Shown in pieces: positions 1 through 64,000 of a stretch of DNA of 64,000 nucleotides (positions are counted from its first letter, which is position 1; the number at the start of each line of letters is the position of its first letter). Origin of the DNA: Pirellulaceae bacterium (GTDB lineage Bacteria > Planctomycetota > Planctomycetia > Pirellulales > Pirellulaceae). The notes below the pieces were generated by a model. The model saw nothing but the letters and a program-made list of their open reading frames with translations. It was not told the DNA's origin and made no database searches. The stretch lies in assembly GCA_020852965.1 (NCBI GenBank), contig JADYZV010000064.1:1-64000 (forward strand), read 5' to 3'. The translations under genes and the position numbers were made by a program.

Positions 1-339
1 CATGACGTGTGCTTGATCGACTTGAGCCCGATCAATCTACACTCATTTGCTCAAGAGGGATTTCGCACGGTGGCTGGCGATGCCACGCAACGAAGTATTT
101 TGGAATTGGGAGAGGTTCACCTATCGAGGCTGGTGGCTGTCTGTGTTCCGCAGGATGAGACCGCTCTGCAGGTCGTACGCAGCGCGCGGCAAGTCGCTCC
201 GCTAGCAACCTTAGTGGTCCGCTGCCGCTATCAAGGCAACTCGGCCAACTTGCGCCGCGCAGGAGCCGATCATGTCGTCAGTGAAGAGGCCGAAGCCTCA
301 CTGGCTCTGCTGCAAGTGCTTCAAAAAGTACAAGCTTAG
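1..339 (+). CDS. C-terminal part of a Kef/TrkA-type cation:proton antiporter (RCK_N domain), 5' truncated
   Basis: The reading frame is open from the first base and ends at a TAG at 337-339, so only about the last 112 residues are visible. They read as the second half of a Rossmann-type TrkA-N/RCK_N domain: an acidic residue after a hydrophobic strand (CLIDLS), a GDAT motif, a VPQDETAL segment and an ending of the type GADHVVSEEAEAS. In Kef-type antiporters this domain lies C-terminal to the membrane transporter and binds NAD(H) to gate K+/H+ exchange at the inner membrane. The membrane part must lie upstream of the window. A free-standing TrkA-like protein is possible but less likely. The 178 bases after the stop hold nothing I recognise. 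Confidence 0.72.
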   Translation, partial: HDVCLIDLSPINLHSFAQEGFRTVAGDATQRSILELGEVHLSRLVAVCVPQDETALQVVRSARQVAPLATLVVRCRYQGNSANLRRAGADHVVSEEAEASLALLQVLQKVQA

Positions 340-517
340 ATTCATATTGTCATGCATCGTTGGGCGTACTCACTAGGTCGCTCCATCCGGACCTTAAGGC
401 TACCTTGGCAGAACTACAGAGCCGTCTGCACTACATCGTCGTCTGCAATCGCGAGGAGATTGAGCACCGTACCACAGGTGTCCGCGCAACGTCTGGTATT
501 TTGAGACTCAATACATC

Positions 518-1165
518 TTAGAGCTGACTTGGGTCGACGCCCAACTCACGCAGTTTGGCTGCCAATCGCTCAGCCAACTGGCGTGAATCATCCAACTCGG
601 CCACAACCTCAGAGTACGTCAGGAATGGCAAGCCGTCCGGTTGAAACAACTTTACTTGCTCACCCTGGCTGACTTGGAAGCGAATACCCAGTAGCGGGCT
701 GGTCCAGCCGTCGATCGGCTCGACCGCTTTGAGTACGCCAGATCGCTGTGTCCAGCCGTCGACCGTAAACGCATCGGGATCGATAAGGTAGTATTCTTGG
801 ACTCCGTACGTGTTGTAGAACTCGTACTTGCGCGTCATTTCACCCGCTCGATTGCCTGGCGAGAGGACTTCGAAGACAACCTGCGGTGCAATGTTATCCT
901 CGAGCCATTGCAGATACGATCCGCGATAGCCCTTGGGACGTCCTATTGCAACCATAACGTCCGGTGGAGTTCGCAGCTTGTTGTTCCCTTGTACCGGATA
1001 CCACAGCAAATCTCCCGCGACGAAAACATTGGGATCATTGCGAAAGACTCGATCCAAACTCCCCTTGAGCGCCACAATCCATTCGAACTGAAGAGTGTTT
1101 TCTGCCATGGGTTGTCCATCGCTGCTCGGATATTCAATTTCGGTGGAAGAAACTGACAGACTCAT
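518..1165 (-). CDS. Uma2 family (DUF820) restriction-endonuclease-fold protein
   Basis: A 215-residue protein of the usual Uma2 length (about 190-230). Typical features are the PPDVMVAIG segment, the strand FEVLSPGNR, the KYEFYNTYGVQEYYLIDP block and a short C-terminal coiled stretch rich in Leu, Ala and Arg. The family has a PD-(D/E)xK nuclease fold and is greatly expanded in cyanobacteria and planctomycetes; its cellular role is unknown. It stands alone, divergent from the DUF1501 gene with 132 bp between the starts. The putative catalytic Asp (PPD) and Glu (FEV) are present, so the copy looks intact. Confidence 0.85.
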   Translation of the reverse strand: MSLSVSSTEIEYPSSDGQPMAENTLQFEWIVALKGSLDRVFRNDPNVFVAGDLLWYPVQGNNKLRTPPDVMVAIGRPKGYRGSYLQWLEDNIAPQVVFEVLSPGNRAGEMTRKYEFYNTYGVQEYYLIDPDAFTVDGWTQRSGVLKAVEPIDGWTSPLLGIRFQVSQGEQVKLFQPDGLPFLTYSEVVAELDDSRQLAERLAAKLRELGVDPSQL

Positions 1166-1209
1166 CCGTCGACCTTTTTTCGATAATTAATACACGACAC
1201 GCTATACTC

Positions 1210-1215
1210 TATAAT
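1210..1215 (+). promoter_or_regulatory. Candidate -10 box (TATAAT)
   Basis: A consensus TATAAT lies 82 bp before the preferred start of the DUF1501 gene, in the gap shared with the divergent Uma2 gene. No good TTGACA is seen 16-18 bp upstream; TTAATA at 1187-1192 is the closest match. The call rests on the -10 hexamer alone. Confidence 0.3.
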
Positions 1216-1297
1216 AGCACAACGCCCATCCAACATGGAGACGAATACAGTATGCTAGATGATGTCAATGAGTTTCCCTTTTGGCGGTCGAGCTCCC

Positions 1298-2767
1298 ATG
1301 AAAAATAGACAAGACCATCGCTTTGGCCCAACGGCTCACGTGCGTCATGCCTTCGAGTCGTTTGGGGGTACGCAGCGGGAAGGTCTGTGTTTGAGCAGTC
1401 GCCGCAATATGATGAAGGCAAGTATGGCCGGTGTTGCCGGTTTGACCCTCCCAGGTCTGTTGCAGCAGCGTGCGCTCGCTACCACAACCGGCTCTGGAGT
1501 GGGCTCTCGGCGATCAGTCATCTTGTTGTGGATGACGGGTGGGCCGAGTCATATCGACATGTGGGATATGAAGCCCGACCGGCCTCTCAATAATCGTGGG
1601 CCGTTCACGCCAATTCGTACCAGCATACCGGGCGAGTTTATTTGCGAGCACCTTCCTAAACAGGCTGCCATGATGGACAAGTTCACCATCATTCGCTCAG
1701 TCGACTGTCGCCACAGCAATCACGAGCCGAACCAGGTCATGCAAACTGGTCATCGCGATGCAGCACCACGAGTCAATCGCAATGGTGACCGTTACCCGGC
1801 AATGGGTTCGGTAGTAGCCAAGTATTGTGAATCGAATCGCACGGGAGTACCTCCCTACGTGGCGTTTCAGAAGTCGGCTACACATATTGGATACGCCGGC
1901 TATTTGGGGAAGCAATACAATCCCTTCATGGGCAATCAGGCGGCAGCGCTACCCGTGCTGGACCAAGTTGGCAACCCTTCGGGGACTGTCTCCAAGCCGG
2001 AGATGTTTCAATTCACGCGCGATTTGAGCTTCGAGCGCATCGAGCAGCGGATGGGACTGCTGCGCGAGCTGGATCACATGCGTCGCGAGCTGGATGGTTC
2101 GGGGATGATCGAAGCGATGGATGCCTATCAGCAGCAGGCGTACGACATGTTGACTGGCAATGCGGTGCAACGCGCTTTCGACTTGACGCAAGAGTCGGAG
2201 TCGACCCGTGAGCTCTATGGCAAGCACCTGTGGTGCCAACAAGCCCTGCTGGCGCGTAGGTTGGTCGAAGCGGGAGTCGCCTTTGTCACGATCGACTTGA
2301 GCTATCACACCGCGTCGGGTACCTGGGATAATCATGGAGATAACATACCGCCCTACGGTGGCATCTCGAAGGGACTGGGGCCACTGTTGCCTTTGTTCGA
2401 TCACATGCTGACCACGCTGGTGTCGGACCTTGGGCAGCGCGGCCTGCTCGACGACGTGTTGGTTCTCGCAATGGGCGAATTTGGGCGCACGCCTATGATG
2501 GGAACTCAAGGCAGCACGGACGGACGAGACCACTGGCCGCAAGTCATGTCGATGAGCCTGGCCGGCGGGGGCCTGCGTCATGGCCAGATCATCGGGGCGA
2601 CAGACAAAGATGGTGGACAGATCAAGAACCGCCCCGTCACACCAGGAGACTTGGCTGCTACCATCTACCGCCACATGGGTGTGCCGTTGGACGCAACCTA
2701 CCTTGACGATAGTGGGCGCCCGCTTTTCATCGTGCAGGAGAATGGACAACCGATCCGCGAATTGTAA
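1298..2767 (+). CDS. DUF1501 domain-containing exported protein (Tat signal)
   Basis: A 489-residue protein of the DUF1501 family, a sulfatase/alkaline-phosphatase-like fold. Near the N-terminus a twin-arginine signal (SSRRNMMKASMAGVAGLTL) implies folded export to the periplasm. Family hallmarks are WMTGGPSHIDMWDMKP, the GPFTPI loop, HSNHEPN, MGEFGRTPMM and GRDHWP near the C-terminus. In planctomycetes these genes often sit beside DUF1549/DUF1553 genes, but not here. An in-frame ATG at 1259 would add 13 residues (starting MMSMSFPF). I prefer 1298 because the extension adds nothing recognisable, but neither ATG has a strong Shine-Dalgarno. Function is unknown; hydrolysis of sulfate or phosphate esters is only inferred from the fold. 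Confidence 0.88.
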   Translation: MKNRQDHRFGPTAHVRHAFESFGGTQREGLCLSSRRNMMKASMAGVAGLTLPGLLQQRALATTTGSGVGSRRSVILLWMTGGPSHIDMWDMKPDRPLNNRGPFTPIRTSIPGEFICEHLPKQAAMMDKFTIIRSVDCRHSNHEPNQVMQTGHRDAAPRVNRNGDRYPAMGSVVAKYCESNRTGVPPYVAFQKSATHIGYAGYLGKQYNPFMGNQAAALPVLDQVGNPSGTVSKPEMFQFTRDLSFERIEQRMGLLRELDHMRRELDGSGMIEAMDAYQQQAYDMLTGNAVQRAFDLTQESESTRELYGKHLWCQQALLARRLVEAGVAFVTIDLSYHTASGTWDNHGDNIPPYGGISKGLGPLLPLFDHMLTTLVSDLGQRGLLDDVLVLAMGEFGRTPMMGTQGSTDGRDHWPQVMSMSLAGGGLRHGQIIGATDKDGGQIKNRPVTPGDLAATIYRHMGVPLDATYLDDSGRPLFIVQENGQPIREL

Positions 2768-2821
2768 ACCAGCCAGTCAAATATCGACCTTCGCATTTTT
2801 GACTCGCTTGCGATTCGTATT

Positions 2822-2931
2822 GTAGAACCATGGTCCCAATTGTTTGAGGCTTCGTATGTCGAACCATGATCTCAATGGCTCGACACCTTGAGCCAGCTAT
2901 GCTGGCGGAACCATCGGGACAATGGTTCTAC
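2822..2931. repeat. Inverted and direct repeat element between convergent genes
   Basis: The arm GTAGAACCATGGTCCC (2822-2837) is answered by GGGACAATGGTTCTAC (2916-2931), a 15 of 16 inverted match. Between them TGTCGAACCATGATCTCAAT repeats the first arm in direct orientation, and it can itself pair with the following ATGGCTCGAC. The element fills most of the 226-bp gap between two converging genes, so it may also stop transcription. It has no coding potential. Confidence 0.55.
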
Positions 2932-2993
2932 CACAGACGACTTCGCCGCCTAAAAACTGCAAGAGCCGAACTAAGCCACGCGGACGAAATCGT

Positions 2994-4091
2994 TTAGGCA
3001 ATGCGTTTCACGTTGACGCGTTGTCCGCTGCGAATACTTTGGTAGATGGCTTCGATGGCCAATAGATCGCGCAGGCCCTCTTCGCCCGAGACTCGGCTCG
3101 GATGATCCTCCAAGATGCATTTAGCAAAGTCATCCATCTCGGTCGCGAACTGATCTATTTGCGGCAGTTTAATGGGACCCTTCGATGAGGAGCCTTGGAT
3201 TCCTTCGTAGCTATAAGCCGGGTTTAGCCCAAACTGTCCATTTTCAGCATAGGCGTTAAAACGATTGATACCGCTGAACGCATACGATGTGCTGCAATAG
3301 CAATTGACACCGCTTGGCGTGGTCATCGTCCAGGTAATGGTCTCGTCGACTTGAGCAAATTTCTGCGGATCGGTTTTGGTTTCTTGAGCGGTGATGGCGA
3401 CTGGCTCTTCCCCAGTCAGGAAGCGGCAGGCTTGCAGTGCATAGATGCCGACATCCATCAGGGCGCCTCCGCCAGCCATGTTTGCCTTGAGTCGCCATTG
3501 GTTGGGATCGCCGATCTTGAATCCGAAGCCGGCTTCAATGGCTTTTAAGGCACCAAACGCTTGACTACGAGCCAATTCGCGGCAATGTAGATGATGCGGC
3601 TCGAACTGACAGCGATACCCAACAGCAAGTTTTCTTTTATGCTGGTGGCAAGCGTCAATCATCGCTTGGCAGTCGGCGCTACTATTGGCCATCGGTTTTT
3701 CGCACAGCACGTGTTTTCCCGCTGCCGCACCGCGTATGGTGAACTCTTTGTGCATGCTGTTGGGAAGCACGATATAGACGACATCAATATCGTCGTTGTC
3801 GACTAGTTTATCAAAGTTGTCGTAGTTGTAGATGTTCTTCTGTTCGATGCCATACTTATCCTGCCAGATCTTTTCCTTGGCAGGTGTTCCGGTCACAATT
3901 CCGACTAGTTTCGCGCGTTCGGTCTTCTGCAATGCGGGAGCGATTTGATTGGTACTCAAGCTTCCCAATCCCACCAGAGCGAAATTGACTGTCGATTTGG
4001 GCTCGGCGGCTGACGTGTGGGGGGCGCCCAGCGTTGCGATAGCAGATAGTGCAGCGCTTGATTCGATAAATGTGCGGCGGTCGAGCGACAT
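2994..4091 (-). CDS. Gfo/Idh/MocA family oxidoreductase, Tat-exported
   Basis: A 365-residue NAD(P)-dependent dehydrogenase of the glucose-fructose oxidoreductase family. The N-terminus carries a twin-arginine signal (DRRTFIESSAALSAIATLG), followed by a Rossmann fold with ALVGLGSLS at about residues 38-46 and the family's EKPMA motif at 131-135. The C-terminal half is the alpha/beta substrate-binding domain. The start at 4091 is chosen over 4196 because GGAGG lies 9 bases upstream and the Tat signal begins there. Such exported oxidoreductases are very common in planctomycetes and probably act on sugars in the periplasm with tightly bound cofactor. The substrate cannot be read from the sequence, and no neighbouring sugar-metabolism genes help. 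Confidence 0.9.
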   Translation of the reverse strand: MSLDRRTFIESSAALSAIATLGAPHTSAAEPKSTVNFALVGLGSLSTNQIAPALQKTERAKLVGIVTGTPAKEKIWQDKYGIEQKNIYNYDNFDKLVDNDDIDVVYIVLPNSMHKEFTIRGAAAGKHVLCEKPMANSSADCQAMIDACHQHKRKLAVGYRCQFEPHHLHCRELARSQAFGALKAIEAGFGFKIGDPNQWRLKANMAGGGALMDVGIYALQACRFLTGEEPVAITAQETKTDPQKFAQVDETITWTMTTPSGVNCYCSTSYAFSGINRFNAYAENGQFGLNPAYSYEGIQGSSSKGPIKLPQIDQFATEMDDFAKCILEDHPSRVSGEEGLRDLLAIEAIYQSIRSGQRVNVKRIA

Positions 4092-4232
4092 GGTTACATT
4101 CCTCCAGTGATTGCTAAATCGTTTACAGGCGAAAGTTGATTGGAAACGGAAATGACTTGGACGCGTTTCCATCGATGGATCTATATGATAGCCCAATCAA
4201 TCCAACTAGTGCTCTGCCCACATTTATATTTC

Positions 4233-4304
4233 GGGTAGTGGATGAGGCTCGCGAGCCGGTTTGAATCGTCCCCCGTTAGGGACTCGTAAGTACGTCCACT
4301 ACCC
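4233..4304. repeat. Palindromic intergenic element
   Basis: Perfect 10-bp arms GGGTAGTGGA (4233-4242) and TCCACTACCC (4295-4304) enclose an imperfectly symmetrical interior containing GAGGCTCGCGAG and ACTCGTAAGTACG. It lies in the 580 bp between the oxidoreductase gene and the GxxExxY remnant, where no gene is seen. It looks like a REP-type dispersed element. A degenerate GTAGTGGATGG string with similar GCTCGCGG context recurs near 41148. Confidence 0.45.
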
Positions 4305-4471
4305 TCAACCGTAAAGTTGAATTGTTGTGACGAAGCACAAGTGAGACCTGAGCTATCCATTAGCCAGGGTAAATTGATATGCCAGGTAACTTATGCGTGT
4401 GTGCTTATGTGTTGAACAGCGGTAGTCGAACTACTGCCGGAGATTCCAAAGTGTCAGATTTTCTTGACTCG

Positions 4472-4528
4472 ATCATTCTGCCCTGAATCGGCATCGTGAT
4501 TGGGCAGGAGCGTCATCGGCAGAATGAT
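4472..4528. repeat. Stem-loop upstream of the GxxExxY remnant
   Basis: ATCATTCTGCC (4472-4482) and GGCAGAATGAT (4518-4528) form a perfect 11-bp stem with a 35-nt loop. It lies about 145 bp before the ATG of the GxxExxY remnant, in an otherwise gene-free stretch. A 72-codon minus-strand frame over this stretch shows no protein family features. Confidence 0.4.
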
Positions 4529-4618
4529 GGGACATGGTTCCGCATTCGCAAAGAAAGCGAGTCGCCAATAAATTCTCATCGAGTGACCTGACGTTCTGGC
4601 GATTCGTGTTCGATTAGC

Positions 4619-4885
4619 GAAGATTAGTGTTCCCAGAAACTCGATGCTCAAGCAATTAAATAGGCGATGCAATGTTCAAACAAGAAGGTTACGCTCTGAT
4701 GGGGGCCGCTTTCGATGTCTACAACGAACTCGGCGACGGCATGGCAGAAGATGTCTAGCAATCGGCACTGGAGATTGAGCTAGGACTTCGGCAGGAAGGG
4801 CGATTTGGAGTGGAAGCGTTGTATCATCGACGATCTGCACCTCCCTCAACATGGCTAAGCAGCAGACTAGGGAACACTAATCTTC
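4619..4885. repeat. 16-bp perfect inverted repeats flanking the GxxExxY remnant
   Basis: GAAGATTAGTGTTCCC (4619-4634) and its exact complement GGGAACACTAATCTTC (4870-4885) bracket the broken gene. Symmetry stops at once outside these 16 bases. This could be the boundary of an inserted unit or of a gene-and-leader cassette. No direct target duplication is evident outside the arms. Confidence 0.5.
4672..4869 (+). pseudogene. GxxExxY protein, broken by an early stop and a lost 3' part
   Basis: From ATG 4672 the translation begins MFKQEGYALMGAAFDVYNEL and continues with GDGMAEDV. It then meets TAG at 4756-4758, where the family normally has Tyr (V-Y-Q). The same frame continues after the stop with QSALEIELGLRQEG, which still matches the family, and then loses all similarity. 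Intact members have about 120-130 residues and a C-terminal LVVELKA-type nuclease-like strand that is missing here. The gene therefore has a nonsense change and has also lost its 3' half, probably at or near the right-hand inverted repeat. The family is abundant in planctomycetes and its function is uncertain. The right boundary is approximate. Confidence 0.75.
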
Positions 4886-4944
4886 ACGTGCTGGACCGCC
4901 ACGTAGGCCGAAGCTGCCGCAAAGTCGGCCGAAATGATGGCGCA

Positions 4945-4982
4945 ACAAAAAAAGCAGGCGAGAGTTTGACTCTCTCCTGCTT
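4945..4982 (-). terminator. Intrinsic terminator after hcp
   Basis: On the minus strand a 13-bp stem (4970-4982 with 4952-4964, one mismatch) with a 5-nt loop is followed by seven T residues (4947-4953). It lies 54 bp past the hcp stop and ends the T6SS operon. Convincing structure. Confidence 0.85.
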
Positions 4983-5035
4983 GGGTTTGGAGAACGCGAT
5001 GGGTTTGCCGCAGCGCAACTCGGAGGAACCGATGC

Positions 5036-5515
5036 CTAAGTCTTCTTGGCTCCCTCCACGTCCCAACCGTACTCGACCTTGCCCTTCTTCTTGCCCTCGG
5101 AATCCATCTCGGTGTAAGTAACTTTGATTTCCTCGAAGTTCAAACTAAAGTTCTCCATCGGCTTGTCTTGTGAGGCACCCGACACGGCATAGGAGCTGAC
5201 GAGCACGTTCTTGAGTTCGTAGCGATAGTAGGTTTCTTGTCCAGCGTCGGTCGTGGAGACAGTGCATTCGATTTCAACCTTGGGAAAGACTTTTCCAAGG
5301 CACATGGACTCAGCCAATTTCGGGCTGGCCTTGTCCAATAGTTTCGAACATTGGATATCCTCCAGCATGACGCTTCCGCGGCGGCGCGCTGCCCCCGTGC
5401 CTCCAGCCCCCGGCTTGTGAATCATTTGCGAGAAGCTGAGCAGATCGCTCCACTTCTTGTGATCTGCGTGCTGAGATTCGCCATCGACACCATCAAACTT
5501 AATGTAAGCAGCCAT
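5036..5515 (-). CDS. hcp: Hcp family T6SS tube protein (TssD)
   Basis: A 159-residue protein of standard Hcp length. The N-terminus MAAYIKFDGVDGES, the central block with VFPKVEIECT, and the late strand FSLNFEEIKVTYTEMD are typical of Hcp, whose hexameric rings stack to form the tube pushed out by the T6SS sheath and can carry effectors. A stretch rich in Gly and Arg (GAGGTGAARRRG, about residues 37-48) replaces the usual loop. AAGGA lies 8 bases before the ATG. It is the last gene of the cluster, 171 bp after clpV and directly before a strong terminator. That spacing would fit an extra promoter for high expression, though none is clear by eye. Confidence 0.93.
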   Translation of the reverse strand: MAAYIKFDGVDGESQHADHKKWSDLLSFSQMIHKPGAGGTGAARRRGSVMLEDIQCSKLLDKASPKLAESMCLGKVFPKVEIECTVSTTDAGQETYYRYELKNVLVSSYAVSGASQDKPMENFSLNFEEIKVTYTEMDSEGKKKGKVEYGWDVEGAKKT

Positions 5516-5686
5516 GTTCCCGATCCTTTTTAGCAGTTTTTCTTGGGCTAATTGCCCGCTCGGGCTTCACTTCGAACAGCCGAAGCGACTTAAGGTGCCC
5601 TTTGCCTTACACAACCGTTCTCGCACTTCCGATCGATTAGTTGCTTAATTCCTCCGATCTTTTTTCAGTTTTCGCCTGACAGGGGG

Positions 5687-8482
5687 TTAGGTGATTTCAT
5701 AAGTAAAGCCTTGCTCACCGTCAATTCCGACGCGGACCCTAGAAATCTCCTTGCCAACAGCCAATTGCGCCAAGAATTCGCTCGATAGCTCAGGCAGCAA
5801 CGAGCGGGTCAGGATATGGTCGATATTGCGAGCCCCGGTGTCAACTTCCGTGCATCGCTGCGCAATCGTCTCAATCAAGCTTGGCTCGTAGAGCAGTTCG
5901 GCCCCGTAGTGGTCGGAAATTCGCTTGGCGATTTTTCCAAGCTTCAATCCAACGATACTCTTGAGCACGTCATCGTTGAGCGGATAGAAAGGTATTACTG
6001 TGGTCCGTCCCAAGAAGGCCGGCTTAAAGGTCTTGAGCAATTCTGGAAAGACCGCTTCGAGGAAGGCATCGGGGCTAGGTGCCGTCTCTGGATCGGAGCA
6101 AATCGATTTGATCAAGTCGGTTCCCGCATTGGTGGTCATCAGGATTACGGTATTCTTAAAGTCGATATCTCGTCCCTCACCATCCTTCATATTCCCCTTA
6201 TCGAAGACTTGATAGAAGATATCTTGTACCCCCGGATGGGCTTTCTCCATTTCGTCCAACAATATCACGCTGTACGGCTTACGGCGTACCGCTTCCGTCA
6301 GGACGCCCCCTTCACCGTACCCGACGTATCCCGGTGGTGAGCCCATGAGCAACGAGACTTTGTGCTCCTCTTTGAATTCCGACATGTTGATCGTCGTCAT
6401 ATTCTGCTCGCCGCCGTAGAGCAACTCGGCCAAAGCTATGGCGGTTTCCGTCTTGCCCACGCCGCTAGTGCCCGCCAACAAGAAGACTCCAATGGGTGCG
6501 CGGGGATCGGACAATTGAGCGCGCGACGTGCGTATCGCCTGCGCGATTCGATCTAGCGCATGCGATTGTCCGACGATGCGTTGTCCCATCAATTGGTCCA
6601 ACTTCAAGACGGTGTTGATCTCGTTGGCGACCATACGTCCGACGGGGATGCCTGTCCACGCAGCCACGGTTTCCGCAATAGCCTGACAGTCGACGCAGGG
6701 ATGGACCAGCGGTTGTTCCCCCTGCAAAGCGCGGAGTTCTTTCGTCTTGACTTGGTAGTCTTTCAGCTTCTCGGCCCGCTGTGTCGCAGACAATGACGGT
6801 GTCGGTAGTGCTTCCGTGGCCTGAGCTCCCGTAGCCGTGGCATCCTTTGGATTGTCAGCAAGAGTTTTGGAACCTGGCGGGGCTGCGGATGCGTGCTGCG
6901 TGGCCGAGTCGACTGACTGGGCTGGCGCATCGTCTTTCGCTTCCAACAGGTTGGCCAGCTCATCGATCTGAGAGACTAATTCTCTCTCTTGCTCCCAGCG
7001 ATTCTGCAAGTCGCTCAGTTCCTTTTCGGTGGTCGCCAGTTCGGCAGTGATCTCAGCCAGTCGCGCGTCGTGCAGCGCGCCGGTTGCCATCTCGCGTTGG
7101 AGAATGCCATGTGCCACTTTGAGTTGTTCAATTCTGCGCTGGGCATCTTCGAGAGCGGGAGGCGAAGCGGATTGACTAATCCCAATTCTCGCGCAGGTCG
7201 TGTCGATGAGACTGACCGCCTTGTCGGGTAACTGTCGACCACTGATGTAGCGACTCGATAGTTTGACTGCATCGACGATGGCTTCATCCAAAATGCGAAC
7301 ACGATGGTGCTTTTCCAGCGTGCCTGTCAATCCACGGATCATCTCGATGGCGATCGCCTCGGCAGGTTCTTCGACCTTGACGACTTGAAAACGTCGCGCC
7401 AACGCAGCGTCCTTTTCAAAGTACTTTTTGTATTCGGCCCAGGTCGTAGCCGCGACCGTTCTTAGCTCGCCGCGAGCCAGGGCAGGTTTGAGCAGATTGG
7501 CGGCATCCCCTTGACCAGCAGAGCCGCCGGCACCGATAAGTGTATGTGCTTCGTCAATGAATAGAATGATCGGTTTGGCCGACGCCTTGACCTCATCCAC
7601 GACTGACTTGAGGCGGTTCTCGAACTCACCTTTGACTCCAGCCCCAGCTTGCAGCAGCCCGAGGTCGAGCGTGTGAAGTGAAACATCGCGCAGGCTGGGG
7701 GGGACGTCCCCTGCAGCGATTCGCAAGGCAAATCCTTCAACGACGGCTGTCTTGCCGACTCCCGCTTCGCCGGTGAGAATGGGGTTGTTTTGACGGCGAC
7801 GAGTAAGGATGTCGATGATTTGCCGGATTTCGCCGTCGCGTCCCAACACGGGATCGATCTGATTCTTTTTGGCGCGGTCGGTCAAGTTGATCGTGAACTG
7901 ATCGAGCGCGGGCGTGCGACTGGGGCCGCCAGCAGACTTGGGGTCGCTTCCCGGAGGCGTTCCACCGGCGCCACTCAAGCCGGAGGTGGCAGGGGTTTCA
8001 CGCGACTCTTGGCTGTCGGCCGTAAGTTGCCAAAGGCTTTTTCGCAATGATTCGATCGATACTTTCTCAAACTCTTTCGACGTGCTATGCGCCGATCTTG
8101 CCAGCGGTTCATGGGCCAGCAGGGCGCACAGAAGGTGTCCCGAGGTCACCCCAGCGGAAGAATAGTCGATACCAGCCAACACATAGGCTTCGCGCACCCA
8201 GTCCACCACATCGGGACTGAGCGCTGGTGATTTGGCATTGCCTGTCTTGAATCGATCGATGGCACGCGTCACGTCGCGTTGCAATTGCGACGTATCCACA
8301 TCAAAGGCTTTGAGGCACAGCGATAGGTCGCACTGTCCGTCTTCCAGTAGTTTCATCAGCCAGTGTTCAACTTCGACATTGTAGTTGCTACGTGACAGGC
8401 AAAGACCAGCCGCACCTTCCAGGGCTCTTTTGCAAGTCGGGTTCAAGCGTTCGATTAGATTCTTTAGGTTCACCTGGATCAT
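5687..8482 (-). CDS. tssH: T6SS ATPase ClpV (TssH)
   Basis: A 931-residue Hsp100/Clp ATPase that disassembles contracted TssB-TssC sheaths. The N-domain spans about residues 1-155 and is followed by a Gly/Ser/Pro-rich linker. AAA module 1 has Walker A GEAGVGKT (238-245) and Walker B ILFIDEAH (306-313). A coiled middle domain follows, with an inserted Ala/Ser/Thr-rich loop (about 520-570). AAA module 2 has GTSGVGKT near residue 670, [12 protein letters not shown] and the sensor TTNAGTD. The N-domain and the absence of a ClpB-type long middle domain fit ClpV, as does the location between tssG and hcp. At 931 residues it is slightly longer than typical ClpV (about 860-900), mainly through the linker and the middle loop. 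Confidence 0.94.
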
Positions 8483-8516
8483 AGTCGATACTTTCGAAGA
8501 GTTTTTAAGTCATGAA

Positions 8517-8536
8517 CCCTCCCACACGCGGGAGGA
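8517..8536. repeat. Short hairpin between tssG and clpV
   Basis: CCTCCC (8518-8523) pairs with GGGAGG (8530-8535) around ACACGC. It sits in the 115-bp gap between two T6SS genes. The sequence resembles the ends of the larger inverted repeat at 52666-52748 (both contain CACGCGGGAGGATA), so it may be a shortened copy. No T-run follows on either strand, so termination is unlikely. Confidence 0.4.
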
Positions 8537-8597
8537 TAGGGGCGTTACGTTTTGCGAGTCACGAGTAATCCGATTGAAAGACCGTTCTCCAAGCAAG

Positions 8598-9668
8598 CTA
8601 ACCATGGGCGAGGATGGTTTCCGAGTCGTCCAATTCGAATACAGCATCCTGCGCGTCATGCTGAAACGGCCAGTTTCCCAACCAACTATTCCATCCCAAA
8701 CAACTGGGCGATGACTCGTTTCCCAATTGAATGCTGGGGACTTGATCGCGCTCGACAACGGCTTGAACATCAAATTCCAACTGCGGACCGACATAGGTGC
8801 GTGCCAAGGTATGCAATGCAGCCAGACGATCGGCAAGGGGAGAGAATCGTGTAAATTCTTGAAGGCTGAGGGGACCGATCCGGATGCGAAAACGATTCTC
8901 GACATTCCACACTCGCTCGCCTACGACAGCGTCGACTCCCAATTGGTTGTTGCTCTGCTCACCGAGCCTAGGCAATTGCATGCGCGTTTGATCTGCGAGT
9001 GGGATGGGGAGCCATTGTCCCTGGAATTGCAACACCTGCACTGGAACATGGAACCAATCGGACAGTATATTCGACAGCGTCGTTTGGCGGGATCTGGTAT
9101 CGGCAAGTAGACCGGCATAGTAAAGCAGCGACTTGTCCTCGAGCCGCAATCGGTCGCGCAGGCCACTCGTTCCCATACCGATGAGACACCATAGTATTCG
9201 AGTGACGGCGTCTTCTTGTCCCAGGCTGTGCGCCGTTTGATAGGCTGCGGCGTAATCATGTTTTTCCCATGCCCGATAGAACAGCGACAGCCAGCGATGA
9301 TTGAACAGGTCAAGGAAATCGCGCAGCGCATGGTCCTTGTGTCGCAGTCGATCAATAATGGCTTGAGTGTAATGTTGCGGAAGCGCTCCGCTGGGCCCGA
9401 AGAGCCCCAGGAATGACACTTCGAGCGTAAGCCGACCGTTCTTATCCATCGTTGCCTTGGCCAGCTCGGTGGATGGGTACGCTTGGGAGGCTTCGGCTCG
9501 CAGTCGCACCGGCTCATTGGCTGGGCGCGTATCGCGGCCTACGAGCGCAGCGTTTGCGGACTGCACCATTCTCATCGTTGCAAAGAAAGGAACGCTCCGC
9601 GCGGGGGGCGCCGTGTGAGCTGCCCGTGGAGCAGTGGGAGTCGTGTCGCTCGATGCGTTGGATTCCAT
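8598..9668 (-). CDS. tssG: T6SS baseplate subunit TssG (ImpH/VasB)
   Basis: A 356-residue TssG homologue, of the usual length. The region after about residue 55 matches the family: AYPSTELAKA, then SFLGLFGPSGALPQHYT (the signature of TssG), then DFLDLFNHRWLSLFYRAWEKH. The late ERVWNVENRFRIRIGPLSLQEF segment is also characteristic. TssG bridges TssF and TssK in the baseplate wedge, on the cytoplasmic side. The first 45 residues are rich in Ala, Pro and Thr and poorly conserved. It follows tssF by 23 bp. Confidence 0.93.
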   Translation of the reverse strand: MESNASSDTTPTAPRAAHTAPPARSVPFFATMRMVQSANAALVGRDTRPANEPVRLRAEASQAYPSTELAKATMDKNGRLTLEVSFLGLFGPSGALPQHYTQAIIDRLRHKDHALRDFLDLFNHRWLSLFYRAWEKHDYAAAYQTAHSLGQEDAVTRILWCLIGMGTSGLRDRLRLEDKSLLYYAGLLADTRSRQTTLSNILSDWFHVPVQVLQFQGQWLPIPLADQTRMQLPRLGEQSNNQLGVDAVVGERVWNVENRFRIRIGPLSLQEFTRFSPLADRLAALHTLARTYVGPQLEFDVQAVVERDQVPSIQLGNESSPSCLGWNSWLGNWPFQHDAQDAVFELDDSETILAHG

Positions 9669-9691
9669 AGTGTGTGCTTGTGTGGTCCGCT

Positions 9692-11524
9692 TTAGATCAA
9701 CGTTTGACTTCCCGCTCGGGGTGCGCCGACGATCAGGGGCAGGTCACCACCTTGAGCGCGCACGGTCGTTCGTGTGAAGGAGTTCACCGTGGCGAACAAT
9801 CCCATGAAACGCTCCAAGACGCTGGCAAACAGGTGCAGTCCGGTTCCCCCGAGTCGCTGCGGATCGAGCAGAATTTCGACTTCGATACCTCGGCAAAACC
9901 CCGGCGCTGGTCCACCGGCGACTCGGGCCGTGCCACGCCGGTAGTCAACCTGCAAGACGGACTCGATCACCTTTCTGGTTTCCGCGCTGTCTTCGGTATC
10001 ATACAGCCGCAAAACCTCGCGGAGAGCCTCCGCCCCGGCAACACCGCTGGTGAGTACCAAATGGTTCAAGGAAAGATGAGATACCAGTCGCCAATGACGG
10101 TCGTCGCGATCGATGGATCGGTAGGTGGGCGTCGGTGGTGTAACACACTGGGCCGTGACGGTAGCCCCACCCTCCACCATCGTGAGTCTAGGTTGCCCTC
10201 CGCCAAAAGGCAGCCGAGCAACTCGATCTCGATTCAAACAGGTTGTTTCCACATCGATCGCCCAGCCATCTTGGGCCGCCGATTGTCCTTGCAAGTCAAC
10301 GATCGACAGGTAGACCTCGCTACCACGATCATCGTCCGAAGTTTTTCCGATGGCAGGCATGCGTTTGGCGTACCAGTAGCCCTGCTTCTGATCACTGCTG
10401 GGCGGATGATTGGGTTGGAAGAAAGGCAAGAACTCTCGCTCCTGACCACTGGCGGAAATGGCCGTTACGCGATCGACAGAATAAACTTCGGCCGCTGCTG
10501 GGCCGCGGGCGTTGGGAATGACGCGATATTCGACTTGATTGTCTGTCATGCGGATCGGTTCGGCTCGCTTGAAAAACAAGTTGACCGCCGGCGTGCACTC
10601 GATGCGCAGGGAGTCGCGGTCCAATTCTCGCTGCAAGACAGGGTGTAGACGCTTCAAAAAGATAACTAGCTCCGCCCTCTCGGCATGGGCCGTCTGCGAC
10701 CATTTTCCCTCGAATCCCACTTGTACAAAACGGAATTTGTCGTTCATCGCAAAGAATTCGGAGAGAATTCGATATGCAGAAAGACTGCGGATATTCGGTG
10801 GCAGCAGACTTTGGCTATCGTCGTACCCGATGGGCTGAACGCATGCGGGCGAGAGCCACTGGATATTGCCAGCGCCGTCCGATAGCCCGACTCCTAGGAC
10901 ATTGCTGAAAAGAGCTTCGACCAGCGCATTGGAACAAGCCGCTGAGCCTCCCAGGAAAAGCCGTAGCTCATTGATGTTGAGGTTTGCCAAGTTTACTTTG
11001 GGAGAAATATTCGAAAGGCGAATGCGAATCGCCGCTTGTACGTCCCGATTCCAGGGCGACTGTGCGATGGGCAGCGGAGGCACCAGGTACTCTACTTCGT
11101 CCAACCGAATTGGCCACAATCGCGTCTCAAAGCAGGTTCGAAATCGGCAGGGCTCACCATCGAGCGCCTCGGTCTCCAGTCTGGCACCGCGCGGGACAAG
11201 CGTTCCATCGATACTTTCCGCTGTTTTGTCGGTGACGCCCAATTGAACGATCGTGGCAGGTGGCGTTGGGTTGAGATAATGTGGATATAACGTCTGCAGA
11301 ACCGCTTGGCAAATATCGGGAAACTCATCGTCAATCTTGAGTCGCGTACGGGCTGCCAACAGGGCTGAGGCTTCGATGAAACGCGAGACGTGCGGATCTT
11401 CGATCGCGTCGGCATCTAAGCGCAGCCGCCCTGCAATTTTGGGATGCTGACTGGCAAACTCGCTCCCCAGCTCGCGCAGGAAGTTGAGTTCACGTTGGTA
11501 GTAGTCGAGTAATTTGTCTATCAT
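9692..11524 (-). CDS. tssF: T6SS baseplate subunit TssF (ImpG/VasA)
   Basis: A 610-residue protein of standard TssF length. It opens with LLDYYQRELNFLRELGSEFA and continues HPKIAGRLRLDADAIEDPHV, the family signature. Conserved later blocks include DEFPDICQAVLQTLYPHY, GVGLSDGAGNIQW and the C-terminal FASVLERFMGLFATVNSF. TssF is the large wedge protein of the phage-like baseplate. Its ATG overlaps the tssE stop by 4 bases, indicating translational coupling. Confidence 0.95.
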   Translation of the reverse strand: MIDKLLDYYQRELNFLRELGSEFASQHPKIAGRLRLDADAIEDPHVSRFIEASALLAARTRLKIDDEFPDICQAVLQTLYPHYLNPTPPATIVQLGVTDKTAESIDGTLVPRGARLETEALDGEPCRFRTCFETRLWPIRLDEVEYLVPPLPIAQSPWNRDVQAAIRIRLSNISPKVNLANLNINELRLFLGGSAACSNALVEALFSNVLGVGLSDGAGNIQWLSPACVQPIGYDDSQSLLPPNIRSLSAYRILSEFFAMNDKFRFVQVGFEGKWSQTAHAERAELVIFLKRLHPVLQRELDRDSLRIECTPAVNLFFKRAEPIRMTDNQVEYRVIPNARGPAAAEVYSVDRVTAISASGQEREFLPFFQPNHPPSSDQKQGYWYAKRMPAIGKTSDDDRGSEVYLSIVDLQGQSAAQDGWAIDVETTCLNRDRVARLPFGGGQPRLTMVEGGATVTAQCVTPPTPTYRSIDRDDRHWRLVSHLSLNHLVLTSGVAGAEALREVLRLYDTEDSAETRKVIESVLQVDYRRGTARVAGGPAPGFCRGIEVEILLDPQRLGGTGLHLFASVLERFMGLFATVNSFTRTTVRAQGGDLPLIVGAPRAGSQTLI

Positions 11525-12024
11525 CCCGTTGAGGCTCGCACTTCAAAATCACCAAGTTGAGGGCGCAATTGCGAATCAAACATAACCGGTTCCGGTGCGG
11601 GTTCGGCGTACAGCAAGCCTTCGATACGGAAGCGAACCGTGCGGTCTTTCACATTATTCGATTGTTGTGCGGTGGACAATTCGACGCGCACGCTGATAAA
11701 GCGTGTCTCAAAGCGTCGGATCGAATCTTCGACGAGTAGCCTAAGTTTTTCGCGCTGTTCGCGGCTACCCATCGATAGGCCGGTAAAGTCGGGAATGCCG
11801 TAGTTCAAGACGGACGTTTTTAGTTCGGGCAAATCGTCTGGTACTGGGTACAGGCTGATTCGCGTGTTCAGCAGGTTCTCCAGATCGCGTCGCACCGACA
11901 ATTTCAGCTCACGCAATAATTGTGCACGGCTGTGTGGCGCTTCAACTTGAGTGCCCGGTTCGTCGTCGAGTAGTCGGTCGAAAACCGAAGGCAGTAGGTA
12001 TTGATCGGGGCGAACGCGGCTCAT
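11521..12024 (-). CDS. tssE: T6SS baseplate subunit TssE (gp25-like)
   Basis: A 167-residue gp25/GPW-type protein. The family pattern is seen in LKLSVRRDLENLLNTR, then LKTSVLNYGIPDFTGLSMGS, then the LVEDSIRRFETRFISVRVEL strand and the ending RPQLGDFEVRAS. TssE contacts the first sheath ring at the baseplate. It overlaps tagJ upstream and tssF downstream by 4 bases each, so the three are co-translated. Confidence 0.93.
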   Translation of the reverse strand: MSRVRPDQYLLPSVFDRLLDDEPGTQVEAPHSRAQLLRELKLSVRRDLENLLNTRISLYPVPDDLPELKTSVLNYGIPDFTGLSMGSREQREKLRLLVEDSIRRFETRFISVRVELSTAQQSNNVKDRTVRFRIEGLLYAEPAPEPVMFDSQLRPQLGDFEVRASTG

Positions 12025-12824
12025 GCTTCCGCTTTCGTGAACGACAATGTCTCGATTTCCATAATCGACATATCTTCATCGCCGACCAATAGTGTTCGCA
12101 ATCCTCGTCCCTGGATTAGCCCCTGCTCTTCCCCGATCCAATCCGTAGCCCGCCCGAGTAACAAGGCATCGTCCAATGGTTCGTCGGCTGCGGTTACATA
12201 TCGCGTGGGAATGTAGACCTCCCCATTGGGCCCGTCGTTGACTTCAATTTGCGTTCGGCGATAGAGTAAATCGAGTGGAACCTTGGGCGGCTCCATTTCC
12301 AGAGATTCGATATTCTGCCAAGGAACCCAGTAGTATTTTCCAGTGCTGGTGATGACTTCCAAGACGCCTGCCACTCGGTCATCCAGATCGCGAAATTCAT
12401 GGAACTCGCGGCCATTGCAAACGCCGCGCACGTTCGGGCGCTGCGATTCCGCAGCGGCTAGCAGACGAGCGGCCTCCTGGTGCTGCTGCAGTCGCAATGC
12501 CAACAATGCTTCGAGCATATGTTTCGCATCGGCTGGCAAAGCGACCACCACCTCGGGGGTCCGCCCTTCGCGCAAGACTTGCTCGCGCGCCGTTTCTCCA
12601 CGCAAGATTTGGCGATACAAGGCCAGGGTCATCGCTGCCTGCGTCGTCTGCAACGAAATCGTTTCAAGCTGCTTCTCCACGCGATCGATTTGCCCGTTGA
12701 ACCACAGTAGCTCTGCTAGGAACAACCGCAGGGAAACATCCGTTGGCTTTGCCTTGAGTTCTACCGTCGCCGCAGAAATCGCAGCTTGCAGGTCTCCGGC
12801 TTGGAAGAGTTCGCTGGCATTCAT
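12021..12824 (-). CDS. tagJ: T6SS accessory protein TagJ (ImpE/SciE family)
   Basis: A 267-residue ImpE family protein. The N-terminal half is TPR-like and helical (LFQAGDLQAAISAATVELKA, then LRLFLAELLWFNGQIDRVEK). The C-terminal half has the family's GREFHEFRDLDDRVAGVLEV and YYWVPWQNIESLEMEPPKVP. In Pseudomonas TagJ binds the N-terminus of TssB and influences ClpV access to the sheath. ImpE lies between impD and impF in the Rhizobium imp locus, the same place as here. The start has an adequate context and lies 74 bp after the second tssC. Confidence 0.9.
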   Translation of the reverse strand: MNASELFQAGDLQAAISAATVELKAKPTDVSLRLFLAELLWFNGQIDRVEKQLETISLQTTQAAMTLALYRQILRGETAREQVLREGRTPEVVVALPADAKHMLEALLALRLQQHQEAARLLAAAESQRPNVRGVCNGREFHEFRDLDDRVAGVLEVITSTGKYYWVPWQNIESLEMEPPKVPLDLLYRRTQIEVNDGPNGEVYIPTRYVTAADEPLDDALLLGRATDWIGEEQGLIQGRGLRTLLVGDEDMSIMEIETLSFTKAEA

Positions 12825-12898
12825 AAGCCTGGCCCTTGTATGGATGGTTGCTGTAAGGATGGTTGCTGTAGAGAGTGTGGGTTACCAAGGATCGCAGC

Positions 12899-14548
12899 CT
12901 AAAAGCTTCGAATCAATTCGGTCCGCAATTTGATCGAAGCCTGCATGTCTTCCAGTTCGTAATGCGGGGCCAATCGAAATATGCAATCGAAGGCGCCCGC
13001 TTTCCCAGGTACCGGCACGACTTGCAGCTCCGCTTCGCGCAGGGGATAGCGCGCCTTGATCCGTGTATCGGCTTCGGAATCGGCCGTGACATAGTCGTTG
13101 ATCCAATTCTGCAATTGCTGTTGCAGGACCGCCGCGTCGAGCAACGAGCCGACCTTGTCGCGGCCAATCACTTTGAGGTAATGCGCAAAGCGTGAGACGC
13201 AAAGTATGTAGTTTAACATGGCGGACATGCGCGCGTTGACGGTGGCATCGGCTTCATGATACGTCTTGGCCTTCTGCGCTGAGGGGCAGGAATAGAAAGC
13301 TGCCATGGGCATGTCTTTACAAGAACACAGGGGGATGAAACCCAAATCGACCACTTGGCGTTCAAGACTATCGGCCACCTGCAGCTCGGTTAACGGTTTA
13401 TGGGTAACGTGTGGACTATCGGTAGCGAAGTACTCTGGGCCAATGCCCGTTACAATGCCACCGCCACCATCGGCCCGCTGTGCACCGCGAATGTTTGCCA
13501 ACCAGCGACTTTCGGCAAACGATCGCATGAGTACTTCTCCCATGGCAAAGGCAGCTCCACCCCACAAGCAGTCCTCATGTCCGTTGATTCGTTCCACATA
13601 GGGGAAGTCTCCTTCGCGATCGGTGCGGTCAGCGTATTGCCGCCGCAGCAGCATACGAGGCATCGCCAAACCGATAAATCGCGAATCTTCCGTTTCGCGA
13701 AAGCTGCGCCATGACAGGAAGCTGAGGTCCTGATGGATCTTCTCGTAGTCGACAGTGGCCTGCATCTGACCGTAATCATCATGCCCAAACATGTTGGGCG
13801 ATGCATTGAGCACAATCGGACAAAAGGCCGCCGCCGCCACCTGAGAAAAGGAGCGCAGCATGGCCATGTCGTCGTGTGGATGGTGGCGACTTGGCCGCGG
13901 GTGTATCTCATAGTCGGCCAGCAAAACACCAAACGGTTCACCACCAGGACTCCCAAACTCCTGCTCGTAGATCTTTTGGAATAATTGGCTCTGATCGAAC
14001 TCAACGGCCTTATCGAAATCTCGGCAGAGTTCGGCGTAGGAGGCGTTGAGCACGCGAATCTTGATAGGCGCATCGCCCCCTTCATCCTTGGCCCTCACCA
14101 AATACTCTAGCCCGCGCCAACTGGCCTCAAGCTTTTGGAAATCCGGATGGTGGATGATGCTGGAGACCTGGTCGCTCAACATCCGGTCAATGCGAGCGAT
14201 ACTAGCCTGAAGCTGTCTCGCGATCGTCGACCATGCGGTACCAGCTAAACGCTCGATCGCCGAATCGCCGAGCCACAGTCGCAGCGCTTCCTCAATGGTC
14301 GAAGCTTTCAAAAACGCATTCAGTTGCGCAGCGCTGGCAGTTGCTTGCGGCGGCGAAGCGCCCCCAGCTTTAACAGCCGAAGAACTGCGGACGAGCTCAT
14401 CCAGTAGCGATGGAGGCAGCTCCAATGCATTGGCCGCCCCATCCACATACTCGACAATCGCCGCCCCCTGCGATGAGTTATGAGAGGAAGCTGAATTCAA
14501 TGCGAGACACTCCTGAACGGTTGGCGATCTCTTGATGGACAGCGGCAC
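12899..14548 (-). CDS. tssC2: Second TssC-type sheath protein (ImpD type)
   Basis: A 549-residue member of the VipB/TssC family, clearly paralogous to the gene just upstream (shared motifs [52 protein letters not shown]). It has a longer, low-complexity N-terminal extension rich in Ala and Ser, and an insertion HPRPSRHHPHDD in the conserved DYE loop (about residue 220). ImpD of Rhizobium is the equivalent second copy. It may form mixed sheaths with TssB, cap one sheath end, or act separately; the sequence does not decide. The following gap to tagJ is 74 bp. Confidence 0.88.
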   Translation of the reverse strand: MPLSIKRSPTVQECLALNSASSHNSSQGAAIVEYVDGAANALELPPSLLDELVRSSSAVKAGGASPPQATASAAQLNAFLKASTIEEALRLWLGDSAIERLAGTAWSTIARQLQASIARIDRMLSDQVSSIIHHPDFQKLEASWRGLEYLVRAKDEGGDAPIKIRVLNASYAELCRDFDKAVEFDQSQLFQKIYEQEFGSPGGEPFGVLLADYEIHPRPSRHHPHDDMAMLRSFSQVAAAAFCPIVLNASPNMFGHDDYGQMQATVDYEKIHQDLSFLSWRSFRETEDSRFIGLAMPRMLLRRQYADRTDREGDFPYVERINGHEDCLWGGAAFAMGEVLMRSFAESRWLANIRGAQRADGGGGIVTGIGPEYFATDSPHVTHKPLTELQVADSLERQVVDLGFIPLCSCKDMPMAAFYSCPSAQKAKTYHEADATVNARMSAMLNYILCVSRFAHYLKVIGRDKVGSLLDAAVLQQQLQNWINDYVTADSEADTRIKARYPLREAELQVVPVPGKAGAFDCIFRLAPHYELEDMQASIKLRTELIRSF

Positions 14549-14691
14549 ATTTCGCTGGATTTCAGGCGCTAGCCCCCTTTACGTCACTCGACAGTCAAAG
14601 ACCCCTGAGGGCTGTACTTCGGCAGGCAAGCGAAAACTTCCAGCGCTCAACATGCCCTCCCCTATCCGGGTCAAGCTGCACTAACGACACA

Positions 14692-16197
14692 CTAGCCTTT
14701 ACCCTTCGGGATTTCCGCAACGAGTCGCAGCGAGGTGGTCAGCTCTTCCAATTGCAGCCAGGGACGCAGGTGGGCTACGGCATTGTACGAGCCAGGCTTG
14801 CCAGGGATTTCTCGGACCTCGATTTTAGCATCAGCCAACGGGTAGCGGGCTTTGACTTCCTGCGATGCTTTCGGATCTGCCGAAACGTAGTTCATGATCC
14901 AACTATTCATCCATTTTTCCATGTCTTCGCGCTCTTGGAACGAACCGACTTTGTCGCGCGCAATACACTTCAAATAGTGGGCGATTCGGGACGTGGCCAT
15001 GATGTAGGGCAGGCGGGCACTGATGGCTGCATTGGCGGTCGCTGCGGGGCCATCCTTGCCTTGATACTCCTTGGGCTTTTGACATGTCTGCGCACCAAAG
15101 AAGACCGCGTAATCTTTTTCTTTGTAGTGACACAGCGGTAGGAAGCCCAAGTCACTCAACTCCTTCTCGCGACGATCGGTGATGGCGACCTCAGTAGGAC
15201 ACTTGAGATCCACGTCACCATCGTCGGCGGTGAACACGTGAGCCGGTAGACCTTCGACCTTGCCCCCTCCTTCCGCCCCACGGATTGCGGTGCACCATCC
15301 GGTCTGCGCAAAGGTATCGGTCATCCTCGCCCCGAGCACGTAGGCGGTATTCATCCAGCAGTATTCATGATGCCCTACCGACTTGGGACTACCGTCCGCA
15401 CCGAGCTCGACTTCTTCGAAATTAAACTCGTCAATCGGCTTCGTGTTCGCGCCATAGGGCAAGCGTGCCAAGGTGCGCGGCATGGTAAGTGTCACGAAGC
15501 GGGCATCTTCACTTTCGCGGAAGCTACGCCACGAGGTGTGCTCGACGGTATCGAAGATTTTGGCCAAATCGCGCGGCTTGGTCAGACCTTGCCAATCCTC
15601 CATGCCAAACAAATTGGGGGAAGCGGCCGAGATGAACGGACAAAACGCTGCCGCAGCCACGCCCGCTATGTTCTTGAGCATGGTGATGTCGTCGGGATGA
15701 TTCTGGAATTCGTAATCACCCACCAAGGAACCGTAGGGGATCCCTCCCGGCGATCCAAATTCCGATTCGTAGATTTTCTTGAATAACTCGCTCTGATCAA
15801 ACTCGACCGCCTTCTCCAGATCCTTTTGTAGATCCTTCTTGCTGCAGTTCAACACCCGAATTTTTAACTGGGTACCCGTTTCCGAGTTCATGACCAAATG
15901 GCTCAGGCCGCGCCAACTTCCTTCCAGTTTCTGGAAGTCGGGGTGGTGCATAATGGCGGCCAACTGCTTCGAAATCTGTTTGTCAAAGCTGTCGATCGTG
16001 GCTTTGACTGAGCGTGTCAGGTCTTTATCAAACGTGACAGCGCCCTGCAGTGCCTGCTCGGTAAAGGTTCGCAATAGTTCTTCGGCGCGCGAACGCTCGG
16101 TCTGCTTCGTCGCGGAAATTGCAGACTCCAACAAGCTAAACGTAGCTTCCGTGTTCGTTGCGCCCGCCGCTGCGGCTTGCTTTTCTGTTTCAGCCAT
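14692..16197 (-). CDS. tssC: T6SS contractile sheath large subunit TssC (VipB)
   Basis: A 501-residue TssC of canonical length (about 490-510). Features include [58 protein letters not shown], the [17 protein letters not shown] region and the C-terminal [20 protein letters not shown]. With TssB it builds the cytoplasmic contractile sheath. It lies 66 bp after tssB and is the copy closest to standard TssC, so it is likely the main sheath subunit. Confidence 0.95.
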
Positions 16198-16263
16198 TGC
16201 CTAGCTCCAAATTCGATTGGTGAGTTAATTGTCGTGAGAAGGTTGCCGATAAGCGTCAGCGTT

Positions 16264-16785
16264 TTACTTGTCAGATTTTTCGATACCGAGCTCTTCAGCC
16301 AATTTGGCAGCACTATCGGTATTTTTCAGGACTTCTTCCAAGGTTGCCTCGAGGTCACTGCTGACATCCACTTTGGTCAACAGATCTCGCAATTGATTTC
16401 TGGTCTCGACCAGCTTTTTAAGTGGTTCCACTTGATTGGCCACCTGCGCCGGTTCAAAGTCCTCCATCGATTCAAATTTTAACTGAACCCCCAACTCGCT
16501 GCCGTCACCGGCGAGCGTGTTTTCCACTCGCATATTCAGCCCGGGTGTCATCTGTCTGAGGACATCGTTGATATTGTCGCGATCGATCTGAACGAACTTG
16601 CGATCGCGCAGCGGCTTGAGCTTCGAGGTTGGAGCACCGGAGAAGTCGCCCAACACGCCCATCACGAAGGGGAGCTCTCGCTTCTCCATCGCGTCGCCTA
16701 TCTCTACCTCGTAGGTAATATGCACACGTGGCTTGCGTACGCGACTCAGTTTTCCATGAACAGAACTCATCGATTCACCTCTCAA
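16264..16785 (-). CDS. tssB: T6SS contractile sheath small subunit TssB (VipA)
   Basis: A 173-residue TssB. It begins [20 protein letters not shown] and has the family core [16 protein letters not shown], then [18 protein letters not shown], then [19 protein letters not shown]. Its long helix and strands pair with TssC. The 195-bp gap upstream, before tssA, is the longest inside the tssABC part and may hold a promoter, though I cannot identify one. Confidence 0.95.
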
Positions 16786-16980
16786 TAACCTAACGGAAGT
16801 GTAGTTGACACGATATCTACATTAAACTTGGCAAGTTGAAATCCAGGCAGTTACTGCAAGTTGGCAGGCCCCTCGCGACCGCTGTCAATAGTCCGACGTT
16901 ATCTAAGTTATCTCAATCTAGCCACCAAATGTTGCTAAAAACCTAAAAACTTTCCGGCTATACACCACTTTGTTCACTAG

Positions 16981-18156
16981 TCATTCGTCGGCATGGTCCT
17001 CATTATCGGCAGGACGAGCAATTCCCATGCGTTTGAATACCTGCGCTAGTACCGTATCGTCGCTCACCAGATCTCTTAGTAGATCGGGTAACGGCATACG
17101 CCCCCATCGCACAGCTTGCTCAAGTGCGTAGGAGACTGGGGAATGCGGTTCGGACTTGCGGAAAAAATCGGCTACGCGTAGCAAATGCTGCAACGCCTCG
17201 TCGCGCGACGCCACGGGGCGTTGCATTAAGTTCGCCGAATCTGCCCCCGCACGCTCGCGTTCCCCCTCAGTCAACTCGCCCACGACGGAATTGGCCGAGT
17301 CGTCGTCCGCATCTTCCAGCAAGCCGCTTGTAAGTGCGGAAAATGTCAGCCGCAGGCGTTCTAGCGTGCGCACCAAGTTGCCCGTGGGGGGGCTCAAGTC
17401 GTGGCCCGATTCATCCTTGCCGCACAGCGTATCCATTACGTCGGAAAACGTCTTGCACTCCTCGATCGAGTCGTCCAAGTCCGCGAGGGTACACAACAGA
17501 TCCTCTCGGCTCGCATCGCGTACGGCTTGCTCAAAACTATTGAGGGAAACAGCCCCTTCCTCTATTCGAGTCGAACGCAGATCGGGATCCATCTGCTCCA
17601 TATCTAGTGCAAATTGGTAGTTGGCCCAAGTCAGACGCGAGTCGGTCGGGAGCATCGCGATCGACTCGAGAGCACTCGACAGGGTATTGTCCAAACCCGC
17701 TAATTGCGCCACGGTATGCCCGTAGCCTTCCTCTTCGTCGGGGCGTGGATGGATGGTCGACCAATACTGTTCGCTCAGAAGCCGGCATAGCTTTAGTCCG
17801 TCTCGAAAACCGGCCAAGCCCGCCTGGCGCGTCAACGCCTCGATCAACCAACTGACGGCCCACAGGTCTTTGGAATGCTTGCTGAGCAGATCGATGGCCA
17901 AATCGATGACCTTGCCCCAATGGGGCACCGGTCGGGACTCTTCCTGGCCCCCAGGGGCTTGCTCATGGTCGCGTTGCTCCAGGAGTGCAAGGCGCGCCAA
18001 TACTCGTTCGGCCTCCATGGCCGCGTTGCGCGCCTCGCGGACAGCATAGTAAGTACGGCTTAACTCCGGGTGCTCACGCAGCGAAGGGCCGCTGGGCGCT
18101 TCCTCGGAAATGGGTGCCAACAGCGATTCAAAATCAAGGATGGTTTCGGTCGACAT
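16981..18156 (-). CDS. tssA: T6SS protein TssA (ImpA type)
   Basis: A 391-residue protein with the ImpA N-terminal domain (PF06812). The start LDFESLLAPISEEAPSGPSL and the block HWGKVIDLAIDLLSKHSKDL followed by VSWLIEALTRQAGLAGFRDG are diagnostic. The C-terminal part has VASRDEALQHLLRVADFFRK and PHSPVSYALEQAVRWGRMPL, which occurs in many TssA proteins. TssA primes and caps the growing tube and sheath. It is the first gene after the repeat-rich gap that separates it from the sigma-factor gene. Confidence 0.93.
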   Translation of the reverse strand: MSTETILDFESLLAPISEEAPSGPSLREHPELSRTYYAVREARNAAMEAERVLARLALLEQRDHEQAPGGQEESRPVPHWGKVIDLAIDLLSKHSKDLWAVSWLIEALTRQAGLAGFRDGLKLCRLLSEQYWSTIHPRPDEEEGYGHTVAQLAGLDNTLSSALESIAMLPTDSRLTWANYQFALDMEQMDPDLRSTRIEEGAVSLNSFEQAVRDASREDLLCTLADLDDSIEECKTFSDVMDTLCGKDESGHDLSPPTGNLVRTLERLRLTFSALTSGLLEDADDDSANSVVGELTEGERERAGADSANLMQRPVASRDEALQHLLRVADFFRKSEPHSPVSYALEQAVRWGRMPLPDLLRDLVSDDTVLAQVFKRMGIARPADNEDHADE

Positions 18157-18211
18157 GTTTAGTCAGCCATAGACTGAAGAGTGTTGGGGCGGATCTCAAA
18201 TAATGATCAAA

Positions 18212-18321
18212 GTAGCTCGGTGGTGGTCCCCACCGAGAATCACGTAGCTCGGCGGTCCTCCACCGAGAGTCACGTTGGAGCCCAACGCGCTACCAGTTTA
18301 TTCACGTTGGAGACCAACGTG
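18212..18321. repeat. Cluster of hairpin repeats (types A and B) inside the T6SS locus
   Basis: Two copies of unit A (GTAGCTCGG...CACCGAGA.TCACG, at 18212-18244 and 18244-18274) are followed by two copies of unit B, an 8-bp stem CACGTTGG/CCAACGTG or a near copy (18271-18288 and 18303-18321). The same two units, in reverse orientation, occur at 51576-51668. They fill the 182-bp gap between the sigma-factor gene and tssA. They look like REP-type dispersed elements and could slow or divide transcription of the operon here. Confidence 0.75.
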
Positions 18322-18338
18322 CTACTAAACGTGTGAGT

Positions 18339-19031
18339 CTAATCGTGTAAGTCGAGGCGGCGGAGCTTGTGTGCCAGTTGTTCTAATATCTTAGCATGTA
18401 ATCTGCTTGCCCAAGACTTGCTGATACCGACTTGGTTGGCTGCGTCTTGCAAACTGTAGCCCTCAAAATACACCGCCTGAATAACCCGGCGTTCGACCGG
18501 CTCCAAGCTGGCGACCAGTTCTCGCAGTCGCTCACCCGCTTCGTGGTGGAGCATGGCTTGTGAGGGCGAGTCCGAGTCGTCCTCGACGGCCGCTGCCCGC
18601 TCCATGCTCTCGTCACCGCCGCTGGCCAAATAGACCACCGCCAGTTTTTCGGTCACTCGGGCGAACCAATTGCCCGAATCCTCCAGGGAATCCGGGTCGT
18701 TGGAACCCTCCTCGTGTTCGGCGGCCAAAGCTTCGTCGGCCATCCGCTCGTAGCGCAAGCGACGATAGCGGGCGCGACTAGTCCAAGTCATTTTGGCCAG
18801 GCCGTCATAAATGGCACCCCGCACGCGATAATAAGCAAACGTACAAAACTGCGCCCCCTTGGTAGGATCGTAATCGCGCGCGGCCTCGGCCAAGCCAACT
18901 TCACCATAGGCAATCAAATCATCTAAATCGACGGAGACGGGAATGCTCCGAAAGACTTTGAGTGCCAGCGAACGGACTAGGCCTTGGCCCTCTTCGATCA
19001 ATTCATCGCGGTTGTTGAGCGGTCTACTCAC
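18339..19031 (-). CDS. RNA polymerase sigma factor of the FliA/WhiG (sigma-28) group
   Basis: A 230-residue sigma-70 family protein. Region 2 spans about residues 15-85 (VDLDDLIAYGEVGLAEAARD, then FCTFAYYRVRGAIYDGLAK), and region 4 spans about 170-225 with the helix-turn-helix YSLQDAANQVGISKSWASRL. Region 1.1 is absent. An acidic, Ser-rich linker (about 105-165) replaces a clear region 3. It overlaps the stop of the small gene upstream by 4 bases, so it is co-translated with the tssK-tssL-tssM-like set. A sigma factor inside a T6SS operon suggests that it drives part of the system, either the downstream tssA-hcp block or genes elsewhere. A stress-type sigma (SigB/SigF group) is the main alternative. 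Confidence 0.88.
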   Translation of the reverse strand: MSRPLNNRDELIEEGQGLVRSLALKVFRSIPVSVDLDDLIAYGEVGLAEAARDYDPTKGAQFCTFAYYRVRGAIYDGLAKMTWTSRARYRRLRYERMADEALAAEHEEGSNDPDSLEDSGNWFARVTEKLAVVYLASGGDESMERAAAVEDDSDSPSQAMLHHEAGERLRELVASLEPVERRVIQAVYFEGYSLQDAANQVGISKSWASRLHAKILEQLAHKLRRLDLHD

Positions 19032-19414
19032 GAAATGGATGCTCGCAATTGATTCCAGAAGGTTTTCAAACGCTGCATGGACTCCGGATCACCGCATAGA
19101 CTTGCAGCAATCCGTTGGCACATGCGCTGGTTTCCATCCCCGCCAGCCAGATCGGGAAATCGAGTTGTCAACAAAGCGGAGACCAGCTTTTCTGCGACGG
19201 ATAACATATCCAGATCATTCGTCGAATGACTACGGGCCAGAGCTTGCAGCGTCTCCCATTCCTGCGAGGTCATCGCATTGGAGCCAGCGGCGAGAGTCTC
19301 CTCCAGCACGTGCCGCAATAGATCGGGTGAGGATTTTTTTGCCGCGAACTGGTTGGCCGAGCTTTGGGCCTGATTGCGTGAATTGTCAGGTACTGATGAG
19401 CCTCCGCTTGACAT
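19028..19414 (-). CDS. Small hypothetical protein in the T6SS operon
   Basis: I do not recognise this 128-residue protein. It has a polar N-terminus rich in Ser, Asn and Gln, then a helical region from about residue 30 (LLRHVLEETLAAGSNAMTSQ) to the end (MQRLKTFWNQLRASIS). No signal peptide or membrane segment is seen. The start at 19414 is preferred to 19552 because it begins 9 bp after the tssM-like stop; an earlier start would overlap that gene by over 100 bp and add a Cys/Arg-rich stretch with no family features. Its stop overlaps the sigma-factor start (ATGA). The coupling makes an anti-sigma or sigma-partner role worth testing, but nothing in the sequence proves it. Confidence 0.7.
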   Translation of the reverse strand: MSSGGSSVPDNSRNQAQSSANQFAAKKSSPDLLRHVLEETLAAGSNAMTSQEWETLQALARSHSTNDLDMLSVAEKLVSALLTTRFPDLAGGDGNQRMCQRIAASLCGDPESMQRLKTFWNQLRASIS

Positions 19415-19422
19415 CGGTGGGA

Positions 19423-21072
19423 TCACTTTGAAAAAAAGAAATAATAGACCAACAACCCGACGATGGTGGCAACCAGCAATGCGTTCACGATCAGCATGCT
19501 GCTTACGATGCGTTGAAACGCAAACTCTTTCCGCCACGCATCCTCGCTCCATTCGAGATCCTCTTCGAGTTCCAGCAGTTTTGCGAAGACGCTACGCACA
19601 AAAGCTTGCCGCATCCGAGCACCACCGGCAGCGCCGAAGTAACAACCGCATAGCAATGGCCCTCGACCACCGGCGGGAATGCGAGCACCGGACAGGCCAG
19701 ACAACATTTCTACGACCCTGGGCTGCACCTCGGAGCGCATCTTACACAGCAGCCCATATAATTTGTCATTGTTGGTACGTCCCAAAGCATCGGGATGTCG
19801 GAACAATTCATAGATCCAATCTTCGAAGGCACCGCATGCTTGCTTGCCAAGCGTGGCCAACTGTCCGGCCTCCAGCGGTGCCTGATGATTGAAGCCATGA
19901 CCAAATCGATTGTCGCGAGCGCGGCTCTCGCCGACCCTGCGCGTTAGCTCAATGAACCCCGTTTCGTCATCCAGACCAGTGATCAGAACGGCCATGGGAG
20001 CGTGCAACTGCGTCGCTTCAATCATCCGCGCTGCGTCCTCGCGCAGCACGGCAGACAACTGTCCCGTGGGAGCGCCTCCCAAGGTCTGCCAGTCTACCAA
20101 TGCGATCGAACCATTGATTGGGCACAAGGGTTGACGCGACTCGGCGGCCAGCCGACATACGCGCCCTAGTCGATCTACTTGCTCAGCGATTTCCTTTCGG
20201 TCCAGATTCACAAAGGCGGCTGCGTTGGGTTGCGGTCCACCAACCACTGAGCCTTGTCCAGTCAACATCGTCCCACGCAGTCCCACGTTCGCTGGGGCCT
20301 CTGGAGGAGCCGTTGCCGGGGCCGTGTCCGCGATGATCGTGCCGCGAATGCCCCTGCTAGGCACCTGTCCTTCGGCCGCCATGCCCGCTCGATCGTTAAA
20401 AGCGGAACCAACCAAGGTTCCTCGCAACCCACCACCACCGGGCACGGGGGCACTGGGGATTACGGCCTCTTCGACCAGCCGCTGAAGCATCGAAGCGGCC
20501 GAAGCGTCTAGCAAGAAGACCACGATCGCATCTTGGCTTGCATACCAGCGCAAAGGGGACTTCCCTTCCGGTTTTCCGTCCACCAGAAGTTTCCAGTCCA
20601 TGGCCTGTATTAAATTGTCTGCATCGCGCGGCGAGGCGACGCCCGTCGCTAAGTAGAGCGGACACTGATCGATGTTAATGCCAGCTCGCGCTATGGCCGC
20701 CGCTCCTGAATTCCAGGCTTCATCTATATCGGGATATTCGCTCGGCTCCGTCTCCAACCAAGATCGTACTGCGTAGTAGGCAGCAATCGGAATCGTGACC
20801 AGCAGCACCAACCAACTGATGATGAACCGCGGATCTGTCTTGGGTTCAGAGACGGCACCTGGGGCAATCCACGAGGCGACATAATAACCAATGACACACA
20901 GCACGAGGAACATCGCCAGAATTACGGCGACGCGCGTCGGCAGCGACCAGCCGAACGCACCCCGTACGCTCCCCATCCAGCGGGCTGGGGCAGCCAACAG
21001 CCATCGAAGGGGTACTGCCAACCAATTCACATTGATTCTTTCAAAACCAGCGAAACGATCTCTAAACCTCAA
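19423..21072 (-). CDS. tssM: Short TssM/IcmF-like T6SS membrane protein lacking the periplasmic domain
   Basis: A 549-residue protein with two N-terminal membrane segments (about residues 47-70 and 83-102), a cytoplasmic domain, and a third segment (about 523-546) after which only two or three residues remain. This matches the first half of TssM, whose usual length is 1100-1300 with a large periplasmic part after the third segment. The stretch CPLYLATGVASPRDADN stands where TssM has its Walker A, but the P-loop is absent. The later PINGSIALVDWQTL, PMAVLITGLDDETGF and FEDWIYELFRHPDA recall IcmF. A low-complexity insert (about 205-285) holds three GLRGTL-like motifs. The position after tssK-tssL supports the call. 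It presumably anchors the baseplate with TssL but cannot reach the outer membrane as TssM does. Confidence 0.72.
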   Translation of the reverse strand: MRFRDRFAGFERINVNWLAVPLRWLLAAPARWMGSVRGAFGWSLPTRVAVILAMFLVLCVIGYYVASWIAPGAVSEPKTDPRFIISWLVLLVTIPIAAYYAVRSWLETEPSEYPDIDEAWNSGAAAIARAGINIDQCPLYLATGVASPRDADNLIQAMDWKLLVDGKPEGKSPLRWYASQDAIVVFLLDASAASMLQRLVEEAVIPSAPVPGGGGLRGTLVGSAFNDRAGMAAEGQVPSRGIRGTIIADTAPATAPPEAPANVGLRGTMLTGQGSVVGGPQPNAAAFVNLDRKEIAEQVDRLGRVCRLAAESRQPLCPINGSIALVDWQTLGGAPTGQLSAVLREDAARMIEATQLHAPMAVLITGLDDETGFIELTRRVGESRARDNRFGHGFNHQAPLEAGQLATLGKQACGAFEDWIYELFRHPDALGRTNNDKLYGLLCKMRSEVQPRVVEMLSGLSGARIPAGGRGPLLCGCYFGAAGGARMRQAFVRSVFAKLLELEEDLEWSEDAWRKEFAFQRIVSSMLIVNALLVATIVGLLVYYFFFSK

Positions 21073-21124
21073 ATTCTAATCGTATTTAAAATCTGAATTT
21101 CACATGTAGTACTTTCGGGGGTTT

Positions 21125-21853
21125 TTATGTAGCACCATTGAGTATATGGTAGCCCAGTAGCGCGGTCAATACAAGCAACATCAGCATCGCCATGGCCGCC
21201 CCTACAATCGTGAATCGACTTTCAAGTGGCGGAGCTCCTCGTACCGGGGCGGCAATGCCGGTCAGCGGTTCTCGTTCAGAACGAAAGCGTAACAGCCCCG
21301 CTGTATTGCGAGTCCAGTCTTCAATCGTGTTCGGCAGTCCGAATTGTTGAGCCAGAAACTTTGATTCGGGCAATGCGTACAACCCGCGGAAGCCAAGAAT
21401 GACAGCTACGTAAAAAACTTCGATCGCGTCTCGTTGAATCAATTGTTCGGCTTGGCGTGCTCGTTGGAAAAAACCGGTGCCCGCTTCATTGCTCTTGAAA
21501 TATTGGAATTCGAGCTTGTGATTCTCCCACCAACCTCCACCGTCCCAATTGGCATTGATCATCATGTCATCAATCCACGCGCACAACGCATAGCGGGCCA
21601 ACTCCCACACGTCGCGTTGTGTCCCACCGAGCAATCGTTCTTCGGCTTGGCGCAGCTTCGACTGAACTTCGGCATGCACTTGGCGTGGCTCGACGCGTTG
21701 ATGGGCCGTAACCTGCTCCATCGTCGATAACACATGAAGGAAAATCGGGTCGACCGCACTTGCAAAATCGGGAGTCATAACAAACCTTGGGTTGTGAATT
21801 GCAGGTGGCGACTGCACAGGTGGTACGTGCGGTACGTGCATCCTGGCCGTCAT
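21125..21853 (-). CDS. tssL: T6SS membrane protein TssL (DotU/ImpK family)
   Basis: A 242-residue DotU family protein: a Pro-rich N-terminus, a helical cytoplasmic domain (VDPIFLHVLSTMEQV; ARYALCAWIDDMMINANWDG; WWENHKLEFQYFKSNEAGTG; VILGFRGLYALPESKFL), and a single C-terminal membrane segment (about residues 213-238). TssL with TssM forms the inner-membrane platform docking TssK. No peptidoglycan-binding extension is present, so cell-wall attachment must come from another protein. It lies 12 bp after tssK. A second ATG four codons in is possible. Confidence 0.93.
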   Translation of the reverse strand: MTARMHVPHVPPVQSPPAIHNPRFVMTPDFASAVDPIFLHVLSTMEQVTAHQRVEPRQVHAEVQSKLRQAEERLLGGTQRDVWELARYALCAWIDDMMINANWDGGGWWENHKLEFQYFKSNEAGTGFFQRARQAEQLIQRDAIEVFYVAVILGFRGLYALPESKFLAQQFGLPNTIEDWTRNTAGLLRFRSEREPLTGIAAPVRGAPPLESRFTIVGAAMAMLMLLVLTALLGYHILNGAT

Positions 21854-21865
21854 TGGATTCGTGGA

Positions 21866-23290
21866 CTAGGGATTGACCGTCGGGACAGCAAAAAGTGCAA
21901 ATTCCAGTATGGCTCTTTTTTCATTGTGGATGACCTCCAGCTTGCGTTGTCCGGAGAGCTTATCCAAATTGGCGATCACGCTCGTGTTGAAGCGCATGGC
22001 CAATGTTTGCGTTGCCAGCACATCTTTCCAGGCTGGTCCTTCGCGACGCACTTCAAAATAGATCCAGCCGCGTTGGGAAGGGAGTGCGCGGGGAGGAGTC
22101 CTCAATTCGTCGTCAGCCTTGACGTCCGGCATGCGGTGTTTGAATAGGAGTTCGACTTGTTGATTACTTCCCATCTTCCAATCCAACACGCCGGGACGGA
22201 GCAATTCGCGACAGATATCGGTCGGAACGTTTTCGGCGTGGACGCCGACAAACCATGACCAATTGGTGTGCAACCACTTGGGGTCCAAGCTGACCTGCAT
22301 GCCTCGCTCTACGCCCACGAAGAAGCGCTGTTCATATTCCAACTTCTTTGCCGTGCCGATCAATTCGCTAATTCTACGTTTGAGCCACCAGAAGACTTTG
22401 CCCAGGTCGTCGTGATCGTAGGCTGGTAGCTGCGGATCCAGTCGCCGAGTGCTATCGAAGATGCTCAGAGCGCCAACAATACGGCACAGCTCAAGGTATA
22501 CCCAGTAGGGATGCAACCCCGCCGCAAACGTTATCGAGTGCAATGTGGCTAGAACTTGGTTGAGCTGCGCAAGCATCCACAAATCATCCAGCTCTCCCGG
22601 CTCTTGACTATGGAATGACAGCCCGCGGCTGGTGGCTCGTTGCGCAAGCACGTCGACCTTTTGCCCAACCAAATCGAAGATAGCGCGCACGACGCCGTGC
22701 GCCAGATCCTCCCAAGCGTCCGTGGCGAGCAATGGAGGAAAGTATTCTTCATCTATCTCCGGCGTCGACTCGTCTCCCCCCGCACGCTTGATGCGAGCAA
22801 TGGGCAGGATCTCATAGCCTTCGGTGTTGTCGCTCGACAGCAGCAGACGGACATCGAGCCGCCGAAACTCTATCTCACTTTCGTTCCCCCCCGTATTCTC
22901 GTCGGTTACAGGTTTCGCACCGACGGTCAATCGAGTGGCAGCAGCCCCTGCCGTCCCCGTGTTAGGCCGCCCCAACACCAGCTTGGAAACCGCCAGCAAT
23001 ACGGTAACCACAGCCTGCCGTTGCAATGCGTCTTTAAGATTGATCCGCAAATCTTGCCCATCCAAATCGATCAGCGTTCCGTCGCGGAGCACCGCCTGGC
23101 ATCCATTGAGCTGAAAAAAGTTGGCGCCTAACGCCTCTCGTTGCAAGCGAAATGACCGCACGCCATAAGGGTAGACCGATTGCCACTGCACGGCCGTGGC
23201 CAGCGTGTTGTGCCAATAGCGATCTGAGGCCTGAAAATGCTGCGGCCTTAAGAACATGCCCTCATACCAATGAACGGGTTGCGATCGCAT
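21866..23290 (-). CDS. tssK: T6SS baseplate-membrane adaptor TssK (ImpJ/VasE)
   Basis: A 474-residue TssK. The opening VHWYEGMFLRPQHFQASDRY is the family signature, followed by SVYPYGVRSFRLQREAL, and later by LYLELC-like YWVYLELCRIVGALSIF and QVSLDPKWLHTNW. TssK trimers connect the baseplate wedges to the TssL/TssM membrane complex. It is the first gene of the minus-strand T6SS run; the 366 bp upstream hold a 7-bp tandem repeat and presumably the promoter. Confidence 0.95.
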   Translation of the reverse strand: MRSQPVHWYEGMFLRPQHFQASDRYWHNTLATAVQWQSVYPYGVRSFRLQREALGANFFQLNGCQAVLRDGTLIDLDGQDLRINLKDALQRQAVVTVLLAVSKLVLGRPNTGTAGAAATRLTVGAKPVTDENTGGNESEIEFRRLDVRLLLSSDNTEGYEILPIARIKRAGGDESTPEIDEEYFPPLLATDAWEDLAHGVVRAIFDLVGQKVDVLAQRATSRGLSFHSQEPGELDDLWMLAQLNQVLATLHSITFAAGLHPYWVYLELCRIVGALSIFDSTRRLDPQLPAYDHDDLGKVFWWLKRRISELIGTAKKLEYEQRFFVGVERGMQVSLDPKWLHTNWSWFVGVHAENVPTDICRELLRPGVLDWKMGSNQQVELLFKHRMPDVKADDELRTPPRALPSQRGWIYFEVRREGPAWKDVLATQTLAMRFNTSVIANLDKLSGQRKLEVIHNEKRAILEFALFAVPTVNP

Positions 23291-23368
23291 GCGGGCTAAC
23301 CTAAAAGGAAATGAGTCGTGTTGAAAGTGAAGGTCGTAACGATTGGATCATTATAGCGGTGTGAGACC

Positions 23369-23431
23369 GTGCTTGGTGCTTGGTGCTTGGTGCTTGGTGC
23401 TTGGTGCTTGGTGCTTGGTGCTTGGTGCTTG
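23369..23431. repeat. Nine tandem copies of a 7-bp unit (GTGCTTG)
   Basis: Nine perfect head-to-tail copies of GTGCTTG lie in the gap between the divergent tssK and WxxGxW genes. Read in frame they would give a repeated LGAWCLV peptide, but the better start of the downstream gene is at 23657. The unit is too short and lacks spacers for a CRISPR array. Apart from this run, the 366-bp gap from 23291 to 23656 shows no gene. Confidence 0.9.
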
Positions 23432-23656
23432 GTGATCGCGCAACGTGATTTGATTGACTTCAGTTTGGCAATCACTCAAAAGTTCTCAGACGTCATTTGC
23501 GTCCATCGACTTCGACCGGCACAAGTATTGCAAATAAGTTTTAAGAATCCGCATGGATTTCCATGCGAATTGAAATTGAGACAACTTGCGTCTGCTGGGC
23601 TGCCTAAAAGCCCTATACCGCTAACTCCTAATATTAACTTAAGGCGGATTTTCATA

Positions 23657-24796
23657 ATGCACTATCACACCATCTATGCCTGCCGTTCGATCCTGATAAT
23701 TGCCACAGTCTTGTTGCCAAACGGGCTGAATGCCCAGCAGGCCGAACAGGCCGAACAGGTTACTAAGAAGTCGCTCGCAGTGCGTTACTTAGTCCCGGGG
23801 CCGGTCCATGAAGCCTTCGTGTCGTCGGGTCAGGCATTGCAACTGGCCGGCATCATTCACCAGGCACCTCCTGCGGAAGCGCCTGCCATCGATCGACCTC
23901 CGCAAGGCAGCCCAGACTGCGTGTGGGTTGACGGTTACTGGGATTGGGATGCGGGCTTGCGACATTATACATGGATTCCTGGATGCTGGCGTCGTGCGCC
24001 GCACAATCTACGATGGCAAGCGGGGAGTTGGGCACCCGCGCCCGACGGTGTCGTGCGCCGCCCTGGCTACTGGTACGACCTAAATCGCAAGCCACAATTC
24101 ATGCCCAGGGCGCCTTCAATTGCCGAGGATCGCGAGGCGACCCCGAGCATGGTCGGAGCAGGAAACATCTGGATTCGTGGAAGTTGGACTGTTGATGAAG
24201 AGCGAAAATATAAGTGGCAGCCAGGCTACGTGGCTCGCGAGGAGGCGCGTTATCAGTGGCAACCGGCCACCGTCCTGCCCGCAGATGGAGGATTCGTAGT
24301 GGTACCAGGTTATTGGGATTATCCGCTTGCAGGACGCGGTACCGCATTCGCCGCGATCCAGCCTCCCCTTCCAGAAGTCATTGATTTGCGCGCGATCGAT
24401 CCACTTTCCATCCAACGCTCGCCCCATGGAACATGGAGTTATTCCCGACTACTGAAGGGCTCCGCATCCGCCGGCTACTCCCCACAACCGAAAAGTGTAT
24501 TCCCAAGTGGTCCTCCACTCGCCAGCCAACGGGAATTGTTGGTCGACGGCAAAGCAACGCTGTCGGGCATTATACGCAAGGGAGATCTCACTCCGCATTA
24601 TATCGAAATTAAACTTGTGGGAGGGACGGCGCGAGTGACAGAATCCGACGACAAAGGGCGCTTCGAGTTCACCGAGATCCCCTATGGCAGGTATTCTATC
24701 CTGGCCGAAGGCCCAGTACAGAACTACCATCGCAGCGGTGCGGTAATCGTCGATATCGATCAGCCGAGTGTACAGGTCGAAATTGAACTGGAGTAA
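23657..24796 (+). CDS. Exported protein with YxWxxGxW repeats and a C-terminal carboxypeptidase-regulatory-like domain
   Basis: A 379-residue protein. A signal peptide ends near residue 26 (LLPNGLNAQQ). The middle has repeated Trp/Gly/Tyr motifs of the WxxGxW type: WVDGYWDWD, YTWIPGCWRR, RWQAGSWAP, RRPGYWYD, KWQPGYVAR and VVVPGYWDY. The last 90 residues (VDGKATLSGIIRKGD, then ESDDKGRFEFTEIPYGRYSI) look like a carboxypeptidase-regulatory/Cna-B-type beta sandwich. The start at 23657 is chosen for AAGGCGG about 9 bases upstream and the signal peptide. Probably a cell-envelope protein of unknown role. It converges on the methyltransferase-like gene with no base between the two stop codons. Confidence 0.8.
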   Translation: MHYHTIYACRSILIIATVLLPNGLNAQQAEQAEQVTKKSLAVRYLVPGPVHEAFVSSGQALQLAGIIHQAPPAEAPAIDRPPQGSPDCVWVDGYWDWDAGLRHYTWIPGCWRRAPHNLRWQAGSWAPAPDGVVRRPGYWYDLNRKPQFMPRAPSIAEDREATPSMVGAGNIWIRGSWTVDEERKYKWQPGYVAREEARYQWQPATVLPADGGFVVVPGYWDYPLAGRGTAFAAIQPPLPEVIDLRAIDPLSIQRSPHGTWSYSRLLKGSASAGYSPQPKSVFPSGPPLASQRELLVDGKATLSGIIRKGDLTPHYIEIKLVGGTARVTESDDKGRFEFTEIPYGRYSILAEGPVQNYHRSGAVIVDIDQPSVQVEIELE

Positions 24797-25309
24797 TTAG
24801 CCATTGTGAAGTACTTTGCAGCGGATGTCGTCTTGCCCGTAGCAGTACAACAACTTCGTGTGGGGTTTGGCGATCTCGCAGAAATGTCTTTCAATCAATC
24901 GCATGTGACTCGGCCAAGCATATGTAAAGTAAATGTCAGCCAGGTCACGACGTTGGAGATAGTCGCCGAGCTCGATGCGGGCCTGGATGCCCTGCGCATC
25001 TAGCAGGTCTCGAGAAGCGGCGACTAATTCCGGTGACTGTTCAATCCCCACTGCTTCGAATCCGAGCAGCTCTGCCAGGCCTGTCGCAATACCAAAACCG
25101 CTGCCGTATTCGCAAAACGTGCCTCGAGGTTGCCCGTCGAGGACATCCCAAAACAGCTCATAGTTGCAGGGAACAAAATCAAAGACTTTAACCGTTGGGA
25201 ACCGCGACCTCCCGTCACGGAGCAATTGTACCGCCGCATCGGTCAGCGCGCGGCCGCTACCCTCGATTTCCAAGTCCACTAGTTGTTGGCTGCTATCAGT
25301 CTGTGGCAT
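24797..25309 (-). CDS. Class I SAM-dependent methyltransferase-like protein
   Basis: A 170-residue Rossmann-type protein. Motif I is FCEYGSGFGIATGLAELLGF with an acidic residue after the next strand (VGIEQS), typical for binding S-adenosylmethionine. Later, LADIYFTYAWPSHM resembles the post-I region. It is short for the family and lacks a clear substrate domain. The start at 25309 is preferred to 25360 because AGGAG lies 7 bases upstream. The substrate is unknown. It is convergent with, and abuts, the WxxGxW gene. Confidence 0.75.
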   Translation of the reverse strand: MPQTDSSQQLVDLEIEGSGRALTDAAVQLLRDGRSRFPTVKVFDFVPCNYELFWDVLDGQPRGTFCEYGSGFGIATGLAELLGFEAVGIEQSPELVAASRDLLDAQGIQARIELGDYLQRRDLADIYFTYAWPSHMRLIERHFCEIAKPHTKLLYCYGQDDIRCKVLHNG

Positions 25310-25562
25310 GTCGAAGCTCCTGGATACCGCTGCTTTCAGTTTCTGCCTCAATCGTAACACATGCTCGTCAACTCCGCGCCAAGCTTGCGACGACGGCCCG
25401 TCGATATGATATTATCTATGATCATACGGACTTGTCCCAGCGGGCGTAACGAATAGTCGTTGATTCCGCCGGAACGAGTAAGCCTCTCGTTTATCACTTG
25501 GACAATGCGCTAGTGTTGAACATGTACTTCCCGGATCACCACGTTCAGCAGAGTATCCGTTT

Positions 25563-28500
25563 ATGAGTGTCCCGATTGGAAATCGCCGACCGAGCTGGCG
25601 GCAAGCAGGAACCCGACCCGTGGCGGCTGCTGGGTCGGTGACGCGGCGACGGTTGCTCGCTTCTGCCCTGTTGATGTGTCTGTTGCTTGGGGCAATTGCG
25701 TTGGTCGCTTTCCTCGCCAACAGACGCTACCAACATACGCGAGTCGCGTCCTTGTTCACCGCTTCTCGATCCCAGACCGGTGAACCCGAACAACCCTACA
25801 CATGGCCGCCATTGCGATTCGGCTCGGAGTCGCTTGCTCCTTTGCTGGCCGAGAAAAAACCACAATTCGAATTAGCATCTCTCACTACACGCTTTGTAGA
25901 CGCAAAGGAATTGCAAGCGGAGATTGAGGGGCAAATCCGAGGACTGGAACGCGACGATGCTTTTATTTTGTGGATCCGAGCTAAGGGAGCTTCGCTAGCA
26001 GATCAGGCCTACTTGTTCAGTGGCGAATACCGTTTGCCTCAGTCTGGAGAACAGCTCTCTAGTCCACAGGGGGCCATCCCATTTAAGACCATCGTCGACG
26101 CGGTCAGCCAATGGCAAGGACCATCGATGATTCTACTGGATTGGGGCAATCAATTGAGCGATCCACGGGCAGGTGTGTGGGACAATCAGTTCCTTGACTT
26201 GGCAATAGCCGAGATCGCTGCCGCGCCTCCACGAGTCCATTGCCTGGTGTCGCACCAGTACGCTGAGCTTTCGCTCGATTCATTGTCAAGTCAACAAACG
26301 CTGTTCGGACGCGCTTGCGCGGAAGCTTTGGTTGGGCCGCGCCGCGCACCCCCCGATTTCTCATCGCAAGTGAGCGACCATCGCCAATTGTTGGTAGGTG
26401 ACCTGGCCGAATATGTGATTCGCAGGGTATGGACAGATTCGGCGGGAACCCAGAAACCGTGGCTTGCGAAAGGTGGAACAGGGTGGCTCGATGTCAAACG
26501 TGATTGGGACTCTCTAACGACGAGCCCACTATTGCAACTGGGGGCAAATCGTCGCCCACTGGGATGGAGTGATTTCGAAGCGGCTGCTCCGCAAGAGGAC
26601 TCCCAGGCGACAGCTTCGGCCGAGGAGCCGCCTCAAGATCCGAGTCCAGCGGTGGTGGAGCTTACCGACGAAAATTGGCCGACTGGAACGCTGTGGCAAA
26701 GTCTCGACCAATGGCGGGCGCCGTCGGATGAACTCGGCGGCTGGTCGCTGGCATCGCTGGCACCGCTAACGGCTCGACGAATGGCTACCAAGATTTTGTA
26801 TCTTGAGCAGCGTTGGATGGCTGGTGACGACTTTCGCAGCGAAGCCAACCTGCTCGATTCGGTCAGTGACTTGCGTAGAGAATTGTCATCCCAAAAAGAT
26901 GATATTGAACGAGCCAGCTATGAAGGCACCGTCTCGAGCGTGTTCAAACCTCTGCCCGCCAATGTTTCCCCTAATGAGATCGCCGATTGGCGGCGACGTA
27001 TCGAAACGGTAGCCGCCTATCGGCAGTTAGCTCTGTCGCTGAGCGATACGATCGCGTTGGCGGATAGTATCTCCATGCGTCAAGACGTCTCGAGAGAACT
27101 GAGTAGAGCCGCCGGTCGTGGCATCGCAGCGGTCGAGTCATTTTTGCACAGCCTGTCCGGGTCGTCGCGAGAACCAATCGATAACCTGCCGATGCTCGAC
27201 ACCGCTCGGCTGGGTAGCGACCTGAAAGTTTGCAAAGAACAAATTGATGTCCAAATCGCTAGCCTGGTCAAGCAGGTAGTAGACAATCCGCTGAAACAGA
27301 AACCGTTGGCAGAATTGCTATCGCGGTATTGCTGGCTGAGTCACGCGCAGCGGAGTGAGCTGTGGCGGTCTATGGTGTCTGCCAAACTGCGGGACGCCAA
27401 TAGCGAGTGGCCTACCAAGAATTTATCCTCGCTGCAGGTCAATCAGCCTCCGGACAGGGAGGTGGTGAGACCTCAAACCCTGGGGTTGGTCAAAGCACTT
27501 TCGTCAGAGTTGTTCGATGGCTCTGTACCGGCGGCTGCAACTGCTCAAGATTTGGTTACTATTCTGGGTAGGGTTGCCGACGCGGTGCGCGATTCCAATC
27601 AGGTCAGTGAGGCTCAGTGGCTGGTCGTTGATGGTCGGGATCTCTGTCAAATAGAAGAGAGTCGTTGGCCGGTAGGCTCGCAGCAACCACCGTTGCCCAG
27701 CGTGCCGCAGCCACTACCAAGTTGGCGAGTGGCTTGGGAAAACGCGGTAGGCGGTCAACTAGATTCGAATCGTCTGCAACTCGATAGCACGAGCGAACCA
27801 GCCAGCCTGGATTTGATGTTGACCCGTATCGGTGCTGCAGTCGACATCGACTCCATTGAAATTCGCTTCCATGGGGTAGAAGGACGCATCGCAGGCAGCG
27901 ACGCACCATGGGGACGAGGTTCACTGCAGCTCGCCCAGTCGGATCTACTGCGGGTTGTCGTTCTGAAAGCCAACGCGCAACGTTTGCCGATTGAAATTAG
28001 GGCGCTGAGCAACGAGCCAAATATTAAGCGGGAACTGCAGGTTCACGTAAACGCTGGCAGCCATTCCCCAGCAGAGCAACATTTAGCTTGTCAACTTCCG
28101 GTGGCTATACCGGTGACGCTCGCAGTTCAACAACGAGTCTGTCGCGAAGGAGAGACGAAATGGGAAAACTGTGTGCAGCACGGGACGCTTTTTACCATGC
28201 AGCCCTTCCCAGGTCGTCGGACAGAATTCCGCTTGCTCGTTTCCAACCAGGACGATCAAGCCAGAACGGCCTCGGTGGAACTATACCGATTGAATTCCAG
28301 GTCGGCGAGCAATGCCAAGGGGCGGATCAGTGTAACGGGTGACGAGGTGCCGATGGAACTGGAGAACCAGGTGCTAGGCAGTTTGACATCGATCGCCCGC
28401 TCGGCTGCGATCGACCTAGGCCCCAATCAGAGTGATGTTGAAGTCGACTTTTCCACTCAGCCCTCACCCCCAGCCGATCCGAACGCAGCCACTTCAGACC

Positions 28501-30080
28501 AGGGAAACGACGGCCAGCCAGCGACAACCACTGCGGCGCCGAGCCAACCCGATATTGCATGGGGCATGCTGGCAGTGGTTCGTTTGAAATCCGAGCCCAC
28601 CCAGGCCTGGCGAACGTGGCTGCAACTCAAACCCGTTATGGCGGACGACTTTCTGTCCAAGTCCACGAAAAACATCGATGGACGCACGATTGAATTGGAG
28701 GTCGGTCTAAAAGATGAAAATGGGAACAACATTCCAGACTGGACTCCTACCGATTACAACGATGAACATCCCATCGTGGTTCAATGCGCCATAGGAGACG
28801 GGATCGATCTGCGCGAAGCAATACTTTCCGCGCCGCTGCAAAACCTGACCAAAGACAAACCACGGTCAGTTTTTGCCCTAAACTCCGAGCGCGAAATACA
28901 GAATGAAGTCGAATTCCAAGTGGATGTTGACGGTTCGGTACGCGCGATGTTTGCATTCGTCGGTGTCGGAGGAAGAGCCGCGCGACGCGAACCACCCGAT
29001 CGAATCGCGATACGCTCGATCGGCGTCAAAGATGGTCTAACCTATCTCAACCGATTCCAACGCAATCTCGGTGAGAAGGAACGCCTACTCGATAAATTCG
29101 GCGCTATGTTCCGTCGACCGATCAACGGCACCGTAGAGATCGAGCTTGCGATAGACTCGCAATCACGACGATTGGTGGGGACCCCACCCATCGAAGCCGA
29201 ATTTCAACTCAAGGGTCCCACGTGGGAGCACTCGTTCGGCCATTTCTATGGCGCGCGCGATCTTCACGCTAATTTGGTAGAAAAGCCCGGCACGACCTTG
29301 AGTGTCGCCTGTCAATTGACGGATTGGAGATTTTCCTGGGCCCCGCAACCGTATGGGGACGTCACCGCCACGTTTCGTGGCAGGGCGGGTGCTAGCGGGG
29401 AGCGAACGCTAGCTAAGTTGGTTGTGGACGGTCTCGGACCCAAGCTCGTTCAATCGGTACCGGCTCAGGAAATCTTGCAGGGGAAAAGCGGCCAATTGAG
29501 CTTTGAAGTCGACGAGCGTGTCCCCATTGGGCAAGCCAAGATCCAGATCTACCCAACCGGAAAACCAAACCAGGTGGTCTCCTTGGTTGAAGGCCTATCC
29601 GACAAGGATTTTGATCCCAGCCCAAGCGGCTGGCGCCTAAGGTCACAGACTTTGCCAGTGCAGGAGTATCCGCCTGGGCGATACGAGCTCAGAGTGCAAA
29701 TTGAGGATATCCTTGGGAATCCGGCAAACCTGGGAGCCTGGGAACTGACGATCCAACCTAAGCCGCTCCCGAACGAGCAGGCCATGGTCAACGGAGCCGC
29801 TGCGGCCCCGCCGCTCAAGGGAGATGTCAACGGACGAGTGTTCTTTGGTACGGTCAACAAGAAGTCTCCCAAGCCGGTAACCGTCTCCGTTAAAGACCAA
29901 CCTGATAAAACGGTTGTGAGCGAAGACGGCAAGTTCACTATTGCAGGCTTGGAGGCCGGAGAATACACAATCGAGGCCCAAACTAAATGGCAGAATGTCG
30001 TATACAAAGGCGAGGCAAAAGTGAAACTCGTAAAAAAAGCGGACTACCAAAAAATGATCGATATCACGTTGACCAAGTGA
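25563..30080 (+). CDS. Giant membrane-anchored protein with a dead caspase-like domain and a C-terminal Cna-B/carboxypeptidase-regulatory-like domain
   Basis: A 1505-residue protein with one N-terminal membrane segment (about residues 31-52, after an Arg-rich stretch). Residues about 85-290 follow the layout of a caspase/CHAT-type fold, but the site of the catalytic His-Gly reads AKG, and the strand that should end D-x-C reads ILLDWG (Asp193, Trp194, Gly195). Both catalytic residues are therefore gone. The middle (about 400-750) is helical; about 800-1350 looks like successive beta-rich domains. The last 90 residues (GKFTIAGLEAGEYTIEAQTK) form a carboxypeptidase-regulatory-like sandwich. It resembles in plan the gene at 34250. 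Function unknown; a scaffold or receptor role at the membrane is inference. Confidence 0.7.
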   Translation: MSVPIGNRRPSWRQAGTRPVAAAGSVTRRRLLASALLMCLLLGAIALVAFLANRRYQHTRVASLFTASRSQTGEPEQPYTWPPLRFGSESLAPLLAEKKPQFELASLTTRFVDAKELQAEIEGQIRGLERDDAFILWIRAKGASLADQAYLFSGEYRLPQSGEQLSSPQGAIPFKTIVDAVSQWQGPSMILLDWGNQLSDPRAGVWDNQFLDLAIAEIAAAPPRVHCLVSHQYAELSLDSLSSQQTLFGRACAEALVGPRRAPPDFSSQVSDHRQLLVGDLAEYVIRRVWTDSAGTQKPWLAKGGTGWLDVKRDWDSLTTSPLLQLGANRRPLGWSDFEAAAPQEDSQATASAEEPPQDPSPAVVELTDENWPTGTLWQSLDQWRAPSDELGGWSLASLAPLTARRMATKILYLEQRWMAGDDFRSEANLLDSVSDLRRELSSQKDDIERASYEGTVSSVFKPLPANVSPNEIADWRRRIETVAAYRQLALSLSDTIALADSISMRQDVSRELSRAAGRGIAAVESFLHSLSGSSREPIDNLPMLDTARLGSDLKVCKEQIDVQIASLVKQVVDNPLKQKPLAELLSRYCWLSHAQRSELWRSMVSAKLRDANSEWPTKNLSSLQVNQPPDREVVRPQTLGLVKALSSELFDGSVPAAATAQDLVTILGRVADAVRDSNQVSEAQWLVVDGRDLCQIEESRWPVGSQQPPLPSVPQPLPSWRVAWENAVGGQLDSNRLQLDSTSEPASLDLMLTRIGAAVDIDSIEIRFHGVEGRIAGSDAPWGRGSLQLAQSDLLRVVVLKANAQRLPIEIRALSNEPNIKRELQVHVNAGSHSPAEQHLACQLPVAIPVTLAVQQRVCREGETKWENCVQHGTLFTMQPFPGRRTEFRLLVSNQDDQARTASVELYRLNSRSASNAKGRISVTGDEVPMELENQVLGSLTSIARSAAIDLGPNQSDVEVDFSTQPSPPADPNAATSDQGNDGQPATTTAAPSQPDIAWGMLAVVRLKSEPTQAWRTWLQLKPVMADDFLSKSTKNIDGRTIELEVGLKDENGNNIPDWTPTDYNDEHPIVVQCAIGDGIDLREAILSAPLQNLTKDKPRSVFALNSEREIQNEVEFQVDVDGSVRAMFAFVGVGGRAARREPPDRIAIRSIGVKDGLTYLNRFQRNLGEKERLLDKFGAMFRRPINGTVEIELAIDSQSRRLVGTPPIEAEFQLKGPTWEHSFGHFYGARDLHANLVEKPGTTLSVACQLTDWRFSWAPQPYGDVTATFRGRAGASGERTLAKLVVDGLGPKLVQSVPAQEILQGKSGQLSFEVDERVPIGQAKIQIYPTGKPNQVVSLVEGLSDKDFDPSPSGWRLRSQTLPVQEYPPGRYELRVQIEDILGNPANLGAWELTIQPKPLPNEQAMVNGAAAAPPLKGDVNGRVFFGTVNKKSPKPVTVSVKDQPDKTVVSEDGKFTIAGLEAGEYTIEAQTKWQNVVYKGEAKVKLVKKADYQKMIDITLTK

Positions 30081-30311
30081 CTCCGTAAAGCTGTGCGTGC
30101 GATTCTGTTAAGCTACACCGACTTTACTGTCTCCCCCCAAATTAGTCTGCTCAGAAAGGCGGCTGATCTTAAATAGTCGGAAGCTTCACCACCGATAAGT
30201 TTTGTGAAGGAATGTTGTCTACCAACGTGCGGCAACTATTCCAAATCCCAAACTGGTGCGAAGGCTCCCGACCCTTGCGCCTAGAGAACTGGTCGCAATG
30301 GAGTGCGGATC

Positions 30312-31613
30312 ATGGTGCAATTAAAAACACAACTAATCGCTGCAGTATTAGCAGTAGCAATTTCCGGCTCGGTATTTGGGCAGGCAGCAGCACCTCCCGT
30401 ACCAGCTCCATCGACTCTCTGGTCCTTCTTGGGGATTCCTCAAGGGGTCAAGAAAGTCCAGGGCGCGCTAACCAACAGGCGCGGGAATCGTCCGGGGACT
30501 GAGCCCAAAGACGCGCTCAAGGCTCTCAATGATCCAGCCAATCTGGAATCGCCCGATGCCGCGATCAAACGCGCTGCGGAGATCAAAAAGGCTGAGGACC
30601 TCAAGCCACAAAAGATTAAGGCAATCAAATACCTGGCTTCGATTGGTTGCGGCTGCTATGACAAAGACGGAAGCGTTACCGACGCCCTGGTGGCTGCCGC
30701 CGAGGATTGCACCGAGGACGTTCGGCTGGCGACCATGCGGCAAATTCACTCAGCCGCAACCGGAAAGTGTTGCTCCAACTGCGGTCAAGTTTGTTGCTGC
30801 AATGACAAGATGCTGAAGAAACTGGCGCAAATCGCGTACGAACGAGATGAGTTCGGGTGCTACGCTGAGCCATCCAAGCGTGTTCGTTGTGCAGCCGCGT
30901 CGGCGCTCGCTGCCTGCTGCCCAGGTTCTGTCCCACTGGAAGTATTGCAAGAAGAACCGAAGGAGCCGAAAGAGACCGCTCCAGAGAAAACTCCCGAGCC
31001 GGTACCCGAACGAGAAAAACCACAAGATGATGTCGTTCCCGAGCGTGAGAAAGATTTGGACGAGCGAGTCTCAGCGGAACATCATCTGGATGACAGGAAC
31101 CTGAAATCCGCTATCGGCTCCGAATTTTCCATGAATCTCCAAGGCAGCAGTGAGCCAGCACGCCTGCCTACATCGACTCCCTTCAATTGGAATCGAGCCC
31201 AAGAGGGGGCCGCGAGCCGCTCGACCACGGATCTTATGGCCGGCCAACGACAGTCAGTGCCTACCGGGATTGCCAGAATGCGAAATATTTTGGCCTCTCA
31301 ACCATCGCACGGCTCGGCCTCGCCAAACCCGCAGGGTGGCGTAGTCCTGGCCTATGATGACAGTAGCAAAACCGCTTACGTCCACTTTGAAGAAGCCACG
31401 GCGACCGTGCCAGTCGGCACGATGCTGCACCTGCGACCCGACCCCAGAATCGCCAGTGGTTTCAATGGTATGTGGCAGGTCGTCGAATCGACCGCAGGCT
31501 GTGCAAATCTACAGCCACTTGGTCCCGACGGAATCGAACGAATTCGTATCGGTGACCACGCGATCTTCGGCACACCTGCCGTTGTCGTCGCTCCCATCTC
31601 GTTCACGCGCTAA
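30312..31613 (+). CDS. Exported Cys-rich HEAT-like protein
   Basis: A 433-residue protein with a signal peptide (about residues 1-22, ending GSVFGQA). Residues about 95-205 contain a helical repeat region unusually rich in Cys (IGCGCYDKDG, GKCCSNCGQVCCCNDK, FGCYAEPSKRVRCAAASALA), a pattern I associate with exported planctomycete proteins. A Pro/Glu/Lys-rich linker follows, then a C-terminal domain (about 355-433; VGTMLHLRPDPRIA). The start at 30312 is preferred to GTG 30303 because GGAG lies 8 bases upstream. The cysteines could bind metal or form disulfides. It lies 231 bp after the giant gene and may be co-transcribed with it. Confidence 0.7.
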   Translation: MVQLKTQLIAAVLAVAISGSVFGQAAAPPVPAPSTLWSFLGIPQGVKKVQGALTNRRGNRPGTEPKDALKALNDPANLESPDAAIKRAAEIKKAEDLKPQKIKAIKYLASIGCGCYDKDGSVTDALVAAAEDCTEDVRLATMRQIHSAATGKCCSNCGQVCCCNDKMLKKLAQIAYERDEFGCYAEPSKRVRCAAASALAACCPGSVPLEVLQEEPKEPKETAPEKTPEPVPEREKPQDDVVPEREKDLDERVSAEHHLDDRNLKSAIGSEFSMNLQGSSEPARLPTSTPFNWNRAQEGAASRSTTDLMAGQRQSVPTGIARMRNILASQPSHGSASPNPQGGVVLAYDDSSKTAYVHFEEATATVPVGTMLHLRPDPRIASGFNGMWQVVESTAGCANLQPLGPDGIERIRIGDHAIFGTPAVVVAPISFTR

Positions 31614-31760
31614 CAGGTGTACAGCTACCGCACCAAAAGCAAAGCACGATGTTCGAAGGAGCGCAGTTGGAAAATACCAAGGCGTGATTTGTCAGAAAGT
31701 TGTAGTTGGTGGGCCATCGAGGATGGCCAACTCGGTCAGTTGCCATACCCAACGATGACC

Positions 31761-34001
31761 TCAGAAATCGCTGGACTGCAATATAGATTGCAGCTCGAGT
31801 CGGCCCACCAGTGCCCATCGCTCTCCAGCACCTACCTCCAGTAGGAACGCATCGAATGGCGCGAAGAACGGCTCCACTTGGCTGCTATCTTGGCCTGTCA
31901 AAAAGTCTGCCAGGGCAGTTGGAGTAAGCAATGCAAGCAGCGGTTGACGCCCGTCGCTCGGCTGTCGCAAAGTTCGCAAGCTGAGTAGCCCATCCTCGAG
32001 TTCGGCGTGCGATAGGACTAGCCACGCACTGCCGCTTCCCCAGTTGCCGAGAAAGGGAAGCATCCACGAGGCATCGTCAGCCTGCGAGGGATTGAGCCAT
32101 TCTCGCGGCGAACCGCCTAGCCCTTGACTAGCAGCCTCGATCCAGTTCTCTATCTCGCTACCATTGAGCACCCATCCCGACTTGGCGCGAAGCAAGCTCA
32201 AGCAGACGTCGACTGGTTGCAACGTAGCAGCTTCACCAAGGTAGACAAATAGCCCGCTACGACAGGCGATCGCTTTGAGCTCTGCTGCTTGTTTTGCATA
32301 TAGAGCCTTGTCGTCCAAGTCGATGGGGCGACTCGCTAAAATGACCTCGCTCGGTGCGTGTGGCGATCGCTGTTCTTTCGCCTGCGCCTGCAATTCAGGT
32401 GCGTTAGCATCAGGCGAAACCGATGGCCTAGCATCGGGCTCGTTGGGGCTGCGTTCAGAGTCCAACCCATTCAGGTCCTCGTCTGTACAAGGTGCCGTTG
32501 CGGTGCTTTCGTTAGCGTCGCCATCTACGGAACCAACTTCAACCGTACCGTTCTCATCTGTTTCGCTGTCATCTGTTTCGCTGTCAACTGTGTCGTTCTC
32601 TGCTGTTCCCGACTCTGCTGTTCCCGACCCTGCTCTGGCGTAGAGGTCGTCCGTTGGCGGTGGCGAGACGGGTGGCGGAACCTGCGCTGCCCCAAGAAGT
32701 TCGACATCACTGGCTAGGGCCTGCGAGGGATCGTCTGCATGAGAGTTATTACTGTAGTAGGGGAGATCGGTAGCTAACGCAGCCGATGGTTCTTCCTGCA
32801 ACGTTGGTATCGCACGACTGGGCCCCTTCCCGACAGTCGGCGGCAAGCATACCACAAACTCGGTTTTACCCACGCGCAATCGATCACCGTGATCGAGCTC
32901 GGCCGTAGTGACCCGTTTGCCTCCCACGAACGTCCCATTGGAGCTCCCCAGATCGCGCAATTGAAGGGCGTTTCCATCAAACAGAATGGTCGCGTGTTGT
33001 GTCGAGACTTCAAGATCCGTTGCTACCGAAATTTGCGACTCCAGGCTACGTCCCAGCGATACGAGTTGGTTGGGTGCCAGGTCAAACTCCTGGCCATCGG
33101 ACAGGCGGCGCAGAGAGGCATGCGATATCTGATCGTTGCCTGGCTCGTCAGCTCGCCGCGCTGCTTGGTCTACCCCTGGTGTGCGAACCGGGCGCGCGAC
33201 GATTTCGTCAAGCTCCGCCACAGGGGGCCGCACATTGGCAAGGTCGGCGCCCCCAGCAGGCAGTGGAGCTGGCTGTTCAGGCGTGCTCTTGCTTAGGGCC
33301 ACTTTGAAACGAGTTTGTCCTCCACGAATTTCATCGCCAGAAAAAAGCTGAACTTCGCTCACTCGCGCTCCATTGACGAACGTGCCGTTGCTGCTATCGA
33401 GATCCGTAACCTTCCAAATGCCAGATTGCTGCGACAGTTCCATGTGGCAGCTCGACATCTGTTCGTCGTGGCCAAAGACCCATTGAGAGGAAGTCGTGCG
33501 CCCGATGGTTATTCTCTGCGAACCTACCAGTCTGCGGCTCGAGTTATCGTCGGCTGTTAACAGCAGTTCCGAAGCGAAGTCCCCTGGCTCAGATAAATTG
33601 TTCGCGGGCCAGGCGGAGGGTGTTGCGGGAGGCAGAACCTTGGATGGCATTTCCATCGGCGACAAGCTGCGGGCGGCTGTTGCCCCGTTCGAGTCCATTT
33701 CGACTGGGCGAACCACCAGGTGCCATCGCGACCCGCCTGCTTGAACTTCGTCTCCTTCGACCACGATCGCCGTACTAACGCGCTTCGTATTCAGGAACAG
33801 GCCATTGCTGCTCCCAAGGTCCCGAATGCGACAACCTCCCGAATCCGCACCGATCGCGAAATGAACGCTCGACATTTGCAAATCGTGAGGAAACGAAAAC
33901 TCATTGACTGCTTCGCGACCAACGTTAACAGAACGGTCAGCGGGAACCTGAATTTCACTCGTTCCCGCCGAGATGGGTGCAAGAATGTAGATCGGCTGCA
34001 T
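31761..34001 (-). CDS. Triple-FHA protein with a C-terminal DUF4123-like (T6SS effector adaptor) domain
   Basis: A 746-residue cytoplasmic protein. Three FHA domains, which bind phosphothreonine, lie at about residues 5-97, 145-236 and 297-386; each has the GR...S..H...SSNG signature (SSNGLF, SSNGTF, SSNGTF). A low-complexity acidic linker rich in Thr, Glu, Asp and Ser follows (about 450-490). The last 170 residues (LFVYLGEAA; WMLPFLGNWGSGSAWLVLSH; LLSLRTL; LALLTPTALADFL; PFFAPFDAFLLEV) match the pattern of DUF4123, the adaptor that loads effectors onto VgrG. FHA proteins (ImpI/Fha) belong to many T6SS loci. The FHA domains are certain; the DUF4123 call is by eye. Confidence 0.8.
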   Translation of the reverse strand: MQPIYILAPISAGTSEIQVPADRSVNVGREAVNEFSFPHDLQMSSVHFAIGADSGGCRIRDLGSSNGLFLNTKRVSTAIVVEGDEVQAGGSRWHLVVRPVEMDSNGATAARSLSPMEMPSKVLPPATPSAWPANNLSEPGDFASELLLTADDNSSRRLVGSQRITIGRTTSSQWVFGHDEQMSSCHMELSQQSGIWKVTDLDSSNGTFVNGARVSEVQLFSGDEIRGGQTRFKVALSKSTPEQPAPLPAGGADLANVRPPVAELDEIVARPVRTPGVDQAARRADEPGNDQISHASLRRLSDGQEFDLAPNQLVSLGRSLESQISVATDLEVSTQHATILFDGNALQLRDLGSSNGTFVGGKRVTTAELDHGDRLRVGKTEFVVCLPPTVGKGPSRAIPTLQEEPSAALATDLPYYSNNSHADDPSQALASDVELLGAAQVPPPVSPPPTDDLYARAGSGTAESGTAENDTVDSETDDSETDENGTVEVGSVDGDANESTATAPCTDEDLNGLDSERSPNEPDARPSVSPDANAPELQAQAKEQRSPHAPSEVILASRPIDLDDKALYAKQAAELKAIACRSGLFVYLGEAATLQPVDVCLSLLRAKSGWVLNGSEIENWIEAASQGLGGSPREWLNPSQADDASWMLPFLGNWGSGSAWLVLSHAELEDGLLSLRTLRQPSDGRQPLLALLTPTALADFLTGQDSSQVEPFFAPFDAFLLEVGAGERWALVGRLELQSILQSSDF

Positions 34002-34086
34002 TAATTTCGGTTTCGGCTTGAAAACGCAAGTTGATGTGCGGGCTCTATTCGTGTGGGCAACGGCATTGGGAGTGCGTTCTACAATT

Positions 34087-34100
34087 CAATATAAGCGCGA
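34087..34100 (+). promoter_or_regulatory. Shared upstream 14-mer (CAATATAAGCGCGA), copy 1
   Basis: This 14-base string occurs again at 56983-56996. Each copy lies 160-280 bp upstream of a gene for a caspase-like protein lacking the catalytic Cys (34250 and 57262). TATAAG could serve as a -10 box. A related CAATATGAGC follows at about 34204. Whether this is a promoter or an operator cannot be decided here. Confidence 0.3.
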
Positions 34101-34249
34101 TAGTAGATAGATCAATCCGTAGAGCATGTGGCCCGACGCTAGGCCGTCCTATTCGCATTCCTCAAAACCACCTACCGATGTTAGCCGGCCGTGTGTCGGC
34201 TACAATATGAGCAGATCATCGGTTTGTGGAACTCAGCGGAGAAACGAGT

Positions 34250-37200
34250 ATGAGCGATGGGCGAGGTGTCGAGCCTACGAAAGGCGAAAAGCACTCCTGG
34301 AAGAAGAAGGCACGACCCCCGTCCGCCGCCAGCGGAGGTAAGTATTGGGCCACTGGAGGCGCTAGCAAGCCGATTGTTTCGCGTAGCCTCGTTCGGCTGC
34401 TTGCAGCGCTCGCGGTGCTTTTGACGACGACCGCCGCTCTCGTATTGTACCTTTGGAATCAAAACAGCTCGACTCCATTCATCTCTATCGCGGCGATCGA
34501 TTACGAGCATCCCTGGGCACCCAACGCGTGGGCCAAAGAGGACCAGCAACGCTTTCAATCGCTGGCCCAGAGCAGTCAATTTAAGGTGGTAGTGAAACAG
34601 GAGAAAAAGGATGGCACGTGGCAGGAGTTGATCCGTTCCGAGCTCGAAAAAATTACCCCCGGCGGACCTGGGGGAAGCCTGCTTCCGTTTCTATTTGGCT
34701 ATCGCTCGGCCATCGTCCATCTTTCCGCTCATGGCGTTCTCAATCATGACAGCAAGCCTTGTTTGCTGTTCGCCGACGCAGATCCACTCGATGACGCAAC
34801 TTGGGTTCCTCTAGCAGAAGTGCTCAATGCAATCGGCGAGGCGATTGGCGAGCCTACAGTCGGCGCGCATGAGATCGACACCAACCACCGAGCTCGAGTG
34901 TTGGTCATTCTGGATACTGGCAAACAACCACCAGATTTTCGCTGTGGCTTGCTGAGTTCGGGGTTCATCGATGCCGCCCGCGACGAGATCAAATCGCTCA
35001 AGTTTAAGAATTTTGCGGTCTTATTATCGTGCGACGAAGAGCAATGCGCTTGGACAGCACCGGAAATCAATGGGACCGTGTTTGGCTATATGGTAGCGAC
35101 GGGACTGCATGGAATGGCGGATGAGCGATCTGGCAGTGGCGATGGCAATACGCGAGTCACCGTCCAAGAACTCGCCGACTTTGTCACTGCATCCGTGGAT
35201 GGCTACGTTCGGGAGCATCGCGGTCGCGTTCAGCAACCGAACTTGGTCTGGTGTGGTGAGGAGCAAGATGGTGACTTCGATCTTTGTTTTAAATCGAGTT
35301 ACACTTCTTCGGAAGTCTCCACCGAGCAGAAAAAATCACGGATGGCGAATATAAAGAGATTGTCTATCGCTTGGACGGAATTTGGCGAGTGGAACCAACG
35401 CGCCCCCAGCTATGACAGTTGGCAACGTGCCAAGGCGTTGGCCCGTCTGACTCGTGCCGAACAACTATTGTGGGCTGGGTCTGCCTACCAAACGCAATTC
35501 ACGCACGAGATTGACTTGGCTGAAAGAGTCTTTTCGGGACCCGCCAATAGCGCCTGGCCCGATGCGATCTGTGGCAGCTCATTGGTGTTTCTCCATCGTG
35601 TACACGGTCGCGATCCGATCGCCGAACGCAGTGTGTTAGGGTTGTCTCTGGTATCCGAGTCCCAACAAGGTCCGTCCATCACCAACCCAGCGGCCGCGCC
35701 AGGCCCAGCAGCAGCGACTGCTTCGCCCGACACTGATATAAAGAGCGATAACAGCGATGAGGCCGATGGCAAGCCAGCGTCGGACGCGGTATCGCCACCG
35801 CCGACACCTGCACAACAGATCATTGGTTGGTTGACTTTCAATGGGCAAGCCAAGGAAGGGCAACCGCCGCCGGAGCGTCCCGGACTTCCTCGGCGCTCGA
35901 CTGCTGTGGGGTTTGTGTATGCTTGGTTGTCGGACAATTCGCAGTTCGTCAATGCGACTGTATTGAACCGGTTCCTAGATTGGATTGGGCCCATCCCAGA
36001 TCCCAAGAGCGTCACTCGTGAAGAAGCACTGTTGCGAACCATCCAGGAACATCTGCAGCTTACCAGCGGCTGGGAACTGCAGGCGGAAAAGGAACTCGGG
36101 CCATTGTGGAGTCAATACCTTCAAGCAGCAGATGCTTGCGAATCAGCCATCGCCACAGCCGAGCCTCGCGCGACTCAGTGCTTGGAACGCCACGCGGCGC
36201 AGTTGTTGATTGATCTACAGGTTGTTCGTGATCGTATCCACGGTTGCCAAACGGATCGCGATGCCTCGGACTGCGCCATCGATTTGGATGATTTGCAAGC
36301 GACCGCGCAAAAGACACGCGATATCCGCGAGCGTCTTGAACGCGCCTGGCGGCTGCGCGATGAGTTGGCCATGGAGCTGCCGACGCTGGCGCAATGGATC
36401 GCGTCGCCCATCGCTCGCCTTCAAAAAAAGTTGCCTTCCTCCTCAGACGCGTGGAGATTGTCGCAACAGCTCATCCAAGAGTTGGCTGCTATCCAAGTTC
36501 AATTGGCCGCAGGGCACGTCCCCGAGACAACGCAATTGGAGGCCGTGGAACAGCAATTGGAGAATCTGGTCGGCGCCTATTCTGATTCTGTGTACTATGT
36601 GACTGACCGCGACGCCAAAGGTCAGCGGAAGTCGGTCGGTAATCTCATGCTGAGCCTAGGCCTTCGACCCAATATTTATCCAGGTCTTGGGCTGAGTGCT
36701 CGCGGTAAACTGCATGAAGGGTTAGAGAATCGCTACGTCGACTTGCAGAAGATAGTCGGCCAAAAGAAAGTGCCAGACTATAGCACGAGCGAGCTTACCG
36801 AAGGAGTCGATCGTCAGCCTGTCTGGCAGCCAAGCGACCTGCCGGACGACTTGAGCACCTCCTTTGCCCCTCTCGCATTCACGGAAATCGCGGTTGGGCG
36901 AAAACTTTCAAGTCCTCAAGACACCGCAAAGTCTGCGCGCGGCAAGCTGGCCGCAGTGGGAGCAGAATTGCGGGACTTGTGGAAAGCTCGTCCAAACCAG
37001 TTGGCCGAAAACAGCCGTTCAGCCCTCGAAGCGATGAGTAGCTTGGAAAGGTCAAGTATTGCAGAAGCCGAAGCGAAGCTGCAGTCTGCAGAATACCACG
37101 CGCAATTGCTCACGCATTTGGTGCCCGTCAGTGGCTTCGACGATTTCGACGATACTGCGCCGGCGAAGATAGCCAACTCGGTTTGCACTGAGCAGTATGC

Positions 37201-39340
37201 CTTGTGGCAATCGCGACGCGCACTGCTCGATTTCTGGGTTACCCCAGCGTTACCTGAGGCGTTCATGTTGGCTAGCTCACTGGATTGGCAGACCGTTGCC
37301 TCGCGAACGCCCGCGAGCGGACCAATCAAGCTCGCCGAACAACTGCACCAATCGACCGCACAGCTCGCGTCTAACTGGGGCGATACCTTGCAGAGTCTAC
37401 AGGCTGGCAAGCCGCCGGATGATTTGTGGCGAGCTACTCTCTCGTTGGCGAATTTCCCCACCGGTCGAGCTTGGCTGCGACTAGCACTGGATGGAAATCA
37501 GTCGAATATTCGGCTGCTGGAAAACGATCGCTTTCAATTGGAGATGGGGACTGGCGCATTGGCTACCAAGGCCGACCAGATTTCGATAGACGCCACCGAT
37601 TTGCCCGAGGGCAACCATGAGCTGATTGCATGGTTCCGTGGGCACACCGCCAATGCACCCATCCCGATCTATGGCCAAGACCCACCTGTCACTCTGGCTT
37701 GGCAAGCCGAAGGGCCCGCAGATACCACGATTCGTGTCAATGTAGACCCCAAACCCGCGCGGATCGTGTTTGTGCTCGATTGTTCAGGCTCGATGGGCGA
37801 TAGACGCATGCAAACCGCCAAAGATACGCTGCTCGAAGCCCTACGCGATTTGAGCCATTTGCCTGAGGGTAGGGCCGAAACTGCCGTCGTATTGTTCGGA
37901 CATACCGCCGAATACTCAAAGGGCGGAGCAGACGATTATTCAAAATGGCCCGGCAAAAAGAATCGACCCTACAACGATGTCGAAGTGGTCCAGGGATTGG
38001 TCAGCCCAACGCCGAGTGTCATCAGCGAACTACAGGATAAACTAGCGAATCTCAAGTGCTGGGGGCGCACTCCGCTGTACGAAGCCATACGCCAGTCGGT
38101 TGACCTTCTGATCAAGCGTCACGATGGATTTGCGGGTGATCTGCGCGTGGTCGTCATCACCGACGGCGACGATAACGTCTTCCCCTATCCCGATGGATTG
38201 GCCGGGAATGCCAAAGCCAAAGGAGCTTTTCTAGTTCCCAACGAGTACATTCATACGGTTCAATCCGCGATCGGCTTCGCCGCCGGTCGAGTTAGCTTAG
38301 ACTTCGTCGCGTTTAATTTTAAACCTGGTGTTGGTGGTGATGCCAACAAACTGGAAACGATGGCGCGACAAACCGGCGGCAAGGTCTACCAAGCGGGTGA
38401 CCAAGACCTAGCCGATCAACTCCGCAATTCCATTGCACGCGACACCTACTCCACCAGAAACCTAACAACCAAGCGGACGATCGGCACCGCCATTCGGTTG
38501 TCGGACGAATTGCACGTCGATCCCAGCCAGCTCCCTGGCCAATTTGAAGTTCAAATCGATAATACAACCGCCCGCAAAACGGTCGCGCTGCTCGGAGGCG
38601 AGACCATTGAATTGCAATATCAACGACAACAACTGGGCCTGAGTTTCCTACCGCACGACGAAGGTGACATGTACCCCGAACCTGGAGAATTTCACTACGG
38701 CGATCAGCCCTACAAGGCCATCATGCTCCGGGGAAAGCCCGATAACGTCCCGCAAATTCACATGTGTTTGCAATCGAGCGATCCCGCGCGGCAGTCGCTA
38801 CGCCCGGGACGTTTTCTCCTTGAAGTGCGTCGTGTCCGTTCAGGCGAGTCGGGTGGCGAACGGATCGCGTGGAGCTCGGATGCCTTGTGGGAAAACCATC
38901 ATCGCTCCCCCGTGCTGCGCGTGACTTTCAAAAACTTGCCCGAACTACAACGCGATTGGTTAGAAACACGCTTGTGGATCGCGCAACCTGACAGCGGTGA
39001 TCGGTCGCAACGACTATCGGTTGCTCGATTCAAGGAACAAGCCGTGCAGGTAGCACCCGGCGTCAGCGCATCCGCCGAAACTCGAACCGAAGCGGGCGGA
39101 TTGCGATTGACCTTGACCGAAAATCGCCAAACCGACTCGCCCCTCATTCACTGGCAAGTGCTGCCGATTCCCGATAAGTTTGTTGAACACCAAATCCATG
39201 ACAAAAAAACTGTGCATGAGTTTTTCTTTTCCGATGCACAAGTCCAAAATCAAATCGAGCTGACTGCAACTCCACTACCAGAAGTCGCCGGTGATGACTG
39301 GCAAGCGACTCCGTGGTTGCGCATTCCCGCTTGGAAGTAG
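34250..39340 (+). CDS. Giant membrane protein with a degenerate caspase-like domain and a von Willebrand A domain
   Basis: A 1696-residue protein. The start at 34250 has GGAG 8 bases upstream and is preferred to GTG 34226. One membrane segment lies at about residues 47-69. A caspase-like domain (about 75-330) keeps the His of VHLSAHGVL (His161), but the cysteine position in VILDTG is Gly224, so it cannot be a caspase-type protease. A long helical region (about 380-1130) contains coiled-coil-like stretches. The VWA domain (about 1165-1390) has an intact MIDAS (DCSGS, Asp1177, Ser1179, Ser1181) and VVITDGDDN, so it should bind a metal ion and a partner. The C-terminus (1400-1696) is beta-rich. 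Probably a signalling or adhesion scaffold. Confidence 0.75.
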   Translation: MSDGRGVEPTKGEKHSWKKKARPPSAASGGKYWATGGASKPIVSRSLVRLLAALAVLLTTTAALVLYLWNQNSSTPFISIAAIDYEHPWAPNAWAKEDQQRFQSLAQSSQFKVVVKQEKKDGTWQELIRSELEKITPGGPGGSLLPFLFGYRSAIVHLSAHGVLNHDSKPCLLFADADPLDDATWVPLAEVLNAIGEAIGEPTVGAHEIDTNHRARVLVILDTGKQPPDFRCGLLSSGFIDAARDEIKSLKFKNFAVLLSCDEEQCAWTAPEINGTVFGYMVATGLHGMADERSGSGDGNTRVTVQELADFVTASVDGYVREHRGRVQQPNLVWCGEEQDGDFDLCFKSSYTSSEVSTEQKKSRMANIKRLSIAWTEFGEWNQRAPSYDSWQRAKALARLTRAEQLLWAGSAYQTQFTHEIDLAERVFSGPANSAWPDAICGSSLVFLHRVHGRDPIAERSVLGLSLVSESQQGPSITNPAAAPGPAAATASPDTDIKSDNSDEADGKPASDAVSPPPTPAQQIIGWLTFNGQAKEGQPPPERPGLPRRSTAVGFVYAWLSDNSQFVNATVLNRFLDWIGPIPDPKSVTREEALLRTIQEHLQLTSGWELQAEKELGPLWSQYLQAADACESAIATAEPRATQCLERHAAQLLIDLQVVRDRIHGCQTDRDASDCAIDLDDLQATAQKTRDIRERLERAWRLRDELAMELPTLAQWIASPIARLQKKLPSSSDAWRLSQQLIQELAAIQVQLAAGHVPETTQLEAVEQQLENLVGAYSDSVYYVTDRDAKGQRKSVGNLMLSLGLRPNIYPGLGLSARGKLHEGLENRYVDLQKIVGQKKVPDYSTSELTEGVDRQPVWQPSDLPDDLSTSFAPLAFTEIAVGRKLSSPQDTAKSARGKLAAVGAELRDLWKARPNQLAENSRSALEAMSSLERSSIAEAEAKLQSAEYHAQLLTHLVPVSGFDDFDDTAPAKIANSVCTEQYALWQSRRALLDFWVTPALPEAFMLASSLDWQTVASRTPASGPIKLAEQLHQSTAQLASNWGDTLQSLQAGKPPDDLWRATLSLANFPTGRAWLRLALDGNQSNIRLLENDRFQLEMGTGALATKADQISIDATDLPEGNHELIAWFRGHTANAPIPIYGQDPPVTLAWQAEGPADTTIRVNVDPKPARIVFVLDCSGSMGDRRMQTAKDTLLEALRDLSHLPEGRAETAVVLFGHTAEYSKGGADDYSKWPGKKNRPYNDVEVVQGLVSPTPSVISELQDKLANLKCWGRTPLYEAIRQSVDLLIKRHDGFAGDLRVVVITDGDDNVFPYPDGLAGNAKAKGAFLVPNEYIHTVQSAIGFAAGRVSLDFVAFNFKPGVGGDANKLETMARQTGGKVYQAGDQDLADQLRNSIARDTYSTRNLTTKRTIGTAIRLSDELHVDPSQLPGQFEVQIDNTTARKTVALLGGETIELQYQRQQLGLSFLPHDEGDMYPEPGEFHYGDQPYKAIMLRGKPDNVPQIHMCLQSSDPARQSLRPGRFLLEVRRVRSGESGGERIAWSSDALWENHHRSPVLRVTFKNLPELQRDWLETRLWIAQPDSGDRSQRLSVARFKEQAVQVAPGVSASAETRTEAGGLRLTLTENRQTDSPLIHWQVLPIPDKFVEHQIHDKKTVHEFFFSDAQVQNQIELTATPLPEVAGDDWQATPWLRIPAWK

Positions 39341-39355
39341 CCTGACCGCGGTTAA

Positions 39356-40807
39356 TTAATAGTAGCGGTTGAGAGTGACCCGAAACTCTTTGTCAAACAC
39401 ACGATCAAAGCTGTTGCCCAGTGGCGTAGCATAACCGAATCCTAGCCGTGAGTTGTTGCGAATATTGAATATCAATCCGACCTGTATATTGACATTGTCA
39501 AAATCGGTAATCACTTGGTTGATTTGATTGCTCGTATCCGTAATGCTGTCGGCGCTAGTCAACGAACGGTTGTAGTGCAACTCGGCCACAGGAGCAATTC
39601 CGGTCACGGTTCGACGTTGACTACCAGTCGCCTGATATAGCCAGTAGCCGATGCTCAAGTCTGTGTATAGTAGGGTGAAATCCTGCAGGGTACCGATTTG
39701 TCTTTGCACAGAGTTTTCTGTGGCAATTACCGGATTTCCGTTGGCGTCAATGTCGCACTGAACCATCCATTGTGCAAACAGTCGCTCACTCGGTATGAAC
39801 GCTCCGCCAATAAACGGCATGATATGCGTTGACTCGTTGTCAATCCGCAGATACTCCTCACGCGTTGCTGGATCGATGACTCGCGTATCCTGGGCAGTCG
39901 GAACGAGAAGAGACGAACCGGCGGTAACCAACCAGTTTTCCCGGTGAATCAAGACACCCTTGAGTGAAAAAAACATATTTCCGAACTGGAATTGGTTGTC
40001 GCTGGTTAGACCGTTGGTCAGGATGTCATTATCAATACTCGATCCAAATGGAGTGCGCACTTCGAATGAGCACAGGCCATCCCAAAAGGTCTTTTCGAAG
40101 CCGGGAGAATAGCGATTCACCGAGATAGGCTGACTGGCCAAGGGGACCCCGGTAAAGTGACTGTAATTGAAAAAGATGCGGTCCCGTGGAATCGGTGAGC
40201 TGTTTTCGGCAAGTTTCATTCGTCCCAACGCGTAGCCAGCATTGGGAACTGTTTGGGTTAATGGCTCGTAGTCGCGAATGAGAATCGAAGTACTACCACC
40301 AGGTCCGAAGAAATCCCCCATCATCTCAGGCGTTGTCGCGCCGCGTAGCGAAGAACCAAAAGCTCCCTCGCTTCCTCTGCCCAAGTTGGCCGCAAACAAA
40401 TCGGTCGTATTAGGGCCAGTGGAAGGCTGAGCGAGTGACGAATTGTTGGACTCACCAGAAAGATTAGGTGAATCGGGCGATGCGGCCATATCGGATGGAC
40501 TGCGTCCGCTGTCCGACAGGGACTGGCTACCAGAGCCAGTCGATCCTGGGGGTGACGGCTGGACGGGGGGCGCAAGCACTGTACCGGGCAAACCGAACTG
40601 CGGCGTCAACTGACTGGGGGCACAGGGCTCGCACAGCCGCTGCTGTTGGCAGTCGAGACAGGTCCAGCGTCCACATTGGCAACGTGTTCCCGAAACTCGA
40701 GTAATCTGTGAGTATTCAGACTGGGACTGGCCGATGGCTGCGGGCGACGCACTCCACATCAGGGCCAGTATGATGAGCAATTTGAGAGGCGTACGTCCGT
40801 CACGCAT
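39356..40807 (-). CDS. Predicted outer-membrane beta-barrel protein with a Cys-rich N-terminus
   Basis: A 483-residue exported protein. The signal peptide (about residues 1-26) is followed by a short Cys cluster (CQCGRWTCLDCQQQRLCEPC, about 43-62), a Pro/Ser-rich linker, then from about 165 a domain of alternating strands: RIFFNYSHFTG, FEVRTPFGSS, FFSLKGVLIHR, ending SRLGFGYATPLGNSF and RVTLNRYY. The final aromatic residue and the strand pattern fit a planctomycete outer-membrane barrel; the partial gene at 63110 is similar in type. GGAGG lies 8 bases before the ATG. It converges with the 34250 gene, with 15 bp between stops. Confidence 0.72.
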   Translation of the reverse strand: MRDGRTPLKLLIILALMWSASPAAIGQSQSEYSQITRVSGTRCQCGRWTCLDCQQQRLCEPCAPSQLTPQFGLPGTVLAPPVQPSPPGSTGSGSQSLSDSGRSPSDMAASPDSPNLSGESNNSSLAQPSTGPNTTDLFAANLGRGSEGAFGSSLRGATTPEMMGDFFGPGGSTSILIRDYEPLTQTVPNAGYALGRMKLAENSSPIPRDRIFFNYSHFTGVPLASQPISVNRYSPGFEKTFWDGLCSFEVRTPFGSSIDNDILTNGLTSDNQFQFGNMFFSLKGVLIHRENWLVTAGSSLLVPTAQDTRVIDPATREEYLRIDNESTHIMPFIGGAFIPSERLFAQWMVQCDIDANGNPVIATENSVQRQIGTLQDFTLLYTDLSIGYWLYQATGSQRRTVTGIAPVAELHYNRSLTSADSITDTSNQINQVITDFDNVNIQVGLIFNIRNNSRLGFGYATPLGNSFDRVFDKEFRVTLNRYY

Positions 40808-41447
40808 GTTAATTCCCTCCTTGGAATTATGTTGAACTTATGGCGCTTATGCCGTTCGCCAACCTCGTCGCCGCAAACAAGACAATCGAAGACAATGGAC
40901 GAGAACAGTTTCAAGCCACTGTTTATTTCATATCGCACACGGCAATGCAAAATATTTCTCTAAAGTTAGATAGAAACGCACCTGCGTGTTATCGAGCGAA
41001 ATACACTTGACGCAATCAGCTTGAATTGCCCACGTTTGGAAATTGTAATAAACTGCCCATTCTAACTGTGGGCGGAAATGCGGTGGGACAGATTCAACGT
41101 ACCAACCGGCCCACAAAATTGCGTCGAGTAGGCGGGGCGTAGTGGATGGCCGCTCGCGGCGAAGCGGATTGAGGCAAATTGGGTCTAGCCGGCCGTACCT
41201 GTCTCCACTGTGTATCGAACTGGGGCTGCGTGCCATATAATGGCCGAGCCGATAATGATTATGATTGCCGCTCGTTACATTCGGATGATACACAAGTTTG
41301 AGCAATTACAAACTTATGCACGTTTTCAAGATTCGGTTGAGTGCAAAATGTACTTGCTGACGCGGCGGGTAATGAATAGCGGGTTATGAATAATCTGGGT
41401 TCAATCCACAGCCGCAATTCGCGTTGCTACCAACAAGACTGACGTTT
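40808..41447. other. Gap of 640 bp without a convincing gene
   Basis: This divergent gap lies between the barrel gene and the kinase gene. A minus-strand frame at 40928-41305 has no family features, no ribosome-binding site and odd composition, so I do not call it. TATAAT at 41236-41241 and the string GCCGATAA at 41248-41255 (the -10 of FliA-type promoters) occur about 200 bp before the kinase start, but neither has a matching -35. Confidence 0.5.
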
Positions 41448-43928
41448 ATGTGGCAGACGGGCCAAACCCCAATTCCTGGTTACAAACTTGAAAAATTCTT
41501 GGGTCGAGGGAACTTCGGTGAGGTTTGGCAAGCATCCTCACCTGGGGGGACCAAGTGCGCTCTGAAATTCTTGAATCTGCGGGAGCGACAAGGTCGCAAG
41601 GAATTGCGTGCAATTCAGCGACTAAAACAGATTCGGCATGCCAATCTAATGCCATTCAACGCGATGTGGTTGCTCGATGAACAGCAACGGGTTGTGCCCG
41701 ACGATCATTTGGATTCCTCGCATCCCTTCATGGAAGATACGCAACGCCAGACACTCGTCTCAACCCCGCAGATTCCAGAGCAAGACAAGCCCAAGACGTT
41801 GGTGATTGCCATGCCGGTGGCCGAAGGCAACTTGCTGGAGTTGCTGCAGGAACGTCGCAAGCTCGGTCAAGATATTCCAGTCGAGGAATTGCTCGTCTAC
41901 ATGATGGACGCAGCCAGGGCACTCGACTATCTGAATTCGCAGCGTCATGAGTATGCGGGCGAAATCGTCGCGGTGCAGCATGGAGATGTGAAGCCTGAGA
42001 ATTTGGTGCTGCTGGGCGGTAGCGTGCTGTTATGCGATTTCGGAGTAGCGCGAACCCTGGGGACGGGGTCTGCTACTCGAGGTACGTCGCTCGGTGGCAG
42101 TTTGGCCTATATGGCCCCGGAATGCATGGCTGGGCAGACAAGCGTGCATTCCGACCAATTCTCACTGGCGATTAGCTATGTCGAACTGCGAACCGGACGT
42201 CTGCCGTTTGCCGACGATTCGATGAGTCAGATTATTGAAGATCGACGCAAGGGGCATTTAGACCTCGAAGAGCTGTCCCCGGCCGAAGCACGCGTTATAC
42301 AGCGCGCCTGTTCGGCCAATCCCGACAAACGCTTTGGATCGAGCGTCGAAATGATCGAAGCGCTGCGAACCGCCGTGCTCGGAGTTGCGCCGGCGACCAG
42401 GAATTTCAATTGGTTGGCCCTTGCTACTCTAGTAGGCTTGTGTTTGGCGACGGGCTTGTTGTTCTGGACTTTCTATGAACCCTCCGCCGATCCAATCGTA
42501 GATTCCTCCGCCGATCCGATCGTAGATTCCTCCGCCGATCCGGTCGGTGAACCGCCAGCGATGAAAATGGGCGAAAAATATTTCTTGGAAGCCAAGGCGT
42601 TGCTGCGATCGCCGGACGTGTCACCCGCCCAGCTCGCCGATGCTACCAAGCTGTACCTTTCGGCGCTGGCCCATGACTTCCCTTCAGAAGTCCCTGCGTC
42701 ACGAAGAATGGGAATTCAAGACGATGTTGCGCGCGAAAAAAACTATCCGGCTGTCATGCGGAGACAACTCGGCCAACTTGTCGCCGTGCATCCCGAATCT
42801 CTACGCGTATTGGTCCTGGGGGATGACGGCCGGTCGCTCGTTGATCCAGGCGACGCCCCGCCGCACCCGTCTATCTCGTGGGACCAGCCGGAACCGATCG
42901 CGTCGATTCACTGGCTCGACCAGTCGCATCTGTTGATAACGGATCTAGCCACCAATTTGTGGCGGCTGAATCTGGAAACACGACAGGCAGAAAAAATTGC
43001 AACCGGCGTTCTGCGTGTCGTCTCCAGCCCTCTCAGCGGAACTGCGCTGACTGCGAGCAGTAGTGATGATACCGGTAAGAGTTCCCTAATGCGGGTTCGG
43101 ACAAGCACTGAGCATCAAATACGTATGCCAGAAAGTCGCCCCGAAATGTTTATTCCGCTGCTCGGAATCGATCTCAAGGGACAATGGGGGACTGTCTTCG
43201 AACAATTCGAGAAAGCGGGGACCGGCATCGTCTTGCAATTCGACTTGGCGAGCGAACCGCCTAGCACGTTAGTCGATACTGGGATCGAGCCCTATTGCTG
43301 TACTTGCCTGCGCGTTGGCGACAATTGTTATGCGATCGTTGGAGGCAAGTCGCCAGACCACGCTTCGGGCTTAGCCGTCCTACGGCTACAAGCCAACGAT
43401 AATTCCACAAACGTAACATTTCCCACCGATGCGGCCCAACAGAATGTTTTTGAAGGGAGCGATCGATTCGTGCGATCGCTGGCTACCTGTGTGCTGCCAG
43501 ACGAATCCGGCGGTCTGTTGGCCGCCGGTCACGACATCGGCGTCGGTAGCTCGACGACCGAACTGTGGGAAATACAACCCAACGGCATCGTCAGTTTTCA
43601 AGCGTTTGTGGGGCAAGAGACGTCTGGTCCAGAGATCTCCGCATTAGCCTTTGATGCTAAGGGCCAATGGTTAGTACGAGGTACTTCGTGGGGCGAAGTA
43701 CGTCTGACGAAGCTCAGCACGCCGGAACTCGATTTCCAACTTATGTCGGATGACTATCAAGAGGAGGTCCTCCAAGTTCAGATTGTTGAAGACAAGCTGA
43801 TCGCTACGTTTAAAGATGCTACGATTCTGATCTGGAATTTTTACGAATGCCAAATGGTCTATGAGGCGCACGTCAAAGCGAATCGGCCATTCCCCACACC
43901 CGTGAATTTTCGGCCTCAAGCAGGTTGA
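41448..43928 (+). CDS. Membrane Ser/Thr protein kinase with a C-terminal beta-propeller-like sensor
   Basis: An 826-residue protein. The kinase domain spans about residues 11-300: Gly loop GRGNFGEVW (19-27), ATP lysine Lys40, catalytic loop HGDVKPEN (Asp180), DFG 197-199 and MAPECM. The Arg of the HRD motif is Gly, so activation-loop control probably differs from RD kinases. An unusually long insert (about 80-115) follows the N-lobe. A membrane segment (about 326-347) is followed by an SADPIVDS repeat and then a WD40/propeller-like domain (about 470-800). The start at 41448 is preferred to TTG 41424. The topology places a kinase inside and a sensor outside. A PpkA-like role towards the FHA protein and the T6SS is possible, not shown. 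Confidence 0.88.
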   Translation: MWQTGQTPIPGYKLEKFLGRGNFGEVWQASSPGGTKCALKFLNLRERQGRKELRAIQRLKQIRHANLMPFNAMWLLDEQQRVVPDDHLDSSHPFMEDTQRQTLVSTPQIPEQDKPKTLVIAMPVAEGNLLELLQERRKLGQDIPVEELLVYMMDAARALDYLNSQRHEYAGEIVAVQHGDVKPENLVLLGGSVLLCDFGVARTLGTGSATRGTSLGGSLAYMAPECMAGQTSVHSDQFSLAISYVELRTGRLPFADDSMSQIIEDRRKGHLDLEELSPAEARVIQRACSANPDKRFGSSVEMIEALRTAVLGVAPATRNFNWLALATLVGLCLATGLLFWTFYEPSADPIVDSSADPIVDSSADPVGEPPAMKMGEKYFLEAKALLRSPDVSPAQLADATKLYLSALAHDFPSEVPASRRMGIQDDVAREKNYPAVMRRQLGQLVAVHPESLRVLVLGDDGRSLVDPGDAPPHPSISWDQPEPIASIHWLDQSHLLITDLATNLWRLNLETRQAEKIATGVLRVVSSPLSGTALTASSSDDTGKSSLMRVRTSTEHQIRMPESRPEMFIPLLGIDLKGQWGTVFEQFEKAGTGIVLQFDLASEPPSTLVDTGIEPYCCTCLRVGDNCYAIVGGKSPDHASGLAVLRLQANDNSTNVTFPTDAAQQNVFEGSDRFVRSLATCVLPDESGGLLAAGHDIGVGSSTTELWEIQPNGIVSFQAFVGQETSGPEISALAFDAKGQWLVRGTSWGEVRLTKLSTPELDFQLMSDDYQEEVLQVQIVEDKLIATFKDATILIWNFYECQMVYEAHVKANRPFPTPVNFRPQAG
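42483..42546 (+). repeat. 24-bp tandem repeat within the kinase gene
   Basis: Two full copies and a partial third of a 24-base unit (beginning TCCGCCGATCC and ending GTAGATTCC) encode SADPIVDS repeated just after the membrane segment of the kinase. Copy-number change would keep the reading frame. Confidence 0.85.
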
Positions 43929-44057
43929 ACCGAGAAAGTGGTCCAGTCCATATACGTCCGCCGGAACCACAGCAACTGCGCCGTGAAATTCAACGCGACT
44001 ATCGAGCGGGCCAACGGCGGATGCCTTGCGAAAATTGGACCATCTCAGCCGCACGGC

Positions 44058-46115
44058 TCACTCTTCAGCTAGCCCTACGTGCGTGCGTGGGAGGCTTGCG
44101 CTGAGCGTAGTGCCGCGTGATTCATCCCACAGCAGATATTTTTCCAATAGTCGCGTATGCGGGCTTTCTTCAAAGAATGCCATAAGCTGTACGATTTGCT
44201 GGCGGGCCTTGCCGGCATCGACCAATTCACTGTGGGACTGCTGGATCCCCCAATCCCCCGCATAGATCCCGGCCAACATCCAACGCGCTCGCTCGACGTG
44301 TGCCAACGTGTCACCCCGCTCGGCCATTTGTTCATAGAGTTGCGCTGCTTGCTGAAAATTGCCACGATAAAAATTGAAATCGGCATCGATCTCTATCTGA
44401 TCGACCTCAAGAACTTGTCCCGAACTCTTCTTGGCTTCGCCAGCAAACTGATTGGCTAGCCGCCGCTTGGCCGCTGCCGCGGGATCGTCGCCCGCTTGTA
44501 GGATTTGGAATTGTCCGAAGTAGACGTTGGCCAGCAGCGCATTGATAAGGGGATTGTCGGGTTCCAACTTCAAGGCAGCTTCCAAGTCGGCTTGGGCTTC
44601 CTCCCATAGCTGTTGGCTAGTACCCTGCCCCAATTCAAGTTGCATGACATCAGCGATCCGACCGCGAGCACTGACTATCAATCGCTCTACTTCTTCGGTA
44701 CTCGCTAACAGCCGTGTCTGAAAGCGTCGCTGGACACGAGCTAGCTGCCAAGGGTCGCCTGATTGCTTCGAGGATTGCGCCAGTGCATCAAGCACTTTCG
44801 AGCACAAATTGGCGCGAACAGGAAATTTCGTTTCCATTCCTCCTGGAATCACCGCAACAATTTTTCCTGTCTTGGTATCCAAAATCCCTGACTCGACTTT
44901 GTCGGGTGAACCTGGCACAAGGGTTCCCCAGAAAACGTAATCGGCGGCGACTCCCAGGCCGATCTGCTGCAAGGCAGCCTCGCGAGCCATACCCTGAGTA
45001 TTAATTCTATAGAATTTGCGCTCCAATTCGTAATTGCTGACGACTTCGATATTCGGTCCGACGGTCTCTAATTGGGAACGCATTTCATCGGCGAAACGGA
45101 CGCCTGGATCACGTCGCGAAAAATTCATTTCTTCCAACTTAAGGTGCGGCAGGACGGCCACACGCATGCGCGCGTTGGGGGCGATCGCCGCCTGCTGCGT
45201 CGTAGCCAAGGCGCGCACCTCCTCAAGTTCGGCTCGTGTGATCGGTTCGATCTCAATGAAATTTGACACGGCATTGCGGGCTGCGGTGGAGACGTTCTCC
45301 AATAATTGTGGATCGGAAAGGTCTAACATCCAACCGCCAGTCTGGCTGGTCAACTCGCTAAAGAAGAAGCGAGTCAGCCCCACCACTTGTTGGTAAATCG
45401 CTTCATCTTTGGCGCGCGTTGGGCAAACGATGGCATTGATTTCCACGCCGATCTGCTGAGCGCGTTGAATCAATTGTTCCGTCGAGTATTTCCGTTCGGC
45501 CCCGTTTTGTGGCTCGCTAAAGCCACGATCGAAGGGGGGCGCGTCGCCGATCAGGAAAATCCAACGTTTGACCTGTTCGTCCTTCGACCAGGGTAATTCG
45601 TTGAGCGCCATATAGACCCCCTGGTCGACCGCCTCGTGAAAATAGGGAGCTCCCGATTCTGGTGATAGCTTTGCGAGCGCAGTCTGAATCGCTTGTGCAT
45701 CGCGCACGAACCCCTCGTTCCCCAGAGGCCAAGATACAACCCCGCTGGGTGCAGCGCTGTCGCGGTATAGCACAATTTGAACGTAGACTTCATCTCCGGC
45801 TACTCTGCGGATATCGGACAGCATATCCTGGAGCCGCTGCTGTATTCCTTGCAGTTGTTCGCTCATACTGTCGGTAGCATCGACTACCAAGGCTATTTCG
45901 ATGCGTGCTTCCTTTCCGGCTACGCGTTCAATGAAATTACTGCGTTGAAGTAGGCCCATGGTGTTCGCATCTGCGGCAGCGCCTGGATTGAACAATCCTT
46001 GTAACGCATTTCCAACTGCAGAGGAGCGTTCGTCGGCCTGCGAAGCATCCACGCAGCATGCTTGCACGAGCAACGCACCAAGAAGGATGAACCTAATATC
46101 TACTTGAAATCGCAT
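44058..46115 (-). CDS. Exported VWA-domain protein with a TPR-like C-terminus
   Basis: A 685-residue protein. AAGGA lies 7 bases before the start at 46115, and a signal sequence follows (IRFILLGALLVQACC), with Cys20/Cys21 possible lipidation sites. A VWA domain (about residues 70-275) has a MIDAS-like DATDS (Asp79, Thr81, Ser83), IFLIGDAPP, and a segment that forms the family's last strand. The middle (about 310-500) includes RVAVLPHLKLEEMNF and YVFWGTLVPGSPDK, resembling a CsgG/TolB-N-type fold. The end holds helical repeats (LWEEAQADLEAALKLEPDNP; AAQLYEQMAERGDTLA) of TPR type. It converges with the kinase gene (129-bp gap) and diverges from the caspase gene. It probably binds partners at the envelope; its role is unknown. 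Confidence 0.8.
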   Translation of the reverse strand: MRFQVDIRFILLGALLVQACCVDASQADERSSAVGNALQGLFNPGAAADANTMGLLQRSNFIERVAGKEARIEIALVVDATDSMSEQLQGIQQRLQDMLSDIRRVAGDEVYVQIVLYRDSAAPSGVVSWPLGNEGFVRDAQAIQTALAKLSPESGAPYFHEAVDQGVYMALNELPWSKDEQVKRWIFLIGDAPPFDRGFSEPQNGAERKYSTEQLIQRAQQIGVEINAIVCPTRAKDEAIYQQVVGLTRFFFSELTSQTGGWMLDLSDPQLLENVSTAARNAVSNFIEIEPITRAELEEVRALATTQQAAIAPNARMRVAVLPHLKLEEMNFSRRDPGVRFADEMRSQLETVGPNIEVVSNYELERKFYRINTQGMAREAALQQIGLGVAADYVFWGTLVPGSPDKVESGILDTKTGKIVAVIPGGMETKFPVRANLCSKVLDALAQSSKQSGDPWQLARVQRRFQTRLLASTEEVERLIVSARGRIADVMQLELGQGTSQQLWEEAQADLEAALKLEPDNPLINALLANVYFGQFQILQAGDDPAAAAKRRLANQFAGEAKKSSGQVLEVDQIEIDADFNFYRGNFQQAAQLYEQMAERGDTLAHVERARWMLAGIYAGDWGIQQSHSELVDAGKARQQIVQLMAFFEESPHTRLLEKYLLWDESRGTTLSASLPRTHVGLAEE

Positions 46116-46135
46116 CGTCGTATCCTTAACTTGTC

Positions 46136-46151
46136 GTACTCGTGCGAGTAC
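46136..46151. promoter_or_regulatory. Palindrome GTACTCG-TG-CGAGTAC upstream of the VWA gene
   Basis: A perfect 7-bp inverted repeat with a 2-base centre lies 20 bp upstream of the VWA start codon, in the divergent gap shared with the caspase gene. It could be a repressor site or a short mRNA hairpin near the ribosome site. Confidence 0.4.
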
Positions 46152-46501
46152 TGTTTCATTGAGTAAGAGTGCGAGTCTTGAATTGAAATTGTGGGTAGAG
46201 TACAAGGCTGCGAATCCAGGGAACCCAAAGTATCCGAGTCGCCTTCGCCCCCAACAGCTCGGAGGTTTCGAAATGCGGTCAATTCCGCAGCCGACCGATA
46301 CTCCGCAGCCGACCAGTACCGTGCCAAGTAGTTGGTTGTCGACGGAACGTTCGACCAGTTGCCTCAATTACGCCCAGTTTCCGCAATATGCTAGACTTTA
46401 GCTAGTGAATTTGAATGAAATCTGCCAGCCTCTCGCAACTATTCCCAGTTTCCGTCGACAATGGCACATATGGGTTCCTATCAATATATCATGAGGTCTC
46501 G
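46152..46501. other. Divergent intergenic region between the VWA and caspase genes
   Basis: No gene is seen in these 350 bp. The string TCCGCAGCCGACC occurs twice, 18 bp apart (46284-46296 and 46302-46314). AATATGCTAGACT near 46386 might include a -10 box for the caspase gene. Confidence 0.5.
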
Positions 46502-49500
46502 ATGATTCGATCGTGTAATCGACACATAGCGTGCCTCGTTGGCTTGGCAGGCTTGGTTGGGTTTTTCTCGCCGATCGGGCTCGGGGCGAGCTACGCGCAA
46601 GCTCCTGCTGATCGGTCGGACGCATCGGAGTCATCGCTGCCAGCCTACTACTATTTCTCACCATCGGACCAACTTTCCCAAAGCGAAGCAACGCCTCAGG
46701 ACCCCTCGGAGCAATTTCTTCCTAACGAGTCCAGTCTGCCAGGCAATAACGAGCTCGTCGCGCAAGAGACCCTTCCAAGCGAATCGCAACTGCCTCAAAC
46801 GCCAGCGTCAGCCTCGTCCGCTGCCGAGACGCCAGCAGCCGCAAAGAATCTACTACAAGAGACATTGGCGGAAAGTCGTGATCGCACGCCTTGGTTGCGA
46901 CTGATCGAAGCCGAACATACCGCCCCCATTCGAACCATTGAGCTCGATGCATCGGGTCGAAATCTATTCACTGCCGGTGAGGACAAGCTTGTACATCACT
47001 GGAAGTTTTTCGAAGATAAGGCGGGTGCCCAGTGGCGTCACCATGCCTCCTATCGGTGGCAAGTGCAACGCGCGGAGCTAGGCACGATCCTGAGTCTTAT
47101 CAGTCAAGATGACGACTTGTTCATCGCCGGAGCAGGAGCCGATGGCCAACAGGGTGAGATCGTTGGCTTAAACACTCAAACAGGCGCATGGCTCGCGCCG
47201 ATTGTCGATGCCGTTCATGGACACCATTCCCCTATTCTGAAGATGAAGATGCTGTCGGGCAATGCAGCTCGGCGACTGATTTCGATGGATCAAAAACATG
47301 GCATCAGCCTTTGGCAACAAGATCCCAACCAAGGAACCTGGAGCCAACGATGGCTGCGCAAACCGGCTGCGGCCAATCAATATCGCTATGCTTCCTTCGA
47401 CACATCCGGGAGCAGCACCTTGGTGACTGCCTCCGATGCGGCAGTGTGGACGATCGACTTCACCGACGTTGACAATGGCAACATCACCAAGCGGCTACGT
47501 CGTGATGCAACCCCACAGAGTCAACAAGTTTTTTCACAAGCCTTGCAAGTGCTTGCAGACCATCTTCGCTCGACCGAGGGCAAGAGTTATGGTCCTGCCG
47601 AGTTGCTGCCGGCAATCCGCGACAACTCTGGGACTATGGTTACCTGCCTGGCAGTTGGACCTGACCAGCAAACGGTTGCTGCTGGGGATGACATGGGCTT
47701 TCTTTATCTTTGGAACCCACAAGGGAAACTCGCGCTTAAATCCATAGCCAGTTTTCAAGGTTTTCGCTTTCATTATTTGGCATTTTCGCGAGACGGACGT
47801 TACATGGCCGCCGTCGCGAATAATTTGAGCGCTGATGCAAGTATCCTGCATCTATGGCGACTGGGCGCGGGACAGATACCTTCGCTGGTACGAGAGATTC
47901 GTCGCCCCGCAGCGATCTCCAGCATCGCCTTCTCCCACGACGCCCAGTCTCTTTTTATCGGCAATGGCCGGCGCCTCGAAATCGTGCCTACGGAACAACA
48001 GCAACCCCCGCAGAGCGTTCCCGCACACGAGACCATCAGCCGTCCAAGTCAAGTTGTCTTTGCCGCAGATTTGCCTTATCGCTGGAAGCTGATTCTCGAC
48101 GGAACCCAGGCCGTCTTCGATGGACAGGCCATGCGATGGATCGATGCGACAGATATCACTTGGAACTCGGTGACCGAGCCGGCCCAGCGATATGCCAAGC
48201 ATGGATGGACACTCGCATCGCAATTGAACGCTCCTGGTGCGAAACCAGAGGACTGGCTGCTACGTGGCAACGAGCGCATGGGACGTTTAGAGCTGGACGC
48301 TCATTACCAGCGTCGCCTCAACAGCCGTGTGCAACACGTGGCTTGGCTTAAGAACCGTCGTGGTGAGGTCGCAGGAGTGGCAGTCACCTTAAGTGGTCAG
48401 AACGACATTTGGGTCTTTACACTCCCTGCCCCCAACGAAAACACCTGCCGCTTGAAGCGTGTTTTCGGTGGACACGAGGGAGCGGTACTTTCGATCGACT
48501 GCTCGCCGGACAGTCGCTACTTGATTAGCAGTGCCGAAGATTGCACCGTGCGCGTCTGGCCTCTTATAGGAATTGATGAGCTGGGAATCGACGCCGAGGA
48601 ATCGAGAAGCGACGTACAAGTAACAACCAGCCCATCGCGAGCGAACTGGGGCTTTGACTTCACGGTGATGGATGGCCAAGCAATTGCCCAGCATCCGATC
48701 TACACCGGCCCACTGTTTGTTAAAGGGATGCGAAGCGGCGATCGATTGCGGGAAATATCTTACGAATCGTTTCAATCGGACGGCACGTTGCGGCGGACCA
48801 CGTTGCTCAAACCAGAGGAAATGGTCGCCTTTCTCTACCAACCTCGTTTTGATCTGGCGGTTCGTTTTATCTTCGAACGGGCCGGGGTGGAGGTACCGGG
48901 GTTTCAATCCTACGCACACTGGCGCGAGATCGCTTCGCAAGTGGTTGCGGCCGATCGCCAGTGGGCTGTCTGGACTCCGTCGGGCTACTACGATGCGTCC
49001 TTCAATGGCAATAGCCTGTTCGGTTGGCAGATCAACCGAGGGCTTGAGCGGGAACCTGATTTCTATCGCGCCGACCGCTTTCAAGCTATCTTGGAACGCC
49101 CCAATTTCATGCGCCGCCTGCTCGTGGCAGGCAGTATCGATCAGGCCGCTGATCTGGTGGGTAAGCAGCGGATTGGCTTTGGTGACGTACTCCAAAATGC
49201 GCTCGCCGTTCAGCCCCAAGTCAAGATCCTGTCACCTGTGCAGGGGCAAGTGCTCGAGGGGCGGCAAACCCTGATCCGCGCACAAGTGACGCTTGGCAGC
49301 GACGAGCAATTGGCCAGTGCCAAAGCATTCGTGAGCGGCGTGGTGGCGACCGACATGAAGGAAGTCAAACGCACTGCGCTCGACGGTAGCCGACAGAGTA
49401 TCGAGCTGACGTGGCAGGGCCACTTGCCTGCCGACAACAACCTGCAAATTCAAGTCCTGTGTGCGACTCGCGATAAACTGGTGGGAGCCGATACCCTGCG

Positions 49501-50356
49501 TTTGCAACATCGCGAAGTTTCCAGTGCATTCCGCAAACCGAAACTCTTTCTCTTGGCCGCAGGCGTTAGCCAATATCGAGATAGCCGAATTCCTAGCTTG
49601 TCCCTAGGTGCGTCCAATGCACAGGCCATGTTGGAAGCCGTGCTTGCCAATGCAGCCACGCTCTACGACGTCGTACCCTTGGCGCTGACCGACTCGAGTG
49701 TAACTCCCAATGTTTGGCGCAGTACGGTCCGCCAGCTTGAAAGTGAACTGCACAATGTCCAGGCCGATGACTTAATCGTATTGTTCGTATCGGGACATGG
49801 TTTGGTCGACGAAACAACCGACCAGTACTACTTTGTGACAGCCAATGCGCGTTACAGTGATCTCGTCCGCCAAAACTACCGCGACTGTCTTAGCTTTCGA
49901 GAGCTGATGAGCTGGGAGGATATCCCCTGCCGAAAGATCGCCATCCTGGATACGTGCCACAGCGGTGCAATCCAACCGCTTGATAGCGAGCATTTGAAGG
50001 CGGCCGTGCGTAGCCTGCAGGGCGACATGGTGCTCACTCTTACTGCGTCGGAAGGCAACCAACTGGCTGCCGAATACCGCGGGGCTCAGGCGAGTTTGTT
50101 TACCAGTGCTATCGAAAAAACTCTGCAGCAATTCCAGGACACCAATCACAATGGTCTGTTAGACTGGCACGAGCTAGCGCAGCAAGTACGTAGCTTGGTG
50201 TCGCAGCAATCGTTGGCTGGAGCGGTTCCGCAGTTTCCCACAGCGGGCCCCAAGGATTTGTTGGAAGTCATCGAATTGCCACTGGCGATGTTGCGACCGC
50301 AAGCTGTTGGACTAGCCGCCCCCACCGCTTTTGTGTTCTATGAGAATGCTCCATGA
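46502..50356 (+). CDS. Exported WD40-caspase (peptidase C14) protein with intact catalytic dyad
   Basis: A 1284-residue protein with a signal peptide (about residues 1-35, ending ASYAQA). WD40-type repeats start near residue 135 (APIRTIELDASGRNLFTAGE) and end near 690 (AVLSIDCSPDSRYLISSAED). A beta-rich linker follows. The caspase domain covers about 1015-1240: LFLLAAGVSQYRD, then VLFVSGHGL (catalytic His1099), then AILDTCHSG (catalytic Cys1152), then VLTLTASEGNQLA. NHNGLLDWHELAQ near 1225 looks like an EF-hand-type calcium site. The start at 46502 has GAGG 5 bases upstream. It overlaps the protease gene downstream by 4 bases. It is the only one of four caspase-like proteins here likely to cleave; the target is unknown. 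Confidence 0.9.
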   Translation: MIRSCNRHIACLVGLAGLVGFFSPIGLGASYAQAPADRSDASESSLPAYYYFSPSDQLSQSEATPQDPSEQFLPNESSLPGNNELVAQETLPSESQLPQTPASASSAAETPAAAKNLLQETLAESRDRTPWLRLIEAEHTAPIRTIELDASGRNLFTAGEDKLVHHWKFFEDKAGAQWRHHASYRWQVQRAELGTILSLISQDDDLFIAGAGADGQQGEIVGLNTQTGAWLAPIVDAVHGHHSPILKMKMLSGNAARRLISMDQKHGISLWQQDPNQGTWSQRWLRKPAAANQYRYASFDTSGSSTLVTASDAAVWTIDFTDVDNGNITKRLRRDATPQSQQVFSQALQVLADHLRSTEGKSYGPAELLPAIRDNSGTMVTCLAVGPDQQTVAAGDDMGFLYLWNPQGKLALKSIASFQGFRFHYLAFSRDGRYMAAVANNLSADASILHLWRLGAGQIPSLVREIRRPAAISSIAFSHDAQSLFIGNGRRLEIVPTEQQQPPQSVPAHETISRPSQVVFAADLPYRWKLILDGTQAVFDGQAMRWIDATDITWNSVTEPAQRYAKHGWTLASQLNAPGAKPEDWLLRGNERMGRLELDAHYQRRLNSRVQHVAWLKNRRGEVAGVAVTLSGQNDIWVFTLPAPNENTCRLKRVFGGHEGAVLSIDCSPDSRYLISSAEDCTVRVWPLIGIDELGIDAEESRSDVQVTTSPSRANWGFDFTVMDGQAIAQHPIYTGPLFVKGMRSGDRLREISYESFQSDGTLRRTTLLKPEEMVAFLYQPRFDLAVRFIFERAGVEVPGFQSYAHWREIASQVVAADRQWAVWTPSGYYDASFNGNSLFGWQINRGLEREPDFYRADRFQAILERPNFMRRLLVAGSIDQAADLVGKQRIGFGDVLQNALAVQPQVKILSPVQGQVLEGRQTLIRAQVTLGSDEQLASAKAFVSGVVATDMKEVKRTALDGSRQSIELTWQGHLPADNNLQIQVLCATRDKLVGADTLRLQHREVSSAFRKPKLFLLAAGVSQYRDSRIPSLSLGASNAQAMLEAVLANAATLYDVVPLALTDSSVTPNVWRSTVRQLESELHNVQADDLIVLFVSGHGLVDETTDQYYFVTANARYSDLVRQNYRDCLSFRELMSWEDIPCRKIAILDTCHSGAIQPLDSEHLKAAVRSLQGDMVLTLTASEGNQLAAEYRGAQASLFTSAIEKTLQQFQDTNHNGLLDWHELAQQVRSLVSQQSLAGAVPQFPTAGPKDLLEVIELPLAMLRPQAVGLAAPTAFVFYENAP

Positions 50357-51546
50357 GCGATGTAGACCCGCGTCCCACGCCACCTCGTACTCGTCCTCCA
50401 GCGAACTCATTCCGGCCCAATCGAGCCGAGATTTTGGCTGGCTTGTCGATCGTGTTTGCACTCCTTTCGTTGTTGTGGTCCAGTGGTAACGCCTCCCGTA
50501 TGGATTCACCCACCCCCGCTCGTGAACTGGGTGAAGCCCCACCCGCCACGCGACTTCCGTCTTCCCCAACGGTTTCGCCGAGCGGCATAACGCTCGATGA
50601 CATCTCGGCAGCGTCTGCACAATTGTCAGCCCGAGCCGTGCTGTCGGTGGTGCGCGTCGAGAGCTCGTTCAAGGGACGGTCAGCTCCTAGCGATGATCTC
50701 GAAACGTATTTCGGGAGCCTGCCCCCTGAATCGATCGGTTCTGGTTTCGTGGTCGACACGCAGGGGCATGTGCTAACCAACTATCATGTTGTGCGTGGTG
50801 CTGACTCCGTATCGATTCGCGATTCGTCCCATCAATCGCTACCGGCCACAGTCGTTGGTTACGATTCATTGACCGATCTAGCGCTGTTGAAGATCCCGAA
50901 TCTTAAGCTACCCGCTTTGAGCTTCGGAAACAGTAGGCAACTCGCGACTGGACAGCTTGTATGGGCCATCGGAAGCCCTCATGGACTCGATCAGAGCGTC
51001 GCGATGGGAATCATCAGTTCGGTAGATCGCCCTACTCTGTTAGATAGTCCCTTCCAAGATTTCTTGCAGACCGACGCTTCGATCAATCCTGGTAGCAGTG
51101 GCGGGCCGCTACTGGATACTCATGGAGAAGTCATTGGCATCAATACGGCCACCTCCGGTCAGAACTTCTCCGGAATAGGCTTCGCCTTGCCCAGCAATAT
51201 GGCGAAGCAAGTTCTGGAACAATTGCGCGACCAAGGGGAGGTGCCACGCGGTTGGATTGGCGTGCAATTGAGTGCGGTGACTCCGGCGCGAGCCGCCGTG
51301 GCGGGCCTGGAACGAGCAGACGGAGCCTACGTCGAATCATTGGCGTCGGGTGACTCCAGCCCCGCCCAGCAAGCGGGCCTACGGGTGGCTGATATCTGCA
51401 CGAAGTTTCAGGATCAGCCGGTGACGGGACCGTTGGGGCTCATCCGGCAGATTGCGGGTCATACGATTGACACAACCGCTAAACTCACCGTCATGCGAAA
51501 CGGCCAAGTCCTCGACCTGAAAGTCACGGTACAGCGCAGGCCTTGA
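50353..51546 (+). CDS. Membrane-anchored trypsin-like (HtrA/DegP) serine protease with PDZ domain
   Basis: A 397-residue S1C protease. A Pro-rich N-terminus leads to one membrane segment (about residues 26-43). The protease domain (about 85-285) has the complete triad: His145 in LTNYHVV, Asp175 in LTDLALL, and Ser249 in INPGSSGGPL. A PDZ domain follows (about 295-395; RGWIGVQLSAV, then ADICTKFQDQPVTGPLGLI). It resembles DegS/HtrA quality-control proteases. Its ATG overlaps the caspase stop (ATGA), so caspase and trypsin-type protease are made together. A cascade in which one activates the other is an inference from this coupling. Confidence 0.92.
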   Translation: MSDVDPRPTPPRTRPPANSFRPNRAEILAGLSIVFALLSLLWSSGNASRMDSPTPARELGEAPPATRLPSSPTVSPSGITLDDISAASAQLSARAVLSVVRVESSFKGRSAPSDDLETYFGSLPPESIGSGFVVDTQGHVLTNYHVVRGADSVSIRDSSHQSLPATVVGYDSLTDLALLKIPNLKLPALSFGNSRQLATGQLVWAIGSPHGLDQSVAMGIISSVDRPTLLDSPFQDFLQTDASINPGSSGGPLLDTHGEVIGINTATSGQNFSGIGFALPSNMAKQVLEQLRDQGEVPRGWIGVQLSAVTPARAAVAGLERADGAYVESLASGDSSPAQQAGLRVADICTKFQDQPVTGPLGLIRQIAGHTIDTTAKLTVMRNGQVLDLKVTVQRRP

Positions 51547-51575
51547 GCGCTAGGTAGCCAGTGTAGTAATAGCAA

Positions 51576-51668
51576 CGTGATTCTCGGTGGGGGACCACCG
51601 AGCTACGATATGCTTAAGGTGGCACGTTGGTCCCCAACGTGATTCTCGGTGGGGGACCACCGAGCTAC
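51576..51668. repeat. Hairpin repeats of types A and B, second cluster
   Basis: Unit A occurs at 51576-51606 and 51638-51668 (CGTGATTCTCGGTGG...CCACCGAGCTAC). Unit B lies between them as a perfect CACGTTGG-TCC-CCAACGTG hairpin (51623-51641). These are the reverse complement of the units at 18212-18321. The rest of the 322-bp gap between the protease gene and the YTV gene (51547-51868) shows no gene. Confidence 0.8.
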
Positions 51669-51868
51669 TTTTGTCCCATTCAATTGGCAATAGCGGCACA
51701 GATTCACGCAGACTCGGCTTTCCACTGCGAAACAGCAGTATTTTTATCTGGCCGTTCACAAGTTGTTTTTGAGCGGCTGCCGATGTTAAGAGTGTTATAG
51801 GTCGGTCAATTTGTCCGCTTGCACAAGTAATCGCGTCACGGAAGACGCTGAACAATGGGGTCTTGGCT

Positions 51869-52624
51869 ATGAAACGCATGGATGCAGTCAATTATCATTT
51901 TGGCAAACTAATCCTTGGCTTCCTTGGGGCGCTCGTACTGCCCGTTATGTTGCAAGCCGAGGGGCTCTTTCACCGCTGCGAACACTGCGGCAAATCTTGC
52001 CAACCGCATACGTTGGTGGAGAAGACGATCATGTGTCCGGTGCAGGTCATCGAGACACGTGTTAAGCCGTGCTTGGTGGAAAAGTGCGAGGAACGCGAAG
52101 AGAAATACACCGTGTTCAAGTGCGTGCCTGACAAGCGTACCATCAAAAAAGAGTGCTGCTACCTCTTGGACGAAGTCAAGTCGAAAGAGATCGTCGACAA
52201 GAAATGCCAATTGGTCGACATAGAAGTCTCGCGCACCAAAAACGTGCTCATTCCAGCCTACGAAATGGTGGAGACCTGCGTCCAAAAGGAAGTCTGTACC
52301 GAATGCGGCCCGATCTGTGTCGAAGAACGTTGCCTGCAAGAAAAAGCCCGCATGGCAGCAGGCACTTGCGAAGAGAAAGATACAGACAAGCAGCTCGTCT
52401 TCCTGGAAACCAAGAAAGACTTCTTCTACTGCGTCAAGACGCCGAAAAAACACACGATCGAATGCGCCAAAGAGACGTTCTACAAACTGGAACCTGTCGA
52501 AAAGACACGCAAAGTCCAGGTGATGGTTCCAAAAATCGAATACGTCCCCTACGAAGTGGAAGTCACCAAAATGCTTCCTAAGAAAATCTTGTGCTGCGTC
52601 CCTTGCGGAAAACAAGTGCGTTAG
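51869..52624 (+). CDS. Exported Cys-rich protein of the planctomycete YTV wall-protein type
   Basis: A 251-residue protein with a signal peptide (about residues 1-31; LGFLGALVLPVMLQAEG). It has over 20 cysteines and many Lys and Glu, in a repeating pattern of strands: KYTVFKCVPDKRTIKKECC includes the YTV motif (80-82), and CPVQVIETRVKPC and VQVMVPKIEYVPYEVEV follow the same rhythm. YTV-containing Cys-rich proteins have been described as cell-wall candidates in Rhodopirellula baltica. Disulfide-linked envelope structure is therefore likely. The start ATG 51869 is preferred to TTG 51863. A long open frame exists on the opposite strand over most of this gene, but it has no family features. Confidence 0.78.
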   Translation: MKRMDAVNYHFGKLILGFLGALVLPVMLQAEGLFHRCEHCGKSCQPHTLVEKTIMCPVQVIETRVKPCLVEKCEEREEKYTVFKCVPDKRTIKKECCYLLDEVKSKEIVDKKCQLVDIEVSRTKNVLIPAYEMVETCVQKEVCTECGPICVEERCLQEKARMAAGTCEEKDTDKQLVFLETKKDFFYCVKTPKKHTIECAKETFYKLEPVEKTRKVQVMVPKIEYVPYEVEVTKMLPKKILCCVPCGKQVR

Positions 52625-52665
52625 CCTCTGCCACCGCTTCGCGGTTGAGCCGGATTACTCGCGAC

Positions 52666-52748
52666 CCTCCCGCACGCGCTCGTCGTACCACACACCTCGA
52701 TTTTGCATCGGCCCCATGCCAGCTTGTCTAACGAGCGCACGCGGGAGG
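52666..52748. repeat. 18-bp inverted repeat between converging genes
   Basis: CCTCCCGCACGCGCTCGT (52666-52683) and ACGAGCGCACGCGGGAGG (52731-52748) pair with two mismatches around 47 bases. It sits between the converging YTV and sulfatase genes and might act as a two-way transcription stop, though no T-run follows. The short hairpin at 8517-8536 resembles its outer ends. Confidence 0.5.
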
Positions 52749-52830
52749 ATACCTGGCAGTATGATTTAGTTACTCATGTATAATCCGGGTTGAGGGGATT
52801 TGAGGTAGTCGATGCACTCATACTGCACCA

Positions 52831-54483
52831 TCATTTTTTCGTTCGATTGGGATGCGGTACATCGTCCGGAAGCGGTCCTGCCATGGGTGGCGTTTCAAAG
52901 AACTCACCGTCGTTCACTACTCGCGGGTCGTTACTGCTGATCAATTCATCCATCAAGCGATTTCGCAGATCGGACAGCACTTCTGCATAGGCCGGATCGC
53001 TGGCGACATTGTGCATTTGATGTGGGTCATTGCGCAAGTCAAACAATTCCTCGCGCGGACGTTTCCCATAAGCCTGCTCAAAGGTTGGCTTCCACTGCGA
53101 ATCGGCTCGATGGTCGACCAACCAAGCCTTGGTCGGCCCCGCGTCCTCGTCGGGGAGAGTCACAAAGGTTGTCTCGGTCACCTCTTCGGTACTGGGTGGA
53201 TGGTCGCTATCGAGCAAATAGGGATCGCCCAAGGGATACCGATCTGGCTTGAAATTGATAATCAACGCATAGTTGGGCGTGCGAATGGCTCGCTGCGGGT
53301 AGGGTAGATTTCCTGCGCGCGCCATTTCCACATGCCGCTCTCGCCCCATAAACACTTGGCTGCGAGTTGGATCGACTTGGCCCTCGCCTTTGGCTTGTAG
53401 CACCGGCCACAAACTTCGCGCAGTCATCGCCGCAGGAAGCTCCACACCACCGGCCTCCAAAAAGGTCGGTGCCAAATCGGGCAGGCTAACCAGATCATCG
53501 ACCACGCGGTCCCCCTGTACATTGGGCCCTGCCATCGCCAAGGAAACTCGTGTTCCAAAATCATAGAGATTGCATTTCCCATGCGGAAATCCTGCTGGCC
53601 CATGATCGCCACTGACAGCGATCAAGGTATTGTCGTAGAGCCCCGCTTGGGTCAGTTCATCCATTAGTACCCCCAAGGCTGCATCAAACGCTTGGACCTC
53701 TCCAAGATAGTCGGCGATGTCCTCGCGGACCGTCGGGACATCCGGCAGGAACGGAGGTAGCTTTCCCTCGAGCGAATCGGGTTCGATACCCCATAGCGCC
53801 TTCCCCGAACCCCTTACCCACTTGCGATGCACATTGGTCGGCCCATACCAAAAGCAAAACGGTTGATCCTGATCTCGCTTAGAAAGAAACGTTGCAAAAT
53901 TCTCGCGAACTTCGTTCAGCAATTCTTGTTTGGCCTGTGCGACCGTACTGCCACTAGCGACCAGCTCGGTAGCGTGCTGCGAGAATTGGTTAATGCGACC
54001 GCCGGCCTTCTCAAAGGCATACTGCTGATTACCAATAGGTGCGTCCCTGGGGATTCCTGGCCCCCAGACTTTGTAGCTCTTGCCCAGATGATAGCCGCTA
54101 TCGCGCAGCAACAGCGGCCAGGCAGGAATGTCCATGTCCCACACCGCTCCCTGCAAGATCGCTCCACGTCCCGTTCGCCAGAAGTATTGCCCTGAGACCA
54201 ACGAGCTCCGACAGGGTGTGCAGGACGGTGCGTTCACGAATGCATTATTGAACAATACACCTTCGTGCGCAACTCGATCGAAGTTGGGTGTCTGGACTGC
54301 GTCACTGATCGTGCCTGCCCCATCGACTCGCGCGTAGATACTGGCCTGCCTCCCCCAATCGTCGGCAAAGGCAAACAATATATTTGGACGCGACTTCTCG
54401 GCTGCGTTTGCCTGGCAACCCAGAGCAAAAGCCGATGCACATAGAACAAGCGATGACGATAATAGGACTCTTAGAATTTTCAA
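52831..54483 (-). CDS. Sulfatase with formylglycine motif, exported
   Basis: A 550-residue type I sulfatase. The signal peptide has a possible lipobox (FALGC, Cys23). Metal ligands are in FADDWG (Asp41, Asp42). The formylglycine motif reads CTPCR (Cys88 to Arg92), followed by [21 protein letters not shown] near the middle matches the second metal/substrate loop. It removes sulfate from sulfated esters, in planctomycetes often algal polysaccharides, in the periplasm or at the envelope. It needs a formylglycine-generating enzyme for activity, none of which is seen here. The start codon is TTG. Confidence 0.93.
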
Positions 54484-54613
54484 AGCAGTTGACTTCGTGC
54501 TTGAGCTCGGTGTGGCGGGAAAGTTCGTTTGCCTTATATTAACAGTCTCATTGTATCATTTTCATCCGTGCTCCGGCTTTGCCGTCCGTGCGAGATTCGA
54601 GGTATTTGGCATG

Positions 54614-56833
54614 CTATAGCATTTCAATGACTACACGAAAGCCAACCGCTGGACTATGCTCGCCGTAAAGTAGCGACGCAGGAGCGTCGTCATCTCCTTC
54701 TGCATAGGCCCACGGAACAGCACTATGGTAACTGTTCCCACGCAAGATAACACGGTCGGTGTCCAGCGGCTGAGCGAGAGGAACCGTGAGCTTTGAGCCG
54801 AGCAGATTGCGGGTCAGTTCGGAAACGTTGCCTGCCATGTCGAAGATGCCAAACGGGCTCGTGTCATCGCTCGACGATCCACCTGGGCAGGGGCCTGACT
54901 CCAGCCGCGCGACACAGACTTGCTCACCGTCGCCCAAGTAGGGACCCACTCGCTCCTCGCGTTCCAGGGCACCCGCCGCCTTGTCCCACTGACTGGTGCT
55001 GGGAAGTAGTCCTCCAAGCCACTGAGCGAATCGGTGCGCCTCGTCGGCGGTAACCTGCACCACGGGATAGTCTGAATATTTTTCATCGACTCCCAATGGA
55101 TTTGTTCCTGCCAGGGCACCTAGTTGCCAAGCCGAATTGAGATTGAACTCAGCGCCTTGTTGGTTGGCAAATTCCGCAAACCAGCCGTTGGTCACCTCGC
55201 GGGTCATCAAATAAAAGGTAGGTGGATCAGCGAGTCGCGCTCGCGGGATCAGCGTGAATTCGATTCGTTGACCACTGGGAAGTGGAATGTCAATTCTCTT
55301 GTAATAGATTCGATCGTCAACTTCAATGCGTTCGTGCTCGCTCGCCGCTAGCACTGCGCGCTCAGGGATTTTCAAGGTGCTTGGATCGACGATATCGATG
55401 GTCAGTTCCTTTTCCAACTCGCCGCTCGAAGTTGCTACCAATAACTTGACGGAACTCGAGCTCACGGGCGCATTGACGTCGGCGTGGAACTGGACGGCTT
55501 GCTCTGCGCTCGTATATTCCACCGATAGCCCTTCGACCGGATCCGTCAGTTTCACACTTTGGATCGTGTCATTGGAATTTTCCAACGAGACCGCTTGTGT
55601 CGTAAAACGCTTTCCGTATTCAACGATGATCCTTTCTGGAAAGTCGATACGCGGAGCAGGAGGCGCTGGCCACAGCGACCAGGCTACCAAGCCTACAACA
55701 ACTGCCATCAACATGGGTAGCAAAAAAAGCCAAAGTCGAGCCGAAGTGCTGGAGGTCTGGATTCCGGCTGCGGTGGAAGCGGGCGACGTGGCTGACTGCA
55801 GTGCTTGTACCATCTCCGTGCAGGAGGTAAAGCGTCGATCCGGGCGCTTGGCCAGAGCGTGGAGCAACACCGTCTGTTCGGCGTCTGGCAAGCCAATCAA
55901 ATTGGGCTGGCCATGCAAGTGCTCCTTCATAATCGTCACGATGCTGCTCGATTCGAACGGCGGGCGGCCCAATCGTAGCTCAATATAGGTCATAGCCAAA
56001 CTGTATTGATCGCTGGCCGCAACTGGCTTCCCTTCCCAGACTTCCGGTGCCATGTACAAGGGGGAGCCAGCGACTTGTGTTGCTACCAGGTTCAAGCCAC
56101 TCTCATCTAAAAAACGTGCCAAACCGAAATCGGCGACCTTGATATGTCCCTTGAGCAGGAGCAAATTCTCAGGCTTGATATCCCGGTGTATCACGTGTTC
56201 GCGGTGTAGGAAATCGATCCCTTCTGCGGCTTCGGACATGTGCCGTAGCAGTTCGGCCAGTGGAATTCCTTGTTCGCCAAATTCGGACGCTCTGTCTCGT
56301 AGACTTTGGTCGGCAAGTTCCATGGCGATGGTGATCTGTTCCTCGCTCACCCAGAATGCTTGCACCTGCATTAAGAACGGATGACGTAGACGCTTCATCA
56401 GGTCTAAGGATCGCAATTCGATCTGCCTGACGCGACGTCCACTTGGAATCGCAACCAGCTTTAACGCCACTTCGACTCCGCCCGGTGCCTCGCTGAGCCA
56501 TACTTCACCAAAGTTGCCGCGGCCAATCTGACGTATCATCACATAACCGCTCTCCAGGTTCTTGACCTGCTGTGACTCGATACCGATGACCGTCCCCCAC
56601 AGGTCGCTGGGTGGTTCCACGCGATCGGTGCCCCGTTGCGGTTCGGCCGTCGGTGTGACCGGTGGGGGGATCGTCGAGTGCGACGGAGTTTCGCTCGCGT
56701 CCTCAGCGGGGGGCTTGCCATCGGGTGTCGCCATGGTGCCGCGCGCGGGTCGATCCGCTGGAGGGAGTGAGGATCGAGCTGGGTCGGAAGACGATGGGCT
56801 ATTGGAATCCGGCGTTGAATTCTGAGATGTCAA
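54614..56833 (-). CDS. Membrane Ser/Thr protein kinase fused to a sulfatase-modifying-factor (FGE-like) domain
   Basis: A 739-residue protein. A Pro/Ser-rich N-terminus is followed by a kinase domain (about residues 98-360): GRGNFGEVW, Lys125, HRDIKPEN (Asp218), DFG 235-237 and MAPEVWE. A membrane segment lies near 377-399, then a linker, then an FGE-like domain (about 520-739: YLMTREVTNGWFAEF, VQVTADEAHRFAQWL, FGIFDMAGNVSELTR, ILRGNSYHS, VGFRVVIEML). The FGE catalytic cysteines are missing after RGNSY, so this is a binding domain, not a formylglycine enzyme. The start TTG 56833 has GGAGG 7 bases upstream; GTG 56863 is the alternative. It lies 130 bp before the sulfatase gene on the same strand. 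Confidence 0.88.
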   Translation of the reverse strand: MTSQNSTPDSNSPSSSDPARSSLPPADRPARGTMATPDGKPPAEDASETPSHSTIPPPVTPTAEPQRGTDRVEPPSDLWGTVIGIESQQVKNLESGYVMIRQIGRGNFGEVWLSEAPGGVEVALKLVAIPSGRRVRQIELRSLDLMKRLRHPFLMQVQAFWVSEEQITIAMELADQSLRDRASEFGEQGIPLAELLRHMSEAAEGIDFLHREHVIHRDIKPENLLLLKGHIKVADFGLARFLDESGLNLVATQVAGSPLYMAPEVWEGKPVAASDQYSLAMTYIELRLGRPPFESSSIVTIMKEHLHGQPNLIGLPDAEQTVLLHALAKRPDRRFTSCTEMVQALQSATSPASTAAGIQTSSTSARLWLFLLPMLMAVVVGLVAWSLWPAPPAPRIDFPERIIVEYGKRFTTQAVSLENSNDTIQSVKLTDPVEGLSVEYTSAEQAVQFHADVNAPVSSSSVKLLVATSSGELEKELTIDIVDPSTLKIPERAVLAASEHERIEVDDRIYYKRIDIPLPSGQRIEFTLIPRARLADPPTFYLMTREVTNGWFAEFANQQGAEFNLNSAWQLGALAGTNPLGVDEKYSDYPVVQVTADEAHRFAQWLGGLLPSTSQWDKAAGALEREERVGPYLGDGEQVCVARLESGPCPGGSSSDDTSPFGIFDMAGNVSELTRNLLGSKLTVPLAQPLDTDRVILRGNSYHSAVPWAYAEGDDDAPASLLYGEHSPAVGFRVVIEML

Positions 56834-57261
56834 ACGGAAACCCTCCACGCCACAAAAGCCCACAACTGTCGCTCATATTCTATATTCTAGTCGCTTGCGG
56901 CTTGCCGCGACAGAAGCCCGTTGGATAGCGGGGCTGGCGGTGGCACAGCACGGCTAAAACCGACACCTCTCCGCATCGGTTACAATATAAGCGCGACGGT
57001 GCAATGTGGAGCTACGGCGAATGGTTTGCGAGCTGTGCGCCATTGCAAGAGGATCGTGTTCCCGACCCGACCAGCGACGACGAGTGAGAGTTTCGTTGGA
57101 TTATTCTGACGTAGTGTTCAGCGAGTCGTGTTAGTTTTTCTGCAATTTTTCCGGAATTCTAGCGACGATTCAAAGGTTTTTACAGAACAAAGTAAACAGG
57201 CACTCGCCACATCGATCGTTGTGTGAGTTGTTTTGCGAGTCACTTGGCCAAGGGACAATTC
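56834..57261. other. Divergent intergenic region of 428 bp
   Basis: No gene is seen. It contains the 14-mer CAATATAAGCGCGA at 56983-56996, shared with 34087-34100, and an A/T-rich stretch at 57128-57195 that could hold the promoter of the 57262 gene. Confidence 0.5.
56983..56996 (+). promoter_or_regulatory. Shared upstream 14-mer (CAATATAAGCGCGA), copy 2
   Basis: Identical to 34087-34100 and in the same orientation towards a gene for a caspase-like protein without catalytic Cys. It lies 266 bp before the start of the 57262 gene. The preceding bases also agree in part (TTACAATATAAG against TTCAATATAAG). Confidence 0.3.
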
Positions 57262-60200
57262 ATGTTGGGGCAGATGCCAGTGCGTGGTTTTTCGATATTC
57301 AGTTTTGTATTTGCCATCGGTTTGGCTGCCAGCGCCCAATGGCTCATCCCGCCTGAGGCCCTAGCACAGCAGGCTCCTGAACCCGTGCTACGGATCGATA
57401 CCGGAGGGCATTCGAGTTATGTCACTTCACTAGTCTGGAATCGTGACGGTGACGAGTTACTGAGTGCCGGATGGGACAAACTGGTGCGAGTCTGGCGGGC
57501 ATCGGATGCCGGTTCGTTCGTCAATCTTCCGCAACGATCGCTACGATTGCCCATCGGTCCAGGGCCCAGCGGTAAGTTCGATGCGCTGGCGCTCTCCAAC
57601 TCGGGAAGATGGTTGGCCATTGGAGGCTATGCGAGCTTGGCCGCTCGCGCCGCTTCCTTTCGAGACAACGGAATCGAATTGCCCTTGAGCGACGTGGAAT
57701 TGCTCGAACAAGGTATGATATACGTCTTTGATCGTGAGCAGAAAAAGCTACGACGACTCGAGGGACATCGCGGACCGGTTCGCCAATTGCTATTTGCCAC
57801 CAGTCGTGATGGCATGGAGCAGTTGGTGTCGGCTGGCTTCGATCGTAGTGCCGATCAGAAGCCTGTAGGTAGTTTACGCACATGGGATGTCGTTCAAGGA
57901 CGACAGCTCGCAGGGGTGTTGCTGCCTGAGTTGCCCACGCATCGACCGACCTTGGCAGCCTTCCCCAGTACATCGACAGCGGGTGGCTTACACGTGCTGG
58001 CGGCCATGGGGTCTGGGAAAATGTATCAGTGGGAAACGTCGCAGCCTCCCCAACTGCGCACCTATAGCGATGGAATCTTCAACAGCATTCTAGCAGCACC
58101 GGCCGGGCAACCTTGGATTTTAACCGCCAGCGCCGACAATCAGACCAACGCCGGGCAGGTCCAATTGTGGAAGGTTGATAACGCTGGCCTCCCCGTTCGC
58201 GAGAGTCGACGCCGAGTTCAATTTGCTCGGCAGGGCAATGAGATCTACCTCCCGTTGAGCATGGCGCTTTTGTCAAGTCGCCCTCAGGCTACCGCCGATC
58301 GAATCGCCGTCGCGCTCTGTGTCCTACAACTAAATGCCGGCGGAAATCCTCGGCCACAGCGCTTCGAACTGCGGGTCGTGACGCTGCCTGACGCCGCAGG
58401 CAATTCACGCGAAGTATTAAGACAGCCATTGTGGAAGATCGAGTCTGACGAGATCCGTGTGCCAGCCATGTCGGCCAGCCCTACGGGGAAATACTTAGCG
58501 CTGGCGGGCAAGCCCAATCATGAAATAGAAATCTTTCAAGTGGATCAACTCTTGCGAGGTCAAGCCCAACCCGACCGCTTGAAGGGGAACGCTCTAACGG
58601 TATCGCAAGTCGAGTTCGTCGAGCGGCAGGGGGAAATTGGCCTGCGTCTTCACGAAGCAGGTGATTCTGATGTAGGTGCCAATAACCAAACTGTATTCAG
58701 CTTTAGCGAAAACACCATCGAGCGCTCAGAGGGCACTACGTGGGCGGTTCATGCTCCCGATATCCAAGGCTGGACTGCCACGCGATCTAAGACGAACGCC
58801 AATGAGGTTGAACTACGACAGGCCGGCATGTTGCAACGTACGGTCCAAATTCCTGAGCAACATGTCCTGTCGACGTACACATTGACAGGTCCAATGGATG
58901 CAAGCCATGCTCCCTTATTGATTCTGGCTGCACACTTCGAGGGACAACCTTGGCTGGGAGTAGTGGACGCCAGCGATGGACGCACTAAGCGAGTGCTCAC
59001 CGCTCACACGGAACCGATTGGCAGTCTTGCTGTCTCGGCAGATTCGCAGTTGTTGGCCACAACGAGCTCCGATCAAACAATCGCGGTATGGGATCTTTCG
59101 GATGTCGATGCGCTATTGAAACCGCGAGCCACCCTGGGAGGCGTCGCCTTGCTTACCAAGGGTGAAGTCGTGGAGGTGAATGCGACGCAAGTGGCAGCCG
59201 ACGAAACGGCGGATATCAAGCCCGGAGACCAATTGCTGGGATTCCTCGACCCAAATCAGCGCGACGCATTGCAAACCTGGAAGTCGGTGGAAGAAGTGAA
59301 TTTAACTCTGTGGGAGCGTGCAGCAGGTTCGCGAATCACCATTCGCCGCCGCCGAGGCAATATGGATTCGGATGTGGTCGTCACGCTCCAGCAAGCGGTG
59401 GATGAACGCAAACCCTTGTTCCAAGTGATGATCGCAAGTGGTGCTAATAAGACCGACAGGAGTTGGATTGGCTGGAGCCCACTTGGGCCCTTTGACGCAA
59501 GTGACCGCGAAATCAAGCAGCGCTTGGGTTGGCATTTTAATGTTCCACGCCCCCAAACTCCGATCGGATTTGCACCGCTCGACCAATACCCTGATCTCTA
59601 TCAACCGGGACTGTTGAATCGATTGATCAGCCAAGTTGGCAAGGCCGTGACCGTCGTGCCGCTGGTATATATCGAACCACGTATGAGCCTAGCCGTTACC
59701 GCATCGCAGGATGAACATTGGAACGCGGAAGGGACTTCCATCCTTCGCGAAGCACCGCAAGCTGTGACCGTACGAATCACCAATGAAGAATTCTCCCACG
59801 AGCTAGTGCAGTCGATGCAGTTACAGATCAACGGAAAACCATCTGGTTCGTTCGAGAGATCGGAGCCCAACCGTTGGCAAATCGACTCGGTGGTTGCCGC
59901 AGGTTGGACGCGCGGCCCTCAACTGTTGCGTGCCGAACTGGCCACCATTTCCAACCCATCGCGGACGATCGTTATTGAAAAGCCCGTAGCCTACATACCA
60001 CCCGCTCCAAACATTGCACTTGTCAACCCACTTCCCAACGAAACGAAAGCGTCACACCTAAGTATTGCCGCGAAGATCGAGGCAGGAAATCCATCAGAGG
60101 GTTACGAGCTCAGCGTGGTTCGTTTGGCAGAGAATGGGCAGCGCGAAATACTAAATTCTTGGACGGCTGAACCCAACGATCCGCCACTGGCGATCGATTT

Positions 60201-62679
60201 CCCAGTTGAATTGCACGAGGGGAGCAATCGTTTCGAACTGGTCGCACGCAATGCTGGAGCCACCGCCATAACCGAAGCGGATGAAACGGCCAGCATATCG
60301 TTGGAAACCTTTCGCCAGCTTCGCGACAATGGCCCACCCACAATTCGCATTGTCTCGGTCGAGAATTCAGACGCGAATTCACTTGGAAAGTCTTTGGTTT
60401 TGTTGAACTCCCAGGCAGACGCTCCGTGGCTTAGCGAGTCTGACGAGGTTTTGGTCCGTGGAAACATCCAAGCAGTTGAAAAGCTGACACAAGCAACGGG
60501 TCAAGGTGAGTCTCTAACCGGATTTGTTTCCGACAGCAGCAATCGGTTTGAGTTTAGCTGGCCGCTAAAACTGCTACCTGGGCTCAATCGTTTTCGATTC
60601 GCCGCCAAAACCGAAACAAGTTCTCTGGCAACCACCGAGTTGGAAGTACTGTTTCGCGAACCACTGCCCGAGGTCGATCTGGCGTCTCCTGCGCCGGATC
60701 AAGTGATAGCCGACAACCTTGCCGAATCGATGCTCGCGATGCGAGCCGTATTTCAGGCCGACCCCAACCGCCGCCCAATCCAGGTGGTCGCCGTAGTCAA
60801 CGGTCGTCGGCTCGGCCAACCCTTGAGTGTGGATATGGGCCGAGGGTGGATTGAAGGCAAGCTCCCTCTGTCGCTCGGTGCCAACCGTCTGCAGTTTGAA
60901 TTGAGCAATGACACGGGCGCGGAAAGGCTTACTCGTCCGTTCACGATTCACTATCAGCCTCAGCCGATCGTCGAACAACGCCAAATACCTACCGAAATCG
61001 ATCAGCCTGTATTCGATGTTCGCTTGAGCGGTACATCCATCGTACCGTTGAAGCGTATTCTCTTCGACAATCGCGAATTACCTAACGAGGCTTGGCAGAG
61101 CGAACAGGATGGGAATGGATTTCGCTTACACATTCGGGAGCTCGCTTGGCAAGCCGATCAGCGGAAAGCGGTCCTGACCATCTTTGCGGATGGCGTGGAT
61201 CAACCGATCTTCGAGACGATCGATGTGCCGGTTCTGAAACGCCCGACTGCGCCTCCGCAGCTTGTGTTCTTAAGTCCTGTCGACAATGGTTCGGTCTCCA
61301 CGGAATCGGTATCGATCGAATATTTGGTGTCTTCACCGACCGAACTGTCGCGGGTCGAATTAAACCAGGATGGTCAACGCGTGAAGCTGCCCCCGGTCGA
61401 GCCGTCTCAATCCGGTGAACCGTCCAAACTTCGTCAGCGCGTTGAAGTTCATTTGCAACCTGGGCTCAATACGTTTCAGTTGATGGCCGAGAATACTGAC
61501 GGTCTGAGGGCGCGCAGCCTGACTATGAACTTCGTTCCCAGTCCTGTGGCGTTGCGCTTGCACGATTTGTCCAATGCAGCCGATCCGACCACAAAATATT
61601 CATTGCATCAAGCTGACGATGGAATGTGGCGACTCGACGCACCGTTGGATGTCGCGCGGTGCCTGCTCAGTGGCAGTGTCCGCTGGAGTTATGCCGATGA
61701 GGATTCGCTGAACAATCCCAAATTGAAAGTTTGGGTGGCGGTCAATGGATTCAAGCAACCTGTGGACCTACAACCGGTTGGCTCCAAACCTCTGGAGCGA
61801 GAGTTCACTTGCCCGATTCAACTGTTTCGAGCGAGTGGGAATTCGATAGATGTTTCTGCGCCCGATCTACCGGAATTGGCATCGAGCGTGGCGCGGGCCG
61901 AAGTGGACTGTGCATCACCCGAATTGATGCGGCAGCGGCTTCATTTGGCCATCATAGGTGTGGGAGTCGATCGCTCGCAGGAGCAGCAGTTGATGGAAGA
62001 GGCCATCGCATCGCTGTCCGGTAGTCGACTGCAACATAGCGCTAAGCGCAAGGAATTTTCCTTTCAATCTCCCGCCTTCAGCGAGTGCATTGGCTACGGT
62101 CCGTATACTGGGGCAGTTGTCAGCCGCGAGAAAATCGGTTCGTTGCTGGAAATGATACGCCTACGGATTCAGCAAGCCAGATCGCGAGAGTCGGCCAACG
62201 ACGTGATGATGCTGTACTACCGCGGGGGCGAGCAAGTCAATAACGGAGGACAATTCTATCTAACCACGCAGCAGACGCAGTCCGCGCGACAGGGAGAGAT
62301 CATCCGCGATCCGTTACAGTTGAAGTACTTCGCCGTCAGCAGTGACTCCCTCTCCTATTTTGTCGATCGTTGCCCTGGCACGCAGCTTTTGCTACTGGAT
62401 GTTGCGCGGGCTGTGGCTCCGCAAGAGACGCTCAGCCACCAGCCTGATTTCATTCCCGGGGCGGCAACTTTTCGCTACGCTTGGCTCACAGGAGTAAAGG
62501 TACCAGAGAGCGCTCGGCTCATCACGGCTTGGCAGTCCAGCCCCAAGCCATTGCAGTTGGATCAGGTGCAACGAATACTCTCGCTACGATTTGATGCGTT
62601 GTCAAAGCAGTACCAGAATTCGGTGAGCTACGAAAACCATCTGCCCGCACCACTTCGCGATCTTGTGATCAGCCGCTAG
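57262..62679 (+). CDS. Giant exported WD40 / PDZ-like / beta-domain protein with a dead caspase-like C-terminus
   Basis: An 1805-residue protein. The start at 57262 has AAGGGA 6 bases upstream. A signal peptide covers about residues 1-36 (PPEALAQQA). WD40 repeats start near 48 (SYVTSLVWNRDGDELLSAGW) and recur near 578-613 (SLAVSADSQLLATTSSDQTI). A PDZ-like stretch follows (about 620-715; DIKPGDQLLGF). About 840-1500 is a run of beta-sandwich-like segments, several opening with I..VNPLPNE or V.L.SPAPDQ motifs. The last 250 residues follow the caspase plan, but the His-Gly reads YYRGGE (Arg1654) and D-x-C reads DVA (Asp1713, Ala1715). It resembles the active 46502 protein in plan and is probably a non-cleaving relative. 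Confidence 0.78.
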   Translation: MLGQMPVRGFSIFSFVFAIGLAASAQWLIPPEALAQQAPEPVLRIDTGGHSSYVTSLVWNRDGDELLSAGWDKLVRVWRASDAGSFVNLPQRSLRLPIGPGPSGKFDALALSNSGRWLAIGGYASLAARAASFRDNGIELPLSDVELLEQGMIYVFDREQKKLRRLEGHRGPVRQLLFATSRDGMEQLVSAGFDRSADQKPVGSLRTWDVVQGRQLAGVLLPELPTHRPTLAAFPSTSTAGGLHVLAAMGSGKMYQWETSQPPQLRTYSDGIFNSILAAPAGQPWILTASADNQTNAGQVQLWKVDNAGLPVRESRRRVQFARQGNEIYLPLSMALLSSRPQATADRIAVALCVLQLNAGGNPRPQRFELRVVTLPDAAGNSREVLRQPLWKIESDEIRVPAMSASPTGKYLALAGKPNHEIEIFQVDQLLRGQAQPDRLKGNALTVSQVEFVERQGEIGLRLHEAGDSDVGANNQTVFSFSENTIERSEGTTWAVHAPDIQGWTATRSKTNANEVELRQAGMLQRTVQIPEQHVLSTYTLTGPMDASHAPLLILAAHFEGQPWLGVVDASDGRTKRVLTAHTEPIGSLAVSADSQLLATTSSDQTIAVWDLSDVDALLKPRATLGGVALLTKGEVVEVNATQVAADETADIKPGDQLLGFLDPNQRDALQTWKSVEEVNLTLWERAAGSRITIRRRRGNMDSDVVVTLQQAVDERKPLFQVMIASGANKTDRSWIGWSPLGPFDASDREIKQRLGWHFNVPRPQTPIGFAPLDQYPDLYQPGLLNRLISQVGKAVTVVPLVYIEPRMSLAVTASQDEHWNAEGTSILREAPQAVTVRITNEEFSHELVQSMQLQINGKPSGSFERSEPNRWQIDSVVAAGWTRGPQLLRAELATISNPSRTIVIEKPVAYIPPAPNIALVNPLPNETKASHLSIAAKIEAGNPSEGYELSVVRLAENGQREILNSWTAEPNDPPLAIDFPVELHEGSNRFELVARNAGATAITEADETASISLETFRQLRDNGPPTIRIVSVENSDANSLGKSLVLLNSQADAPWLSESDEVLVRGNIQAVEKLTQATGQGESLTGFVSDSSNRFEFSWPLKLLPGLNRFRFAAKTETSSLATTELEVLFREPLPEVDLASPAPDQVIADNLAESMLAMRAVFQADPNRRPIQVVAVVNGRRLGQPLSVDMGRGWIEGKLPLSLGANRLQFELSNDTGAERLTRPFTIHYQPQPIVEQRQIPTEIDQPVFDVRLSGTSIVPLKRILFDNRELPNEAWQSEQDGNGFRLHIRELAWQADQRKAVLTIFADGVDQPIFETIDVPVLKRPTAPPQLVFLSPVDNGSVSTESVSIEYLVSSPTELSRVELNQDGQRVKLPPVEPSQSGEPSKLRQRVEVHLQPGLNTFQLMAENTDGLRARSLTMNFVPSPVALRLHDLSNAADPTTKYSLHQADDGMWRLDAPLDVARCLLSGSVRWSYADEDSLNNPKLKVWVAVNGFKQPVDLQPVGSKPLEREFTCPIQLFRASGNSIDVSAPDLPELASSVARAEVDCASPELMRQRLHLAIIGVGVDRSQEQQLMEEAIASLSGSRLQHSAKRKEFSFQSPAFSECIGYGPYTGAVVSREKIGSLLEMIRLRIQQARSRESANDVMMLYYRGGEQVNNGGQFYLTTQQTQSARQGEIIRDPLQLKYFAVSSDSLSYFVDRCPGTQLLLLDVARAVAPQETLSHQPDFIPGAATFRYAWLTGVKVPESARLITAWQSSPKPLQLDQVQRILSLRFDALSKQYQNSVSYENHLPAPLRDLVISR

Positions 62680-63109
62680 CTGGTGAGCAAACAGTTTTAA
62701 TTGCACAAATTTTAACTGCAGTAATACGGCGGATTGTTTAACGCCGAGCCGCAGCAGGCCGCAATGCACATAGTGAGAAATTCAAAACGCGAGTCTCTGA
62801 TGTACCTCTGCACCTGCCAACCTATTGATGCGGGCTGCGCAGGCGACGGCTCATACGGCAGCCAACTGCACCAATCGAATACGGCCTATCTGTTTTGCTC
62901 ACCCAATGCGGCCAACATACGCCATCGACCGTCTCGTGCACCGTCTCGCGGCTAGATACCTTCGACTCCGCTCCTGCCTGCGCCCCGGCCAGGCGCTTAG
63001 CGATTTCCGCAATTAGGCGTCAAATGGTTGAACGCCTAACGACAGTAGCCGGCACGATGCAACGTGCCGGCTACTTTTGATCAGCGTAACTAAATGACAG
63101 ACTGTCGGG
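62680..63109. other. Intergenic region of 430 bp
   Basis: No gene is seen between the giant protein gene and the converging barrel gene. The only clear structure is the hairpin at 63044-63078. Confidence 0.55.
63044..63078 (+). terminator. Perfect 13-bp hairpin with short T-run
   Basis: AGTAGCCGGCACG (63044-63056) pairs perfectly with CGTGCCGGCTACT (63063-63075) around ATGCAA, and TTTT follows on the plus strand. It could terminate plus-strand transcripts of the 57262 gene, 365 bp upstream. On the minus strand, where it lies just past the barrel gene, no T-run follows. It may instead be a dispersed hairpin element. Confidence 0.55.
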
Positions 63110-64000
63110 CTAGTACGCGTAGCGATATTCGAGTCGCATGATGTCGGAATACCAGCGATCACCGGTAACGGCAAAACCATAGCTGGATGCGATACTCTGC
63201 CGACCGGCCGAGTAGCGTAGTCCCGTCTTGAGATTGACAATCGTGTCGTTGTCCGCATCGAGTACTACGGGGTTGTCTACCCCACCGAAAGCCAAGCCGT
63301 CGGTGATATACCAGGCCACCGTTTCAAACGTTCCGGCCAAACGGCGACGCTGTGAGTGGGTATCCAGGTTGAGCAAGTCATAGCCACCCCCCACTCCAGC
63401 TCGCAAGATGGTGCCGGCAAAGTTGCCTCGCCCCGCGACCTGCGAATCGGACAACGGAATCCATACTTGGAATTCTCCTTGCGTGACCAACCGATCATTG
63501 ACTCGGCCCAGGTAGAGCACACCTGGTTCAAGCGACGCATGTCCCGTACCTAGTCCTCGATCTGCATCGCCGGTAGGCGCATAGACTCGAAGCTGTGCGG
63601 TCCAGAATTGGCTGTCGGTATGGTATAGCGATCCCTTGAAACCAAAGTTAAGATCGCCCATGCCTCCCGTATTGTCGTTGATATCAGGGTTGATAAACCG
63701 TACGGGTGCTTCTGCAAACAGTGAAAATCCTGGAGAGATAGCCCGCTCTAAATACGGAGTAAACTCTTGATAGTCGACGCTTCGCTCAGGCCTGAGTGGC
63801 CCAGGTGCGTTTCCGCCAAAGCAACCGCACTGTCCATAGAAGAACTCGGCACGATCGGGGAGCGGATTGTTGTAGGCGGCATCAAAGCGATATCGAAACA
63901 TATTGGCAATGATCGCATTGTCGATATAGGTCCCTGGTGCCATCGCCGCAAAGGAGGAGCCAGGTGAGCTGCCGGAAGTCAAGCTAATATTTCCAAAGCC
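63110..64000 (-). CDS. Predicted outer-membrane barrel protein, 5' end beyond the window
   Basis: The frame is open to the last base (first visible residues GFGNISL), so at least 296 residues of the C-terminal part are visible. Strand patterns include RYRFDAAYNNPLPDRAEFFY, FSLFAEAPVRFINP, GGMGDLNFGFKGSLYHTD, TAQLRVYAPTGDADRGLGTG and GEFQVWIPLSD, ending YSDIMRLEYRYAY with an aromatic C-terminus. It has the look of a transporter-type outer-membrane barrel common in planctomycetes, like the gene at 39356. Function and substrate are unknown. Confidence 0.7.
   Translation of the reverse strand, partial: GFGNISLTSGSSPGSSFAAMAPGTYIDNAIIANMFRYRFDAAYNNPLPDRAEFFYGQCGCFGGNAPGPLRPERSVDYQEFTPYLERAISPGFSLFAEAPVRFINPDINDNTGGMGDLNFGFKGSLYHTDSQFWTAQLRVYAPTGDADRGLGTGHASLEPGVLYLGRVNDRLVTQGEFQVWIPLSDSQVAGRGNFAGTILRAGVGGGYDLLNLDTHSQRRRLAGTFETVAWYITDGLAFGGVDNPVVLDADNDTIVNLKTGLRYSAGRQSIASSYGFAVTGDRWYSDIMRLEYRYAY

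Follow-up and report, generated by a model that had tools for sequence, protein, structure and literature searches.

Paired membrane-anchored giants with caspase-like domains accompany T6SS genes in Pirellulales and are candidate parts of the secretion machine

Introduction

Within 37 kb of a planctomycete contig lie genes for four caspase-like proteins, of which a single one keeps the His-Cys dyad of an active C14 peptidase, and it may be asked why three catalytically dead ones should be kept in its neighborhood. The first-pass annotation had proposed that the dead three are kept as partners that bind or regulate the active protein. The same stretch of DNA also carries genes of a type VI secretion system (T6SS), and for the question of how a T6SS crosses the envelope without TssJ and a full TssM, a conserved protein pair restricted to T6SS provides direct candidates. 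Our window, i.e., the whole stretch of DNA analyzed, comprises the 64,000 nt at the start of contig JADYZV010000064.1 of a Pirellulaceae bacterium, whose own genome of 8.37 Mb is labeled G000.

Results and Discussion

Layout of the window

Domain matches define a T6SS cluster on the minus strand, which also includes a sigma factor gene. Past the cluster, the four caspase-like proteins, named P0001 to P0004, are encoded on the plus strand, interspersed with genes for FHA, kinase, vWA, sulfatase, and trypsin-PDZ proteins. The features referred to below are as follows.

5036-23290, minus strand: T6SS cluster
5036-18156, minus strand: remaining T6SS genes (Hcp, ClpV, TssG, TssF, TssE, ImpE, two TssC, TssB, TssA)
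19423-21072, minus strand: short TssM of 549 aa, which stops after the last hydrophobic stretch and is without the periplasmic domain
21125-21853, minus strand: TssL (DotU)
21866-23290, minus strand: TssK (baseplate), divergent from P0001 at a distance of 2.3 kb
25563-30080, plus strand: P0001, A-type giant of 1505 aa
25686-26468, plus strand: dead caspase-like domain of P0001, residues 42-302 (AKG for GHG, DWG for D-x-C)
30303-31613, plus strand: HEATcys, a cysteine-containing protein with a signal-peptide-like start, kept between A and B giants
31761-34001, minus strand: protein with three FHA domains
34226-39340, plus strand: P0002, B-type giant of 1704 aa
34415-35251, plus strand: dead caspase-like domain of P0002, residues 64-342 (SAHG with the His kept, DTG for DTC)
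41424-43928, plus strand: Ser/Thr kinase with WD40-like C terminus
46415-50356, plus strand: P0003, WD40 and active-type C14 caspase domain (49526-50245; SGHG/DTCHSG)
54614-56863, minus strand: Ser/Thr kinase with FGE-sulfatase domain; in the two other P0004 genomes a related gene likewise adjoins P0004
57223-62679, plus strand: P0004, WD40 repeats and a C-terminal dead caspase-like domain (about 61912-62433; RGG/DVA)

The HEAT match that gave HEATcys its name is weak (E 0.07), and NCBIfam was uninformative. All four open reading frames (ORFs) and their motifs lie where they had first been placed, and only the start positions were slightly off, being now set at 34226 (GTG) instead of 34250, at 46415 instead of 46502, and at 57223 (GTG) instead of 57262. 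The motif coordinates are 25974-25994 (AKG) and 26133-26153 (DWG) in P0001, 34721-34741 (SAHG) and 34907-34927 (DTG) in P0002, 49787-49807 (SGHG) and 49946-49966 (DTCHSG) in P0003, and 62215-62235 (RGG) and 62392-62412 (DVA) in P0004. The cysteine is thus lost in three of the proteins, as had been noticed, and the His-Cys dyad of an active C14 peptidase is absent from P0001, P0002, and P0004. P0003 has the dyad and is a predicted active peptidase; both residues are kept in 18 of 18 aligned domains.

Three further observations concern the surroundings. The two TssC (VipB) genes stand in tandem (12899-14548 and 14692-16197), and each matches both sheath domains. At 51863-52624, after the trypsin-PDZ gene, a cysteine-rich protein of 253 aa with a hydrophobic start is encoded that has no Pfam match. 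The ORF at 23369-24796 begins with several repeats of the unit LGAWCLV, which suggests a DNA repeat at its 5′ end; the true start is probably located further in.

Relationship of the dead domains to caspases

When single sequences were searched against Pfam at E ≤ 1, the C14 family was reported for none of the four proteins, P0003 included (for P0004, among the best 25 of 28 families), and no caspase was found when the A- and B-family profiles were run against PDB sequences. As the dead domains are not visible in such searches, profile comparison was required. Alignments of 25 A-family and 32 B-family rows, from which P0003 and two other WD40 caspases had been left out, were compared by hhalign with an 18-domain C14 profile. 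The match reached 99.8% (E 8e-28, score 187) for the P0001 family, 99.7% (E 3e-25, score 172) for the P0002 family, and 94.3% (E 1e-7, score 58) for P0004, the last with three sequences only; the A and B families matched each other at 100%. With 60 column-shuffled C14 profiles the scores did not exceed 18.5, 22.6, and 28.9 for P0001, P0002, and P0004, respectively, and reversed profiles gave 11.6, 18.2, and 24.0. Two iterative profiles, one started from the N-terminal domain of P0001 and one from that of P0002, arrived at a common set of ORFs (71 of the 107 with at least 900 aa), among them P0003 with its C14 domain and the two other WD40 caspases.

Structure prediction and superposition, which had been suggested as a check, were run on the domains of P0001 and P0002. 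AlphaFold2 models from 17-row alignments had a mean pLDDT of 64.6 and a pTM of 0.71 for P0001, a model that is only partly confident, and of 76.7 and 0.81 for P0002. In Foldseek, the best PDB matches of both models were caspases (E 2e-7 and 6e-10, respectively), with TM-scores by query length that were moderate among the best 50 rows of each, namely 0.35 to 0.49 for P0001 and 0.47 to 0.55 for P0002. The best 50 rows for P0002 consisted of caspases and MALT1, with caspase-9 at the top, and those for P0001 comprised MALT1 (top match), caspases, a metacaspase, Geobacter GSU0716, and one mTORC1 chain, presumably Raptor. These models support a caspase fold (C14-like) for P0001 and P0002, with moderate model confidence for P0001, and the profile comparison makes P0004 a candidate for the same fold. 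The view that the dead proteins are caspase-like is thus supported, by predicted structure for two of them and by profile for all three.

P0001 and P0002 form a paired family

As judged by their sequences, P0001 and P0002 are paralogues of types A and B, and the four proteins of the window do not form one set. The two types are homologous over about 635 columns, running from a membrane helix through the pseudocaspase into a middle region. P0001 and P0002 each have one N-terminal membrane helix, the dead caspase domain, and then more than 1,100 further residues, so that their first description as membrane-anchored giants agrees with the prediction. In P0001 the helix (residues about 31-49) and the dead domain are followed by a helical middle and a CarboxypepD_reg-like C terminus; in P0002 they are followed by the middle region and a vWA domain with a DxSxS motif. 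CarboxypepD_reg was matched in 6/6 A giants, the match in P0001 itself being below the Pfam cut-off, and vWA in 10/10 B giants. Membrane topology was estimated by crude hydropathy and a charge rule: 73 of 81 large ORFs have an early helix, and in 60 of the 73 the positive charge is higher before the helix (P0003 is among these).

On the tree, most A rows separate from B rows, with weak deep forks and P0001 on a long branch. Relatives with organism names obtained with the B-family query come from Rhodopirellula, Stieleria, strain TBK1r, and Pirellulaceae or Planctomycetaceae MAGs. The genes for A, HEATcys, and B are consecutive in 5 of the 10 named loci. HEATcys lies directly 5′ of B in four more of them and 5 kb away in one (L183), and no A domain was found in the stretches read of these five remaining loci. 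In one T6SS subtype A adjoins B, with no HEATcys in between.

The giants co-occur with TssK

Among 146 genomes of the order, TssK was found in 44. Single-sequence matches of P0002 were obtained in 37 genomes, all of them TssK-positive (Fisher 6e-28), matches of P0001 in 9, likewise all TssK-positive, and matches of at least 176 bits to the B profile in 41, again without exception TssK-positive. Giant matches of at least 100 bits occurred in 42 of the 44 TssK-positive and in none of the 102 TssK-negative genomes. This line was chosen once the scores were known; below about 99 bits, A giants are mixed with caspases of other architecture, some of them in TssK-negative or IcmF_C-positive genomes. 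As a check of the line, long sub-threshold ORFs of five TssK-negative genomes were inspected, and none is of the giant type. The 1734-aa protein of G234 has intact SGHG and DACHSG motifs, and the dyad is likewise intact in the 1187-aa protein of G009; in G002, G047, and G122 the caspase-like domain lies in the middle of the protein or towards the C terminus. No dyad motif was seen in the large proteins of G002 (L212) and G122 (L215), which means that dead caspases of other architecture occur without T6SS.

The two TssK-positive genomes of the order without a giant of at least 100 bits are G120, where no giant was found, and G140, where a local profile detected divergent giant ORFs. In a phylum sample of 265 genomes, TssK was present in 58 and giants of at least 100 bits in 5, all TssK-positive. 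Four TssK-positive genomes of this sample belong to the class but not to the order; G232 and G250 have giants, and G281 and G337 gave none at E 1e-15. TssK-positive genomes without a giant are accordingly G120, G281, G337, and genomes outside the class, and co-occurrence with TssK is near-strict. Gene place follows the same pattern: a non-B giant match and the TssK match are divergent and 387 to 2324 bases apart in 16 of the order's 44 TssK-positive genomes; 9 of the 16 are A rows of the tree, and for the rest the A type is assigned from place and score. In locus L196 of G250, two giants flank a short TssM on one strand. As a family, the A and B giants are hence associated with T6SS, occurring only together with it and often close to its genes.

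Canonical membrane-complex parts are missing from the same genomes

TssJ (PF12790) was over the cut-off in 0 of the 146 genomes, with one weak match in the TssK-negative genome G138. IcmF_C (PF06744) was matched in none of the order's 44 TssK-positive genomes and in 1 of the 146 overall, the TssK-negative G019. As controls, both searches matched E. coli, and IcmF_C also matched Lactococcus below the cut-off. TssM of these T6SSs ends after the last membrane stretch: in 19 aligned rows it measures 470 to 672 aa, with one further ORF of 762 aa, and the 19 rows align only with columns 11 to 460 of a 1521-column profile made from 7 long TssMs. These long TssMs, from 7 genomes outside the class, have 1363 to 1534 aa, and no giant was found in the stretches read. 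In the TssK-positive genomes of the phylum sample, IcmF_C was matched in 20/58, overlap with giants of at least 100 bits was zero, and 33/58 had neither PF06744 nor a giant. PF06744 misses 6 of the 7 long-TssM genomes, and its one match in the remaining genome is weak and lies on a different contig, so that the lack of overlap is weak evidence alone and cannot carry exclusivity. That the giants might be a periplasmic domain split off from TssM was not supported, there being no homology to the periplasmic part of TssM, and any replacement would therefore be functional only.

We consider it somewhat more probable than its opposite that P0001 and P0002 are paralogous single-pass inner-membrane giants, with a caspase domain that is now structural, and are dedicated candidate parts of a planctomycete T6SS. 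Most likely they would act as trans-envelope scaffolds that replace TssJ and the periplasmic domain of TssM. The TssK-positive genomes G120, G281, and G337, in which no giant was found, speak against this reading, as do three B giants that keep both His and Cys. In such an arrangement the N terminus would be cytoplasmic and one helix would lead to the pseudocaspase, which would sit on the outer side of the inner membrane and serve assembly there. The middle region and the vWA or C-terminal parts would reach outward and contact further-out parts or the tail. The A/B pair, the short TssM, and TssL would together form a trans-envelope complex with a passage for the tail, the periplasmic parts of the giants standing in for TssJ and the periplasmic domain of TssM. 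The wider proposal that in Pirellulales and some others of the class TssM shed its periplasmic domain and a giant pseudocaspase pair builds the periplasmic passage is put forward tentatively, its chances being slightly below even.

Signaling, partnership, or cleavage as possible other roles

Less probable by a clear distance, yet the best of the alternatives, is a role of the giants as periplasmic T6SS sensors, whose vWA and pseudocaspase domains would read envelope stress or contact and signal to FHA proteins and Ser/Thr kinases. T6SS signaling of a comparable kind is carried out by TagQRST and PpkA in Pseudomonas. FHA and kinase genes do adjoin the giants in the window and in locus L196 of G250, where one strand carries VgrG, FHA, giant, short TssM, giant, and kinase-FGE, some of the ORFs overlapping, and the DxSxS motif of the vWA domain is kept in 10/10 aligned B giants. 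However, a sensor would leave the absence of TssJ and of the TssM periplasmic domain in the same genomes unexplained, and the presence of giants in nearly all TssK-positive genomes of the order is as for a core part.

That the dead caspases are partners of P0003, as initially proposed, appears unlikely. The proteins share 37 kb and a fold, and proteins similar to P0003 (E<1e-40; up to four candidates scored per genome, so that some may be missed) were found in 18 of the 146 genomes, 13 of which are TssK-positive, an enrichment with p 1e-4. The gene follows directly after the B giant in L119 and lies about 10 kb from it in L120. In ten other TssK-positive genomes, however, it is located on another contig or more than 1 megabase away; 5 of the 18 genomes have neither TssK nor a giant of 100 bits, and 29 of the 42 giant-bearing genomes are without a P0003-like protein at E<1e-40. 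P0003-like proteins are thus enriched with T6SS and not strictly linked to it, whereas P0001 and P0002 follow T6SS, and the claim of three dead proteins kept as a set for P0003 is at best weakly favored. For P0004, full-length relatives were found in G129 and G004 only (146 genomes, three candidates scored each). All three P0004 genomes are TssK-positive, which is too few to tie P0004 to T6SS or to separate them. In 3/3 genomes (window 54614-62679, L157, and L158) P0004 is accompanied by a kinase-FGE gene and an outer-membrane-type gene, and His and Cys at the aligned places are kept in 0/3.

Slightly less likely still is that the domains of the giants continue to cleave, by the dyad or another nucleophile depending on the lineage, and process T6SS parts. 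Among 85 complete giant domains, all different, His and Cys are both kept in 3, which are B giants of one genus with DSC and may be able to cleave, as judged by these residues; 56 have the His only, 3 the Cys only, and 23 neither. On a quick tree computed with the catalytic columns left out, a minimum of 3 changes is needed for the Cys and of 11 for the His. Against cleavage, the Cys is absent in 79/85 and is replaced by Gly, Asn, Thr, Ala, His, Gln, or Ser, with no common substitute. The full dyad is absent in 82/85, so that its loss, for which a check in orthologues had been suggested, is shared by them. As the domain is kept while the dyad varies freely, a structural or binding role is indicated. 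Chance clustering of unrelated large genes beside the T6SS is very improbable, for although large proteins and WD40 proteins abound in these genomes and P0003 and P0004 could be such neighbors, it is contradicted by the co-occurrence over 146 genomes and the conserved A-HEATcys-B order.

Relation to known systems

If P0001 and P0002 are indeed dedicated T6SS scaffolds, one of their closest analogues would be the canonical TssJ-TssL-TssM complex. Both have TssL and the portion of TssM that lies in the cytoplasm and the membrane, whereas here TssJ and the periplasmic domain of TssM were not found and giants are present instead. The fold of P0001 and P0002 is shared with MALT1 and other caspases, which are eukaryotic and intracellular, and a dead caspase-like scaffold is known in Raptor. 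A published precedent for replacement is TssNQOPR of Bacteroidota, described in the parts of PMC10781749 available to us as a phylum-specific, non-homologous substitute for the canonical membrane complex; the giants were compared with it by Pfam scans only. According to the same parts, TssJ, TssL, and TssM are all missing in Bacteroidota, whereas here it is TssJ and the periplasmic part of TssM, and neither "caspase" nor "planctomycet" occurs in the text of PMC10781749. Bacterial metacaspases and C14 peptidases, dyad-negative ones included, share the fold of the giants; in the portion of PMC3501461 available, the Cys-His dyad is given as intact in 84% of bacterial and 64% of Planctomycetes cases, and the dead metacaspases are not tied to T6SS. 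Unlike these, the giants are paired, membrane-anchored, and equipped with vWA or other C-terminal domains. In a literature search by titles and abstract starts, which covered few subscription papers or preprints, no report of caspase-like T6SS parts or of a planctomycete T6SS membrane complex was found. A scaffold role would add a further trans-envelope solution to TssJLM and TssNQOPR and would build the caspase fold into a contractile injection machine, a bacterial case of this fold being retained for structure and not for cleavage; the 85 domains are enough to trace on a tree how the catalytic pair was lost.

Some loci showed further features. ORFs of 2000 aa in G281 and G337 were considered as giants and rejected as kinase-like. 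In the stretches read of these genomes (L192 and L194, respectively), TssK and TssL are present and a giant or recognized TssM is absent; in L192, efflux and HlyD-type genes adjoin TssK and TssL. A fused VipA-VipB (TssB and TssC) protein is encoded beside the giants in Rhodopirellula sp. JC639 (L186, 18323-19990), and TssC-like ORFs of about 511 aa, known as TssC matches only, occur in L185, L187, and L190.
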